Source: Periplaneta americana (lineage: Eukaryota; Arthropoda; Insecta; Blattodea; Blattidae). From it: 64,000 nt of DNA. The notes under the pieces were generated by a model, which saw only the letters and a program-made list of their open reading frames with translations, was not told where the DNA came from and made no database searches. The stretch is from contig NC_091131.1 of NCBI RefSeq assembly GCF_040183065.1, forward strand, positions 13,902,800 through 13,966,799, in the 5' to 3' direction. Both the position numbers and the translations under genes were made by a program. This document shows, piece after piece, positions 1 through 64,000 of this stretch; position 1 is the first letter of the stretch; every line of letters starts with the position of its first letter.

Positions 1-635
1 AAAGTGGAATAACTAACTTGTAAATCAAAATTAATATTATCAACAGTAATCTCACTAGAGGTTTTGCTTTATCTAGAGAAAATCAAAACTCGAGTGGGAT
101 TTAATAGACTATTACACGATTAGAAGAAAAAGTATATAAAGATTAGAAGTAACAAAGTACTCCAATACAATAAAATATTAATTGGCTTACGAAAATACAA
201 CTGTCTTCAAATGTATTATTGTACCATCTCAACATTACAAATATTACGCTAGTAGATAACAGTAGTGTGTTATGATTAACTGTTTTCTTGTTATCAGTTA
301 TTCAGTTGTGCCAATTATGGAATCTTCATTGAACTCTGTGGACGGTTACTGGTCAAGGAGGCTTTGTTGATTCAGTTTCATTTTTATTAAAATAGTTGCA
401 TTCCACTTCAGTTATCCCGATCCCAGTAATCAACATCACTTTACAGATCATTTTCAATAAATCTTAGTATTAAACAATCTCTGATACGTGACTGTTCATA
501 ATATCATATAGCAGAAGCTATAACATAACCTAAATAATATGAACGAGTGTTAGAAACGTTTTAATTAGGGATGATGAAATAAACAAGAAAAGTTTTAATT
601 AACGATGATGACATAACAAATAAACATGAATAATT
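1..635. other. intronic or intergenic AT-rich DNA, nothing recognised
   Basis: I see no exon, transposase motif or terminal repeat here. By comparison with gene B, this stretch should lie inside the last intron of the upstream receptor gene A. The counterpart of gene B exon 8 is not present in the window and must be further upstream or lost. Confidence 0.5.
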
Positions 636-950
636 TTAAAAGAAACAATTATTGAAAGTACAATTTTCAAATTTGAATGTTTTAGTGGTTGGTGGTTCAG
701 TTGATGTTATATTGGACGTATGCGGTAAAAGAAGTGAACTCGTTGATGTACATGGTGTATCCCTCAACTTATTCAGGATTTCCGAATGGTGCTCTTCATT
801 TATTTGTAAATAGGATTTCAGGGAAGATGCATAGCTATGACCAGTGATCTTTATTAATTCTTTTTCTTGAATGCCAATGCGAGTCATATTTGAAAGTGCT
901 GTGCATCGACTGGAGTGGTTTGTAATTTTCTGTTTTTTGACGTCCAGACC
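636..950 (-). pseudogene. tyrosine-recombinase-like fragment (Crypton/DIRS/Ngaro-type)
   Basis: The minus-strand frame reads KKQKITNHSSRCTALS, then KITGHSYASSLKSYLQ and NEEHHSEILNKLR. The NHSSR and GHS..SL.SY blocks match the C-terminal catalytic half of tyrosine recombinases, where Arg, His-x-x-Arg and Tyr are the active residues. The tail FENCTFNNC resembles the repeated NCTFNN tail seen in some eukaryotic recombinase-like proteins. Only the last third of such a protein is present and the open frame upstream of about 950 does not look conserved, so this is a relic. It sits where exon 8 of gene A would be expected, so an insertion may have displaced that exon. Confidence 0.5.
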
Positions 951-1127
951 AGTGCAGTTTGAAATGTTGGCAAACAAAGAAACAAATGCTAGGGTAGTGA
1001 TAAAAATAAACAAATGCAAGGGACGCGATAAAATTGTGCGATAAGCAGCCATGATTGGTTGAAAGACGTCCTTTCGTACCGTTTTATTGGTCAAAAGTAG
1101 TGTGACGTAGTAAAAGTGTAATAGTCA

Positions 1128-1408
1128 CTATAAAAACATCTTATCTATTGGTATCGAGCCCAAGAGAGTTTTCTATTTTCCTCCCTTCTCTGATAAAGAA
1201 GCAGAGACGTAGTTTCGAAATGTTGGATCTTTCTGCATTTATGTCGTGGTGCAGAAACCCAAAAGTATTCCTTACAATCTCCTTGCCACACTTATTTTGG
1301 CTTTGATATTGTATTCAAAATAATAATTACTTACTTTGGCCTTTCTGTCTTGTTGATATTAAATATATCTAATAATTCGAAAATATTTGTAGGTAAAACT
1401 ATCAACTA
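1128..1408. repeat. paralogous intron block A1, copy of 45466-45745
   Basis: The two stretches are nearly identical over about 280 bases, including TATCTATTGGTATCGA and GGCCTTTCTGTCTTGTTGAT. In gene B the block starts 140 bases after exon 8, so this copy is part of the last intron of gene A. It contains a decayed hammerhead-like motif (CTGATAA ... GAAA near 1194-1224), which suggests an old Penelope-type remnant that predates the gene duplication. Confidence 0.75.
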
Positions 1409-1428
1409 TCTGTTGGTTGAAAACATAA

Positions 1429-1486
<58 letters not shown>

Positions 1487-2381
1487 CAACTGGTAATGGA
1501 AATTACGGGAAATCGGTTGAACGGATTTTAATAAATGACCCCTCATTTTGAAGCTTGGACCTCAAAGTTTTTCAGAAAAATAGTAGTTTTCAGTGAAATG
1601 TCAATTTTTCAACATAATTTTCCTATTTTCCAAAATCCATCTGTCGTCAGTTTTGAGAACTAGCTCATTGCATTTCAGAATAAAACAAAACACACACTAC
1701 AGTAAACAATATTACACGAAGGCCATGATCTGCAAGAATGCTGACATATTTAGAGCTCAAATTAAATTGGTTATTAAAAACTTAACTTACTAAAAATAAT
1801 TTACAGGTTCGACTCTGTGGTATGTAATTTTCTGGGTACAGCTGTGTATTGGATATTAAAAACTACAAAACTTGAGGTAGTTTGATGACATTATTAGAAA
1901 TGAAATATTATTGTAGTTAATGCCATGATGTAACTATTTTTCATTAATTATACATATTAATGTTATATTGATGATATGAAAGTGAAACGTTTTGGGGTTA
2001 TATAAGTAGATGTAGAGAATAACTTAAATTAGATTTTGATTTCTATATTTTACTGAGTGGCGGCTATATAGTATATATATATTATATGTTACTGAAAGCT
2101 ATAAAACGTACGTAAGATAATAATATTATTAAAAATCAAATATTTTTATAATTATTAATCAAGTGGGGTTGGGTCTTTTTCATACATTTAATAGCGATGT
2201 GGTGTAGATATTTATATGCGTGGTTCTCTTCAGTATTGGCTCGAGAGAGAGTATGTTTCATTATTATGGAAGCAAATAACTTTCAGAATGTCTGGTATTC
2301 TTCATTAAAAATAAATCTAAAAAATGTTTATTTGAACGTCTAATGAACTTAGTTTGCAGCATTTTCTGCACAAGGCACTAG
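1429..2381 (+). mobile_element. non-autonomous Helitron, family H1
   Basis: The element begins with TC directly after an A and ends with CTAG followed by T, the hallmark of Helitron insertion between A and T. The 3' end carries a short hairpin (GCAGCATTTTCTGC) just before CTAG. Its 5' end has expanded into a TA microsatellite (about 1430-1482). Two more copies lie in inverse orientation at 29238-30480 and 30502-31654. The paralogous intron of gene B near 47768 lacks it, which gives an empty site. No Rep/helicase coding sequence is present. Confidence 0.85.
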
Positions 2382-2759
2382 TTATATTATAACGTTTTAC
2401 TCTTAATTTGAAGCAGTAATTAGGAGAGGGAGAGACCGATTTAATAGCGAAGTGATATCTCCATATTCTTTGTGACATGTAATCGCGGGGATGTTCTGGC
2501 GACTTGGTTAGAATTAGTTTCACACGCAGATGGTTCACACCCTCTCGTCACCTGTCAGCATCGGACAGATTTATGGCCACCTTGGGCAGGGTTTTGCATA
2601 GACACTCTTTCAAGCGTAAAAGCCAAAGTTGGACTGGACCCGTGGGAAAGATACTGCCAAGCTTGGGTTTTCCAAAGAACGGGTATTCTTGTGAGATATA
2701 CAAACTAATTATATGTTGTGGGAAGTCCAAAGTCTAAATTTAGTGATGACGTATTTCGC

Positions 2760-2920
2760 GCCCAATAAGAAGAGATCGTGGTTCAACTTATGAGGTCACT
2801 TTGGACTAATAGAGAATAGACTTTAGGCCGGTTAAGTGACGTAGTTTTTAACCAATAGGATAGTTAGTTTTAGCGTAGGATAGGTTTTTATAAATAAGGG
2901 TGACGGGGAGCGGAGTGCAT
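2760..2920 (+). promoter_or_regulatory. promoter-like cluster inside the candidate LTR
   Basis: CCCAATAAG (about 2761) and CCAATAGGATAG (about 2857) are CCAAT-type boxes. TTTATAAATAAGGG at about 2887 is a good TATA box, with a plausible start about 30 bases downstream at the first 44-bp repeat. Nothing downstream encodes a recognisable protein. Confidence 0.4.
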
Positions 2921-3140
2921 CACAACTTCATATCGTGTCGGCGGCCCTACATACAGGGCACAATCACAACTTCTTATCGTGTCGGCGGCCCTACATACAG
3001 GGCACAATCACAACTTCTCATCGTGTCGGCGGCCCTACATACAGGGCACAATAACTACTTCGTTTTGTGTCGACAGGACTACGACTTCTTTTCGTGTCGA
3101 CGGCACGACACACTGAGTTTTTTGGTGTCGGCGGCCCAAC
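2921..3140 (+). repeat. 44-bp tandem repeat, three good copies plus decayed ones
   Basis: Copies start at 2921, 2965 and 3009, with a fourth, degenerate one at about 3053, giving a period of exactly 44. Each contains GTGTCGGCGGCCCTACATAC followed by AGGGCACAA. GTGTCGACGGC or GTGTCGGCGGC recurs further on in decayed form to about 3138. It is GC-rich compared with its surroundings and lies directly after the TATA box. Confidence 0.85.
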
Positions 3141-3535
3141 TTAATAGTCTTTCTTCCGGCGAAGACTCGATAGATAGAACTTTGTCATCGGTGAGACTAC
3201 TCGTCAACGTTTAGGAGCTTCGATCATAGTGTACTGGGCAGAGTATTGAATTTATAGTATCGGATAGAGCTTATTCAGAGCTGCCATAGAGTCGATGCAG
3301 AAGTACGACCAACGATTGAATTATAAGTCAGCCGGAAATACATACTCTAGGGTTTACCAAGTGAATACGACAATAAACTTATAGTTTTGGAGTTTACACT
3401 GCCTTTTATATAAGTAGCCGGCTTGGTAATATTCCTGACATCATCCTACACCACAACCGTACCTCGGCTACCCTGAGTGAATCTCACGCAACACCGAGAC
3501 GCCCCCGCCCTCAAATTGAACTTTATTCATATTTG

Positions 3536-4214
3536 TGTTGCAAATGTTTCCAGTCTTTCTTTTCCCAGATCTTACCAGTTCTCTGATTGGGGGAGGGGGG
3601 TCAATATCATCTGTGTAAGTCACTTGTCTAAATATTCTATTTAATAATGTTCTTCCAAAATTACTTTTCAACTTTTCTAATGCTACATTAAATAATATTG
3701 ATAAGCTAACCTAATGCGCTCGATATTGTTATCGCCTGGTATTCGTGGTTAGCTTTGAGATTTTTTTTTTTTTTTTTTTTTTACACTTTGTTTCACGAAA
3801 TTTATTAAATCAACGATGAATAAAATGGCTGCATTTTGCGATTAACTTGTCCAGAATACTTTCGTTGAATGTTACGTTGAACAAACAAAACTGACCTCAC
3901 TTCCGCTCGCCTCAAAATGCTATTTGCTCTGTATTGCACGGTCCCCACCGCACTGAATTAAAGATTATTAGCATGACAATGGTATGATTGTTTATGAAGA
4001 TCACCAACTCACCCACTGTTCACATGGACAACAAAAAGCACAGCCTTCCTCTACACTTTGACACACAAATCACTTCAATGTGGCGTTATGCGTTTTAAAC
4101 ACGTACTTTTTCGATAAGCCTAATTTATAAGACATAGGCTTCGATAGAATTTAGTTACCTTAACCAACAAGTCACACACAATCTTTGAGTAATGTGGGTA
4201 ATTCTTTGCTTCAG
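3536..4214 (+). other. last intron of receptor gene A, paralogous to 47818-48473
   Basis: The stretch is collinear with the last intron of gene B, with small differences such as a long poly-T (3762-3782) that is short in the other copy. On the minus strand of the proximal part there may be LINE reverse-transcriptase debris, but it is too decayed to assign. Confidence 0.7.
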
Positions 4215-4440
4215 AACTCGTCTTCTGAAAGAGACGGGCATGACTGATCGAGCGTTCAAACGGTGGTTTCCTCAGAAACCTATTTGTGGCGCCAACAGCC
4301 AATGGTTTGTAAGCGTCCGCATCAAAGATTTCTACCCTACCCTGGTGGTGCTGTCCATCGGTCTCCTTGGCTCCATTGTGCTCATCTTCATAGAGTTAAT
4401 ATACCACAAGGCAAATATGGTACTTACTGGCCTGCACTAA
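4215..4440 (+). CDS. Ir75: last exon of IR75-type ionotropic receptor gene A, frameshifted tail
   Basis: The exon follows a CAG acceptor at 4212-4214. It encodes the end of the S2 ligand-binding lobe (ETGMTDRAFKRWFPQKPICG), then M4 (PTLVVLSIGLLGSIVLIFIE) and a short cytosolic tail. It matches the last exon of gene B (48474-48717) almost residue for residue, with the same incoming phase (one base completing a split codon). One base is missing near 4412-4420 relative to gene B, so the tail after IYHKA reads NMVLTGLH and stops at 4440. In the other frame, similarity to gene B's tail runs on to about 4457. All transmembrane and ligand-lobe residues are kept, so the receptor may still function. 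Whether the rest of gene A is intact cannot be seen. Confidence 0.9.
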
Positions 4441-4589
4441 ATTCTACAGCCGAGTGACGTAGTTATTATGATGAGAGATCGCTTAACATACGAGGTGCAA
4501 CTAACTGAAACATAATATGTCACACAAAACAAAATTTTCAGAAAAAGCAAAAGAGCTGTATTTTCTGAACTCTTGTAGTAGGAAACATG

Positions 4590-4595
4590 AATAAA
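4590..4595 (+). promoter_or_regulatory. AATAAA polyadenylation signal of gene A
   Basis: AATAAA lies 150 bases after the stop codon of gene A. The collinear position downstream of gene B (about 48850) reads AACAAA instead. Confidence 0.5.
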
Positions 4596-4661
4596 ACATT
4601 AAAGCCTGGTGTTTGCTATACTCGCTGAGACATACAGAGCGGGCTATGGCATTCTCTACGG

Positions 4662-5839
4662 CAGCGTTTCTCAAACTATGGTCCGCGGACCACCTGTGGT
4701 CCTCGAGGTCTGCTCTTGTGGTCCTTCAAAATAGGCAGAAGAAAAATTAAAATTGAAACGAATTGCGTATCACTCTATAGCTCATAATCTCAGAGTTTAG
4801 AAATGACACATGGCAATCGCCTTTCACTTTTTCTCCCAATACTGACATTTTATGAAATTTATTATCCTATCCGTCTACTCTCAACAACAAAAGAGGGATT
4901 TAAAGCACTATGAACGTGGTGTTTCTCGCCATCTTTTCCCTGTACATCTGGCGCCGCCCCTGTTACCCAGCCAGGGACCACCCAAATTCATAAGAGGACC
5001 GAACCTTTTCATGTATTTATGACTTTCTTAATAGTTTGGCCGACACTCGTCTGCATATTGAAATGGTCACGTACTGTACGTCATACACCAATAATGCAAC
5101 TCTGAGGTCACAATTTGAGACTTACTTTCCGAGTAAATATGACGAATTTTCATGGGTTCGTGATCCCTTTCATTGCGATATTGAAACTAACAAACTTTCA
5201 TTGAGTGAAAGATAACAGTTAATTGGAATGACACCGGACTTAAAATGAAATTCCAAGCGGATGGTATGGTTAATTTCTGGACCGCTTTACAAGTGAAAAG
5301 AGAATATAGTGAACTGTACAATGGTGCTTTAGAGATTATAATTCAGTTTGTTTCTACGTATCTGTGTGAGAAATGGTTTTCATCATTAACTCTAATAAAA
5401 ACAAAGTAGGCTACCGAAATCGACTCGATGTATGTTACGATCTCCGACTTAAGCTTACCAGCATACGTCCAGATATAGAACAACTGTGCAAGAATCGGCA
5501 GGCTCATCCATCTCATTATTGTTAGTACCAACATTTAGTTGTTTTTTTTTTTTTTTTTTTGTTATTAAGTTAAAGATTATCTAAACTCTAATAGCCTTGA
5601 ATTATGAAAAAAACAAAAATGAATTTTCTTCTATTAACATTAGCTTAATTAGTTAATACAAATATAAAATTAATTTAATTTAATTAATTTTAATTAATTA
5701 ATTCTATTTTAAAATATAAGTATATTGATATTAAAATATGCTACAAAAAATGATAAATTTGCTTTCGAAGGGAACAAGAGTAAGGTGGTCCGCGGAACTG
5801 TTCTGACTTAAAAAAGTCAAAGAAGTTTGAGAAATATTG
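4662..5839 (+). mobile_element. hAT transposon, decayed, 8-bp target duplication
   Basis: The element is bounded by CTCTACGG on both sides (4654-4661 and 5840-5847). Its ends are inverted repeats: CAGCGTTTCTCAAACT at the left and AGTTTGAGAAATATTG at the right. The paralogous 3' flank of gene B (about 48915-48970) lacks it. It carries a broken transposase (next entry). Confidence 0.9.
5115..5480 (+). pseudogene. hAT transposase C-terminal fragment (ZBED5/FAM200-like)
   Basis: Read on the plus strand this gives KYDEFSWVRDPFHCDI, then MKFQADGMVNFWTALQVKRE, then FVSTYLCEKWFSSLTLIKTK. This is the conserved C-terminal part of the hAT transposase family that also gave rise to ZBED5 and FAM200 (STYLCE.xFS..T.IK.K). 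A stop codon near 5213, a frameshift near 5245 and a stop after IKTK show that it is dead. It lies inside the hAT element with 8-bp TSDs, in agreement with that assignment. Confidence 0.8.
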
Positions 5840-6019
5840 CTCTACGGCAGTCCGCTACAGTCGCTAGAGTCGGCTGTTAAAATTATAGTATTCATATTGT
5901 TTACTAACCTAGACTACAGAAGGTGTTCAAAATGATGTACCTCTTCTGAAGCACATATCTGATATCTCCGAAGGAAATTTGCATTTACACGTGCAAGTTC
6001 ATTTTCTGTAATTCTCTCG

Positions 6020-6525
6020 ATTTTTCATACAATATTGTCTTTTAACTCACGGATTGTGTGCGGATTGTCTTTGTATACTTTATTTTTTAGGTTTACCCAC
6101 AAACAAAAATCGCGGGCTGACAAATCGGGGGACCTAGAGGGCCATAATCCTCTACTAATAAACCTGTCCTCTAATATTTTTTTTATCAAATTCAATGTTT
6201 CGGCTACTGTATGGGCAGTTGCTGAATCCTGCAAGAAATAAGCACTCTGAAACTCTATATCGGTTAACTGTTCGAAAAATTGGTTGAGTATTAGTGTTCT
6301 GTATGTCATCATTGATTGTGTCGTCAAAAAATATAGTGCCTATAATCCTATGTGCAGTTATAGTACACCATAAGCCAACCATCTCATCATGTAAAGGAGT
6401 TTCATGACTGAGATGAGGATTTTCTGTACTCCAGTATCTATTGTTTTGAGTTATAACAAGGCCATGTAAGTGAAACCATGCTTCATCTGTGGAAATAATT
6501 ACTGTAGGATCATAGGTGGAGTTAC
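6020..6525 (-). pseudogene. Tc1/mariner-superfamily transposase relic (DDE domain)
   Basis: Minus-strand frames contain NNRYWSTENPHLSHE, GLWCTITAHRIIGTIFFDDT, FLQDSATAHTVAETL and SRGLWPSRSPDLSARDFCLW. The QD.ATAHT block holds the second catalytic Asp and the P.RSPDL..DF.LW block the third. These belong to the insect mariner-like family often found with a DUF4817 helix-turn-helix. Frames are shifted near 6240. A second copy occupies 49050-49590 as part of the duplicated 3' flank of gene B. Confidence 0.8.
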
Positions 6526-7164
6526 GGGGGGCACTGCCCCCTCCAAACTTGTCTGAATTCTTTTTTTTTCTATTAACGTTATAAAATATTGAATTCAAAA
6601 GACTTTTCTTGGTTTTGTTTATGATTAAGTTTCTGTGCTTAAATTGACGAATTAATGTCTTCAGAGCATGTGTCTGGGCTATAATATTTATTGCTTGGCT
6701 TAAAGGAGACTAAAAGGAGAGGTTCAGAGGTCTGCATCGGACGTTTTCACTGGAGCGCCAAGTAGTTCATAGCATAATCCGATAGGTAGGGCACATGCAT
6801 GATAGGTAAAGTTGTCGCGAGCGATAAATCCTCGGAACGGTATAAGCCGAGCGTTAGACATTCGTTCTTGTTACAGTGATGAACTGTGTAGTAACATCTT
6901 AGATGTTTATCATTTCAAAACTTTGCAGTGTTCAACTAACCTCTCCATAGTATAACTACAAAACTTGCTTTAAAATGTAATGTAAATGTTGTAGGTAAAT
7001 ATTTTCACCCCCCCCTCCCCCACACACAGGAGTGATTTTGTTTTTGCCACATCTGATAGATGTTAATTGGATGTAAATGTAATTATTATAAACGGAGAAC
7101 ACAATCACGATAATGCAAGAAATGTATCAAGTTTCCTAGTAGTAATAGTAATAATAATAATAAT

Positions 7165-9365
7165 AATAATTTATGTTTATTTTTATTTATTTATTTAGAA
7201 TATTAACGTGCAAAACAACAGCACAAGGCCAATTAAAGTTTAGCACGATACAAAACAGAACAAAACAACAAATGATGATGAGAATGAATGTTAGAAAATG
7301 GCAATGAGATGAAATACAAACAATATAATAGTCTACATCAATCATAGATCAAATAAAAATTATAAAATCATAAATTAGTACAATAAGATAATTGAAATAA
7401 TGGAATAGTCTACCTTAATCAATTGACCAAATGCAAGAGAAAAAAAATGGACAAATAATTATTAAAATTAGATCAGTGAGAAAAAAACTCAGATATATTA
7501 TACATTAAATGGATCCAAGTTGAATCCATGCAAATTAGCATATTTAATGCATCTGCAGACCGGAGAGAGAGATTTAGGATTCTTATTATAAAACAATTTA
7601 TGAAATCTTAAACCATTAGCTGGAATACGAAGACTGATATTGCTTATAAAAGATTCACAATCAATATCACCCTTAATGACTTTACAAAAAAAAAAAATAA
7701 TCAAGATCCTGACGTCTGGTGAACAAACTACCGCAATTGAAATATTTGCATTTAATCTCATAGTTATAATCGGAATTTGGTAAAAATCTATAAGAACACA
7801 AGGAAATAAATTTTCTTTGAATATTCTCCAATTTAGCCGAGTCAGTGGAAGTAATGGAGTTCCATACAACAGATGCATATTCAAGCTTGGATCTAACCAA
7901 CGTATAGTATAAAATTAATAAACACATAGGAGTGGAAAAAGAATAAGTTATAGACCTAATTAGACCAAGCATTCTTAACGAATGGGTATAAATATATTGC
8001 ACATGATCATGGAAATATAATTTTGAATCAAGTAGGACACCAAGATCTCTAATACAATCTTTCCTAGTAATTACGACATTACTGAGAGAATAGTTAAATT
8101 TTAGGGAGATAGTTTTCCGTGAAAAGTAAATAACAAAAGTTTTGGATTGATTAATTTTCATTCCATTTTCAACAGACCATTGTGAAATTGAATTAATGTC
8201 ATTTTGAAGAATTTGACAATCAACCAAACTATTAATTTTGCGAAAGATTTTGAGATCATCCGCAAATAAAAGGCAGCTAGAACTTATTCTTTTACTTATA
8301 TCATTTATAAATAATAAAAATAAGAGAGGTCCCAATGTAGACCCTTGAGGAACACCGCATAAACTATTAAATGGAACCGAGAGAGAATTACCTAGTCGAA
8401 CACAAGACTGTCTATCTGTTAAATAATTTTCAAACCAATTAGTTAGTGGAGAGACCAAAATTACTTAATTTATTTAATAAAATTTTGAGGAACAACATCA
8501 AATGCTTTCCTAAAATCAAAATAAATTGAGTCAATTTGACCTTGATTTTCAACTATAGGCATTATGAGATTAAGATAGGAAACTAAATTAGTAGTAGTAG
8601 ATTTCCCTCTTGTAAATCCATGTTGGGCCGAATTGATCTTATTTTTAACATAAAATGAAATGTGTTTGTGGATATTTTTTTCAAAAATTTTAGAAAAATT
8701 GTTTAGGATAGAAATGGGTCTGTAATTAGTAACACTGTTTTTATTACCATTTTTGAAAACTGGAATAATGGATGCTTCCTTCTAAAGTGACGGGTAAATT
8801 CCTGTTTTTAAGCTAAGATTGAATAAAAAAGTTAAAACAGGCAAGAAAATATTAGAGCAACCCTTGATTATAAAATTAGGAATGCTATCAGTACCTTTAC
8901 ATTTATTAGGCTTTAGCTTTTTAATAGCTTTATTTACATCATCGAATGTAATATTAGGCAGGGACAAACAGTCAGTAATATTAGAATCATAAGTAATGAA
9001 ATTAGAGTTACAATTTTGTTGAACAGATTTAAATTGACTAGCAAATGCATTTGCAATTTCTTTTTCATCTGTGATGTGAACGCCATTTATTATTAGTTCT
9101 GTGGGATTACTATTAGTTTTTCGAAAAGTTTCTACATATTTCCAAAATTTATTTGGTTCATGCTTTAGGTTATCATCAATTGATTGTAACCATTTGAATT
9201 TATTAGATTTAATCATGGCTTTGACTTGTTTTCTAAAATTAGAAAAAATTTGATAATGATGATCAGTTTTATATTTTTTGTAATTTTTATGAGCTTTATT
9301 TTTTTTTTCTTTATAAGCTGACGTAAATCGTTTGAAAACCATTTAGGATAGTGCGATTTTTTAAC
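7165..9365 (-). mobile_element. Jockey/CR1-type LINE, 5'-truncated, inserted in a TAA tract
   Basis: The LINE is flanked by TAA tracts at about 7142-7170 and 9365-9425. Its 3' end is at the low-coordinate side. A second copy of the 3' end alone is at 40255-40560 with the same sequence (GTGCGAAACAACAGCACAAG) and the same TAA neighbour. Confidence 0.8.
7682..9342 (-). pseudogene. LINE reverse transcriptase, broken
   Basis: The first open part (9342-8782) is the region just upstream of the RT domain (HEPNKFWKYVETFRK, AIKKLKPNKCKGTDSIPNF). The middle (8780-8460, frame-shifted) gives NYRPISILNNFSKIFEK and FDFRKAFDVVPQ, which contains the first catalytic Asp. The last part (8458-7682) gives GVPQGSTLGPLLFLLFINDI and LLFADDLKIF, with the paired catalytic Asp, followed by the thumb and C-terminal region (LEYASVVWNS). 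The endonuclease domain is missing because of 5' truncation. At least one frameshift and one stop near 8460-8780 mean it cannot be translated. It would have used target-primed reverse transcription. Confidence 0.85.
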
Positions 9366-9368
9366 AAC

Positions 9369-9425
<57 letters not shown>

Positions 9426-10037
9426 CTCTAATAATTAGTGTATCAATCTTTGCGTCTGTGAGAGTTGTGTAGCATGATTATTCGTTTTATTATATTTTCT
9501 GTGACGTTATCTCTGTACTAATATTGTTATTAATCTACTGCTATATCAATAATATTTTGTAAAACGTTTCTACATTGTCGCAATATACGTATAGACGGAA
9601 CACTATGTGTGGACCTATCATATTTCAGTATATATGTGGTAAATCAAATATTGAATAATTATTAATTAGGAACAATAACTGTATATCGAAGTTTTCCATA
9701 CTATTTTATTTATAACTTCATGTTCCTCTTTTGGTACGTTCCATTCGACGTTCGTAATAAACGCAGAAAATAAAGCCTTATTTTTACCGTGTGAGCAAAA
9801 CATATGTGTATCTTATCTGTCGCCTTCCATACAAGATAAGACATGTCGGTGAGATGACCTTGTACTGTGCTTCTATTTATTACGAGCGTATCACGACCGG
9901 TCTTATCTCGCTCGAGCGTGCGACATTCGACCGAGTTCAAGCGAGCGATTTAACTCCAATGCAGCACTCTGGAGAGGTTAGTCTCCTTTAAGCCAAGCAA
10001 GGGCACGGTTCGAACAACTGAACCACATCGTCGTTGT

Positions 10038-10085
10038 AATTAGTCACTGAAGATGGAGAAGCATCTCCGAAACATCTCTGACTAA
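10038..10085 (+). ncRNA. hammerhead-ribozyme-like motif (Penelope-type debris)
   Basis: The core CTGAAGA (10047-10053) is followed by a stem GGAG-AAGCAT-CTCC and then GAAAC (10069-10073). The flanks TTAGTCA (just before the core) and TGACTAA (just after) are perfect complements and would form helix I. Helix III would be very short (A-U plus one mismatch), and the cleavage triplet would be CUC rather than GUC. Hammerheads of this kind are known from Penelope-like elements; activity is untested. Confidence 0.5.
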
Positions 10086-10243
10086 CATCTTCAATAAACT
10101 TATTGTACTCATCAGTGTTCATACAACTGTAACATATCACCTCTAATGTATTTCATAAATCAATGAACACTGTATTATTGACCTAACATGTGTGTTTTAT
10201 CATTAAATATATCGCTGTATGTTAACATGTTGTCTGTCTAAGG

Positions 10244-11887
10244 CAGTGGCTGCCAAACACCACGAAATTGTGACGTAATAGAAATGCAACCCGCACACCA
10301 CTATCGCAGGGAGAGGGGTGGAGTGGGTATCTCCTCAGGTAATGCAGTGAATAACAGTGCAGAGACGGACTGTGGCCAAAAAAACGAAAGCAATATAATA
10401 TTCTTTTACTTATTAACTATAGCCTACATACTTTTTTTCCATGTTAATTTTTTATCCTCCTATTAATTATTTTTGTGCGAGATCGTGCGTATTTGCTTGT
10501 TTTCCGCACAGAACCAATACGCGGTAAGTGTGAAATACCACATTCAGTATTCCCAACGTAACACACATAACAATTTCCCTCTTCTTACCGCTTAAGCGTC
10601 ATATTCATTTTACTGCTTTAGGCTTTTAACATATTATTTTTAAAGACGTTCAATATAGTAATCATTATAAATTGGAAACTTACCACTGCAATTTCACCCA
10701 AATTGCAATGTTAATTATTGTTTTTAAATATTTGCAAACATTAAGTAAACTCTAAATCATTATATAACCTTACCGTTTGTTTTAAGTTCGCATTTATAGA
10801 CTGGGGGGAAAAAAAAGACAGACGTATATCACGGCCTGCTGGAGTATAGTAAACACAGAAAACATTTTATAGCAACAATGTTGAAGATAGATATATTTGT
10901 TTTCCAAACTTGCCGTCATTGAACAGAAACCAAGATGGAGATTTCATTGCAACTAATTAGAAATTCCTCTTTCAGGTATGTAATAAACGATCTTCGCACA
11001 AAATAATGTACGATACATGAGTGGTATGTTTGTTTTCATGTTCTCGGAAATTAAAAAAGCTCAACTACGTTTCGCTTTTCAATCTTTTCCTCAAACATGA
11101 AAACGTCAACATACCGCTCTTGTAACGTATATTACTATTGTATTATTAATAAAATAAAATAAATTTATTTTCTTATTTACCATAGAAAGAGCGTATACTT
11201 TACATCGGCAGATATTTGAAATTAGAAACACGTAAGAGACTGGTCACGAAGTTGTAAATTACACTACATAATTAAAAAAATAACGTTTTAGTATTTTACA
11301 CCGATTAAGACATAGAAGCCGATATTTTTTATTGTTTATTTATTAATGAAATATTCAAATTACACTCATACGTAAAAAAATTGTGGAAGTATTTTACACC
11401 GATTAAAACACAGAAGCCAATACTTTTTATTGCTTATTTATTAATGAAATATACAAATTACACTACATACGTCGAAAAAAAGTCGATGTATTTTACCCCG
11501 ATTAAGACATAGTTTATTATTCAAGTTACAGGTAAGGGCGTGGTAGTCTTCATAACAAGAAAAATGACAACGTACAGTGTTCTTTTATACTTCATTTAAA
11601 ATTTTACAACAAATTAAGTATCTCATATTTTTTTCCATCTGCACAAAATAAATACTTTTCCTTCCATGCTCCTTAAAATTAAGTTTTTACTTACTATCTG
11701 TTTTCGAAAGACATCGAAACATATTATCCTACACACTTGTAACATTACATGCGTACGTCCGCTGCTGATAAATGTCTTTACTTGTATCGAAGTGATGGCT
11801 GTAAACAGAGGGTGGGGGTATGATGTCATGGTCACGCTTGAGTGGAGACAGGGGCATGTGTCCCGACACAGCTTTTGGCGATCACTG
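10244..11887. mobile_element. non-autonomous hAT element
   Basis: TSD GTCTAAGG is at 10236-10243 and 11888-11895. Ends are inverted repeats CAGTGGCTGCCAAA and (right end, reversed) CAGTGATCGCCAAAA. A paralogous empty site is at about 56355-56365, where GTTAACATGTCTGTGTA runs straight into GGGGACAGGTCAAAG. I see no transposase coding. It contains an internal tandem repeat. Confidence 0.88.
11275..11520. repeat. imperfect tandem repeat of about 120 bases inside the hAT element
   Basis: TTTTACACCGATTAAGACAT, AGAAGCCGATA and TTTATTAATGAAATATTCAA each recur at roughly 120-base spacing, about 2.5 copies. Confidence 0.7.
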
Positions 11888-11895
11888 GTCTAAGG

Positions 11896-13520
11896 GGACA
11901 GGTCAAAGAGGAAATGTAATAATTAAATGTAAGACTTCAAATCCAACCAACAGGAGTAGGATGTATAAAAGCTTGTGTTCTTGTTAGAAATCTGTTTTGT
12001 CGTTTAAGTTCTGGAGTAATTATTATATCTGTGATGTGTGTTTTATTGTCACGTGACATGTTATAGGCCTATGTACATTTTATACGAGTATTCTCATAAT
12101 CAAAATAGTACATTATGCATAGAGCCTATAATGATAGTAATTAAGAATCGAGTATGGATATTTATGAACGAGCGCAAGCGAGTTTCATAATTTTCATACG
12201 AGCTTATTAATTACCATTATAGGCGAGTTTCATACGACTTTTTATGCTCGACCATATTTCTAACTTGAAATTACCGGTATTCAGATGTATACATTTTATT
12301 TGTATCTGACAAGATCGGAAGTGACCTTGTTCTAGGTCGTGAATTGTGAAATGTGCGCAGACGCGAAAGTATTGATTTTTTCCGAGAAACAATAATGTCA
12401 TTGACCTTGACGTAGTCCCGTTAAACTTGATAATATTATAATATTGTAACCTTGATTATTGAATTCGACATTGAAAAACGAGATGACAAATTGAATTTAT
12501 TTGAATATTATTTACAATTAACGCTAATTATTATAGTAACAGAACATAACCTTCTGCGACAGTATTGGATTTCCAGCCTCCGTGACTTTTCGCTAATTCT
12601 CTTTCGATTGCATATCCGAGAATAATCGATACTTGCGGTTTTATAACGGTAGAAAGCTGACCTGTCATTGGCTGAACAGTTGTAACCTGAGTCGTCATTG
12701 GCTGAAAGACCTGACCTTTAATGAGTAGGTGTACTTTAATGACATGCATTAAAGGACTGCTACCAGGTGTATAATTACTACATTTCGGCATGGTCGAGCA
12801 TAAATGTTATTACTGTAACAGTTTAGAATCGCTTTGCTTTAATATATAATCGTCTTATTTAGATAGTAGGAAAAATACAGCAAAAGTAGTTGATGAATAA
12901 TAAGTTACATTATGTAAATGCATATTATTCTCAGTGGTTAGACACAAAATATTTGTTAAAATGATATCTAATTGTCTGTAACATAATATTATTTCATACT
13001 TGCATGAAATTATGAATTTATCCTTTATTCCTAGTTATGCGTCAGTTTTTTTTTTTTTTTTCAAATGAAAAGGAAAACATGTAAATTGTTCTTGAATTTA
13101 CAAAATATTGAACACATTCACACGTGATAAAAAATAAATATTTAAAGAAGTAAACATATTTCATCCTCAGATTTAGGTCTCAAAAATCATCAGATTCAGC
13201 TGAAATAAATGAAGGGGAAGGGGAAAAAAACAGGTACGCAAGTCAATTTTCTTCACAATCGAGAAAAACGAAATTACAGTTTCAAAACCTTATTTAACAA
13301 TTAAATTAACAGCGAAAAAGACATATGAATTGAATAAATGAAGTTTCAAATGTGGTACATAAAATAAAGCCTGATTTGAAGTGCGGCATTTCTTCAACAT
13401 CGAAGGAAAATCGATAAACCGTTTGGACTATCAATTGTCCTGGAGAAAAAAACCAGGCAAGGCATCTGAAAGAGACGAGAACCAGACTATGTCAACTAAC
13501 AGAAGTTCTTACGAGGTTTT
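11896..13520. repeat. duplicated segment, copy of about 56340-57290
   Basis: The two regions are collinear (ACAGGTCAAAGAGGAAATGT; CAGTTTAGAATCGCTTTGCT; CAACTAACAGAA). This copy has two extra insertions: the hAT ending at 11887 and the hairpin element at 12114-12805. I find no coding capacity in either copy. Confidence 0.8.
12114..12805. mobile_element. hairpin-bearing non-autonomous DNA element, copy 1
   Basis: Absent from the duplicated segment at 56570, where TCATAATCAAAAATG is continuous. It begins TTATGCATAGAGCC and ends GGTCGAGCATAA. A roughly 100-base foldback (GCCTATAATGATAGTAATTA ... TAATTACCATTATAGGC) stands at the left end, and an inner inverted repeat TTTATGCTCGACCAT / ATGGTCGAGCATAAA spans the rest. 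Copy 2 is at 28178-28774. No coding sequence. Confidence 0.75.
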
Positions 13521-13614
13521 ATCCCAATAATTATAGTTATAATAATATAATTATAATTAATTATTGCTTTCATAATAATATTAATAATAATAGTATTAAT
13601 AATAATAATAACAC

Positions 13615-14559
13615 TTACTTACAAATGGCTTTTAAGGAACCCGCAGTTTCATTGCCGCCCTCACACAAGCCCACCATCGGTCCCTATCCTGTGCAAGATT
13701 AATCCAGTCTCTATCATCATATCCTACCTCTCTCAAATCCATTTTAATATTATCTTCCCATCTACGTCTCGGCCTCCCTAAAGGTCTTTTTCCCTCCGGC
13801 CTCCCAACTAACACTCTATATGCATTTCTGGATTCGCCAATACGTGCTACATGCCCTGCTCATCTCAAACGTCTGGATTTAATGTTCCTAATTATGTCAG
13901 GTGAAGAATACAATGCGTGCAGTTCTGCGTTGTGTAACTGTCTCCATTCCCCTGTAACTTCATCCCATTTAGCCCCAAATATTTCCTAAGAATCTTATTC
14001 TCAATCACTCTTAATCTCTGTACCTCCCTCAACGTGAGAGTCCAAGTTTGACAACCATACAGAACAACCGGTAATATAACTGTTTTATAAATTCTAACTT
14101 TCAGATTTTTTGACAGCAGACTAGATGACAAAAGCTTCTCAACCGAATAATAACAGGCATTTCCCATATTCATTCTGCGTTTAATTTCCTCCCGAGTGTC
14201 ATTTGTATTTGTTACTGTTGCTCCAAGATATTTGAATTTTTCCACCTCTTCGAAAGATAAATCTCCAATTTTTATATTTCCATTTCGTAGAATATTCTGG
14301 TCATGAGACATAATCATATACTTCATCTTTTCGTGGTTTAATTTCAAACCTATCGCTTTACTTGCTTCAAATAAAATTTCCGTGTTTTCCCTAATCGTTT
14401 GTGGATTTTCTCCTAACATATTCACGTCATCCGCATAGACAAGAAGCTGATGTAACCCGTTCAATTTCAAACCCTGTCTGCTATACTGAACTTTCCTAAT
14501 GGCATATTCTAGAGCGAAGTTAAAAAGTAAAGGTGGTAATATTATTATTAATGATGATA

Positions 14560-14560
<1 letters not shown>
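13615..14560 (-). pseudogene. RTE-type LINE, 3' half of reverse transcriptase
   Basis: Minus-strand frames give [18 protein letters not shown] (catalytic YADD), then [32 protein letters not shown] and, near the 3' end, GRPEGKRPLGRPRRRWEDN with the C-terminal WINLAQDRDRWWACVRAAM. This is the C-terminal RT/thumb region of LINEs annotated as endonuclease-reverse transcriptases of the RTE group. It is frame-broken near 13890 and 5'-truncated. The element ends in a TTAC/GTAA tail (about 13610-13625), as in the other copies in this window. Confidence 0.85.

Positions 14561-14561
<1 letters not shown>

Positions 14562-14606
<45 letters not shown>
14562..14606. repeat. (TAA)n microsatellite
   Basis: An uninterrupted AAT/TAA run between the RTE fragment and a SINE-like repeat. 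The same combination of TAA tract plus repeat recurs at 61110-61150. Confidence 0.9.
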
Positions 14607-14607
<1 letters not shown>

Positions 14608-14890
14608 TAGCCATAGGCTACTAAATTGCTGGACTAGTGCGAATTACGGATGTATTATTATGTAGTAAATTCCCCTTTATTTCACTTTACAACAAAATAA
14701 CGCATCTAAAATAATGTACTATACAAAATATTAACAAAGAGACGAAAAATTAGCTGATCTCAGGTTCGAACCTGAGTTCAATTACACCACGGCCTTTGAC
14801 TTTGTCATTACCCTACTGACACCTATTTCTAGTATATTGGTTGAATTACTCGTACGTGCTATGATTGGTTTCATCACTCTATTACTTATA
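14607..14890. repeat. SINE-like repeat, copy 1
   Basis: Nearly identical to 61151-61420. Contains GATCTCAGGTTCGAACCTGA, in which GGTTCGAACC matches a pol III B box (and is its own reverse complement, so the strand is undecided). I could not find a convincing A box. Confidence 0.6.
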
Positions 14891-15245
14891 TATGTGTCAA
14901 ATTATTAAAAGACAAAAAAGTATCTTATAAGTTATAACAAATTTTTCTTTATAACAAAATATTACGTACTATTTCTTGCAGCAAAAATGTAACTTTAATT
15001 CGTGTTGCTGACTCATTGTTTTGGATTAATGGTTTATTGTATAAAGTGAATATTGTGTAAGTTAATAAATGTGATGTCATTTGTAAAGCTTATATTTCCC
15101 CATCGTTCTTCTCCTTTCTTTCTCTTGTCTGTTTTCACTTCTATTCCTCCTCCTGATTCCCATCTGCCTCTTTACCTTATTCATCACTGTTAGAGCATTA
15201 TTCTTTGTTCACCTTTTCGTAGATTCTTCTCAAAAATGATGTAGC

Positions 15246-15470
15246 CAGCAGCGTAGCTCAGTCGGCTAAGGCGCTTGTCTGCCGATCCCGAGGTGCGCTT
15301 GGGCTAATTACCTGGTTGGATTTTTTCCGAGGTTTTCCCCAACCGTAAAGCGAATGTCAGGTAATCTGACAAGGGAAGTATCACTCCCCACATGCCGAAA
15401 CTTGCCTCGAAACTTTGGTGACATAACCGATGTACTATGAGAAGGCCACGTGCAAAACATTAGCTGCCTG
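15246..15470 (+). mobile_element. tRNA-derived SINE
   Basis: The head GCGTAGCTCAGTCGGCTAAG is a typical tRNA A-box region, but the downstream B box is decayed. The body (GAGGTTTTCCCCAACC; GGAAGTATCACTCCCCACAT) is shared in inverted form with 15985-16140. A genuine tRNA is unlikely because no complete cloverleaf can be drawn. Confidence 0.65.
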
Positions 15471-15984
15471 TTTCCACTGCAAGGCCCCGAAATCGAAGCT
15501 GGAATCCTTCTGTGGCCAGACGATAACGCGGCGCAGCTGGACATCCCTGCCTCACTGGCGAGCGGAGTGGAGTGCGTGTGTGAAATGGAGTAAACTCTCT
15601 CTCGTCCCATCTTCTCAATGAAGTATAAACAAGAGACAGAAGTGACTGGCAACGATTGAATGTTTAAAGCACGATTCTTTTCGGCACCATGCACAACGAA
15701 TAAACACTTCATTGCCACACTGATCTTGAATATCATTAAAGTTATCTCGTGACCTTTCCTGTCGCCCGCTCTTCCTTATCGCATTGTTTGATTCGCATTC
15801 CTTCCGTCGGTATTCTGTCCTTGCGAGACCTATAACCCTGTAGTCGTCCGCTTGCATTACTGACCTTGACTCACGTACGTCTGTTCGCTGCTGATTGCCA
15901 CCCACCGCTCCACTGGCTTGCACACAGGAAGGGCTGTCCATTCCAACTAGTAGCGACTAGTATCCACTTCCCTATTACTTACAT

Positions 15985-16210
15985 GCAAATTCCGGGGTTT
16001 ATTTCGGAGCCTTGCAGTGGAAACAGGCAACTAATATTTTTCACGAGGCCTTCTCGTAGCACATCTGTTATGTCACCAAAGTTTCGAGGCATGTGAGGTG
16101 TGATACTTCCCTTGTGAGGCGAATCCTCGGCTTCATCTCGCCAAATACTCTCTCGTTATCCCATCGACGCTAAAATCCTAGTAGTTCATACAGCGTCGTT
16201 AAATAACTAA
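15985..16210 (-). mobile_element. second SINE copy in opposite orientation
   Basis: The stretch GCCTTGCAGTGGAAACAGGC and the following CACCAAAGTTTCGAGGCA are reverse complements of parts of 15330-15490, so the pair can fold back. A tail CGTCGTTAAATAACTAAC typical of cockroach SINEs follows at about 16190-16212. Confidence 0.6.
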
Positions 16211-16211
16211 C

Positions 16212-16272
<61 letters not shown>
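16212..16272. repeat. (AAT)n microsatellite
   Basis: Uninterrupted AAT run at the 3' tail of the minus-strand LINE fragment that follows. Confidence 0.9.
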
Positions 16273-16274
<2 letters not shown>

Positions 16275-16888
16275 TCTTTATTTATACTGGCAGAGTTAAG
16301 GTCATAGGGCCTTCTCTTACACTCTACCAGGTCACAAAGTATACAAGCAGTTAAAATTTAACAAAAAATTAAAGAACAGAATACTAACATAATACAAAAA
16401 AATAATAACAATAATAGCATAATAAAATCGACACCAAACAACATGAAAATAATACCATAATAGAAAAAAAAAAAAAGAAAGTAAAATACATCGGAATATA
16501 GTGAAAGCAACTCATTTAGTACAAATGGTTAATATGGAAAAACGTAAGGAAGAATATAACAAAATGGAATGTAATAAAATGATAAAAAAAAGAAAAAAAA
16601 TACAAAAATTAAATAAAATTCACAATGAAAAGGGTAAGATAATAAATTCATCGGCTGATAAAGAGAACAAAAAGGGGAAAGGAAGGAAAGAAACATATAG
16701 CCTATATTTTTACAAAACTATCGCAGAGAAAAGGGCTTATAACTGAAAGGAATCTAATTCAAAAAGTGCAGTTTTAATTTATTTTTGAAACTAGACAATG
16801 TCCGACCGTCTCTGACATGTTATAGTAGAGAGTTCCAGAGATGAGCTGCAAAGACGGTGAAAGATGAAGAGTAGAAGGATGTTCTGTG

Positions 16889-16890
<2 letters not shown>
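16273..16890 (-). pseudogene. Jockey/CR1-type LINE, 3' end
   Basis: Minus-strand frames near 16790-16890 give SFYSSSFTVFAAHLWNSLL and LSSFKNKLKLHFLN, which is the conserved C-terminus of Jockey/CR1-type reverse transcriptases (LWNSLP..IR..S...FK..L). The rest is 3' UTR, ending in the AAT tract with TCTTTATTTATACTGGCAG. A plus-strand relative is at 25888-26750. Confidence 0.7.

Positions 16891-16932
<42 letters not shown>
16891..16932. repeat. (AAT)n microsatellite
   Basis: Uninterrupted AAT run at the truncated 5' side of the LINE fragment. Confidence 0.9.
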
Positions 16933-16933
<1 letters not shown>

Positions 16934-17111
16934 TAAGTCTACAGTTAACTTCCATCGTTTTGTGAAGTACATGGCTACGCCAGCATTTTTAAGTTGACCA
17001 GGCATATTCTGGTGAACAGAATTTGATCACCATGGGCAACCTTGCCTCCTTTCTCCTTTCTTTGTGCACTTCACCATTGGAATTGTTACCAAATCACATT
17101 TCTTTTGATTA

Positions 17112-17298
17112 GGGTGCGAATTAAGATTTCTGATGAGGGAGAGATAGAATCCTAGATACTCGTGTTAAAACAAATACATTTTGTGAGGAGGAGGATAGAA
17201 GTTGTCCCTGGCAGGAATGTTAATATGAATTTATGAGAGGGGGATAACATTCCAACAGGGGGAAATCCCCCATCCCTCCCCATTAATTCACACCCTGC
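17112..17298. mobile_element. small MITE-like inverted-repeat element
   Basis: AGGGTGCGAATTAA at the left is matched by TTAATTCACACCCT at the right. A stretch rich in G (left) and C (right) separates them. The TSD is unclear. Confidence 0.45.
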
Positions 17299-17827
17299 TA
17301 CTGAGGAAGACAAATGTTTTATTATGAATCGCTGTTCGGCGTAAGATTAATAATTTACTATTTTGACACCACTTATAAAGGTAAAATTTTTAGAAAGATC
17401 TAACAAACCAAAATACGAGTATGAACATTAGACCCTACTGGTTTATGCATAAGGTTGAGATAAAATGTGAAATGGTAGTTATAGAAAATTTCTGAGCTAT
17501 TGTATTTTCAATATTTTGTGCACAGTGGAGATCAGAAAAATGAATTTTGGTTGTGAACAGCCCTTCCTAGCATCGGCCCTGGTGACAAAATGCGATTGTT
17601 ATACCTATAAGCCACTGGTTTTTTTAAGGTATAAATAAGATATCCAGAAAATGCATAAAAATCTGTGTTTGTGTTAAAGTCCTAATGTGCATAATTTATT
17701 TTTGTGAACCACGCCAAATCACCTTCCCTACCAATTCAAATAAAATTTGTAAAACATGATTGGGATTCTTCACATGAAATTTTGTATACAATAGCAGGGC
17801 TCTCGTGGTAAGAAAATCCATAGTTAA

Positions 17828-18672
17828 CAGTGGCGGCTGGTGGTTTGAAAATATGGTGGTGCACAATGGATATCGAAGAGGAGTTAAACATACTTTACTT
17901 TAAAGTTTAAAATCGTGTATACCTGAGGGCGTATACATATAAAGCTAATTTGTATGCAATTAATAAGTAAAATGACTAAATACAAGCATACCTATTTATA
18001 TAGAGATGTCCAAAAGTGGAAGGGGTCGTGATCGGAGCTCTCTATATTGCGATTTACCCTCATGAAAAACATTTGAGCACAGAATACCAAGTGCAACGTT
18101 TTCGTTCATAAAATTCAAATGCAGTTTTCGTAGGCTGTCAGGAGATAGCAGCACTTCTTGTCAGAACGACAACTCTTAGAACTTTAAAGCAAAATACAAG
18201 CTCCTTTATATATTGTACCGTTTGTGTGTACTTAGATTGAGAAAGTAATATGCGACTGTTCGTTGCACAAGCCGAATGAGTACATTTTTCATGCTTATTA
18301 CTTCGGACAAATGTCTAGTTGAAACTGATACTTTCCCAGTGAATTTAGTTTCTTCTGCACTGACGTTGGTGTCCGTTTCAGGGAGTGCGACAAACCGTTC
18401 TCAATGAGGAAAGCAGTAGACCACGCCTCTAACCCCCCTGACCCCGCATTAGGCGAACATCTCAATAAACTACCTTCCCTAGGTTTTCAACGTCTTTGCA
18501 AAGCAAGAGGCTCGGAGGCTCCTCTAGACGTACAAAACAAGACGCCAGCTGCAGATAATCATGAATGAAAATTATAAAATAAAATTATATTTTTAATAAT
18601 AACAAAGCCGGGAGATTAGGAACATTACTGGGGGGTGTACAAACCTGCAACCCCCTTGAGAAGCCGCCACTG
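17828..18672. mobile_element. non-autonomous hAT element
   Basis: TSD ATAGTTAA is exact at 17820-17827 and 18673-18680. Ends are CAGTGGCGGCTGGTGG and (right end, reversed) CAGTGGCGGCTTCTCA. I see no transposase reading frame. Confidence 0.88.
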
Positions 18673-18846
18673 ATAGTTAATTAAACATTTTGTGTGAAAA
18701 CCCGGGTAACATCTATTGTGAACTTTTGTGAAAGTGAGAAGTGACAGTTCACCTAACGAACAAGCTGTGTTAACAACACCATGCACAACTAGTGCAATCT
18801 ATCTTTATTATTAAACATTTTGGCTGCTGGCAGAAAGAAATTATAT

Positions 18847-19619
18847 TGTGACAGCCGGGAGTCGATCGCGCGTCCCACAGGGGGCGGGGAGCGCGAGAGA
18901 CGGGCGGCGCGGAGGGGGAGGTTGCGCGCGCATCTGGTGCATGGGCATTTGAGGTGTGGTACGAAGCAAAGGGGACGTAAAGCTGCAGGTGCTGCGCTGG
19001 CGAGGTAAAGGGGGGAACGAAACCTCCCGAACAGAATCGTCCAGGAAAAGAAGCAGCGAGAACAGAAGTCTGTAAAAGCAGAAACTTCGAGGGTCGAAGG
19101 TTCGCAAAGTGTGGTTTAACTAATAAAAAGCGAGCAGCCTTCGAAGAGAGCCAGTTGTTGTTAGTATTGGACAGTGATTTCAGCTTGTGATTCAGCATCG
19201 CCCAGGAGTCTAGGGTTCGACACGCGAGTGAACTTGAGCAGCGTCCAGGCGGAAGCAACGCAGTTGGAAGTTTTGAGTTCGAGTGCAGTGGACTGTCTCC
19301 AGGAGTCTTGGTTTCGATATACTGTGAACTTGAGTGAATGAGCTAGAAGAACTAGCTAAGGCAAACGAACTGTGAACTGAGAACTGACAGTTCTGATTTG
19401 TAAATAGTGCTTTGTGAACATTAGTTGAGATTAGGAGTACATTGTTGTTCTCAATAATCCAAGTGAAATGTCATTGTCGTCTGTGGAGTGCAATAACGAA
19501 TACTGTGTTGCTGTGTGGAGTGAAATACCCATTGTTGACGAGAGTGTTTAAATTCAGAAATATAGAAAGCCATTATTGTTATAAATAAAAGCAATATTGT
19601 GTTGAAATAAAAAGTACAC
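18847..19619 (+). mobile_element. candidate solo LTR with a GC-rich head
   Basis: The block starts TGTGACAGCCGGGAG, has a TAATAAAAAG box at about 19121 followed by GCAGCCTTCGAAGAGAGC, and AATAAA signals near 19583 and 19605. This is the order of U3, R and U5 of a Ty3/Gypsy-type LTR. TATAT precedes it (18842-18846) and follows it (19620-19624), but in AT-rich DNA this could be chance, and the 3' end reads CAC rather than CA. No internal retroelement coding is attached. Confidence 0.4.
18850..19015. other. GC-rich, CpG-rich island
   Basis: Runs such as GGGGGCGGGGAGCGCGAGAG and GTTGCGCGCGCATCTGG stand out sharply from AT-rich surroundings. Open frames across it on both strands are compositional artefacts. 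Best explained as the U3 of the candidate LTR. Confidence 0.6.
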
Positions 19620-19913
19620 TATATTGAAATCGACACTAGAGTGCACTGGTGTGTCCTCTTTGTAAAATGGATAGACATGGTAGTGTACAATTCTATCATT
19701 ACTTCACATTTTGTTTAACTTTATTGTTGAACCTATGCCAATGTGATATAACTAAGATAGAACATGTGAATATTATATTCTAAGATAATTATCAATTTGC
19801 TGACGGGTGTATGAAGCGTGTAATGTTTTCTTCATTCCAACTTCTGTAAGTATACGACATAACCTCTTTTTCGTCGTTTAATTGTCTAATGATTTCATAA
19901 ACAATATATAGAC

Positions 19914-20765
19914 AAGGTCTCCACAAGGTTTGCGCTCTCCGAGCCGGCTCACAGCTCATGAGCGGAATGCAGATATTAGCTGCGCTCTGTATAAGGGTGG
20001 ACTGGAGAAGGGGTGATCTCGTACAAAATATACACAAAAGGAAGTGCTATTACGAGTGCTTATGAAATGAATTCCCGTTCAGTGTTTGCAAAATTATCTT
20101 GGACTATTATTAATTAATAAAGAAATATTTATTTTACAGAAGTAATAGAAATTCTATAGCTACTTAAATGTACAATATCATTTTGTTATATTTTTATTTA
20201 TCAGTACATCAAAACGAGGTTTCATGCTGTTGGCAGCTGAAAGGAACAGTAGCCTACTGATCGTAATGAAACATCAGTTACAGATGTTCGATGTCTGCCT
20301 TTATTAAAGTTGATTATAGAAAACAGTTGCTCACAAAAAAAATGTTGAGCCAAACATAGCAATCATTTTCACAGCCAGCCTGTGTAGTCGTGGATATTAT
20401 TGCTAATGTAATGTTGTAAAACTCAACCAGACTAGTAGTATTATTTAAACGATCTTTAGCTCTTAGGTCACATTGAAGATCAATAAATTCGAGCTGTAAA
20501 TCGTTAAATGTTAAATGTTATGTTCCGTCTTTTAGATTCCTCCATACTGTACTGTAGCAGTAGGTAAGCAACGTGAAACAGTTACTGAGAATAGGCCTAC
20601 ACACTGCACTCCACTAGATAACTGAGTGGTCGTTTCCCTCTCCTCTACCTATAGCAAGTCTATGTCATTCTGACTTATCTTCCTCTCCGTTTCGGCGAGC
20701 GGTAAACACGGCTCTCCCGCTCCGAAGGAGCGCGCGCGCTCGTTGAGCGCTGTTTGTGCAGCCTG
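19914..20765 (-). mobile_element. hAT element, decayed
   Basis: ATATAGAC flanks it at 19906-19913 and 20766-20773. The right end reversed (CAGGCTGCACAAACAGCGCT) resembles the left end (AAGGTCTCCACAAGG, then TTTGCGCT). It contains a transposase fragment on the minus strand. Confidence 0.75.
20205..20535 (-). pseudogene. hAT transposase fragment (GTF2IRD2/EPM2AIP1-like)
   Basis: The minus strand reads LQLEFIDLQCDLRAKD, LVEFYN, and CYVWLNIFCEQLFSIINFNK. The order (LELIDLQ, then FY, then STYxCEQLFSxxKxNK) matches the C-terminal part of the hAT subfamily from which vertebrate GTF2IRD2 and EPM2AIP1 descend. Frame breaks make it non-functional. A better preserved relative is at 52690-53281. Confidence 0.7.
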
Positions 20766-20854
20766 ATATAGACATTTACTTCATAAGGTTGCAAATATGA
20801 TTTGATTAGTGATATATAAATATTTATATATGCGTGTTATTATTTGGTTGAGAA

Positions 20855-21372
20855 GCTTTTATCATCTAGTCTGCTGTCAAAAAATCTAAAAGTTAGAATT
20901 TATAAAACAGTTATATTACCGGTTGTTCTGTATGGTTGTGAAACTTGAACTATCACTTTGAGAGAGGAACATAGGTTAAGGGTGTTTGAGAATAAGGTGC
21001 TTAGGAAAATATTTGGGGCTAAGCGGGATGAAGTTACAGGAGAATGGAGAAACTTACACAACACAGAACTGCACGGATTGTATTCTTCACCTGACATAAT
21101 TAGGAACATTAAATCCAGACGTTTGAGATGGGCAGGGAATGTAGCACGTATGGGCGAATCCAGAGTGTTAGTTGGGAGACCGGAGGGAAAAAGACCTTTG
21201 GGGAGGCCGAGACGTAGATGGGAGGATAATATTAAAATGGATTTGAGGGAGGTGGGATATGATGATAGAGACTGGATTAATCTTACACAGGATAGGGACC
21301 GATGGCGGGCTTATGTGAGGGCGGCAATGAACCTTCGGGTTCCTTGAAAGCTATTTGTAAGTAAGTAAGTAT
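20855..21372 (+). pseudogene. RTE-type LINE 3' end
   Basis: The plus strand gives [60 protein letters not shown] and GYDDRDWINLTQDRDRWRAY, the RT C-terminus and zinc-poor tail of the RTE family also seen at 13615, 32626 and 35372. It ends CTATTTGTAAGTAAGTAAGT, a (GTAA)n tail. 5'-truncated; no catalytic domain. Confidence 0.85.
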
Positions 21373-21439
21373 ATATAAATATTTGGCTCAACTGCACTAA
21401 ACATTTACTTCATAGGGTTAGGTCATAATCGGATGATTA

Positions 21440-22850
21440 ATAGACTGGTCGGTCAGAATACCATGGTAGGTCCTAATGTGATTAGATTTGTTTCTGTATA
21501 TGGTTAAGTGGACACGAAGTGACCTTCGCTACCTTCCATCAACATTTATTGTGTAACTTAAATGTAGTTTTATTGTATAATTTACTACACCGCGTTATGT
21601 CAGCTTGGTTTTCAGCTACTTGACCTATAGCGCATCAATAGGCGATCGCTGTATTTCGATCCCGGCATATTAATGTCGTTGATTGGTGTTCACACAGTAA
21701 GTTGTCAATTTTCTCACGTTCAGTCAGAAAGTTTCACTTTTAAGACAGACTATTCTGATTTAATTACAGGATATAGTAAAAGTTTCGTAAGTGGTGTAGT
21801 GAATTCTGCGTTACATTAAAGACACATCGGGTATATAGTACGCCGAACACATGTAATTCAACAGATAAGGATGTAAACAAACACGTCGTCGCTGCGTGTT
21901 CGTGGAGTACAGTCAACTGCCGACATTCTGAAGCTATGCTAGTAAACACATGCTTGAGCCGTGATGTTCATTTTCGTCGTGATCTTTGCAGTGAATAATA
22001 ACGTGCATTCATAAGTTACGGAACTTGAACATATGCGGATGTCGCTTGAAATGATTTTATATTGCAAGAAATTCTTTCAATAGCACATGACGTTATTGGT
22101 GTATGATATAGTACAAGATGTCACTATTGTTTGATTTTGTTTTCGTGTTTCATTAGGATGTTGCATGAAGCTCATCACTGAAAACTCGCTAATTTTCTAT
22201 GTAACTTTTCCATAAATTCCCTAGAATGTATATTATTCAATTTATTCATTGGGATGCTGGCACTGAGCATCATGATAGGCTGCATAAATCCATGCTAAAC
22301 GTCAAGTTCATATATTCATAATTTTCAGATTTTGATATGGATTACGTTCAACAAAATTTTTGTGCCTTTTGGTATTGCAGTGTTTTTCAGTGCACTGTTT
22401 TTTTTATCACTTTTACGTTTGTTTTACACAATTTAATGTTGTTGTAAATATTAGTTCAAATATTCTCAACTTTGCCCTCCAATATTACACGCTTGAGCGT
22501 CTTACCTAAAGTATTTTACCTCCGCAATGAACCTTCAATCAGCCACAAAGATGCAGTTATTTAAATAATACAACTAGATAAGACTACTCAGTAGGACTGC
22601 GTCCCGATTTTGACCTTCAAGAGAAAGAGGACATAGGATCCGTAACTATTTTGTTTACGAACGTACTTGTACCTGCTCTATGACGTCACATATACTTCAA
22701 ATCAGGCAACTTCATTCCAGTTTATAGGTAGCTGAAATACGGAGGCTACTGAAAACGTAGCTCGTCTTTTATACCCCACACATCACTTCAGCATAGTTTT
22801 ACTATTAGGGATGATAGATGTCGGGAAGAAATTAAAGCAGAATAAATATG
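21440..22850. other. intergenic, nothing recognised
   Basis: AT-rich DNA without conserved coding frames, terminal repeats or matches to other parts of the window that I could detect. Confidence 0.4.
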
Positions 22851-22857
22851 AGAAATG

Positions 22858-23750
22858 CCTGTCATCATTCGGTTGAGAAGATTTTATCATCCAGTCTGCT
22901 GTCAAAAAATCTGAAAGTTAGAATTTATAAAACAGTTTGAGATGGGCAGGGCATGTAGCACGTATGGGCGAATCCAGAAATGCATGTAGAGTGTTAGTTG
23001 GGAGACCGGAGGGAAAAAAACCTTTAGGGAGGCCGAGACGTAGATGGGAAGATATTAAAATGGATTTGAGGGAGGTGGGATATGATGATAGAGACTGGAT
23101 TAATCTTGCACAGAATAGGGGCCGATGGCGGGCTTATGTGAGGGCGGCAATGAACCTTCGGGTTCCTTAAAAGCCATTTGTAAGTAAGTTATATTACCGG
23201 TTGTTCTTTATGGTTGTGAAACTTGGACTCTCACTTAGAGAGAGGAACATAGGTTAAGGGTGTTTGACAATAAGGTGGGGATATAGAGACTGGATTAATC
23301 TTGCACAGGATAGGGACCGATGGCGGGCTTATGTGAGGGCGTAATGAACCTTCGGGTTCCTTAAAAGCCATTTGTAAGTAAGTAAGTAAGTTATATTACC
23401 GGTTGTTCTTTATGGTTGTGAAACTTGGACTCTCACTTAGAGAGAGGAACATAGGTTAAGGATGTTTGAGAATAAGGTGGGGATAAAAGGGATGAAGTTA
23501 CAGGAGAATGGAGAAAGTTACACAACACAGAACTGCACACATTGTATTCTTCACCTGACATAATTAGGAACATTAAATCCAGACGTTTGAGATGGGCAGG
23601 GCATATAGCACGTATGGATGAATCCAGAAATGCATATAGAGTGTTAGTTGGAAGGCCCGAGGGAAAAAGACCTTTGGGGAGCCCGAGACGTAGATGGAAA
23701 GATATTAAAATGGCGGCAATGAACGTCCAGGTTCTTTAAAAGCCAGTAAG
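22858..23750 (+). pseudogene. three head-to-tail, internally deleted RTE-type LINE tails
   Basis: Segment 1 (22858-23185) joins VRIYKTV directly to LRWAGHVARMGESRNACR, skipping the intervening region. Segment 2 (about 23186-23390) and segment 3 (about 23390-23750) both restart at TTATATTACCGGTTGTTCTT and share the deletion after AATAAGGTGGGGAT. Each of the first two ends in TAAGTAAGT. The shared breakpoint implies tandem duplication of an already deleted copy rather than three insertions. Confidence 0.75.
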
Positions 23751-23924
23751 TACGGATGATAGATTAAATGAGGTGGAAGTGGGGAGTGTTGGTGGAATGG
23801 TAGGATAAACGGGAGTATCCTGAGAAAAATCCTCTACAACTCCTGTTTTGTCCATAAATTTCACCCAGATTTGACCGGGGATCGAACCCGGCCCGATATG
23901 ATAGATGGCGAGCCCGCTAGTTTT

Positions 23925-24172
23925 ATTTATTTTAGTAGGTTATTTTACGACGTTTTATCAACATCTTAGGTTATTTAATGTCTGAATGAGATGAAGGTGA
24001 TAATGCCGGTGAAATGAGTCCGGTGTCCAGCACCGCAAGTTACTCATATTGGGTTGAGGAAAAACCCAGGAAAAAACCTCGACCAGGTAACTTGCCCCGA
24101 CCAGGAATCGAACCTGGGGCACCTGGTTTCGCGGCCAGACGCGTTAACCGTTACTCCACAGGTGTGGACGCC
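23925..24172 (-). mobile_element. tRNA-derived SINE
   Basis: On the minus strand the head reads GTTAACGCGTCTGGCCGCGA and has the B box GGTTCGATTCCTGG, followed by the body (CAACCCAATATGAGTAACTT; CATTTCACCGGCATTATCAC) and a tail ACGTCGTAAAATAACCTAC. A plus-strand copy is at 36440-36680. Confidence 0.8.
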
Positions 24173-24214
24173 AGCGCGCTATCACTGTATCTAAATTTTC
24201 CATTCGGAACCTAG

Positions 24215-24659
24215 AAGTTTTTAATTCTCGACTCACAAATTGTAAAGCCGGTAGATACTAACGGTGGGAAGAAAGCTAGTTAATGATTCTTTGACCTCTG
24301 TGATAATTTATAAACTGTCTTTCATGTTCGGCTGGTGACGGAACGTCTTGGACAGTTTTCTTAAGACTTTGTCAGTCAATCAATTTCCTCAAAGAGAGAT
24401 CAAAGAAATGTCTCTTGACACTCCGTGTAATCATCTTCTATTAATGCTGACAAATTGACCTCACCCCACGTAGTAACGCGATGTAAAAGACTTCTCCGCT
24501 TCACTTCCAAGTGCTTCAGCTCATTTTACGTGTGTCTAATGAACATCATAATAATTATCGAAGTAATAAAAATACTTCACGTATAACTTCATTTACAGAT
24601 TTCAGAAATTTTTATTTCAGTAAAAGGAATAAATATTTGTATACAGTCACCAGTTAGAA
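24215..24659 (+). promoter_or_regulatory. 5' flank of gene B
   Basis: Between a SINE and the start codon. AT-rich (TAATAAAAATACTTCACG near 24566; AAATATTTGTATACAG near 24632). I cannot name a TATA box or initiator with confidence, so the promoter position is an inference from the gene start. Confidence 0.25.
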
Positions 24660-24819
24660 ATGCTGCTTCTGGTCACAAGGATCTGTTTAAAGCTCGTTGT
24701 GGTAGTCGCTTCCGCTGCTGGTGCCCCTTTAGTTCAAACTACGCTCTCCCTCATCACGTCATTCTTACAGCAAAACCACGTGTCTTCGGCCGTTGTTGCG
24801 TCTTGTTGGTCTGCATCTG
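24660..24819 (+). CDS. Ir75: gene B exon 1: signal peptide and CWS motif
   Basis: Starts at ATG 24660 with a hydrophobic leader (MLLLVTRICLKLVVVVASA) and continues to VSSAVVASCWSAS, ending in phase 1 before GTACGT. No in-frame ATG lies just upstream. The SCWS block aligns with SCWSTS at the same place in gene C exon 1. Confidence 0.85.
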
Positions 24820-26708
24820 GTACGTAATACAACTCCATTTAAACAGTAAGTTTTCCTCGGTAATGTAGTGAAGACTGGCAGCCAATAAATCCGTAGTACA
24901 TCCTTATAAGAGAGATGAAACTGGGTATCCCGTATCGTACATTCAGGACAAAATTAGCCAGCAAGCTAATCATTGGTCATGCTGTGATTATCTGTTTGAA
25001 TATAAGTTCCACACGCCAAAATTTCAATTAATCAAAGGCTCAATCTAATGAAAAATGATGTGTTGAGAATATCGGCTATTCTAATACAGTAGAACCTCTA
25101 TTATCCGTGGTAATGAAGGGAATGGACTGAACGGTTAATCGAAAAAATTGGATAATCCGTACCATGAAAGATTTTGTAATTTCCTCCATGGTCTTGTATT
25201 TAACTCGCTAGGTAGTGGATCAAAAGTTCACTACTTTAAATCTGGTTGTAAACGACGGGTTTTTAAAGGACAAGGAAGCCCTTTGTAATGACTGTCTCAG
25301 GAAAGACAGGAATAAAAGAGGTCTCATGTTGTTGATTTACATACTTTTTTACTCTTTATCCTTGTTTTTTTTATTAAATCGCGCAGTTGTTACTCCAATC
25401 TCGTATTCTGATGCCAGATGAGTCACAGTTTTTCTTTCTCAAACCATTCAATTATCTCGATTTTTTTTTCGATACTTAGCACAACACGTTTTCTGTTAAC
25501 ACCCGTGGAAGACATTTTATATACAAGTTATATTATAGAATGGCAATTCGAACAGTAGACAATCCTGTGTGACGATAAAGGCTTGTAATAACACACTACA
25601 GCGAAAACATTATATATGTAGAACCTACTAACATAGGCTAGTATATACAGTCACGAAGCTTGAGTTGTGAGGGTACTAGGAACAATAGACCGTGTCGGTA
25701 CTATTTCGTATTGTCCGTAATGAGGCAGTAGTAGCGATAGTAGCGATCCTAGTGGTTAGCAACTATCTATGGATGCATATTCACTACGTATTGAGCTTCG
25801 CGACTGTGTACACTAGATTGTGCTACTAATATGCAAATCACAGAAACCTGCAGAAAAGTGTATTCTATTATCCATGTGTTAAAAAGGATAATTGTTCATC
25901 TTCCCTTTGCTTAAAAAGTCCCTTGTGCAGACGCTTGTATTTCCCTATTTTGACTACGCTGACATTTTACTGACTGACCTTTCCAGCGACAACAAAACGA
26001 AACTTCAACGTGCTCATAATTTGTGTGTACGTTTTGTAAGCAATGTTCGTAAATATGATCATATTACCTCATCCCTGGAAGCAATAGGTTGGCTTAAACT
26101 AGATAAGAAAAGAAATTTACATTCACTTCTCTTTCTCTTCGAAATCTTGAACTCTTCTATTCCTTCGTACCTGTCGTCTCGCTTCACTTACCTTTCTTCC
26201 CACCACAATCTGAACACACGCTCTCGCCATGAAAAAATACTAACAATACCATTCCATCACACCTCCTCATACTCATCTTCATTCACAATAGCCCTGCCAA
26301 GACTCTGGAATTCGCTACCTGCTAGCATCAGGGACAGTCGAAATAAAATTCAATTCAAACGCAAACTTACTAGGCACTTGGTCAGTAATTGAGACCCGTT
26401 CAGACATGGTTTCTTGTAAATAGTTCTCTTAATCTATCACAAAATATTTCAATATCCGGTAATTTCATCACTATACAATTTTGTTATTGTAGGTTTAATT
26501 TGTAATTAAGTAAATACAAAAATATTCTTTGGTCTTAGCTTCTATGATAAAATGTCTAGCTTTCATTAATCAGGTATTCTTGTCGCACTTTAATTTTATT
26601 GTAATTGTAATTGTAAATTTAATATTAATTGTAATTTTATTGTTCATATTATAGTTGTAATCCCCTGGTAGAGAGGCAGAGAAGGCCTGACGGCCTTATC
26701 TCTGCCAG

Positions 26709-26741
<33 letters not shown>

Positions 26742-29071
26742 ATATTACTACTACTACTACTGCTACTACTACTACTACTACTACTACTAATACTACTACT
26801 ACTAATATGATATACAAAACAGTACTTTATATAAGTTATTTATTTCTGAAGAAAAAAAAGCGCGAGATATAGACAGTCGGATAATCCGCCAATCGGTTAA
26901 TAGGGTGGCGGATAATCGGGGTTCTACTGTAGTCTCCGTTTCCCTGTGAATAATGGTGAAAACCCCAGATCGCTATGATAATTTACAGATGAAAAGTTCA
27001 AACTAACCCAAGCAAAAAAGCTCTACTATCCATTGGTCCGCAAATTAACCGTTGCAGAGATAATGCACATTATCTGTTAAGATTCCTAACTAAGAGCAGA
27101 CATACAGACATCCCTAACTGAATTCTACTTACAGCAGGTGTTCAAAATGCTGTCCATGCATCTGTACACAGCGTTGTGCTCTTCTCTGTAGTGAGCAGCG
27201 AAACCTCTCGGGCAGTCTTTGATCATCCCTTACTTGCTGAAAGGCACATTCAATCATAAACCGCAATTCCTGAAGTATGTTAATCTCACAAGTGTAAACT
27301 AGGAATTTTACACGACCCTAAACAGGAATCTAATCGAATTTAAGTCCGGTGACCTAGGAGGCCACGGCACTGCCCCTCCCTCTGCCTAACACAATATCGC
27401 ACGAAGCGGTTAATTCGCGGACTAATGTTTATCAGAGCTGTTTTGCTTCTTTGAGTTTGTACTTTTCATCTCTAAATTATTGACCATCACTTTTGAAACA
27501 CTCTGTATTACGTCTTTATTTAAGTGAAATCAGCGTCACTTAATTCGCATATGTTTCTTACAAGAAATAACTGATTGATAATAAGGGTGTTCAAAACATA
27601 GAGAATATAAATACGGTGTACTGATAGTTGTTATTGAATTTAATGTCGTTACGCCTTTTGTTCCAGAGAAGGTACGGCTGAACAAACACCTGTCAAGGAG
27701 CAACATCATGTCGTCATTCCAAGACCCTGGCGCTGATGTTAACGTCTCACTCTTGCTGAAGTCTGAATACTTTCATACTGGAGTCGTTATAGACCTTGAG
27801 TGTAAAGGCAGTATTGATTTCATGTCAGCTGTAAGTGTCTACATTTTATTTATTTTCTTAACATATTTCAAATATTGAGAATCGTAATAAGTATGATGAT
27901 AACTATCATCATCATCATCTCCTCCTCCTCCTCCTCCTTACGAAATTTGAACACGTTAGTCTAATTTTGAATTCATTTTAGTATTCAACGTAGTGCAAGA
28001 TTACAGCTCAAGACAGCACAGTTTTAAATAAAATAATCTGTGGTAAGAAGTAGAAATATTCCTACTCTGGATATATTTTATGTTCTTCAAAAAAAATTAA
28101 TTTCCTTTTTATGTTGGGAACATTGCCGTTTTTTGTTATTTTCTTCAATTATTATTCAAAAGACGCGCGTAATATTACATTACGCAACGAGCCTTTAATG
28201 GTAGTAATTAAGACGCGAGGATGTTTATGAAACGAGCGCAACCGAGTTTCATAATTTTCATACGAGCGTCTTAATTACCATTATAGGCAAGTTTCATACG
28301 ACTTTTTATGCTCGACCATATTTCTAACTTGAAATTATTCATAACTATTCATGTTATTGTTATGTGAGTGCAATAGCCTACATCATAAATTGTGAGATGT
28401 GAGCGGACGCGAAAATATTGATTTTTTTTCCGGGAAACGAATGTCGACGACCTTGATATAATCTAGAGAGTAAGATGAACATTAGTCTTGATATAACCTT
28501 GAAATTGAATTCGACATTGAAAAACGAGATGACAAATTGAATTTATTTGAATATTATTTACAATTAACGATAATTATTATAGTAACAGAACATAACCTTC
28601 TGCGACAGTATTGGATTTCCAGCCTCCGTGAAGTTTTCGATACTTGTCTTTCTATTGCATATCCGAGAATAATCGTAAACCTGAACTTTGATGAATAGGT
28701 GTAATTTAATGACATGCATTAAAGGACTGCTACCAGGTGTATAATTACTACATTTCGGCATGGTCGAGCATAAAATAAATAAATTGAATATGCAGGCAAA
28801 TAAGGTGAAGGATTATAACTTTATTATGCAACAGTCACTGGAATTAATATTTATTATTTATTGATTTTGTTTAAAAGCTTTGATTCAGTGACTAGAAAAA
28901 TATCCATAAATTTATTTAATAAATTAAATTACATCCATAAATTTCTTAGACATCACAATAACAAAAACAGACAACAAACCTAAGTTAAAAATATGCAGGA
29001 AACCTACTACTACGGCAAAACACACAAATAACACCTCCAATCACCCCACTCAACACAAACACGCAACATTT

Positions 29072-29104
<33 letters not shown>

Positions 29105-32100
29105 AGCTCTGGCTGCACATGTGCCATGTAATAAAATATCCCGTGCCGCACTTAGACATTTTTGTGTGATTATCATTTCGTCTGTTAATATTACTGTATC
29201 TCCTTTTTATATTGGTTGTATTTTATTTCTATTTCTACTAGTGGCTTGTGCAGCAAATGCTGCTGCAAACTAAGTTCGTTAGATGTTCAAATAAAAATGT
29301 TTCAGATTTATTTTCAATAAAGAATACTTGTCTTTTTGATAGTTATTTGCTTCCATAATAATGAAACATACTCCCTCTGAATGGATTTTTTTATGCCAAA
29401 TACTTTTTCTTGAAACTATCCAACTTCAGTTTTTGAGTTTCAACTCGAAAACGCAAGTATCAATGTCAGGACGATAGCAGTAGCTATTTCAGGTCATTGT
29501 GGATTGTAGGCAACAGTTAAAAAAATGTCAGGTTTGCTAAGCTTTCGAATAATAGCATTTTCGTATAGCTGCTGCATGTAGAACTTGAAATGTAGAGCGT
29601 AAAATCATTTTATCCTACTAAGAGATCTTGCTGAAATGATCTGGAGACTACATTTTCTAGCCCTCTTATTTTATCAGTAAGTAATACCTTTTGATCTTTC
29701 CTTAGGAACTGTAATTTTTGCGCTCTCTCGAGCCAATACTGAAGACAATGACACATATCAATATCTACACTACACCGCCATTAAGTATATGAAAAAGACC
29801 CAATCCCACTGGGTTAATAAGTATAAAAATATTTGATTTTTAATAACAATATTATTATCTTACTTAAGTTTTGTAGTTATATATAGCAGTCACTCAGTAA
29901 ATTATAGAAACGAAGAACTAAATTAAGATATTCTCTACATTTACTTACATAACCTGAAAACGTTTCACTTTCAAGCCATCAATATAGCATCAATATTATG
30001 TACAATTAATGAAGAATAGACGCATCATGATATTAACTACAATAATATTTAATTTCTAATGGTAATAATGTCATTAAACCACCTCAAGTTTCGTAGATTT
30101 GAATATCCAATACACAGCTGTACTCAGAAAATTATACACTGCAGAATCAGTTTTTAATAAAAAATTGAATTGAGCTCTAAATATGTCGGCAATCCTGCAG
30201 GTCATGGCCTTCGTGTAATAGCCTATTGTTTATTGTAGTGTGTGTTTTGTTCTGAAATTCAATGAAGTCGGCCGTGAATCAATAAAATTAGTTCTGAAAA
30301 CTGACAACAGATGGATTTTGGAAAATAGGAAAATTATGTACGAAAATTGACATTTCACTGAAAACTACTATATTTCCGAAAAACTTTGGATGCCAGGCAT
30401 GAAAATGAGGGGTCACTCATTAAAATCCGTTCAGCCGTTTTCCCGTAATGTCCATTACCAGTTCAAATTATATATATAGATAGTTGTAATTATATTCTGT
30501 ACTAGTGGCTTGTGCAGCAAATACTGCAAACTAAGTTCATTAGAAGTTCAAATTAAAATTTTTCAAATTTATTTCCAATGAAGAATACCAGACATTTTGA
30601 AAGATATTTGCTTCCATAATAGTGAAACATGCTCCCTCTGAATGCTTTTTATGCCAAATACTTTTCCTTGAACCTATCCACCTTCAGTTCTTGAGTTTCA
30701 ATGCGAAAACGCAACTAACAATGTTTGAACGATCAGGGAATTTTTCATGTGGGAGTAATGCAGTAGCTATTTCAGGTCATTGCGGATTATAGGTGAGATT
30801 AAGAAAATTTCAGGTTCGATTATACCAAAAGAAATATGAAATTAATTTTGATTTAGTTTTAAGACGCAGCTAAAATAGGAAGCATGACTCATTACTACCT
30901 AGGAAAATTAGAGAATCACACATATAAACATCTACATCACACTGTCATTAAATATATGAAAAAACCTACATCACTTGACTAATAACTATAAAAATATTTC
31001 ATTTTTAATAACAATATTGTTACCTTACGTAAGTCTTATAATTTTCAATAACAATATATATAGCTGTTACTCAGTAAATTATAGAAATAAAGATCTAATT
31101 TAAAATATTCTTTCTCTGCGTCTACTTAGGCCTACATAAAACCTCAAAAGGTTTCACTTTCATATCACCAATATAGCATTAATGTGTGTAATTAGTGGAA
31201 AATAGGTCTACTCACATAATATTGCGTTAACTATAATAATATTTCATTTTAATGGTAATAATCTCATCAAACATTCTTAAGTTTTGTAGTTCTTAATATC
31301 CAATACACAGCTGTACTCGGAAAACTACAGACCAGAGAATCAGACATGTAAATTATTTTCATACACCATCTGAACTCTAAATATGTCAGTAATCCTGCAG
31401 ATCATGGCCTTCGTGTAATATTGTTTATTGTAGTGTGTGTTTTGCTTTATTCTGAAAAGCCATATTTTTCAAAACCTACGACAGATGGATTTTGGAAAAT
31501 AGGAAAATGATGTAGGAAACTTGACATTTCACTGAAAACTAATATTTTTCTGAAAAGCTTTGGGTTCCAAGCTTCAAAATGAAGAGTCATTTATTAAAAT
31601 ACGTTCAGCCGTTTTCACGTAATTTCCATTACCAGTTCAAATTATATATATATATTCTGTATATTTAAATTTAAATAATAAATAAATAAAAATAAATATA
31701 CTTGGACGGTCCCCCAAATAAAGAATTTGCAATATTTTAACATGTTAATGACCAACTCTGCTTATTGTGCGCAGGCTGAAAAGAGTAACCACTTGAAATT
31801 GCTGCATCAGTGGCTGGTGCTAGCGATGACTTACAAGCCAGCTCCACAAGGGGAAGAAGACCAGCTGACCTTGGCCCTAGAGCCACTCACACTGCCCGTG
31901 GACAATCAGCTGATGGTCGCACGTCCAGGATCTCATCCAGAACAAATTCTACTGCAGGAGATGTACAGACTGGCACCTCACTTACCCATCATAACCACAC
32001 CTCTAGTGTCTTGGTCTCCAGGTCAGCTACTGCCAGACAGAGTTTCAAGACAAGACTACCACGGAATTATATTGAATTCTGCCTTAGTGGTGAGTGGTTA

Positions 32101-35100
32101 AAGTTATAGAATAAATTTAGATGTTTAAAGTAAAAAAAAGAAAATTGATTTAAAAATATTTATGGTAGTAAATTGTGAAAAGAAGCAGATAAATAAGTTT
32201 TAAAATCTTAATGGTTATTACGATTGGTTTAAACATGCACTGAAACCAGACGTAAGTGCAAGTTTGAACCAATAAATTATTAAGATTTGCGATAAATTAA
32301 TTAGTTTAGGAAATTGTATATTAATTATGTATAACTATTTTTGTATATAAATATTTTTTTAATTTTTTAAGTTTTGTACGCCATGTATTGTGGGTCACTA
32401 TCACCACGGCATGGCGCGTCCTCAGGTTGCGGATAGAGGAGACGGCCCCCAGATATGGAGGGTAGCTGCGAATATATTGAATAAGCAGTCGTGGACAGCC
32501 GATAAGGGGTGGTCCTCCAGCTTGGGGGTTGGGCGAAGGGCTAACAACCCATCACCGTAAAAAACAGCTTGTTACGAATCCCTACAATAAGCCTCGGAAT
32601 AGGACTGATTCTCTGGCACGACCTTTGAGATGGGCAGGGCATGTAGCACGTATGGGCGAATCCAGAAATGCATACAGAGTGTTAGTTGGGAGACCGGAGG
32701 GAAAAAGACCTTTAGGGAGGCCGAGACGTAGATGGGAGGATAATATTAAAATGGATTTGAGGGAGGTGGGATATGATGATAGAGACTGGATTAATCTTGC
32801 ACAGGATAGGGACCAATGGCGGGCTTATGTGAGGGCGGCAATGAACCTTCGGGTTCCTTAAAATCCATTTGTAAGTAAGTAAGTATTAAGTTTTGTACTT
32901 TTGTGAACTAATATCAATAAATCTATCAATCTATCATAAGTCCGTAAGAAATTCACCACAAATAAACTAAGCAACGGATATACATTTTATTACACAGAAA
33001 TGTAGGTAAACTCTCCAAGGTTTTTCTTTACACATCTCACAAATTCTCGTACGGTAGACATCTAGTCGATAAACCATTTCATCTCACACACGTGTCACTA
33101 TATCACGATCAATCAGTGCCACAGCCGCGGTGATACGGTCGCGAATTTCCTCAAGGTTAGCGAGGAATGGTGATACAGAAACAATGTCCTTCACAAACCT
33201 TCACAAGAAAAAATTGCAAGGTATTAAATCAGGTGACCCTGGTGGCCACCCCATTAAGGAGTTATCTTATTGTCCACAGCGCCCTATCCAACGTAGTGAT
33301 AATTGTGAATTTGAAGTACAAAATTTTGGATCGTTGCATGTGTTTCGTTACAGGCAAGAGACGAACCTCTGGAGAACTTCCGGAATTTATACACCAAGGA
33401 TAAGAACACCGTAGACAAGTGCAGCTACGAGCTTACGTCACTCATCTCAGAGATGCTTAATTTCACGTAAGTCATATAATCATGATCTGTCCTGCTTCTA
33501 GGTTAATCGTATTCTGTTATTTTCTTTTATAGTGCGAATATTTGTCCTTTTGTATTCACTGTGTTGTAAACAGCTCTATTTTTAACGTTGAATAAAACTG
33601 TTATTCGCGAATTAGGGCTACTAGGATGGAAGGGGTAGATTCCCAATTAACACTGATGTAGCGCCTTGTTTGAATTGTTCCTTGTCTCTGTATTACTCTC
33701 TTGCATATTACTGTGTTGTAGGCCTGCTCCTGTTTATTGTCATTCCATTCTCTATGCTACTCTGTTCTAGTATCTTGTAATTAAATTCTTCTATGAGACT
33801 TTACATCTCATTTAAAGAATAAACGCAGCTGCTTGAACCTGGTGTTATGTTTGCCGTAGCATGAACATAACCATTGTAGACGCGTGGGGCTACCCCAAGA
33901 AGGGCACCGACTGCTACGACGGCGTAGTGGGGGCCTTGCAGTGTGGCCACTGCGTCATCAGCGCCTCGGGCATCTTCTACAAAAACAGCCGCTGGGACAG
34001 ACTGGACTACGCCGGGGAGTCTTCCTCCTACAAGTGAGTCGCAACTTTCATAACTTGAAAAGTACTGCCTGATTATTCGAAAAGTCGGAAAATCTGTCAC
34101 GAACACACATGTTATGTTATATTACAATTTGATTATTGTTGTTGCTGTTGTTGTTGTTGTTGTTTACTCAGCTGTCCGAAGACAGGTCTGAACCTCACAA
34201 GTGATACCAATTTGACATCACTCATGAGCAGGCTTCGAGACTTCGGACCCGATAGAGCAGTTCAGTGGGAAATCCGCATAACTGCGTACTGAGTATAGTG
34301 GTAAAGCGTACAGTGGGTGGGGGTACTGTAGAATGAATGCCAACAAATACGCAAAGGAAAACGCTCTGGATTTGAAGGTTCTGGCGAATAATTTGGTTTT
34401 CACACAAATATATTTTCAAATTGTGCCTGAAACTATTACACGGTTAGAAAAGTCAGAGCAAGAGATGCCGAAGCCCGCGAATTAGTTGAGGAAATGACAC
34501 AGAGAATTAATGAGACACCAAGTACACCGGTTACTGAACGTCTAAAACAGAAGTGAAATCAATTTTATGTAAAAATAACGGATATGGAGCATTGTGTAAT
34601 ATAAACAGAAAATTAGTGGACATAGAATCACCCGAGAATAAACGACTGCCTCTTAGAGACTGCAATGATGTTAGGTTTCTTCGTTTTGCTCCTGTGACGT
34701 CATGCGACGTAGAACGCAGCTTTTCACAGTACAAACTGTGTTTGGCAGATGACCGAAAAAGATTTACGTTTGAGACACTGAGAATGTATCTTGTAGTACA
34801 TTGCAATTCGGTACTGTAACTGCACTACCTAATGACGACCAATAGGATAAATGAAGAAATTAAATTGCTACATGCTTATTTCCACCATTAACACTGTGTA
34901 TAATTAAACAGAAATGCTTATAAAAGACAGGAGAATAAATGCTTTTCACATTCTTTGACATTGTCATTGTGTAATGTATATCTACTTTCAGAATGTGCAT
35001 ATGTGTCTGTTTCCCCATACTACCGTACTCTACTCTAAATAGCAACGTTATTACCTCAACACGTCTCTACCTTTCACTACCTGCAGCGAGTCAACAACCT

Positions 35101-36018
35101 ATAGTCCATGCACAGTAAACTTATTGTATCGGGTCCCAAATCTCGAAGCCTGCTCATGAGGTAACTAAAACAGCACATGCTGAGGTAGGGTGGCCAGTTC
35201 CTTTCCCCCTTTCATTGCATACATCGCGGACTAGCTACATATCACACTAATCAGACTTCAGATGCATGCAAGCAATTGTTCTTCCTCTGACACATTTAGT
35301 CAAGTGAGATGTACTGCCTGATAATAGATGTACATATCAGCCAGAACCTATTATTATTATTACTTTCTTACTTACTTACAAATGGCTTTTAAGGAACCCG
35401 AAGGTTCATTGCCGCCCTCATATAAGATTAATCCAGTCTCTATCATCATATCCCACCTCCCTCAAATCCATTTTAATATTATCCTCCCATCTACGTCTCG
35501 GCATCCCTAAAGGTCTTTTTCCCTCCAGTCTCCCAAATAACACTCTATATGCATTTCTGGATTCGCCCATACGTGCTACATGCCCTGCCCATCTCAAACG
35601 TCTGGATTTAATGTTCCTAATTATGTCAGGTGAAGAATACAATGCGTGCAGTTCTGTGTTGTGTAACTTTCTCCATTCTCCTGTAACTTCATCCCGCTTA
35701 GCCCCAAATATTTTCCTAAGCACCTTATTCTCAAACACCCTTAATCTCTGTTCCTCTCTCAAAGTGAGAGTCCAAGTTTCACAACCATACAGAACAACCG
35801 GTAATATAACTGTTTTTATAAATTCTAACTTTCAGATTTTTGGACAGCAGACTAGATGACAAAAGCTTCTCAACCGAATAATAACAGGCATTTCCCATAT
35901 TTATTCTGCGTTTAATTTCCTCCCGAGTATCATTTATATTTGTTACTGTTGCTCCAAGATATTTGAATTTTTCCACCTCTTCGAAGGATAAATCTCCAAT
36001 TTTTGTATTTCCATTTCG

Positions 36019-36087
<69 letters not shown>

Positions 36088-36306
36088 TTGTCAACTGGCC
36101 GAACACAGGTTTGAACCTCATAAGCAACACCGAAAATGCATCGCTCATGAGGCAACTAGGTCAGGAGATAATGGGTTAGGGTGGCCAGTTCCTTTCCCCC
36201 TCCATTAATCACACTTCAGATGTATACAAACAATTGTTCTTCCTCTGATACATATCGTCAAGTGAGATGTACTGCCTGATAATAGATGTACATATCAGCC
36301 AGAACC

Positions 36307-36361
<55 letters not shown>

Positions 36362-37533
36362 TCAGTACTTAGCATTGTGATTTTACCCTCTTCAGTGATA
36401 TTTTATATTACAGTAGAGCATCGATTATCTGAAACAATTAAGGGCGAGGGGGTGTTCAGCGCGTCTGGCCGCGAAACCAGTGGCCCGGGTTCGATTCCCG
36501 GTCGGGGCATGTTATCTGGTTGAGCTTTTTTCAGGGGGTTTTCCCTCAACCCAACATGAGCAAATGCTGGGTGACTTTCGGTGTTGGACCCTGGACTCAT
36601 TTCACCGGCATTATCACCTTCATATCATTCAGACGCTAAATAACCTGAGATGTTGGCCGACATCTACGGCCGACCACTAGGATCCAGAATACAAAGCAGA
36701 TGTTAAATTAAAAAATAGGATACAATATGATTTGCGGAGAGAATACAGAACAATAATAAATTTAAAAATAAAGTACAATTTGATTTCAGAGAAACATGAG
36801 ATAAAACTACAAGTAAGAGTAATGAAATGAAGTAACAAAAATAATATTACGTAGTGTTATACAAGTGATTGTGTAAAATGAATAATGAATCTCTCAATAC
36901 CATTACACAAATTTTGTTAATGTCCTTATTATAAAATTTGAGAGGAAAGAGAATGGTTTTGTTTGACTTAAATGAAGTTCCCCTAGCGTCAAAGAGAATT
37001 CCTTTTACTTTCCAAGTTTTCTTTTTTTGGAATTATGCATAATATTAACATTACGTAAACAATACAATAATAACAAAATAGCTCACTTTGTTCAAAACCT
37101 AAATTATTAATATAAACTAACAGAGGTCTGCATCGGACGTTTTCGCTCGAGCGCCAAGTAGTTCATAGCATAATCCGATAGGTAGCGCACATGCATGATG
37201 GGTAAAATTGTCACGAGCGATAAATCCTCGAACGATATACGCCGAGCGTTAGACATTCGTCCTTGTTACAGTGATGAACTGTGTAGTAACATCATAGATA
37301 TTTATAATTTTAAAACTTTGCAGTGTTTAACTAACCTCTCCATAGTACAACTACAAAACTTGCTTTAAAATGTAATATAAATGTTGTAGGTAAATGTTTT
37401 TTTTTTTTTTTTTTTTTTCACACAGGAGTGATTTTGTTTTTGCCACATCTGATAGATATTATTGGATATAAATGTAATTATTATAAACGGAGAACACAAT
37501 CACGATAATGCAAGAACTGTATCAAGTTTTCTA

Positions 37534-37568
<35 letters not shown>

Positions 37569-40228
37569 TAGTGTATCAATCTTAGCGTCTGTAACAGTTG
37601 TGCAGCATGATTATTCGTTTTATTATATTTTCTGTGACGTTATCTCTGTACTAATATTGTTATTAATCTACTGCTATATCAATAATATTTTGTAAAACAT
37701 TTCTACATTGTCGCAGTATATAGGCGGAACACTATGTATGGACCTATCATATAATATATGTGGTAAATCAAATATTGAATAATTATTAATTAGCAATAAT
37801 AACTGTATATCGAAGTTTTTCATACTATTTTATTTGTAACTTCATGTTCCTGTTTTGGTACGTTCCATTGACTGTTCCATTAAACGTTTGTCATAAACGC
37901 AGAGAATAAAGCCTTATTTTTACCGTGTGAGCAAAACATATGTGTATCTTATCTGTCGCCTTCCATACAAGATAAGACATGTCGGTGAGATGACCTTGTA
38001 TTGTGCTTCTATGTATTACGAGCGTATCACGACCGATCTTATCTCACTCGAGGGTGCGACACTCGACCGAGTTCAATCGAGCGATTTAACTCCAATGCAG
38101 CACTCTGTAAAGCAACAATATTCCTCAAACTATTCACGACTTACAGATCTCCACAAAATGATACTATTCGTGTTTATGTGAACGTATTGTGTATCGTTTG
38201 TAGCGAGCGGGAGCAGAGCGAGGCACGGGTGACATCTGTACTCCTCGCTGAAATCTATTGTTTTGGTACGAACTTTCTACCAATGCTGTGGATGATTCAG
38301 TATGTAGCGACTAAACTGTGCTCTATTCCAGACTTTCCTTCAAGTTCTTGAAGCCGTCGCTGTCAGAGGTCTCCATAATCTACACGCTTCCATTCAGCCG
38401 ATCCGTGTGGATTACGTACATGTCTATGGTGGCCGTTCTGGCAGTGGCGCTGTATGTTACGGAGAAGCTGGAGCGCTACATGAACCCACGCGAAGAGCCG
38501 CCTCTGGTGTTTGGAGACGCCGCTCTCAATTCTTTAGCAATTGTGTGTGCAGAAGGTAAGAGGATGTTGTTGTTGTTTTCTAATGCCAGGCGTTTGACAA
38601 TAAAGTCATTTGACCTCTTGCACTCCATTATTTTTCAAAGATATTATCATGGCCAGCCACTGAAGCACAGATTTTGAGGTGTTCCGAATCCATTTCTTGG
38701 TTTGAGTTGCACAATGGACACTTAGGGGACTGATATATTCCAATTCTATGCAGGTGTTTGGCCAAACAATCATGGCCTGTTGCCAGTCTAAATGCAGCTA
38801 CAGACGATTTTCGTGGTAAATCGGGAATTAACTGTGGATTATGATGCAGAGAGTTCCATTTTTTTCCTTGAGATTGCGTTATCAAATTTTGTTTGTTGTA
38901 GTCTAGGTATGTAGATTTAATCAATATTTTCACAGAGTAATACGTAGATTTAGTAACAGGTCTGTAAGTAGCAGTGCTGCCCTTCTTTGCTAAAGCATCC
39001 GCATTCTCGTTTCCCAGGATTCCACAAGAGGAATGAGGATGTAGTGATGTAGAAGTCATGAACAAAATCAGTTCAGTTGAATTTTAAAACAGAAGACGGC
39101 TTAAATAGCTCTGGGGTAGTTCCCTTCGTACTTCGCTTTATACACCTTGCATATACGAATCTATGATAGGCTAGGTTTGGTTAGTTCAGGCTTTTGTTAT
39201 ACCTTGCATGTACAATATATATATAATTTTCACAATTATGGATTGCATTTATTAATTGGTTTGGAACATGACATTATTTCCTAATTTCAAATAACTTTTT
39301 TCTGTTAACTTTATGAAAAGCCTTTTCAAAATCGATAAAAGCCAAATATGTCTCTTTGTTAAAATCTCTTCGTTTTTCTGTTATCCTTTTTCAAGTTCCC
39401 ATCAGCACATGATTTACCTTTCCGGAATCCATTTTGTTCTTCCATTAATTTTGTGGGACTATTTTACCTCCGGAGAATTTTACACTGAGGGACTCCATGA
39501 ATCAGAAGCAGTGAAAAATATAGTGGGACTGCGTTGGTGTTAATGCAGCGTATGTGGGTACCTCTTTGTTACTTGTTAGCTTAAACAACTAGTTTAAGCC
39601 CCCTCACCACGACAAGGTGAGTACCCACGAGAGGGCTACTAGCAACAGGCATCTATAATGAACACCGATCAAAATACCCCTCATTTCTCGTGAAAAACAA
39701 CAACTGAATAGACTACAGTGGACTATAGTGGACTTTACGTTGTCAGCAAACAGCTGGATACATTAAGAAGATTGATTATTCCATTAATTTTGTTTCATAA
39801 AATATATATAGTTTTTGTTTTAAAAGTTTTGCGTAAATTTCATATCCTGAATTTAGAACACTAATACAGTACCTCTGTAATTTTCACAGTTATTCCTATC
39901 TCCTTTTTTAAAAATTGTTATAACTAGAGCCTTATGCCAAATATCCGGGCGGTTTTCTCCAGCTAAAATTCCGTTATACAATGTTAATAGTCGTGCTTTG
40001 ATTTCACTGCTGGCGTACTTCTAAAGTTTCATATTAATATTGCCACATCCTGGAGCTTTGTTCTTCTTGCATTGCTTTAGAACATCATTTAATTCATCTA
40101 TGGTAAAGTGTTCCTGATGATCATTATTTGAAGTTGGGCAATTAGCCTACCAAGTAATATCTCATTATTCCATAATTGCTAAAAATATGTTATCCATCTA
40201 TTTTTATCAGTTACTTCAATTTTGGTAG

Positions 40229-40264
<36 letters not shown>

Positions 40265-43200
40265 TTATTTTATTTATTTATTTAATTAGAATATTAATGT
40301 GCGAAACAACAGCACAAGGCCAATTACAGTTTAGCACGATACAAACAAAACAACAAATGATGATCAGAATGAATGACAGAAATGGCAGTGAGATGAAATA
40401 CAATCAATATAATAGTCTACATTAATCAATTGACCAAAAGCACAAATAATAATTATTGAAATTAGTTCAGTGAGATAATTAAAATAATGACAATTGAATA
40501 GAATGAATTACAAATGTATTAATGAAATCAAATAAATGAAGACTGGAATAATATAAGTAATATTGTAAAGATATGAATTGGCAAGAATAATAACAATAAT
40601 AATAACCATAATAATAATAACAATAATAATAATAACAATAATAGTAATAATAATAGTAATAATAACAATAGTAATACCAATAATAATAACAATAATAGCA
40701 ATAATAACAACAATAATAATAATAACAATAACAATAATAATAATAACAATAATAACATTAATAATAACTATCATAATAACTATAATAATAACAATAATAA
40801 TAATAATGTCTTAGGATATAAGGCAAGCTGACAGCTGACAAATTTGTGGTTCAGGAACTCCCCGCTCGCCAGACAACATGTCGTCCCGGATCGTGTTCCT
40901 GTTCCTGCTGCTGCTGGCGCTCTTCCTCACGACGTCGTACTCCGCCATCATCGTGTCCCTGCTGCAGACGCCGAGCGATGCCATCAACACTCTCACGGAG
41001 CTCCTGGACAGCCCCTTCAAGCTGAGCATGAGGAATATCAGCTACAACACCAAGTACGTCAATGTAAGTACAGAACAAGCAAAATATCCGCCACTGCTCT
41101 GCAATCACGACTTGTAAAATAGGCTGAAGACCCATTCACAAGAAAACAACATTAACGTGAAGACATAAACGTATGAAATGAAAATACGATTCACCTTACC
41201 ATTCACAATGACAACAGAACGATAACGTCAAAATAACACAATAATAAATTATTGAAGAGTGTGACAAATAAAAATGGATGCTTCAGCAATGAAAGACAAA
41301 GTAGCAGTGCAATTTATGTTCCTGCAAACTAGGCTCATTCACAATGAAAATTAAACTTAACGTAAGCGTTAACTTAAAAATGTAAACGTTACGGTAAAAT
41401 CAAGAACATTCAAGATGGGAACATAAACATAACCTCAAAGATATTTGGTAACCATGGAAACATAACAACGACGTCATTTCCCTATATTCTGTCGTATATT
41501 TCAGTGCACTACAATTGTGTTCTGTTTGCAAATCACGTAAGCATAAGCATGAAAGTTTGGAGTTCGCAAACTTTCATATTAACAGATCGTTAGACAACGG
41601 TAATGTTGTTGTTGTTGTTTTCTATTGCCAGGCATTTGACAATAAAGTCATTTGACCTCTTGCACTCCAATATTTTTCAAAGATATTGTCATGGTTAGCC
41701 ACTGACGCACAGATTTTGAGATGTTCTAAATCCATTTCTTGGTAACGGTAATGTTAATGCCAGTGTTTATGTGAATCATTGTGAATGATCCCATTCGGTA
41801 GCCTGGGCGCAAACTTCTGTGTTTATGTTACGGTTATGTTTAATTTTCATTGTGAATGGGCCTTTTAGTTTGTGCAAGGTGTACTACTTTTGATGCTATA
41901 AATACTACCACAATCTACTATATACAGTCACGAAGCTTGAGTTTTGAGGGTGCTAGAAACAATAGATTGTGACGGTACTATTTTGCATTGCCTGTAATGA
42001 GGCGATATTAGCGATCCTAGTGGTGAGCAACTACTTAATGTTTGCATATTTACTACGTATTGAGCTTCGCGACTGTATATACTAGACTGTGATACTACAG
42101 TGACACTGTTTTTTTTAGCCCCGCAATTTTCATTTTCCAGTCGCCCGCCGTTAGGAGCTTATCTGCGGCCACCCGGTCTGCCGGCACTAAAACATTTAGT
42201 ATAGGAATTTGTACTTACCAGCTCAAAGTAGGTGTTGAAAATGTCCCCCACTAACTGCTACACACTGTTGACATCTTCTTATGAAATTGTTAAATACTTT
42301 AAGAAGTTTTGCTTCACTCATTGACTCGATTTCAGTTCTTATATTGTCTTTAAGCTAATTTGTTATGTATTTATTCACACTGCAAATGGGTAAATATCCG
42401 GTGGCAGTGGTAACTAATTACACTCAATAATTACAATAATAATAAAATACAGTCATAATCTACACTAGTAATAAATCTGTAGCCGAAATTTTTCAGGTAA
42501 TTTTCGATTTTCCAAAAATAATTGGTCCTAACATATATAATTAACAGCTATGAAACCGAAAATCGCTTTTCTTTATTTTTGTTTGTCTGTCTGTCTGTCT
42601 GTCTGTTACCTTTTCACGCGATAATGGCTAAACCGATTTATATGAAAATTGGAATATAAATTAAGTTTGTTGTAACTTAGAATTTAGGCTATATGGCATT
42701 CAAAATATTTTATTTAAAAGTGGGGTTATAAGGGGGCTTGAATTAAATAAATCTAAATATCTCCCTTATTATTAATTTTCATAAAAAATATTACATGACA
42801 AAATAATTTCCGATAAGTTTTATTCTATGCAAAATTTTGATAGAACTGATATTTAATGAGATAAATGAGTTTTAAAATTACAATAACAACGCAATCTAAG
42901 GCGGTGTAATGACTTCCTCTATAACAGGCCTTGGACAACAACAATCGAAAGCTATGAATCATAGCCTACAGAGAATGTTTCTGTGTTTGTATGGAGTAAT
43001 ATCGGAAGCTAAATTAACCCATTTGTATAATTAATTATTAATTCACCATTGGAAAGTGTAGTTTCTCTAGATGGACGTAATGCTATAATGTTATTACAGT
43101 AACTTCTGAGTGAATCGAGGACAGGTAAGATTGAAATAGCTTCTTATGCACAGAAAACTTGATAGGCTATTCTGTACATTCGTTTCCTGTATTTCCTAAA

Positions 43201-46200
43201 ATAATTTTTATGACCAAATGAGTGGTCTCTGAATCAAAATGATCGCATTTTAATTATTCAAATATAATTTAAATTAAGTAACATAATAAACTATTTATCC
43301 TTATATCAAACACGAATGTTCCCTGGTTCAAATGTCCTATTTTAATTATGGAATTACTTTATATTTATTTCTAACGGGTGCAGCGGAGCGCACGGGTAGG
43401 CTAGTATTAATAATAAAGTAATAATAGCAATATATAATAATATTAACAAGCAGCATCCTAAATTAAATGAATCACTTAATATAACTTAATTAATTAAAGT
43501 AAATCTAATTTATATCTTAACCCTAAGTTAGAACTTAAAACCACGAGTATATATGATATATGAACAAACTTGCATAAGTATCTTTCAGCACTACACTCAT
43601 TTCGCTATCAATTCACTCACTGCACTGGAACTAAGACACATTTAACTGACACTATCCTGATTTCACTAACACTTCAAAAACATTTCTTTGTTCAAATACT
43701 TTGCACTACCACTATAATCTATAGAACTTCACTGACACAAACTCACTTCACTGTCACAACACATTTCACAGACACAACACACTTCTTCACTGATACAACA
43801 TTTTAAATAACATAACATTAATTACATCCTTATTATTCTGTAGAATTGTACTTACTGTATTAACCTCAAATCGCTAGCCTAGACCCCATTACAAGCAATT
43901 TAGGACGATCACTATAACTCACACCCGTTCACTATAAATTTATTTTTTCTGCCACTACAACTCTCAGAATCTATACTAATACTAATTCTGTAGCCAAAAT
44001 TTTTCCGGTAATTTTCGATTTTCCAAAAATAATTTGTGTTAACATGTATAATTAACCAACCTGAAACCGAAAATCGTTTTTTTTTTTCTTTTTGAAATTT
44101 TTGTTTGTATGTCTGTCTGTCTGTTTGTTACCTTTTCACGCGATAATGGCTGACCCGATGTATATGAAAATTGGAATATAAATTAAGTTCGTTGTAACTT
44201 AGATTTTAGGCTATATGCCATTCAAAATACTTTATTTAAACGGGGGTTATAAGGGGGCTGAATTAAATAAATCGAAATATCTCCCTTATTATTAATTTTC
44301 ATAAAAAATGTTACATAACAAAAGTTTCTTTAAAAATAATTTCCGATAAGTTTTATTCTATACAAAATTTTGATAGGACTGATATTTAATGAGATAAATG
44401 AGTTTTAAAATTACAATAACAATGCCATCTAAGGCGCTGTACTGAAATAAAAACAAATGACTTCGTCTATAAGGGGCCTTGGACAACAACAATCGAAAGC
44501 TATTAAACATAACCTACAGAGAAATTTTCTGTGTTTGTATGAAGTAATATCGGAAGCTAATTAATTGTTTAATTATTATTTAACCATTGGAAAGTGTAGT
44601 TTCTCTAGATGGATATTTTCTACAATGTTATTACAGTAACTTCTGAAACATATAGCAAGTAATATAAAGTATACACATTAAAACTAAATGATATGTCAAT
44701 CTTCATTAAACTATGGTTGCATGTAATAACAATTAAGAAACATGTTAAAGGAATTGTCATTGCACCAAATGATTGCTCTCTGGACCAAAATGATCGCATT
44801 TTAATTATTTAAATACAATTTAAATTAAGTAACATATTAAACGATTTATCCTTCTATCAAACACGAATGTTCCCTGGATCAAATGTGCTATTTTAATTAT
44901 GTAATTACTTTATATTTATTTCTAACGGGTGCAGCGGAGCGCACGGGTAGGCTAGTTTACTTATAAGCTCACTGCACTTTCACTACAACACACTGCACAC
45001 CCAATATAAATCATTGGAGATTCACATGCGGGTATAAAATTTCGTCGTTGTAGGACTCAACAGATCCTGAAATAAAGAGGCTGTTCTACCAGAAACTGTA
45101 CACACGACCTCCACATGAAGCGTTCACCTCAGAACGAACAGGCATTGAGAGTATCCGCAAGGGACTGTACGCCTTCCACACTGCACGGGAGGGCTACAGA
45201 TACATGAGCGAGACCTACGAGGAGTATGAGAAATGCAAACTGAAGGAAATCCAGATAATTCCCTCCAGCATCCTCGGCTTCCCTGTCAAGAAGAACAGCA
45301 TGTACAAAGAACACATCACGCTGAAGTGAGTAACAGAACAGAATTAGTCAATAGGTCACGAATATCCTTCACATTAACTTCAGTGTTTATTATTGTAATT
45401 AAACCTCTGTATTGTTTTTCTGCATGTGAGATGTTTAAAGTCCTTGCGAAAATCGAAATATTATCACTATAAAAACATCTTATCTATTGGTATCGAACCC
45501 AACAGTTTTTTCTGTTTTCCTCCCTTCTCTGATAAAGAAGCAGAGACGTAGTTTCGAAATGTTGGATCTTTCTGCATTTATGCCGTGCTGCATAAACCCA
45601 AAAGTATTGCTTCCAATCTGCTTGCCACTCGTATTTTGACTTTGATGTTTTATTCAAAATAATAATTATTTAGTTTGGCCTTTCTGTCTTGTTGATATTA
45701 AATATATCTAATAATTCGGAAATATTCGTAGATAAAACTATCAAGGTTTCTCCAAGACTTGAAGAATCGTATTCTGTTCATTCCCTATGTCTGGGTGATC
45801 CCAACAGAATATAGGATCCTTGCGGTCTTTCTATGAAATTGTTATTCTGATAAAGTGATAACCCAAAATGCTTGTACAGTAGTTCCAGCACGTTACTGTT
45901 ATTATCTCTCGTAATGTGGTTACAACACGAAGTAAAAAAAAGTTTGATCTCGAGCGTATTTCTATCTGAGCACAACGGAAAAATAAATAATACAAATTCT
46001 GAAGGTAACAGCAACATGACACAGTACAATTTCTGGAGGTAAACAGTAACATGACACAGTATAATTTCTGAGGATAAACAGTAACATGACACAGTACAAT
46101 TTCTGGAGGTAAACAGTAACATGACACAGTATAATTTCTGAGGGTCAAGAGTAACATGACACAGTACAATTTCTGGAGGTAAACAGTAACATGACACAGT

Positions 46201-48717
46201 ATAATTTCTGAGGGTCAAGAGTAACATGACACGGTATAATTTCTGAAGATAAACAGTAACATGACACAGTACAATTTCTGGAGGTAAACAGTAACATGAC
46301 ACAGTATAATTTCTGAAGATAAACAGTAACATGACACAGTATAATTTCTGAGGGTCAAGAGTAACATGACACAGTACAATTTCTGGAGGTAAACAGTAAC
46401 ATGACACAGTACAATTTCTGGAGGTAAACAGTAACATGACACAGTATAATTTCTGAAGATAAACAGTAACATGACACAGTATAATTTCTGAGGGTCAAGA
46501 GTAACATGACACAGTATAATTTCTGAAGATAAAGAGTGACATTACACGGTATAATTTCTGAAGGTAAACAGTAACATGACACAGTACAATTTCTGGAGGT
46601 AAACAGTAACATGACACAGTATAATTTCTGAAGATAAACAGTAACATGACACAGTATAATTTCTGAGGGTCAAGAGTAACATGACACATTATAATTTCTG
46701 AAGATAAAGAGTGACATTACACGGTATAATTTCTGAAGATAAATACCAACATGACACAGTACAAATTCTGAAAGTAAACATTTACATGACACAGTACAAA
46801 TACTGGGTGTTCAGTTCAAAATGTGTCTTGGCTCGCTGCATGCCGTCATGTGGCTAGCTGATGAGCATAGAGAATTCAATCTTCCTACACTTCCGCGGCT
46901 CAGGTGTATAACCTAAGAGGCAGAGAAGTTGGCTAGCAAGTACGGCGTTCATTCTGAAGAGTACGTGCCGATACGTACGGTAACGCCGGTAGTGGCAGGA
47001 ATGTGAACTGTTTGGAAATACGTACTGTCGAGATATGGGGAGAGGGTTAAGACGATTACTTACGTATTTGTTGACATTAACTTCGACGGTCAACATGGAC
47101 ACGGAGCATTTGATTTGTGTTGTGGAATGTTACCATACGCAACCGATGATAACAAATACCCTGCGTACGACTTGCCGGCGCAAAACACAGTTCGAAAGAG
47201 GTTATGGTAGCACACAGACCGTACGGACCGCCATCTGTTGCTACGACGTTCAAGTTATACCGTACACATTCTCAAGTTCAGATTGAAGAACGCCTTGATT
47301 AATAGGCAACTTCTCTGACACAAAAGCTGAAACTCGCTTCAAATTGCTGATTCATCAACAGTGACGTCATGACACACTTTGAAATGAACACCCAGTACTG
47401 AAGGTAAATAGCGACATGACATTGTAGAATTTCTGAAGGTAGATAGCAACATGATAAAGTACAATTTCTGAAGGTAAACATCAAAATGACACGGTATAAA
47501 TTCATTGTTCAGATTTCTGAGACGTAGTATGTCACCACTGGCTTTATCACTCTACTATTGTTAATTTTGATCTCCTGGCCATCATTTGTGATTTAAGGCA
47601 GTTTCTATTACCTGCAGCTATTCTATACCTTACTTCCGCATTCGTGTCATTATCGTCTGTGACCACTGATCCCAAATATTTGAACTGTTAACGTCTTTTA
47701 TAACATATTCCATGTATCCCGACCTTATTTACATTCCCATTTCTTTTTTCCTGGTTGAATACATAATTGTATTATAACACATTTTACTCTTAATTGACCT
47801 TTAATAATATCTCTGTTGCAAATGTTTCCAGTCTTTGTTCTTCCACATCTTATCATCTCCCTGATGGGGAGTTAATATCATCTGTTTAAGTCATATGTGT
47901 GTAAATATTCTATTTAATAATGTTCTTCCAAAATTACTTTTCAACTTTTCTAATGCTACACTAATAATATTGACAAGCTAAACTAATGCGCTCGATATTG
48001 TTATCGCGTGTTATTCGTGGTTAGCGTTGAGATTTGTGTTTTCTTACACTTTGTTTCACGAAATTGATTAAACCAATGATGAATAAAATGGCTGCATTAT
48101 GAGGTTAACTTGCCCAGAATACGTTCGTTGAATGTTACGTTGAACAAACAAAATTGACTTTACAGCCTACCTCAAAATGCTATTTGCTCTCTATCGCACG
48201 GCCCCCATCGCACTGAATTAAAGATTACTAGGATCACAATGGTATGATTGTTTATGAAGATCACCAACTCACTCACTGTTCATATGGAAACAAAAAGCAC
48301 ACCCTTCCTCTACACTTTGACACACAAATCACTTTAACATTTTTTTAATAATTTTGGCGTTATGCATTTTTCGATAAGCCTAATTTATAGACACAGGCTT
48401 CGATAGAATTTTGTTACCTTAATCAAGAAGTAACATACAATCTTTGAGTAATGTGGGTAATTCTTTCCTTTAGAGCTCGTGTTCTGAAAGAGACGGGCAT
48501 GACAGATCGAGCGTTCAAAAGGTGGTTTCCTCAGAAGCCTATTTGTGGCGCCAACAGCCAAGGGTTCGTAAGCGTCCGCATCAAAGATTTCTACCCTACC
48601 CTGGTGGTGCTGTCCATCGGTCTCCTTGGCTCCATTGTGCTCATCTTCATAGAGTTAATATACCACAAGGCGAAGTATGGTACTTACTGGCCTGCAGTAA
48701 ATCCGACAGACAAGTAA
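24660..48717 (+). CDS. Ir75: ionotropic receptor 75-type chemoreceptor, gene B, nine exons
   Basis: The exons are 24660-24819, 27667-27830, 31775-32089, 33354-33466, 33860-34033, 38332-38555, 40855-41063, 45054-45325 and 48474-48717. All introns are GT-AG with phases 1, 0, 0, 2, 2, 1, 0 and 2. The joined frame has 624 residues without a stop, the usual IR75 length. Order: signal peptide (about 1-22), a CWS motif near 49-51, VVIDLEC near 92-98, S1 lobe, M1 (335-352), pore region, M3 with SYSA (411-414), S2 lobe, M4 (585-606), short tail. Arg295 (NSRWDRLDY) aligns with the glutamate-receptor arginine that binds the ligand carboxylate. Members of this clade are antennal, non-glutamate, ligand-gated cation channels, many tuned to acids and amines, acting with a co-receptor such as Ir8a; the ligand here is unknown. 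Ir31a or Ir64a are the main alternatives. Confidence 0.93.
25330..25520 (-). pseudogene. Tigger/CENP-B-type HTH N-terminus
   Basis: The minus strand reads MSSTGVNRKRVVLSIEKKIE then IIEWFEKEK and, after a frameshift, HLASEYEIGVTT.RDLIKK. This is the psq-type helix-turn-helix start of Tigger/pogo transposases (RKRVVLSIE.K.EII). Stops and a frameshift make it dead. Confidence 0.7.
25648..25806. mobile_element. MITE family M1, copy 1
   Basis: Ends are CAGTCACGAAGCTTGAG and (right, reversed) CAGTCGCGAAGCTCAAT, flanked by TATA-rich sequence. Two more copies are at 41935-42075 and 53499-53648. Confidence 0.8.
25888..26750 (+). pseudogene. Jockey/CR1-type LINE 3' end
   Basis: An open frame gives SLVQTLVFPYFDYADILLTD, LQRAHNLCVRFVSNVRKYDH and LPRLWNSLPASIRDSRNKIQ, the conserved C-terminal region of Jockey/CR1-type RTs, ending at a natural stop at 26390-26392. 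A 3' UTR with GGCCTTATCTCTGCCAGG precedes an AAAT-repeat tail (26709-26745). The catalytic domain is absent (5' truncation). It is inserted in the pogo relic. Confidence 0.85.
26748..26806. repeat. (ACT)n microsatellite
   Basis: TACTACTACT run with a few interruptions, next to the LINE tail. Confidence 0.85.
27120..27420 (-). pseudogene. mariner-like transposase relic
   Basis: The plus-strand text CAGCAGGTGTTCAAAATGCT and AAGTCCGGTGACCTAGGAGG is the reverse of the GGHFEHLL C-terminus and the PPRSPDL block of the mariner-like family seen at 6020, 33030 and 57480. Strongly decayed; no frame remains. Confidence 0.55.
27667..27830 (+). CDS. Ir75: gene B exon 2
   Basis: Acceptor TTCCAG at 27661-27666 and donor GTAAGT at 27831. 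Encodes EKVRLNKHLSRSNIM through EYFHTGVVIDLECKGSIDF to MSA. It is 164 nt, the same length and phases as gene C exon 2, and the VVIDLEC block aligns with VAVIVDLQC there. Confidence 0.9.
28178..28774. mobile_element. hairpin-bearing non-autonomous DNA element, copy 2
   Basis: Same architecture as 12114-12805: a foldback of about 100 bases at the left (CCTTTAATGGTAGTAATTAA / TTAATTACCATTATAGG) and the inner inverted repeat TTTATGCTCGACCAT / ATGGTCGAGCATAAA. It starts TTACGCAACGAGCC and ends GTCGAGCATAA. It lies in intron 2 of gene B. Confidence 0.75.
29071..29102. repeat. (GA)n microsatellite
   Basis: Uninterrupted GA run of about 32 bases. Confidence 0.9.
29238..30480 (-). mobile_element. non-autonomous Helitron, family H1, copy 2
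   Basis: On the minus strand it starts TCTATATATATAATTTG after an A and ends GCCACTAG before a T. The 3' hairpin is GCAGCATTTGCTGC. Homologous to 1429-2381 throughout. No coding sequence. Confidence 0.85.
30502..31654 (-). mobile_element. non-autonomous Helitron, family H1, copy 3
   Basis: It has the same 3' end (GCCACTAG|T on the minus strand) and body as the copy 21 bases away at 29238-30480, in the same orientation. The 5' end lies in a TA run, so its exact base is uncertain. Confidence 0.8.
31775..32089 (+). CDS. Ir75: gene B exon 3: N-terminal lobe
   Basis: Acceptor GCAG at 31771-31774, donor GTGAGT at 32090, phase 0 to 0, 105 codons. AEKSNHLKLLHQWLVL corresponds to the helix-strand pair followed by YHWLLL in other IR75 proteins. 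DYHGIILNSALVV at the end is the conserved GV.L.AG.VV strand. The ATG at 31727 in the same frame is intronic. Confidence 0.9.
32380..32886 (+). mobile_element. internally deleted RTE-type LINE, 5' UTR joined to 3' end
   Basis: TAAGTTTTGTAC (12 bp) flanks it at 32368-32379 and 32887-32898. The left half (CACCACGGCATGGCGCGTCC, GGTTGGGCGAAGGGCTAACA) looks like a LINE 5' region. From about 32626 it jumps to LRWAGHVARMGESRNAYR and ends in (GTAA)n. Perfect-looking ends with the middle missing suggest a mobilised deletion derivative, in intron 3 of gene B. Confidence 0.75.
33030..33330 (-). pseudogene. mariner-like transposase C-terminal relic
   Basis: Minus-strand frames read GWPPGSPDLIPCNFFL then RFVKDIVSVSPFLANLEEIR and MVYRLDVYR, the last catalytic-Asp block and C-terminal helix of the mariner-like family. 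A stop lies after FFL. It ends just before exon 4 of gene B. Confidence 0.75.
33354..33466 (+). CDS. Ir75: gene B exon 4
   Basis: Acceptor CAG at 33351-33353, donor GTAAGT at 33467. Encodes ARDEPLENFRNLYTKDKNTV and CSYELTSLISEMLNF, the linker leading into the S1 lobe. Ends in phase 2. Confidence 0.9.
33860..34033 (+). CDS. Ir75: gene B exon 5: S1 ligand-binding lobe
   Basis: Acceptor GTAG at 33856-33859, donor GTGAGT at 34034. Encodes MNITIVDAWGYPKKGTDCYD and CGHCVISASGIFYKNSRWDR, equivalent to the GMFG..Q...D....G.....ER.....Y region of S1. Arg295 is the candidate ligand-binding arginine. Confidence 0.9.
34229..35152 (+). mobile_element. hAT element with exact ends
   Basis: TSD CTCATGAG at 34221-34228 and 35153-35160. 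Ends CAGGCTTCGAGACTTCGGAC and (right, reversed) CAGGCTTCGAGATTTGGGAC. It contains a transposase C-terminus on the plus strand. Confidence 0.92.
34440..34819 (+). pseudogene. hAT transposase C-terminal fragment
   Basis: After a frame break near 34552 the frame gives FAPVTSCDVERSFSQYKLCL, then DRKRFTFETLRMYLVVHCNS and a stop. This is the hAT dimerisation region (P.TS.DVERSFS.YK..L...R..F...L..YL). The N-terminal DNA-binding and catalytic parts are missing, so it is not active. Confidence 0.85.
35372..36018 (-). pseudogene. RTE-type LINE 3' end
   Basis: Minus strand: [78 protein letters not shown] and DDRDWINLI. It ends in TTACTTACTTAC (the reversed GTAA tail). One frameshift lies near 35780-35810. 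The last 16 codons are partly deleted relative to other copies. Confidence 0.85.
36019..36088. repeat. (ATT)n microsatellite
   Basis: Uninterrupted ATT run; poly-Ile and poly-Leu open frames across it are not genes. Confidence 0.95.
36089..36361 (+). mobile_element. intact SINE-like repeat with (TTA)n tail
   Basis: The uninterrupted form of the repeat that is split at 34228/35153. It ends in a TTA run (36308-36361). Confidence 0.7.
36440..36680 (+). mobile_element. tRNA-derived SINE
   Basis: Head GTGTTCAGCGCGTCTGGCCG, B box GGTTCGATTCCCGG, then CTCAACCCAACATGAGCAAA and CATTTCACCGGCATTATCAC. Same family as 23925-24172. Confidence 0.8.
36681..37122. other. intron 5 sequence, nothing recognised
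   Basis: AT-rich, no coding frame or terminal repeat that I can assign. Confidence 0.4.
37131..38107. mobile_element. hAT element family P1, copy without LINE
   Basis: Ends as in 6725-9971. Flanks TAAACTAA (37123-37130) and TAAAGCAA (38108-38115) match in six of eight positions, consistent with an aged TSD. A pure TAA tract at 37536-37568 marks the place where the other copy received its LINE. Confidence 0.85.
38332..38555 (+). CDS. Ir75: gene B exon 6: end of S1, M1 and pore start
   Basis: Acceptor CCAG at 38328-38331, donor GTAAGA at 38556. Encodes SIIYTLPFSRSVW, M1 (ITYMSMVAVLAVALYVTEKL) and NSLAIVCAEG of the pore segment. The YTLPFS..VW block is characteristic of IR75-type receptors. 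Confidence 0.92.
38563..39065 (-). pseudogene. LINE C-terminus with RNase H
   Basis: Minus strand: SSCGILGNENADALAKKGS is the last RNase HI block (GI.GNE.AD..AK), and AAFRLATGHDCLAKHLHRIG then CPLCNSNQEMDSEHLKICAS is the downstream CC..HC knuckle-like region of Jockey/I-type elements. The 3' tail begins eight bases after the donor site of gene B exon 6. A second 3' end of the same family is at 41604-41745. Confidence 0.8.
39290..40150 (-). pseudogene. LINE reverse-transcriptase debris
   Basis: Minus strand at 39875-40140 gives HFTIDELNDVLKQCKKNKAP and FKKGDRNNCENYRG, the first RT blocks. 39300-39350 gives IYLAFIDFEKAF-like text with the first catalytic Asp block. About 380 bases between them (39480-39860) do not belong to it. 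Decayed beyond reading. Confidence 0.65.
40230..40560 (-). mobile_element. LINE 3' UTR end with TAA tract
   Basis: TAA run (40230-40263), then a match to 7175-7480 (GCGAAACAACAGCACAAGGC). Only the 3' end of the LINE inserted here. Confidence 0.75.
40585..40806. repeat. imperfect (AAT)/(AAC) trinucleotide array
   Basis: About 220 bases of AATAATAAC-type repeats with regular AAC and AGT variants. Six-frame poly-Ile and poly-Leu frames here are artefacts. It ends 48 bases before exon 7 of gene B. Confidence 0.95.
40855..41063 (+). CDS. Ir75: gene B exon 7: pore and M3
   Basis: Acceptor TCAG at 40851-40854, donor GTAAGT at 41064. Encodes GTPRSPDNMSSRIVF, the M3 helix (LFLLLLALFLTTSYSAIIVS) and LLQTPSDAINTLTELLDS. 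SYSA replaces the SYTA of glutamate receptors, as usual in IRs. The GC-rich codon use contrasts with the flanking AT repeats. Confidence 0.93.
41125..41875. mobile_element. inverted-repeat element with nested LINE tail
   Basis: GACCCATTCACAAGAAAA at the left is matched by the reverse of TTTTCATTGTGAATGGGCC at the right. CATTCACAATGAAAATTAAA recurs internally near 41337. A LINE 3' end (41604-41745) is inserted, flanked by ACGGTAATGTT on both sides. Confidence 0.65.
41604..41745 (-). mobile_element. LINE 3' end, same family as 38563-39065
   Basis: GGCATTTGACAATAAAGTCA and CCATTTCTTGG are shared with the 38563 copy. A short target duplication (about 11-12 bp, AACGGTAATGTT) can be read on both sides. 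Confidence 0.75.
41935..42075. mobile_element. MITE family M1, copy 2
   Basis: CAGTCACGAAGCTTGAG ... GAGCTTCGCGACTG, as at 25648-25806. Confidence 0.8.
42200..42360 (-). pseudogene. mariner-like transposase C-terminal scrap
   Basis: Minus strand: NFIRRCQQCV and GGHFQHL, the C-terminal signature of the mariner-like family (F..RC..C....GGHFEHLL). Confidence 0.5.
42459..43404 (+). mobile_element. non-autonomous Helitron, family H2, copy 1
   Basis: Starts A|TCTACACTAG, has the family landmark TTACCTTTTCACGCGATAAT, and ends GCGCACGGGTAGGCTAG|T. The GTGCAGCGGAGCGCAC hairpin lies just before CTAG. No Rep/helicase. Confidence 0.88.
43405..43969. other. spacer between two Helitrons
   Basis: Contains a CACTT/CACTGACAC-rich stretch (43590-43800) reminiscent of a degenerate tandem repeat; no gene. 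Confidence 0.4.
43970..44955 (+). mobile_element. non-autonomous Helitron, family H2, copy 2
   Basis: Same ends and orientation as copy 1 (A|TCTATACTAA ... GGTAGGCTAG|T), 566 bases downstream. Sequence is collinear with small indels. Confidence 0.88.
45054..45325 (+). CDS. Ir75: gene B exon 8: S2 ligand-binding lobe
   Basis: Acceptor GTAG at 45050-45053, donor GTGAGT at 45326. Encodes DSTDPEIKRLFYQKLY, TGIESIRKGLYAFHTAREGY, YEEYEKCKLKEIQIIPSSIL and FPVKKNSMYKEHITL. The G....R.G.YAFH pattern is the conserved S2 segment of IR75 receptors. Phase 0 in, phase 2 out. Confidence 0.93.
45466..45745. repeat. paralogous intron block, copy of 1128-1408
   Basis: Starts 140 bases after exon 8. It proves that the region around 1128 belongs to the last intron of gene A. 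It carries the same decayed hammerhead-like motif (CTGATAAAGAAGC ... TTTCGAAAT). Confidence 0.75.
45989..46802. repeat. 35-bp minisatellite, about 23 units
   Basis: Units read CAGTAACATGACACAGTATA then ATTTCTGAAGATAAA, with two main variants (GGAGGTAAA and AGGGTCAAG). A few more units follow at 47396-47500 beyond a MITE. Because 35 is not a multiple of 3, each reverse-strand frame cycles through all three phases without stops and gives spurious MLLFTSRNCTVSCYC proteins. There are no spacers, so it is not a CRISPR array. Confidence 0.95.
46803..47395. mobile_element. Tc1/mariner-type MITE inside the minisatellite
   Basis: TA duplicated (46801-46802; 47396-47397). Ends CTGGGTGTTCAGTTCAAAAT and (right, reversed) CTGGGTGTTCATTTCAAAGT. 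No transposase recognised. Confidence 0.85.
47540..47700 (-). pseudogene. LINE RT C-terminal debris
   Basis: Minus strand: FKYLGSVVTDDNDTNAEVRY-like frame, the conserved FKYLGS block after the RT palm. Short and frame-broken. Confidence 0.6.
48474..48717 (+). CDS. Ir75: gene B exon 9: end of S2, M4, tail
   Basis: Acceptor TTTAG at 48469-48473; stop TAA at 48715-48717. Encodes RVLKETGMTDRAFKRWF, PQKPICGANSQGFVSV, M4 (PTLVVLSIGLLGSIVLIFIE) and the tail YHKAKYGTYWPAVNPTDK. P..C.......F.SV...D.YP is the usual entry to M4 in this clade. The near identity to gene A's last exon indicates recent duplication or gene conversion. Confidence 0.95.
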
Positions 48718-49050
48718 CATAGTTATTATGATGAGAGATCGCTTAACATACGAGGAGCAACTAATCGAAACATAATATGTCACACAAAACAAAATTTTCA
48801 GAAAAAGCCAAAAACCTGTATTTTCTGAACTCTTTTAGTAGGAAACATGAACAAAACATTATAGCCTGGTGTTTGCTATACTGGCTGAGACATACAGAGC
48901 GGGCTATGACATTCTCTACGGCATTCGGCGGCAAGTGGGCCCGGCGTCAGCGCTTGTCATTCCCGGTGAACGGGGTCCGCTACAGTCGGTAAAGTCGGCT
49001 GTTAAAATTACAGTATTGATGTTGTTTAGTAACCTTGACTGCAGAAGGTG
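48718..49050. other. 3' flank of gene B, paralogous to 4441-5950 without the hAT
   Basis: Collinear with the flank of gene A. Where gene A has the hAT (4662-5839), this copy has about 50 unrelated bases (near 48922-48968). Confidence 0.7.
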
Positions 49051-49590
49051 TTGAAAATGATGTATCTCTGCTGCAACACATTTCATTTTCTGTAATTCTC
49101 TCGATTTCTCGTACAATATTGTCTTTTTACCCACGGATTATATGCAGATTGTCTTTGTATACTTTATTTTTTAGATTTTACAATAAATAAAAATCGCATC
49201 CTGACAAATCGGGGGACCTATAGCGCCATGAGCCTCTACTAATAAACCTCTTCTTGAATATTTCTGTTATCAAACTCATTGTTTCGGCTGCTGTATGGAC
49301 AGCTGTTGAATCCTGCTGGAAATAAGCACTCTGATACTCGATGTCTGTTAACTGTTCAAAAAATTGGGTTGAATAATTGTGTTTCTAAATGTCACCATTG
49401 ATTGTGTCGTCAAAAAATATGGAGCCTATAATCCTATGTGCAGTTATAGTACACCATACGCCAACCTTCTCATTGTGTAAAGGAGTTTCATGAATGAGAT
49501 GAGGATTTTCTGTACTCCAGTATTTATTGTTTTGCGTTATACAAGGCCATGTAAAATGCTTCATCTGTTAAAATAATTACTGTAGGCTCC
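49050..49590 (-). pseudogene. mariner-like transposase relic, duplicated copy
   Basis: Homologous to 6020-6525 (AATATTGTCTTTTTACCCAC; TCGGGGGACCTA; GTTTCATGAATGAGATGAGG), more decayed. Its presence in both flanks shows that the insertion predates the gene duplication. Confidence 0.75.
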
Positions 49591-49649
49591 ACAACGCCAT
49601 CGGCAACACTGTAAAAACCACAAAAATTCACACGACTCACATTATCTCT

Positions 49650-50560
49650 AGGCTGTAATCATGCACTGTTGTCTCTCTGTAGAGCTTAAATTTAAGAATA
49701 TTTTAGTGGATTCTTTTTTCATTCTCTTCTTGGTACCCCTGTTTCCTGAATTCTCTCCTACAACCAAACTATCTTCAAACTCGTTCATAGTTACACAATT
49801 ATTAAAACTCTCAAGATACCACAACAAGTCTGCTAACAATGAACATCCAATATAAAATAAAATAAATTGTACCAACAGTTGAAAAGCAGTAGTATTAACA
49901 CCTTGGACATATTGCGATTCGATTCGTTTTCAGTGATGGACAAATTGCAATTCGTTGTGGAGGTTACTATTGTGACTAGTTTTTCAAGGGGATATAATCC
50001 GAATTGAAGCATTTTGTTAGTGCAGACTTGTAGAGAAGGCAGAAAACTAAAGGAAATCACATCAAACTCATTTTATATCGGAGGTGGACATTACGATTCG
50101 ATTAGTTGCTCCTCATATGTCCATTGCTTGAAAAAATGCAACCAAAAATTATTCGATGTTCATTAAATCTCTAACTGCTTGATTGAAATAGGCTAAAAAT
50201 GAAATAATGTATCATTGAATATCATCAAATAGACAACTGAACGACTAATTCAAACATTTTCTTTCATTCATTACGATCAGACAGCTAAAAATCTTAAACC
50301 AACTTTGGATTCGACATAACGCCGGTAACTCTCTGTAGTATCTCAGATGTAGCTGATGCTTCAAGAGAAACATTTTGTAATATCTCTGGAGTTATTTGTT
50401 CAACAGCCTATACAGTGTTAATGTTTTAAATATGGTAGGTTTGTAGTTCTTGACGGATAAACATACGACTTGATAGGGTATGAAGACAAAAATCCACAGC
50501 GATGTTATAGCCCTGAAAATGGTGTTTAAGACCTGTTGCAACACTTATTAGATCATTGAA
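49650..50560. other. intergenic, nothing recognised
   Basis: AT-rich DNA; short open frames have no conserved motif. Confidence 0.4.
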
Positions 50561-50813
50561 ATACAGGGTGTCCCATAAGTCTGGAACCAAATGCCATATC
50601 TCTGAAATACTCTTTCTTCTTGTTTTGAAGCCTGAGTGATGGTATTCAAGTGACCGTATTTGTTGACAACCGCAATTACAGACCACGGACGTCAACAGAG
50701 GTGCAGACTATTAGCAATTTGAAGACAACTTCCTTACGACTGTGGGTGCCAACAGACGGAATCACTTGACATATCACTCAGCTTCAGAAGCACCTATTAA
50801 GAAGAAGAAACAG

Positions 50814-51580
50814 TTCGGAACATGTATTATATGACTTTCCCGTGTTATATTCTATCCTACCTGGTTTACAGTTTCGACCTGTTATTGGTCATCTTCAGAA
50901 CTGGTTGTTGCTGGTCTTGGCGCCTCTTATTTTGTTTCCTATGGGGGTGTGTTTGTGTAGTGTAATGTGGAGTCAAAGAGAGTGTGTGTTCTAAAATTGA
51001 GTTGTGTGTTGAGAATTTCATTTGGATGTGTTTTTGTGTGTCTGTATATTTCATGTTGTTCTATTGTGTTTAGTTTTTGGCTTTTTTGGCTGTGTAGAAT
51101 TTCCATGTCTGTGTTGATGTCTCTGTCGATGTGGTTAGCATTTGTGATGTGTTCTGCATATGTGGAGGTGTTTTGTAATTTTGTTATGGCTGTGATGTGT
51201 TCTTTGTAACGTGTTTGAAATGACCTGCCTGTCTGTCCTATGTAGTTGTTGCAGGTGTTACATTTGAGTTGTGTGGTTGTATTTTGCTTGTTTGTGTGTT
51301 GAGATGTTTTTGTAGAGTGTTATTTGTTCTGTATGCGATGTTGTAATTTAATTTCTTGAATGAGGTTGCAATTTTGTGTGTGTTTTTGTTTTCGTATGTT
51401 AGTGTGATGTATTTTTTGTGTCCTTGTGTTTGTGTTGTGTTCTTATGTTTTTTGTGATTATGTTCTGTCTTTCGTATTATGTTGTCTATTATGTTTGGGT
51501 TGTATCCGTTTTCTTTTGCCATGTATTTGATACATATTCCGAAATGATACAGTGTTAAAAGTTGTGTAATCAAGATGTAC
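50814..51580 (-). pseudogene. Penelope-like element 3' end with GIY-YIG domain
   Basis: TSD GAAGAAGAAACAG is exact at 50801-50813 and 51581-51593. The minus strand gives LKCNTCNNYIGQTGRSFQTR, then YKEHITAITKLQNTSTYAEH and IEQHEIYRHTKTHPNEILNT and a stop near 50939. This is the GIY-YIG-type endonuclease domain (YIGQT..F..R..EH) of Penelope-like retroelements. Upstream, a frame with MAKENGYNPNIID and LTYENKNTHKI is the linker after the RT. The RT core is missing and there is at least one frameshift. A hammerhead-like motif follows the coding end. Confidence 0.8.
50860..50910 (-). ncRNA. hammerhead-ribozyme-like motif in the Penelope fragment
   Basis: Minus strand: CTGAAGA (50898-50892), stem GACC-AATAACA-GGTC, then GAAAC (50875-50871) and TGTAAACC. 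The core and helix II are intact. A short helix I can form between GTT before the core and AAC after GTA. This fits the hammerheads known in Penelope-like terminal repeats; cleavage is untested. Confidence 0.45.
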
Positions 51581-51999
51581 GAAGAAGAAACAGTATTTCA
51601 GAGATTTGGCCTATGGTTCCAGACTTATAAAACACCCTGTACATCTGAACAATAGTTTCATAATGTCATGGCTCTCCTCCATCTTGCTGAAATACAACTC
51701 GGAAAGCAGTGCCTGTGTCTCCGGAAATTATTCGAACATAACGAGACAAAATAAATCCCGTTGAGGGTTTAGTGAAAACGAAAGAATCATTCATTTTATA
51801 TGTGTTATTCCTAGATGCACATTGGTCTCAGGCGAATCTCTCCCATGACATGAAATCAACAATTAACACGTAGTATCTCCATGACTTACTTGAAACTGTC
51901 TACAGTAGTTTATCACACTTCGTGTTAACATAATATGCAGCTGAATGTTTTTCTTCCTTTAGGTAGTACATATTTAGCACTCTAATTTTTATATTAAAA

Positions 52000-52180
52000 G
52001 GTAAAAGGTATCCCCGCAACATGCCATGAAGGCACTTGGGGGGCATGGAGGTAGAGCCCCATGCTTTCCATGACCTCGGCACTAGAATGAGGTGGTGTGG
52101 TCGGCACCACGCTCTGACCGCCTTTTACCCCCGGGAAAGACCCGGTACTCAATTTTATAGGAAGCTGAGTGATATATTAA
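52000..52180. repeat. dispersed short repeat (SINE-like)
   Basis: GGTATCCCCGCAACATGCCA, GGCATGGAGGTAGAGCCCCA and TTACCCCCGGGAAAGACCCG form a compact GC-rich unit unlike its surroundings. It looks like a dispersed repeat, but there is no second copy in the window and the terminal structure is unclear. Confidence 0.4.
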
Positions 52181-52230
52181 CAATTGATAATACAATTTTG
52201 TCAGTAATATTCCATTAAAGACCTTCGCAA

Positions 52231-52498
52231 AAAAGTACAGAATTGAGGAGCGTTTTTGCAAAAGTCGATAGATGCAGAAATCAAGATTTTACAGAAATTA
52301 CACTAAGTGACAGGATCTATCGAGTTTTGAAAAAAACCTGGAAGGTTTGGTAGTCTCTACATACGGTATGAATCAAGTTTTGGTAAATCTGATTTCATAG
52401 ATCGATTCCAGAGGTAGAAAACATACGATATCCATATGTAACTCACTTTCGAAAATTTCTGCATCTATCGACTTTTGCAAAAAGCTCCTCAATTGCTA
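52231..52498. mobile_element. MITE with about 40-bp inverted repeats
   Basis: AATTGAGGAGCGTTTTTGCA at the left and the reverse complement of TTTTGCAAAAAGCTCCTCAA at the right. The arms extend through AGTCGATAGATGCAGAAAT. Confidence 0.8.
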
Positions 52499-52566
52499 TA
52501 GAGGATTCCAGGTTAAGAAAAAAGTACTGGTTTCATGGACTTTGCCTACTATACCACAGTCTAGTA

Positions 52567-53484
52567 CAGCGATGGGCGTTGGAGTGCATTTGCCCTCCGT
52601 GCGCACGGGGAATTGCAAGAGCGAGCGCTGTAGTGTGCCAGCAGCTGTAACAGATCTTACAGCTTTTAAATGAGCTACATTTAGGACTTCAGGGAAAAGA
52701 AATTCTTAATACACAATTTTCAGATAGAATTGCAGCTTTCAAGGAGAAATTGCTGTTATGGATACGTCAAATGCAAAAGGGCGAAATATATCATTTCCCG
52801 TCCTTATCTAAGCGCATAGAATTTTGAACAATGAAAATTTCGAAATGTACGCATGTATTCTATCCGGTCTATTAGAGGAATTTACATCAAGGTTCCACGA
52901 TTTAGATTGCCTGGAAATGGATTTGCGTATTTCTGCTACATGTTCTGATTCCAACTGATTATTGATAACGTCCCCCCTTCATTATAGTGTGAATTTATTG
53001 ACCTGCGATGTGATCGAGAGATGCGAGCGAAATATGATTCAAGGTCGAGTCTTATACAGTTTTATGACGGATTCCCAAGAAGACGCTTTCCCAATCTGCA
53101 TAAGCTGTGTGGGAAAGTTTTGTGTTTATTTGGTTCCACTTATAGATGTGAACAGTTATTTTCTATTACGAAAATAAACAAATCTCAAACAAGAAATGAT
53201 GGGCTTTTAACGGCAGTTCTTCGCATAGCTTGTGCTAATACAGTTTCTCCAAATCTTGAGAAATTGAGTAATATGAATTAATGTGCAACAGACGTGTTTT
53301 GTTTTCTGTTTAAAAAAGTGTTTCATTACTTTGTGTTCTTATTTAGTTTGGTAGAATAACATTTTCTTTTGAAACATACAGTACGTATCACAACTTGAAT
53401 AAACCGGTTTTCGTGCACTCTAGAAGCACACTTCTCTCGTAGTACACCGTGCAAACACAGAGTGCATAATTCTGCCCAACCCTG
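52567..53484 (+). mobile_element. hAT element, decayed
   Basis: Left end CAGCGATGGGCGTTGG, right end (reversed) CAGGGTTGGGCAGAAT. TCTAGTA occurs next to both ends, but the exact 8-bp TSD is not clean. It contains a transposase pseudogene on the plus strand. Confidence 0.7.
52690..53281 (+). pseudogene. hAT transposase C-terminus (GTF2IRD2/EPM2AIP1-like)
   Basis: Frames give FSDRIAAFKEKLLLWIRQM then GEIYHFPSLSK, and after stops YDSRSSLIQFYDGFPRRRFP, LFGSTYRCEQLFSITKINKS and LTAVLRIACANTVSP. The FGSTY.CEQLFS..K.NKS.....L....LR.A block is the hallmark of this hAT branch. Several stops (near 52827 and 52890-52960) make it dead. Confidence 0.85.
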
Positions 53485-53498
53485 GCCTCTAGTATATA

Positions 53499-53648
53499 CA
53501 GTCACGAAGCTTAAATTGTGAGGATGCTAGGAACAATAGGCTGTGTCAGTACTATTTCGCATTGTCTGTAATGAGGCGATATTAGCGATTCTAGTGGTTA
53601 GCAACTATCTATGGATGCATATTAACTACGTATTGAGCTTCGTGACTG
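53499..53648. mobile_element. MITE family M1, copy 3
   Basis: CAGTCACGAAGCTTAAA ... GAGCTTCGTGACTG, directly beside the right end of the hAT element. Confidence 0.8.
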
Positions 53649-53836
53649 TATACACTAGACTGTGACTATACTGTAGAAGCTATGTGGTAGATAGACGTTT
53701 CTATAGCAACTGGTCATTTGATGGAATAGCCCCATTTGCTGAATGCTTTTTTTCTCAACCTGGAATCCTTTACAGTATATAAAAATGTCATTCAAGACTA
53801 ACCAGCGTTTCATGTTAGAAATAAGTGTAAGTTATA

Positions 53837-54779
53837 CGGGATGTAACAGAATAACTATTTCTAGTTTTCTGAAGCGACAGAGAACATGAAAATAAACATT
53901 TTTTCTTAATAGAGTAGTGTCCGGAAATGCTTAGTATAAAATACAAAACTCATCATCACTCACATTATGGCTGTATTTATGTTTCATTTGTTCTTGTTAC
54001 CATGGAAATAATAATATTGAAGTTAGTTTGTTGTTATAATTACAAAATATCGTCTGTGAGATCTGTAAATTTAATTTCATGGTATAAAAATGCATCGGTA
54101 TACAAATATTGAACTTTCAGACATGCATAAGGAATTTGGAGCGACTTACAGCAACGCTAATTTGGCAAAGCGAATCTATGAGGAGAAACGCCCTCAGCGC
54201 CATATTCCATATTAATATTCGGAGAAACATGATCTTTCAACACGACGGTGCACCCGCACGTTTCTGTTATTGTCGAAATTATTTAAATGTGCATTTTTCC
54301 GAATCGTTGGATAGGAAGAGCAGGTCCAGTTGATTGGCCGACACGTTCCCCAGATATGACTCCAGTTGATTGCTGTGTTTGGGGTCATATTAAATCAATT
54401 GTTTATGAAACACTCATCGACATATCAGAAGAATTAGTTGCTAGAATATTCTTGTTCTTGTCTTTCTTCGTAATTGACCACAAATATTTCGAAGGATTCG
54501 TCGTTCAATTATAGGACGTTATACTTTGTGTCAACAGTACCGCTCGCAATTTTGAACAGTTCCTATAGTTTTTTAATATAACTGTCTTAATGTTTGGTAT
54601 TAGATAAAAAAATTACTGTGAAAGTAAATAAAGCTGAGTTGAGTTTAATTTTTTTTCCTTCATACGACTATCACTTGAAAACTAAGCATTTCCTGACATT
54701 ACTTTATTAATAAAAATGTTTAGTTTCATGCTCTCTGTCACATTAATGAAATTAGGAATAGTTATTCTGTTACACCCTG
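53837..54779 (+). mobile_element. Tc1/mariner-like transposon with TA duplication
   Basis: TA at 53835-53836 and 54780-54781. Inverted ends CGGGATGTAACAGAATAACT and (right, reversed) CAGGGTGTAACAGAATAACT. A second inner inverted repeat (GTCCGGAAATGCTTAG / CTAAGCATTTCCTGAC) stands about 85 bases in. Confidence 0.88.
54109..54545 (+). pseudogene. mariner-like transposase, broken
   Basis: Two frames give RRNMIFQHDGAPARFC and RNYLNVHFSE, then WIGRAGPVDWPTRSPDMTPV and CCVWGHIKSIVYETLIDI. FQHDGAPAH holds the second catalytic Asp (the His is replaced by Arg here) and WP.RSPD..P.D...WG the third. A frameshift near 54300 separates them. Confidence 0.85.
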
Positions 54780-54854
54780 TATAAGTTTAAAAATTGTTGA
54801 TGGATTTTCTCACTGTATAATTTCTACCTTAACATGAAAGTAGATAAACGAATG

Positions 54855-55200
54855 AAATGTACAGGACATCATTTTATTTTTACTTCAATTTTTGTTGTAC
54901 CTGAGTTTTTAATGTACTTCACTCCCTCCCCCCTCTACTAGTAAACTTCCAACCGTCCTTTACACAGAACCAAGGCCGCGAATGCAATCAAAGTCGCCTT
55001 ACGGTCATAGTAAACAGTACTGAGTTAGTGAGTATACTATGTTCCGGAAATATGTTCGCGTTTTCAAGTGACGAAAGAGCTTTCAATATTGAATCATATT
55101 TTCGCACAGGTACTGTCGTTCGTTTGCCTTCGTTGCATCCCGGTTTCCTCCACCCGCTTCTTCTCGCCCCTCTGCAAAGCCTAGTGGCTGGACTGTCTTA
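54855..55200. repeat. dispersed repeat R1, copy 1
   Basis: Matches 63717-64000 (GGACATCATTTTATTTTTAC; CTTACGGTCATAG; GTGACGAAAGA; TTCAATATTG). Likely the end of a DNA transposon, but no transposase is visible. Confidence 0.7.
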
Positions 55201-56230
55201 GCTCTTTTTTGAAAACATTAATTTCTTTAGGAATTGGACGTCTACGTAATATTAGACAACTGTTTAAAGTAACTTAAATAAAAGGGCCTCGTTAAGTAAT
55301 TAATTGTCACGTGATTTCCCCCCTTTCTATTAACTGCGATAAAACCACTTAGGCGGACAGTAGATAGCATGTCTGAGTAATTTTATCTGTGCGGGTCGAG
55401 CAGAAGTGAAGATTGAATTTACAGTACGTAAGGTACTCTTTTATAGAGTAGGTGCAGAATTATTTCAACGTGAGTTACTAGTACGAAGGACGAAATTGGA
55501 ATTAGGTACAATAATCTATAGTGCGATAATATGCACAAAAGAACTGAGGCCTGTATCGAAATGAACCGCCACCATTTTCAAAAATGTGTTTAAATATCCA
55601 TATTATGATTATTTTTCAATTTAACTTCTTTCTCTATATTGTACGCTAATGTGCTGTAGACAGTATAATATACACTGCATAATGAATACGTTCGCATGGA
55701 CAGCTCAGTTCGTGAGTAAAAACACTCATTGTTAATACAGAACTGTATTTTTATTAAACAGAAACCTAATGAAAATTATCAAACTCAAAATCGCGATATT
55801 TCCTAGTTTACGTAAATGGATGAAATACTTTTGTTCCCTCCTATACCTAGTAAAATGATATGTTTGTATTTTACGCCAGTATTATCGAACTCCAGTCGTG
55901 GAAGGGTATAGCAAACGGTGTTTCCGGTTCTCAACCGTTAATCCAAAATTATAGCCAGGTTAATATTAGAAATGTTAGTAAAAATAAAATGATGTCCCTG
56001 TACGTAAATGACATAAATGTGTTGATTTCTATCTGCTCCGTTGATATTAATGACTACAATTTGGTAAACAGAAAAAGATACGAAACATATCACAGAGAAT
56101 TAATTTGACACAGTGTTGTTGTAAATCTCATGTAAAAATTCATAACCATATCCTGATTTTAGTTCTCTTGTGGACACATTTTGTTTTTTCATGAGAATCA
56201 ATTATTATGATGATCGTCAAATTTGAAGTC
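55200..56230. other. intergenic, nothing recognised
   Basis: No conserved frame or repeat structure. The open frame at 55860-56108 shows no domain I know. Confidence 0.4.
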
Positions 56231-56339
56231 TTGTACGTTTGTTATATTTTTATACCATTGAAAATAAGGCTGTCTTTGATTGTCATGTGTTCTGTCAGTC
56301 AGTTGAACAGAGAGATCAAAGAATATTAACATGTCGCTG

Positions 56340-57290
56340 TCTGTTAACATGTCTGTGTATGGGGACAGGTCAAAGAGGAAATGTAATAATTAATTACAAG
56401 ACTTCAAATCCAACCGACAGGAGAAGGATGTATAAAAGCTTGTGTTCTGGTTAGAAATCTGTTTTGTCATGTAAGTTCTCGAGTAATAGTTGTATCTGTG
56501 ATGTGTGTTTTATTGTCACGTGACGTATTATAGGCGTATGCACATTTCATACGAGTATTCTCATAATCAAAAATGTTATTACTGCAACAGTTTAGAATCG
56601 CTTTGCTTTAATATATAATTGTCTTATTTAGATAGTAGGAAAAATACAGCAAAAGTAGTTGATGAATAATACATTATGTAAATGCATATTATTCTCAGTA
56701 GTCAGACACAGAAGATTTGTTAAAATAATATCTAATAGTCTGTAACATAACATTATTTCATACTTGCATGAAATTACGAATTTATCCTTTATTTCTAGTT
56801 ATGCATAATTTTTTTCAAACGAAAAGAAAAACGTGTAAATAGTTCTTGAATTTACAAAATATTCAACGTTAAAACACATTCACACGTTATAAAAATAAAT
56901 ATTTGAAGAAGTAAACATATTTCATCTTCAGATTTAGGTCTCAAAAATCGTCAGATTCAGCTGATATAAATGAAGGGTAAGGGGAAAAAAACAGGTACGT
57001 AAGTCAATTTTCTTCAGAATCGAGAAAAACGTAATTACAGTTTCAAAACCTTACTTAACAATTAAATTAACAGTGAAAAAACATATGCATTGAATAAATG
57101 AAGTTTCAAATGTAGTACATAAAATAAATCTGAAGTCCGGGATTTCATCAACTCGAAGGAAAGCCGATAAACCATTGAAACTATCAATTGTCTTGGGAGA
57201 AAAATCAGGCAAGTCATCTGAAAGAGACAAGAACCAGACTATGTCAACTAACAGAACTTCTTACGGAGATTTTATCATAGTTATAGGCTA
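56340..57290. repeat. duplicated segment, copy of 11896-13520
   Basis: Lacks both insertions seen in the other copy (hAT at 10244-11887 and hairpin element at 12114-12805), so it represents the pre-insertion arrangement. Confidence 0.8.
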
Positions 57291-57343
57291 GTTATAATAA
57301 AATAATTATTAATTTAATTGTTTTATGATCAACTCTTAGTATA

Positions 57344-58107
57344 CAGGGTGTTTAAAAAATAGAGGACATAATTTCAGGTATGTATTCCCCATATGTAGAC
57401 AATACAAAAAGTTAATTACAACATGTGTCCGGAAATGCTTGGTTTCCGAGTTATGGCCTTCAAAACAGTGATATTCTCCGGAAAATTTTTCTTCCCGCAG
57501 GTCGTTGCCTTTACAGCTGATGTTCAAAATGCCCACCTCCTGCTCGAATACAGGCCTCACATCATGGCTCTGTGAACACGATCCCAAATTCCAGGAGTAT
57601 TGCGTATTTTCTCACAACCTGCCACAATTCGATTCCAAAGGGATTCCATGTCAGGCACCGGAGACGAATACACCAGTAATTTTAAATGACTCCACAAGTA
57701 TAAATCGATAGGGTTTCAAATCAGGTGAGCGTGGAGGCCAAGCAATTGAGCCACCTCTACTTATCCATCGATCAGGGTACCTCTCCTGGTACAAACGACG
57801 AGGCTTACCGTACATGAAGTGCACTTCTGCCAGCTCCAGATTTGAGTACATGTCCCATAGTACAAGCCAAACACAACACTCAATGTACCCTTCGCCTCAG
57901 AATTAACTGTCAAAGTGTCCTCTGTTAATATCTTCAGTCACGGCACCTACGTGCGGAGAGAAAAACGTTCCGGTGAATATCACTGTTTTGAAGACCATAT
58001 CTCGGAAACCAAGCATTTCCGGACACATGTTGTAGTTAACTTTTTGTATTGTCTACATATGGGGAATACATACCTGGAATTATGACTTCTATTTTTTAAA
58101 CACCCTA
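57344..58107. mobile_element. mariner-like element with about 150-bp inverted repeats
   Basis: TA on both sides (57342-57343; 58108-58109). The arms match from CAGGGTGTTTAAAAAATAGA through GTATGTATTCCCCATATGTA and GTGTCCGGAAATGCTTGGTT to CTTCAAAACAGTGATATTC. The centre holds minus-strand transposase scraps (WPPRSPDLKPYRF; a GGHFEH-like end near 57530). Confidence 0.85.
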
Positions 58108-58109
58108 TA

Positions 58110-59250
58110 TAGAATGTCCGGCCAAAATGTATACATAAATAACGATGTATAATGTGAAAAATTTTTCATTACAATTTTTTAAGGTAAAGCGCAATCGATA
58201 GGAAATCTCTCGAGATTTTTGTTCTGTCAATCTGTCATACTTGCTCGTCACCTGCCGCACAAGCGCAGAAACGGAATGAGGGCAGGTTATGATCAGTCGT
58301 TTCCAGTCCAGTAGAAGCTTCAAAAAGTAGTGCGCGACATAAAGATATCATCACCTTATCATTTTGGCCTTTTCATTTACATGGGTGGATTAGATTTGTG
58401 GAGTGACTGCTTCACTTAGCATACTCGTGCAAGCTGCCACTGAAAAAAATGACGAATTTAGAAGGAAGAAAAACATATTGTAACCAAAGAAATAAAAAAC
58501 ATTTTCAAAAAAGTCTAAAGACGAACTGGGCTTCGTGATTGATAAACCAAAGCAAACCAGAGTAGAACTACTACAAATTATTTCGTGCGGTCTAATGATA
58601 GCAGTAAGTCGGCTGCCTTAACTGGTTCTTTTACTTTTTCGCTTGACTTACGTGTTTTTTTTTTTTTTCAGTACATAAAAATTTTCGAAGCAAATAACTC
58701 TTGACTCTGTTTCTTTTCCCATTTCATAATATTTCTAATAGAAGCCCTTTTCATCATGGATCGAATTCCATCACTAACTCCATTTCGAAAAAAAAATAGG
58801 TTTACCTGTTTTCCCCCCTTACCCTTCAAATGTATTAGCAACAATACGTAAGGGATTTACTTTTAAAATTATTTTATTATGTGTATATACGCCTACTTAA
58901 ATATTTTATTTTTATTTGTTGTATGAATAATGAATCTTTGACGACACATTCATAGATAATACACAGTTGCAGTAGGTACTGTTATTGATATTATGCTAAT
59001 AACATAAATTGCATGTTTAATAAATATTCAGTCGAATGCTTAAAAAAATAAATTAGTTATATTGCAATTCATTTAGAGGTAATTTATTTTTCTTTACAGT
59101 CACAAATATGAAGTTTCATTGCGAGAATCATAATTGGATTTTATGCTAGAAACAATCACCTTTTGTCTGTAATTAAATTTGTCGAAATACTGTAAACTGA
59201 GGTGATTTTCACTCACTGAAGTGACTTCAGTTCATTTGAAAGAATAAGTG
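58110..59250. other. intergenic, mostly unrecognised
   Basis: TGTCCGGCCAAAATGTATAC at 58115 and CATTTTGGCCTTTTC near 58360 may be ends of another small mariner-type element, but the match is weak. The rest is AT-rich. Confidence 0.3.
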
Positions 59251-59251
59251 T

Positions 59252-59252
59252 A

Positions 59253-59322
<70 letters not shown>

Positions 59323-59330
59323 CACACACC
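59252..59330. repeat. (TA)n then (CA)n microsatellite
   Basis: TA run of about 60 bases followed by CACACACAC. Confidence 0.95.
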
Positions 59331-59479
59331 ACACACTGCATGTAGGCCTATGTATATCTTCCTGTGTTGTTTATAAATATATGAACTTGACTTTTGCACT
59401 ATACTATGAAGAAAACCTGCCTAATTTATTGAATAGATAAAATGTTTATTATTTTAAAGTCAAGAAATACACTCTTTAA

Positions 59480-60330
59480 GGGGAGAGGATGGTATTTTTT
59501 GGTGAAAAATGAGTAAATTAAAAAAATCATTAAAATACTCTGTGATATGTGTGGAATGCATAGTATAACATTTTGTGGATATTTGTGCCCTTATCGGATG
59601 TTGAGTCGCCATTTTTAAACTTCCTACGTTATGGATTTTTAAATCACTCGCCCACTTTTATTGTTGTTTCCGGTAAATTAAATTTTCGAAAAATTTTTTT
59701 TTCTTTAAAATACCCTTTGATATGTGTGGGTATTTGTGCCCTTATCGGATGTTGAGACGTCATTTTTAAACTTCCTGCGCTATGGATTTTTAAATCACAC
59801 GCCCGCTTTTATCGGTTTCCTGTAACTTTATTTTTTTGCTACATTACCAGACAAAAATAGATATAATTTCTGAACTATTAAAGATATATGCATGAAATTT
59901 AGAACACACATTCTTTAGACTATTAGAAAACCTTTCTTCGTAACAGTATTTTGTTAATTGATTTCATTTTAAAAATACGTCCGTTTGTTTGCAAGAAAGA
60001 AAATCAGAAAATTGTTATTAAATTTTAATTGTTTATTTTACAAACATAGGAACTAATATCAAAATTCTGTTACAAACAGTTTATAGAACATGCTTTTGCA
60101 AATACATTGCAAAAAACTGTTTGAATCTATCTTTAAAAATGATTTAGATATATCGGTTTTAGTACAATTCTGCATTGGGTATATTTTTTTTTTCAAATTT
60201 GGGCCCCCAAATAATTTTTTTAAATATTTTTAATTGGTTGAGTTGCCACAACTATGAGCTATCTACGTACAAAAAATTAATATTTTACACAAAATAGGAA
60301 AAAAGTTTTAAAAAATACCATCCTCTCCTC
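59480..60330. mobile_element. piggyBac-like non-autonomous element (TTAA)
   Basis: TTAA at 59476-59479 and 60331-60334. Ends GGGGAGAGGATGGTATTTTT and (right, reversed) GAGGAGAGGATGGTATTTTT. It contains an internal direct duplication of about 150 bases (59575-59690 and 59726-59820: TATTTGTGCCCTTATCGGAT). The TTAA target suggests piggyBac, but no transposase is present. Confidence 0.7.
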
Positions 60331-60334
60331 TTAA

Positions 60335-60940
60335 GTTCTTATAGAATAGTAGTCATTACAGGGCTGCTTGAATTAATGATTTGGAAAAATAAATTTCCGT
60401 TGAACATTAGTAAACATTCGTATTTTCACATCTCAGAATGATTGAAAGATATTAATATCCTACTAATGTATTGTTTTCATTTGCTACTGTTTCATTACAA
60501 GCTGCATAATATGTCGAAGTAACAACTATTTATGGGTGACTTTGTCCCAGAGCTCGTTATCACGAAAGGAACCAATACAAATATCAGTGAGACAAAGTGA
60601 TCTCACTAGCTAAGGTGACTTTAACCCACAATATTTAATTTTTCTATTCATTAGTGTCTTAAGATTGAAATATAAATATGAGTGAATATGGTAAACAATG
60701 CTTACATCACTATTCGTCAAAAAATTAAAAACTTGGCGAAACAATTTTTGCAGAAAATCCTTAGCTTAATTTGAAAACTGAGCTGAAGTCATCCCAGTTT
60801 ACGGTACCTTCAGGGTACGATATAATTATTACATGTCATTTCCCCACCTCCAACTTCATTATCACCGCCCTCCCAAGCTTTGTATCTAACAATCCTGGTA
60901 CTTCAAGTAGAGAACTAGGGAATATCTATCGTTTTGCCTT
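60335..60940. other. intergenic, nothing recognised
   Basis: AT-rich; no feature I can support. Confidence 0.4.
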
Positions 60941-60943
60941 GGC

Positions 60944-61115
60944 GTCCCTTCAGACGAGGCTACTTTTAGTGGCGCGTTAGTGGCGCTTCGAACGCGCGTC
61001 AATAGCGCTGCTGTCAGTAGCAACGGACGACTCTTGGGCCACCAATTCCCTACACCGTCACGACAATGTACAGGCTTAATTAGAAAAATATCACGACAGA
61101 ATAATATAGAATGAC

Positions 61116-61147
<32 letters not shown>

Positions 61148-61751
61148 TAATACCATAGACTACTGAATTGCTGGACTAGTGCGAATTACAGATATATCAT
61201 TTATGTAGTGAAATTCCCTTTATTTCACTTTACAATAAAATAACGCATCTAAAATAATGTACTAAATAAAATATTAACAAAGAGACGAAAAATTAGCTGA
61301 TCTCAGGTTCGAACCTAGGTTCAATTACACCACGGCCTTTGATTTTGCCATTACCCTACAGACACCTATTTCTAGTATATTGGTTGAATTATTCGTACGT
61401 GCTATGGTTGGTTTCATGTTTGGTACTTATTATATTTAATTTTTGAATTCTTAAAAAGTAAACAAAAATATGTTTTATGCCATATCGTTCCTCATTTGCG
61501 TAATTTTAAATTAATGTTTTTTTTTCTTCTGATGTAAATCATCAAACAAGGTGTGGAACAATCCTCGATTCTGTCATTCCAAAACTAATGGATGGACTCA
61601 AACTCTTCTTCTATTTTTACGTCTATTCTTTCCCCGTATGAGCAAATTTGCCAAAAGTATATCTCCTTCAACGTCCATGTTCACTGGAAGACTGAAAAAT
61701 TCTCTACAAAAATTTAGCAGCGCCACTAGAAGTGGCCTCGTCAGGAGGAAG
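60944..61751. mobile_element. inverted-repeat DNA element upstream of gene C
   Basis: Arms GACGAGGCTACTTTTAGTGG and (right, reversed) GACGAGGCCACTTCTAGTGG, extending to GCGC. A TAA tract and SINE-like repeat (61110-61420) are nested in it. The TSD is unresolved. Confidence 0.65.
61151..61420. repeat. SINE-like repeat, copy 2
   Basis: Nearly identical to 14607-14890, again directly after a TAA tract; contains CAGGTTCGAACCTA. Confidence 0.65.
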
Positions 61752-61899
61752 CCTTACTGTTCATATAGAGTTCAGAAATCTAATTAGGGTCATATTATAT
61801 CATAAACTCTTATGCAGATATGTGAAATAAATAAGTTCTATTCTTATGACATTATGTAAAGTGAAAATGTTATAGTTTAATCGACATAAGGAAGCAAAT

Positions 61900-62038
61900 A
61901 TGAAGGTAGCGGCATTTCTTAGTGTGTACTGGATCCAGGCTTTGGCTATAGATCCGAAAACATTCTCCCTAATCTCAGCGTTCACAAGTCACACCATTGC
62001 AAAATCTGCAGTTATCTTCTCGTGCTGGAGCACTTCAG
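61900..62038 (+). CDS. Ir75: IR75-type receptor gene C, exon 1: signal peptide and CWS motif
   Basis: ATG at 61900. MKVAAFLSVYWIQALA is a signal peptide, followed by IDPKTFSLISAFTSHTIAKS and AVIFSCWSTS, ending in phase 1 before GTAACG. The layout matches gene B exon 1 (SAVVASCWSAS, phase 1). It continues in frame into 63384 via a split Asp codon, giving CWSTSDMVFMM. The alternative start 61997 is out of frame and lies in the exon's 3' part. Confidence 0.88.
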
Positions 62039-62148
62039 GTAACGTATTCTGTTTGTTTTCTTGGTCAAACTATAAATAGAAATAATATGTATTTGCAGGC
62101 AAGTTATGTGAGCCCTACATTGCTTAAGTTAATCCTTTTCAACACTAA

Positions 62149-62977
62149 GGCCCGGTTTCTTTTGTTAAAATGCACCTAACATAGCGTTAGTTAATTAACT
62201 GTAAGTTAAAAGTATGAATTGCTGTTAAAAATATTGCGTTTCTTCAACTTTAAATTTCACATTTTAACATTCTGTTTGTTAACGCTCTGTTAGGACCAGA
62301 GATTCTAGAGTTTAACCATAACCTATAACCAAGTATAGGCTCAATTCTGTTTTCTGAACTCTGACAAATGCGATTCTCGCTTGTTTCCATTGTTTTATGC
62401 AGAGAGGATAGAAGTCTTTCTATTGTCTCAGGTTTTATTTCTGCTTCTTTCCTCGTCTGTATCACAGTAGCATGGAGCGGCGTATTGATATTGCTGTTAT
62501 GAAATGGAAAACACTGGAACAAAAAGAAATCTTGGGACTAATTTCTCTTCGTTCGAAAGAAGCCTTCTGCTGGAAATTATTTCGCAGTATAAACCAATTA
62601 ATGAGAATAAACAAACAAACGGATCTAAGTTGAAAGCGAAAAGTGAGGCTTGGCAGAAAATAGCCTATACCTTTGTATAAACTTCTGGTCTGTCAGATCA
62701 CAGAAATCATCTGCTGTGTTTATGTATTCAAGGGTATCATTTTCTAAATAATCCAGATATATAAGTTCAGCATCTAACGCAACAGCCATATTGGATACTT
62801 CTATGCTAAGAGGGAGTTAAATTATTTAACTGCATGAAATTGGGCAGTTAAATTAACATAGGTTTTAACAGCCTGTTACTACTAACAGTAGTTGAAGAAA
62901 TGCTTCAACTGTTAAGTTTACAGTTAAAATGGAATAACACACCATTATAATTTAACAAAGGTTGAAGAAACCGGGCC
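62149..62977. mobile_element. Harbinger-like element in intron 1 of gene C
   Basis: TAA at 62146-62148 and 62978-62980. Ends GGCCCGGTTTCTTTTGTTAA and (right, reversed) GGCCCGGTTTCTTCAACC, then TTTGTTAAA. The 3-bp target and GGCC-type ends suggest PIF/Harbinger. No complete transposase. Confidence 0.75.
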
Positions 62978-63383
62978 TAACACTTTTCTGGGCACTAGGT
63001 AGTGTTGTTAACAGAATTTTTGCGTATAAATACGATTAAATAACATATTTTTTCCTTCTGTTTCTGTCAAGCATAGACTAATGTCTTTATTTACATACAT
63101 CGCATAAAATAAATTGTGAGATTTAATCTCCCTTATTTGTCAGAAATTTGGTCAACTATTTAAGCATTTTGTGAAATTGTCTTTCCATAATTCAGTTCTC
63201 TTTGTCAAAATAATATCAGCCCAACATCTTAAACTGATTTATCGAAATACCAGTGGCGTACAAATCACAGTTGAGTGTCCCTATGCTAGTATTTAACTCG
63301 CTATGATTTTAACGTACTGTGTGTTCATTTATAATAATTTCTTGACTTAACTGTTAATTGTCTGTTCTTTATTGTGTACCCAG

Positions 63384-63547
63384 ACATGGTGTTCATGATG
63401 AAATTCATGTCTGCAAAGGGAATGTTTGTAAGTATTTATAATACTGATGAAGAAATAACAACAATGAAGATGCTGCAGACAAAATACGAGCATGTTGCAG
63501 TTATTGTAGATCTTCAGTGTGGAAGAAGTGATCGAATACTGGAAACT
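63384..63547 (+). CDS. Ir75: IR75-type receptor gene C, exon 2
   Basis: Acceptor CCAG at 63380-63383, donor GTAAGT at 63548. Encodes MVFMMKFMSAKGMFVSIYNT, DEEITTMKMLQTKYEHVAVI and VDLQCGRSDRILET. It has the same length (164 nt) and the same phases (1 in, 0 out) as gene B exon 2, and the DLQC/DLEC block aligns. The rest of gene C lies past the window, so whether it is intact is unknown. Confidence 0.9.
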
Positions 63548-63555
63548 GTAAGTAA

Positions 63556-63556
<1 letters not shown>

Positions 63557-63598
<42 letters not shown>
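63557..63598. repeat. (TTA)n microsatellite
   Basis: Uninterrupted TTA run, ten bases after the donor site of gene C exon 2. Confidence 0.95.
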
Positions 63599-63603
<5 letters not shown>

Positions 63604-63716
63604 GTCATCATCATTCCCATCTTTTATTCGGGAGGTACGGGACTCGATCCCAGAGGCTGGCTATCTTGACTTGGGTTTTCGTGGTTTCCAAAGTCTCTCC
63701 ACACGAATGCTGGGAT

Positions 63717-64000
63717 AGTACAGGGACATCATTTTATTTTTACTTCAATTTTTATTGTACCTGAGCTTTTGAATGCACTTCACTCCCACCCCTTCTACCA
63801 ATGAAGTTCAACCGTCCTCCACACAGATCCAAGACCGCATATACAGTCATAGTAGCCTTACGGTCATAGCGAACAGTACGTTCCAAAAATATGTTCACGT
63901 TTTCCAGTGACGAAAGATCTTTCAATATTGCATCATTTTCCATTTGCCTACGTCGCATCCCGGTTTCCCCCACATCCTTCTAAACGCCTCTCTGTAAATG
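63717..64000. repeat. dispersed repeat R1, copy 2
   Basis: Matches 54855-55200; runs off the window end in intron 2 of gene C. Confidence 0.7.

Follow-up and report, generated by a model that had tools for sequence, protein, structure and literature searches.

A nine-exon IR75-type receptor gene, very probably intact, within a same-strand tandem array of the American cockroach

We suggest with high confidence that copy C, a gene on the + strand of Periplaneta americana, is intact, encodes a tuning subunit of the IR75 subfamily and lies in a large tandem array of copies with the same orientation. It occupies positions 24660-48717 of the window (the whole stretch of 64,000 nucleotides analysed here, C15:13902800-13966799), that is, C15:13927459-13951516. 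The receptor family is a known one that has expanded, and copy C is an ordinary member of it, in good condition. What is new is its first exon, missing from the public model, and the full models for two neighbour copies without a same-contig protein found. The American cockroach is a classic animal of olfaction; 640 candidate IRs were given for it in the 2018 genome paper (PMC5861062), and where these IRs occur and what they do is left for later studies in the available part of a 2022 paper (PMC9065313). A correct IR75 set makes the role of IRs in acid-tuned, ORco-negative neurons testable.

Copy C has nine exons, the longest of 315 nt, separated by eight introns of 393-4298 nt, all eight of them GT-AG. 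The exon phases (1,0,0,2,2,1,0,2) form an unbroken chain, and the joined frame of 1875 nt including the stop encodes 624 amino acids, with a single stop at its end. Apart from the intron lengths, all these values, the upper limit on exon length included, reproduce those of an earlier sequence-only reading of this DNA. The exons are as follows.

24660..24819, + strand: exon 1, ATG, hydrophobic N-terminus, residues 1-53, CWS motif; ends in phase 1; also in copies A, B and D, missing from the ANN_07420 model
27667..27830, + strand: exon 2, N-terminal domain; ends in phase 0; reading frame, splice sites and homology
31775..32089, + strand: exon 3, N-terminal domain; ends in phase 0; Pfam IR75A_N over residues 28-191
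33354..33466, + strand: exon 4, start of S1; ends in phase 2; homology with ANN_07420 and with copies A and B
33860..34033, + strand: exon 5, S1 ligand-binding lobe with R295; ends in phase 2
38332..38555, + strand: exon 6, YTLPFSRSVW, M1 and start of the pore; ends in phase 1; Lig_chan
40855..41063, + strand: exon 7, pore and M3 with SYSA; ends in phase 0
45054..45325, + strand: exon 8, S2 ligand-binding lobe with T456 and A497; ends in phase 2
48474..48717, + strand: exon 9, end of S2, M4 and stop; reading frame and homology

Seven exons (1, 2 and 5-9) could be placed from their reading frames together with the splice sites. For exons 3 and 4 we filtered by length, phase and donor, and two candidate pairs passed. 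Since this filter took its total length and phases from the earlier reading, it does not by itself prove the pair independently, and the choice between the two was made by homology. Exon 4 is placed at 33354-33466 because 37/37 of its residues match ANN_07420 and because it has matches in copies A and B. A second candidate for exon 4, at 32568-32680, also passed the filter, but we rejected it for its overlap with a repeat peptide fused into the protein models P0002 and P0022. Random open frames are ruled out by homology across all nine exons. The gene model is not a product of chance, since exons 2-9 match ANN_07420 at 562/571 residues and the 8/8 GT-AG junctions recur in each adjacent paralogue.

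The comparisons support copy C, at the level of the subfamily, as an IR75-type insect ionotropic receptor. The Pfam family IR75A_N (PF24576) matches residues 28-191 with 62 bits against a cut-off of 27 (7.3e-17) and Lig_chan matches residues 332-511 with 42.2 bits against 30.8 (9.2e-11); the match to Lig_chan-Glu_bd stays below its cut-off. The motifs named in the sequence-only reading are found at residues 49-51 (CWS), 326-335 (YTLPFSRSVW) and 411-414 (SYSA). Hydrophobic windows of 19 residues start at 333-334 (M1), 390-403 (M3) and 582-592 (M4). Together with the Lig_chan match and the fold match of ANN_07420 described below, they bear out the claimed order S1, M1, pore, M3, S2, M4. A hydrophobicity peak at the N-terminus suggests a putative signal peptide.

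A protein search with the joined frame, a check proposed in the earlier reading, returned 24 proteins at E 1e-3 with a query that was off by one residue, all of them iGluR-like insect proteins, and those named as IRs are IR75s or plain ‘Ionotropic receptor’. The nearest named relatives are ‘ionotropic receptor 75a-like’ and Blattella germanica Ir75b, c and d, which share the subfamily and domains of copy C at 41-44% identity but keep D at the S2 acid position, where copy C has A. Diploptera punctata L9F63_014643 (P0003) is the nearest non-Periplaneta protein in the searches (53-54% identical) and is also without the S2 acid (Gly); its model starts with a piece, absent from copy C, that resembles the end of another IR gene. 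The profile search for distant insect relatives brought blattodean, phasmid and orthopteran proteins and two horseshoe crab NMDA receptors; none of the protein searches gave a Drosophila IR. The CREL loop, which marks co-receptors and which tuning IRs do not have, is about 30-35 amino acids long and lies close to where S2 begins (PMC6472016); no such insert is seen in copy C in alignment with GluA2 or with the other IR75s.

At E 1e-3 the copy C protein matches 176 distinct sequences of solved structures, and the best 60 of the 176 are receptors of the AMPA, delta and NMDA types. For ANN_07420 a structure was predicted with modest confidence (mean pLDDT 73.6 and pTM 0.59, from a 14-row alignment). 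Its fold is that of ionotropic glutamate receptors, with 9jrd_A as the best match (2.2e-23, TM-score by query 0.39), and the fits are partial, with TM-scores by query of 0.33-0.43 among the best 50 matches listed.

The tree contains 31 rows, namely the window protein, 28 IR-like proteins and two NMDA receptors, with P0024 and the fragments P0032-P0036 excluded. The rows came from the search with the copy C protein, and the outside group consists of the two NMDA receptors alone, with no other IR lineages. Copy C joins ANN_07420 (100/98), then ANN_07418 (100/100), then Diploptera P0003 (100/99); this group stands beside P0004 and P0012 (100/98), inside the IR75s of Blattella, Periplaneta and termites. 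Copy C, ANN_07420 and ANN_07418 together sit on a branch of 0.47. Two proteins of the tree carry misleading database names, P0027 (‘glutamate [NMDA] receptor subunit 1-like’) and P0021 (‘glutamate receptor 4-like’).

The best protein match, ANN_07420 (P0001), is a GenBank ‘hypothetical protein’ of Periplaneta americana with no functional name. By all signs it represents the same locus in another assembly, exons 2-9 being open in both. Unlike copy C, it has a different first exon, with about 30 N-terminal residues unrelated to exon 1. The paper search for ‘ANN_07420’ found no mention. No protein from the contig of the window matched copy C above 59%, among proteins of 0.55-1.75 times the query length. 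Models shorter than 173 aa, models of exons 1-5 only (173-343 aa) and models longer than 1092 aa could escape this search, in which one query was exons 6-9 alone and the full-length queries scored only about 8000 candidates sharing most words. The expectation that automated gene finders miss the gene is thus right in part: the GenBank model most likely has a wrong exon 1 and the same contig gives no match above 59%, but exons 2-9 are present in ANN_07420.

Copy C is not single. The whole-genome search with its protein gave at least 71 exon matches, and between 13.29 and 14.00 Mb of C15 there are at least 14 matches each of the exon-7 and exon-8 types, every one on the + strand. These matches point to an array of at least 14 IR75 copies in one direction over about 0.7 Mb. 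More exon matches lie near C15 10.76 Mb and C11 7.97 Mb. Apart from these, a second IR75A_N cluster was seen at C11:176816233-177265172, with eight matches on the - strand that include the seven strongest in the genome. Whole frames were checked for copies A, B and C. The neighbours of copy C, and their parts inside the window, are as follows.

C15:13817754-13855831, + strand: copy A, nine exons, 8/8 introns GT-AG
C15:13865751-13907256, + strand: copy B, nine exons, 8/8 introns GT-AG
C15:13964699-13997777, + strand: copy D, the annotated model P0004
Window 4215..4457 (C15:13907014-13907256), + strand: exon 9 homologue of copy B, the next IR75 copy upstream; one base shorter, last residues different from those of A and C
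Window 61900..62038, + strand: exon 1 of copy D, the next IR75 gene downstream; ends in phase 1
Window 63384..63547, + strand: exon 2 of copy D, from homology

All nine exons of copy C, with their splice sites, recur in copies A and B, and the exon lengths are equal in the three copies, except that exon 9 of B is one base shorter, so that copy B ends differently from copy C. The DNA around this exon is 88.6% identical to that around exon 9 of copy C over 1154 columns, exon included. Copy A differs from copy C mostly in exons 5 and 8. P0004 matches the genome exactly, exon by exon, except for residues 200-203, where exon 4 is shortened. From the exon-4 homologue (about C15:13975584-13975697) this model takes only IEDT and then jumps to 13980868; the rest of the homologue is open in the genome.

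The start of ANN_07420 is most likely wrong, and exon 1 of the present model right, because four neighbouring copies, A, B, C and D, share exon 1 with its phase-1 donor. The annotated downstream gene, copy D, has a phase-1 border between its first two exons as well (62038/63384), and exon 1 of copy C aligns with Diploptera P0003, with 17/34 residues identical. That the true first exon is the one of ANN_07420 and exon 1 an artefact is suggested by the unlike residues with which that model opens, but they have no window match at E 1e-3, and with the shared exon and the Diploptera alignment this makes an artefact hardly credible. We also consider it improbable that copy C belongs elsewhere in the wider IR75/64a/31a clade, closer to Ir64a or Ir31a than to Ir75a-c and with another ligand class. 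Such a place would be compatible with a tree that held no Drosophila sequence, with the branch of 0.47 and with an S2 acid missing, as in P0003; the IR75A_N match and the named relatives, Blattella Ir75b, c and d, speak for the IR75 assignment instead.

The copy C gene is probably complete and working. In Blattella 393 of 897 IR genes are listed as pseudogenes (PMC6175461), and in neighbouring copy B a change of one base alters the C-terminal end, so copy C might be imagined as a recently dead or dying tandem copy, unexpressed, with a frame still open through its youth. However, all but two of the 26 Blattella Ir75 genes are intact (PMC6175461), 8/8 splice sites are kept in each of the three copies, and exons 2-9 are open in two assemblies. 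Further, dN/dS between the copies, taken over codons up to residue 611 (about 1,833 sites, three copies), is 0.24 (C-B), 0.38 (C-A) and 0.31 (A-B), and a dying copy appears quite unlikely to us. In exons 6, 7 and 9 dN/dS is 0.05-0.23 in the C-A and C-B pairs; high values of single exons, 1.56 for exon 4 in C-A (seven changes) and 1.02 for exon 7 in A-B, stand on few changes. Exchange between the copies would weaken dN/dS as a test. In an antennal and mouthpart transcriptome of P. americana, six PameIRs are assigned to the IR75 and IR64a groups, and there is an IR8-type transcript (PMC4899716).

For the three ligand-binding residues of iGluRs (R, T and D/E) we used what we take to be their GluA2 numbering. 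The equivalence of R and T to GluA2 was taken from the structure-search alignment, and the acid position was set by the ungapped preceding stretch (YAY-LLE vs YAF-HTA), departing there from the gapped alignment printed in that search. The S2 stretch of copy C is, by our own count, about 4 residues longer than that of GluA2. In an alignment of 30 rows (the window protein and 29 database proteins, without the two NMDA receptors and the fragments P0032-P0036), the S1 arginine position has R in 26 of the 27 rows having a residue, copy C included (R295), and the S2 threonine position has T in 18/29, again with copy C (T456). At the S2 acid position 19/29 rows have D or E, copy C (A497), ANN_07420 and ANN_07418 have A, P0003 has G, four rows have L, one has F and one has P. 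Hence copy C keeps R295 and T456 but departs from iGluRs with A497 in place of D/E, and its clade is not alone in missing the S2 acid.

In Drosophila, for which the comparison with Ir75a/b/c, Ir84a, Ir64a and Ir31a was made from papers only, the S1 arginine is conserved in acid-sensing IRs (PMC7882480), as it is in copy C, and its mutation in IR84a abolishes the responses (PMC7882480; PMC8575457). The D/E residue contacts the amino group of glutamate (PMC7882480). All three residues are kept in Drosophila only by IR8a, IR75a and IR75c, according to the available part of the same source (PMC7882480); compared by description, copy C keeps R and T only, unlike IR75a and IR75c. The tuning hotspot of Drosophila Ir75a/b corresponds to GluA2 Y732 (PMC8575457).

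By analogy with the family, we suggest that the copy C protein resides in the membrane of antennal sensory neurons and pairs with the IR8a co-receptor, with at least two IR8a subunits in each four-part channel. A volatile carboxylic acid would bind in the S1/S2 cleft via R295, and this binding would open the cation channel. With A497 instead of Asp/Glu, binding in the pocket should not depend on an alpha-amino group, which would make simple fatty acids likelier ligands than amino acids. We thus infer, from sequence, a carboxylic acid without a required amino group as the ligand of copy C. The neurons of Drosophila IR75d answer pyrrolidine and depend on IR25a (PMC7882480), therefore the ‘IR75’ label alone is no proof of an acid ligand. 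ORco-negative neurons of P. americana are tuned to hexanoic and heptanoic acid (PMC9065313); they would fit this reading of the ligand, without any link to the gene.

The divergence between the copies is uneven. In copy A, compared with B and C, the S1 exon 5 and the S2 exon 8 are far more divergent than the other exons, at synonymous and other sites alike. In these two exons dS is 0.26 vs 0.04-0.13 elsewhere for C-A and 0.41 vs 0.02-0.16 for A-B, so that synonymous divergence from the neighbours is about 3-4 times that of the rest. When the synonymous differences of exons 5 and 8 were set against those of the other exons, Fisher tests gave p values of 5e-4 (C-A), 4e-7 (A-B) and 0.03 (C-B), which are optimistic, the two exons having been chosen after the protein differences of ANN_07418 were seen; given that 36 pairs of exons are possible, the A-B value holds up, the C-A value barely does and the C-B value fails. 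The intron of copy A downstream of exon 5 shows a divergence of 0.28 from C and 0.22 from B. Other exon flanks show 0.00-0.17, many of them on short stretches, and those of exon 8, with 0.11-0.17, are not clearly raised. When the comparison goes further back, to P0003, exons 5 and 8 are somewhat less divergent than the other exons (62/148 vs 178/341).

Positive selection as the sole cause of this pattern was rejected, as dS is raised there too, and since dS rises with dN the pieces would be of different age. This points to one of two histories: either gene conversion homogenised the remaining exons, or exons 5 and 8 of copy A came from another lineage. ANN_07418 (P0002) would fit an exchange, since it agrees with copy A at every residue of exons 5 and 8 (57/57 and 89/89) and its exon 3 is closer to copy B (98/104) than to A (93/104); a chimeric model or assembly would do equally well, and this model carries a repeat-derived insert and is without exon 9. 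With three copies from one assembly, and with local mutation bias possible, we treat the pattern as a lead and not as proof. For certain chemosensory groups of Drosophila, gene conversion has been reported (PMC4122928); the available part of that paper contains nothing about ligand-binding exons. Tentatively, and with more doubt than belief, we propose that copies A, B and C are mosaics in which conversion evens the N-terminal and channel exons and selection guards older differences in exons 5 and 8, within a clade that lost the amino-binding acid and gained a new ligand range. If true, the receptors of the array would have one channel chassis in common and differ in the ligand pocket only. 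The uneven divergence is itself a natural experiment, on a small scale, in the retention and loss of differences within receptor arrays.

Last, the earlier reading described introns holding several kilobases of transposons. This is borne out only in part. The repeat peptides fused into P0002 and P0022 have matches in frames of introns 3 and 5, but Pfam named no family in the frames examined from introns 1, 3 and 5, and intron 6 gave only a zf-RVT match below the cut-off. Three public Periplaneta IR75 models (P0002, P0014 and P0022) are fused with repeat-derived peptides, and the label of P0014 names a reverse-transcriptase domain. Intron 8 contains a 35-bp minisatellite of about 23 copies at window 45997-46796, with a smaller block at 47398-47491. 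Outside the gene, a weak Phage_integrase match below the cut-off, possibly of a tyrosine-recombinase transposon, lies at window 639-1124 on the - strand. Reverse transcriptase fragments are found upstream of copy C at window 7685-8781, also on the - strand, where RVT_1 exceeds its cut-off in two adjacent frames.
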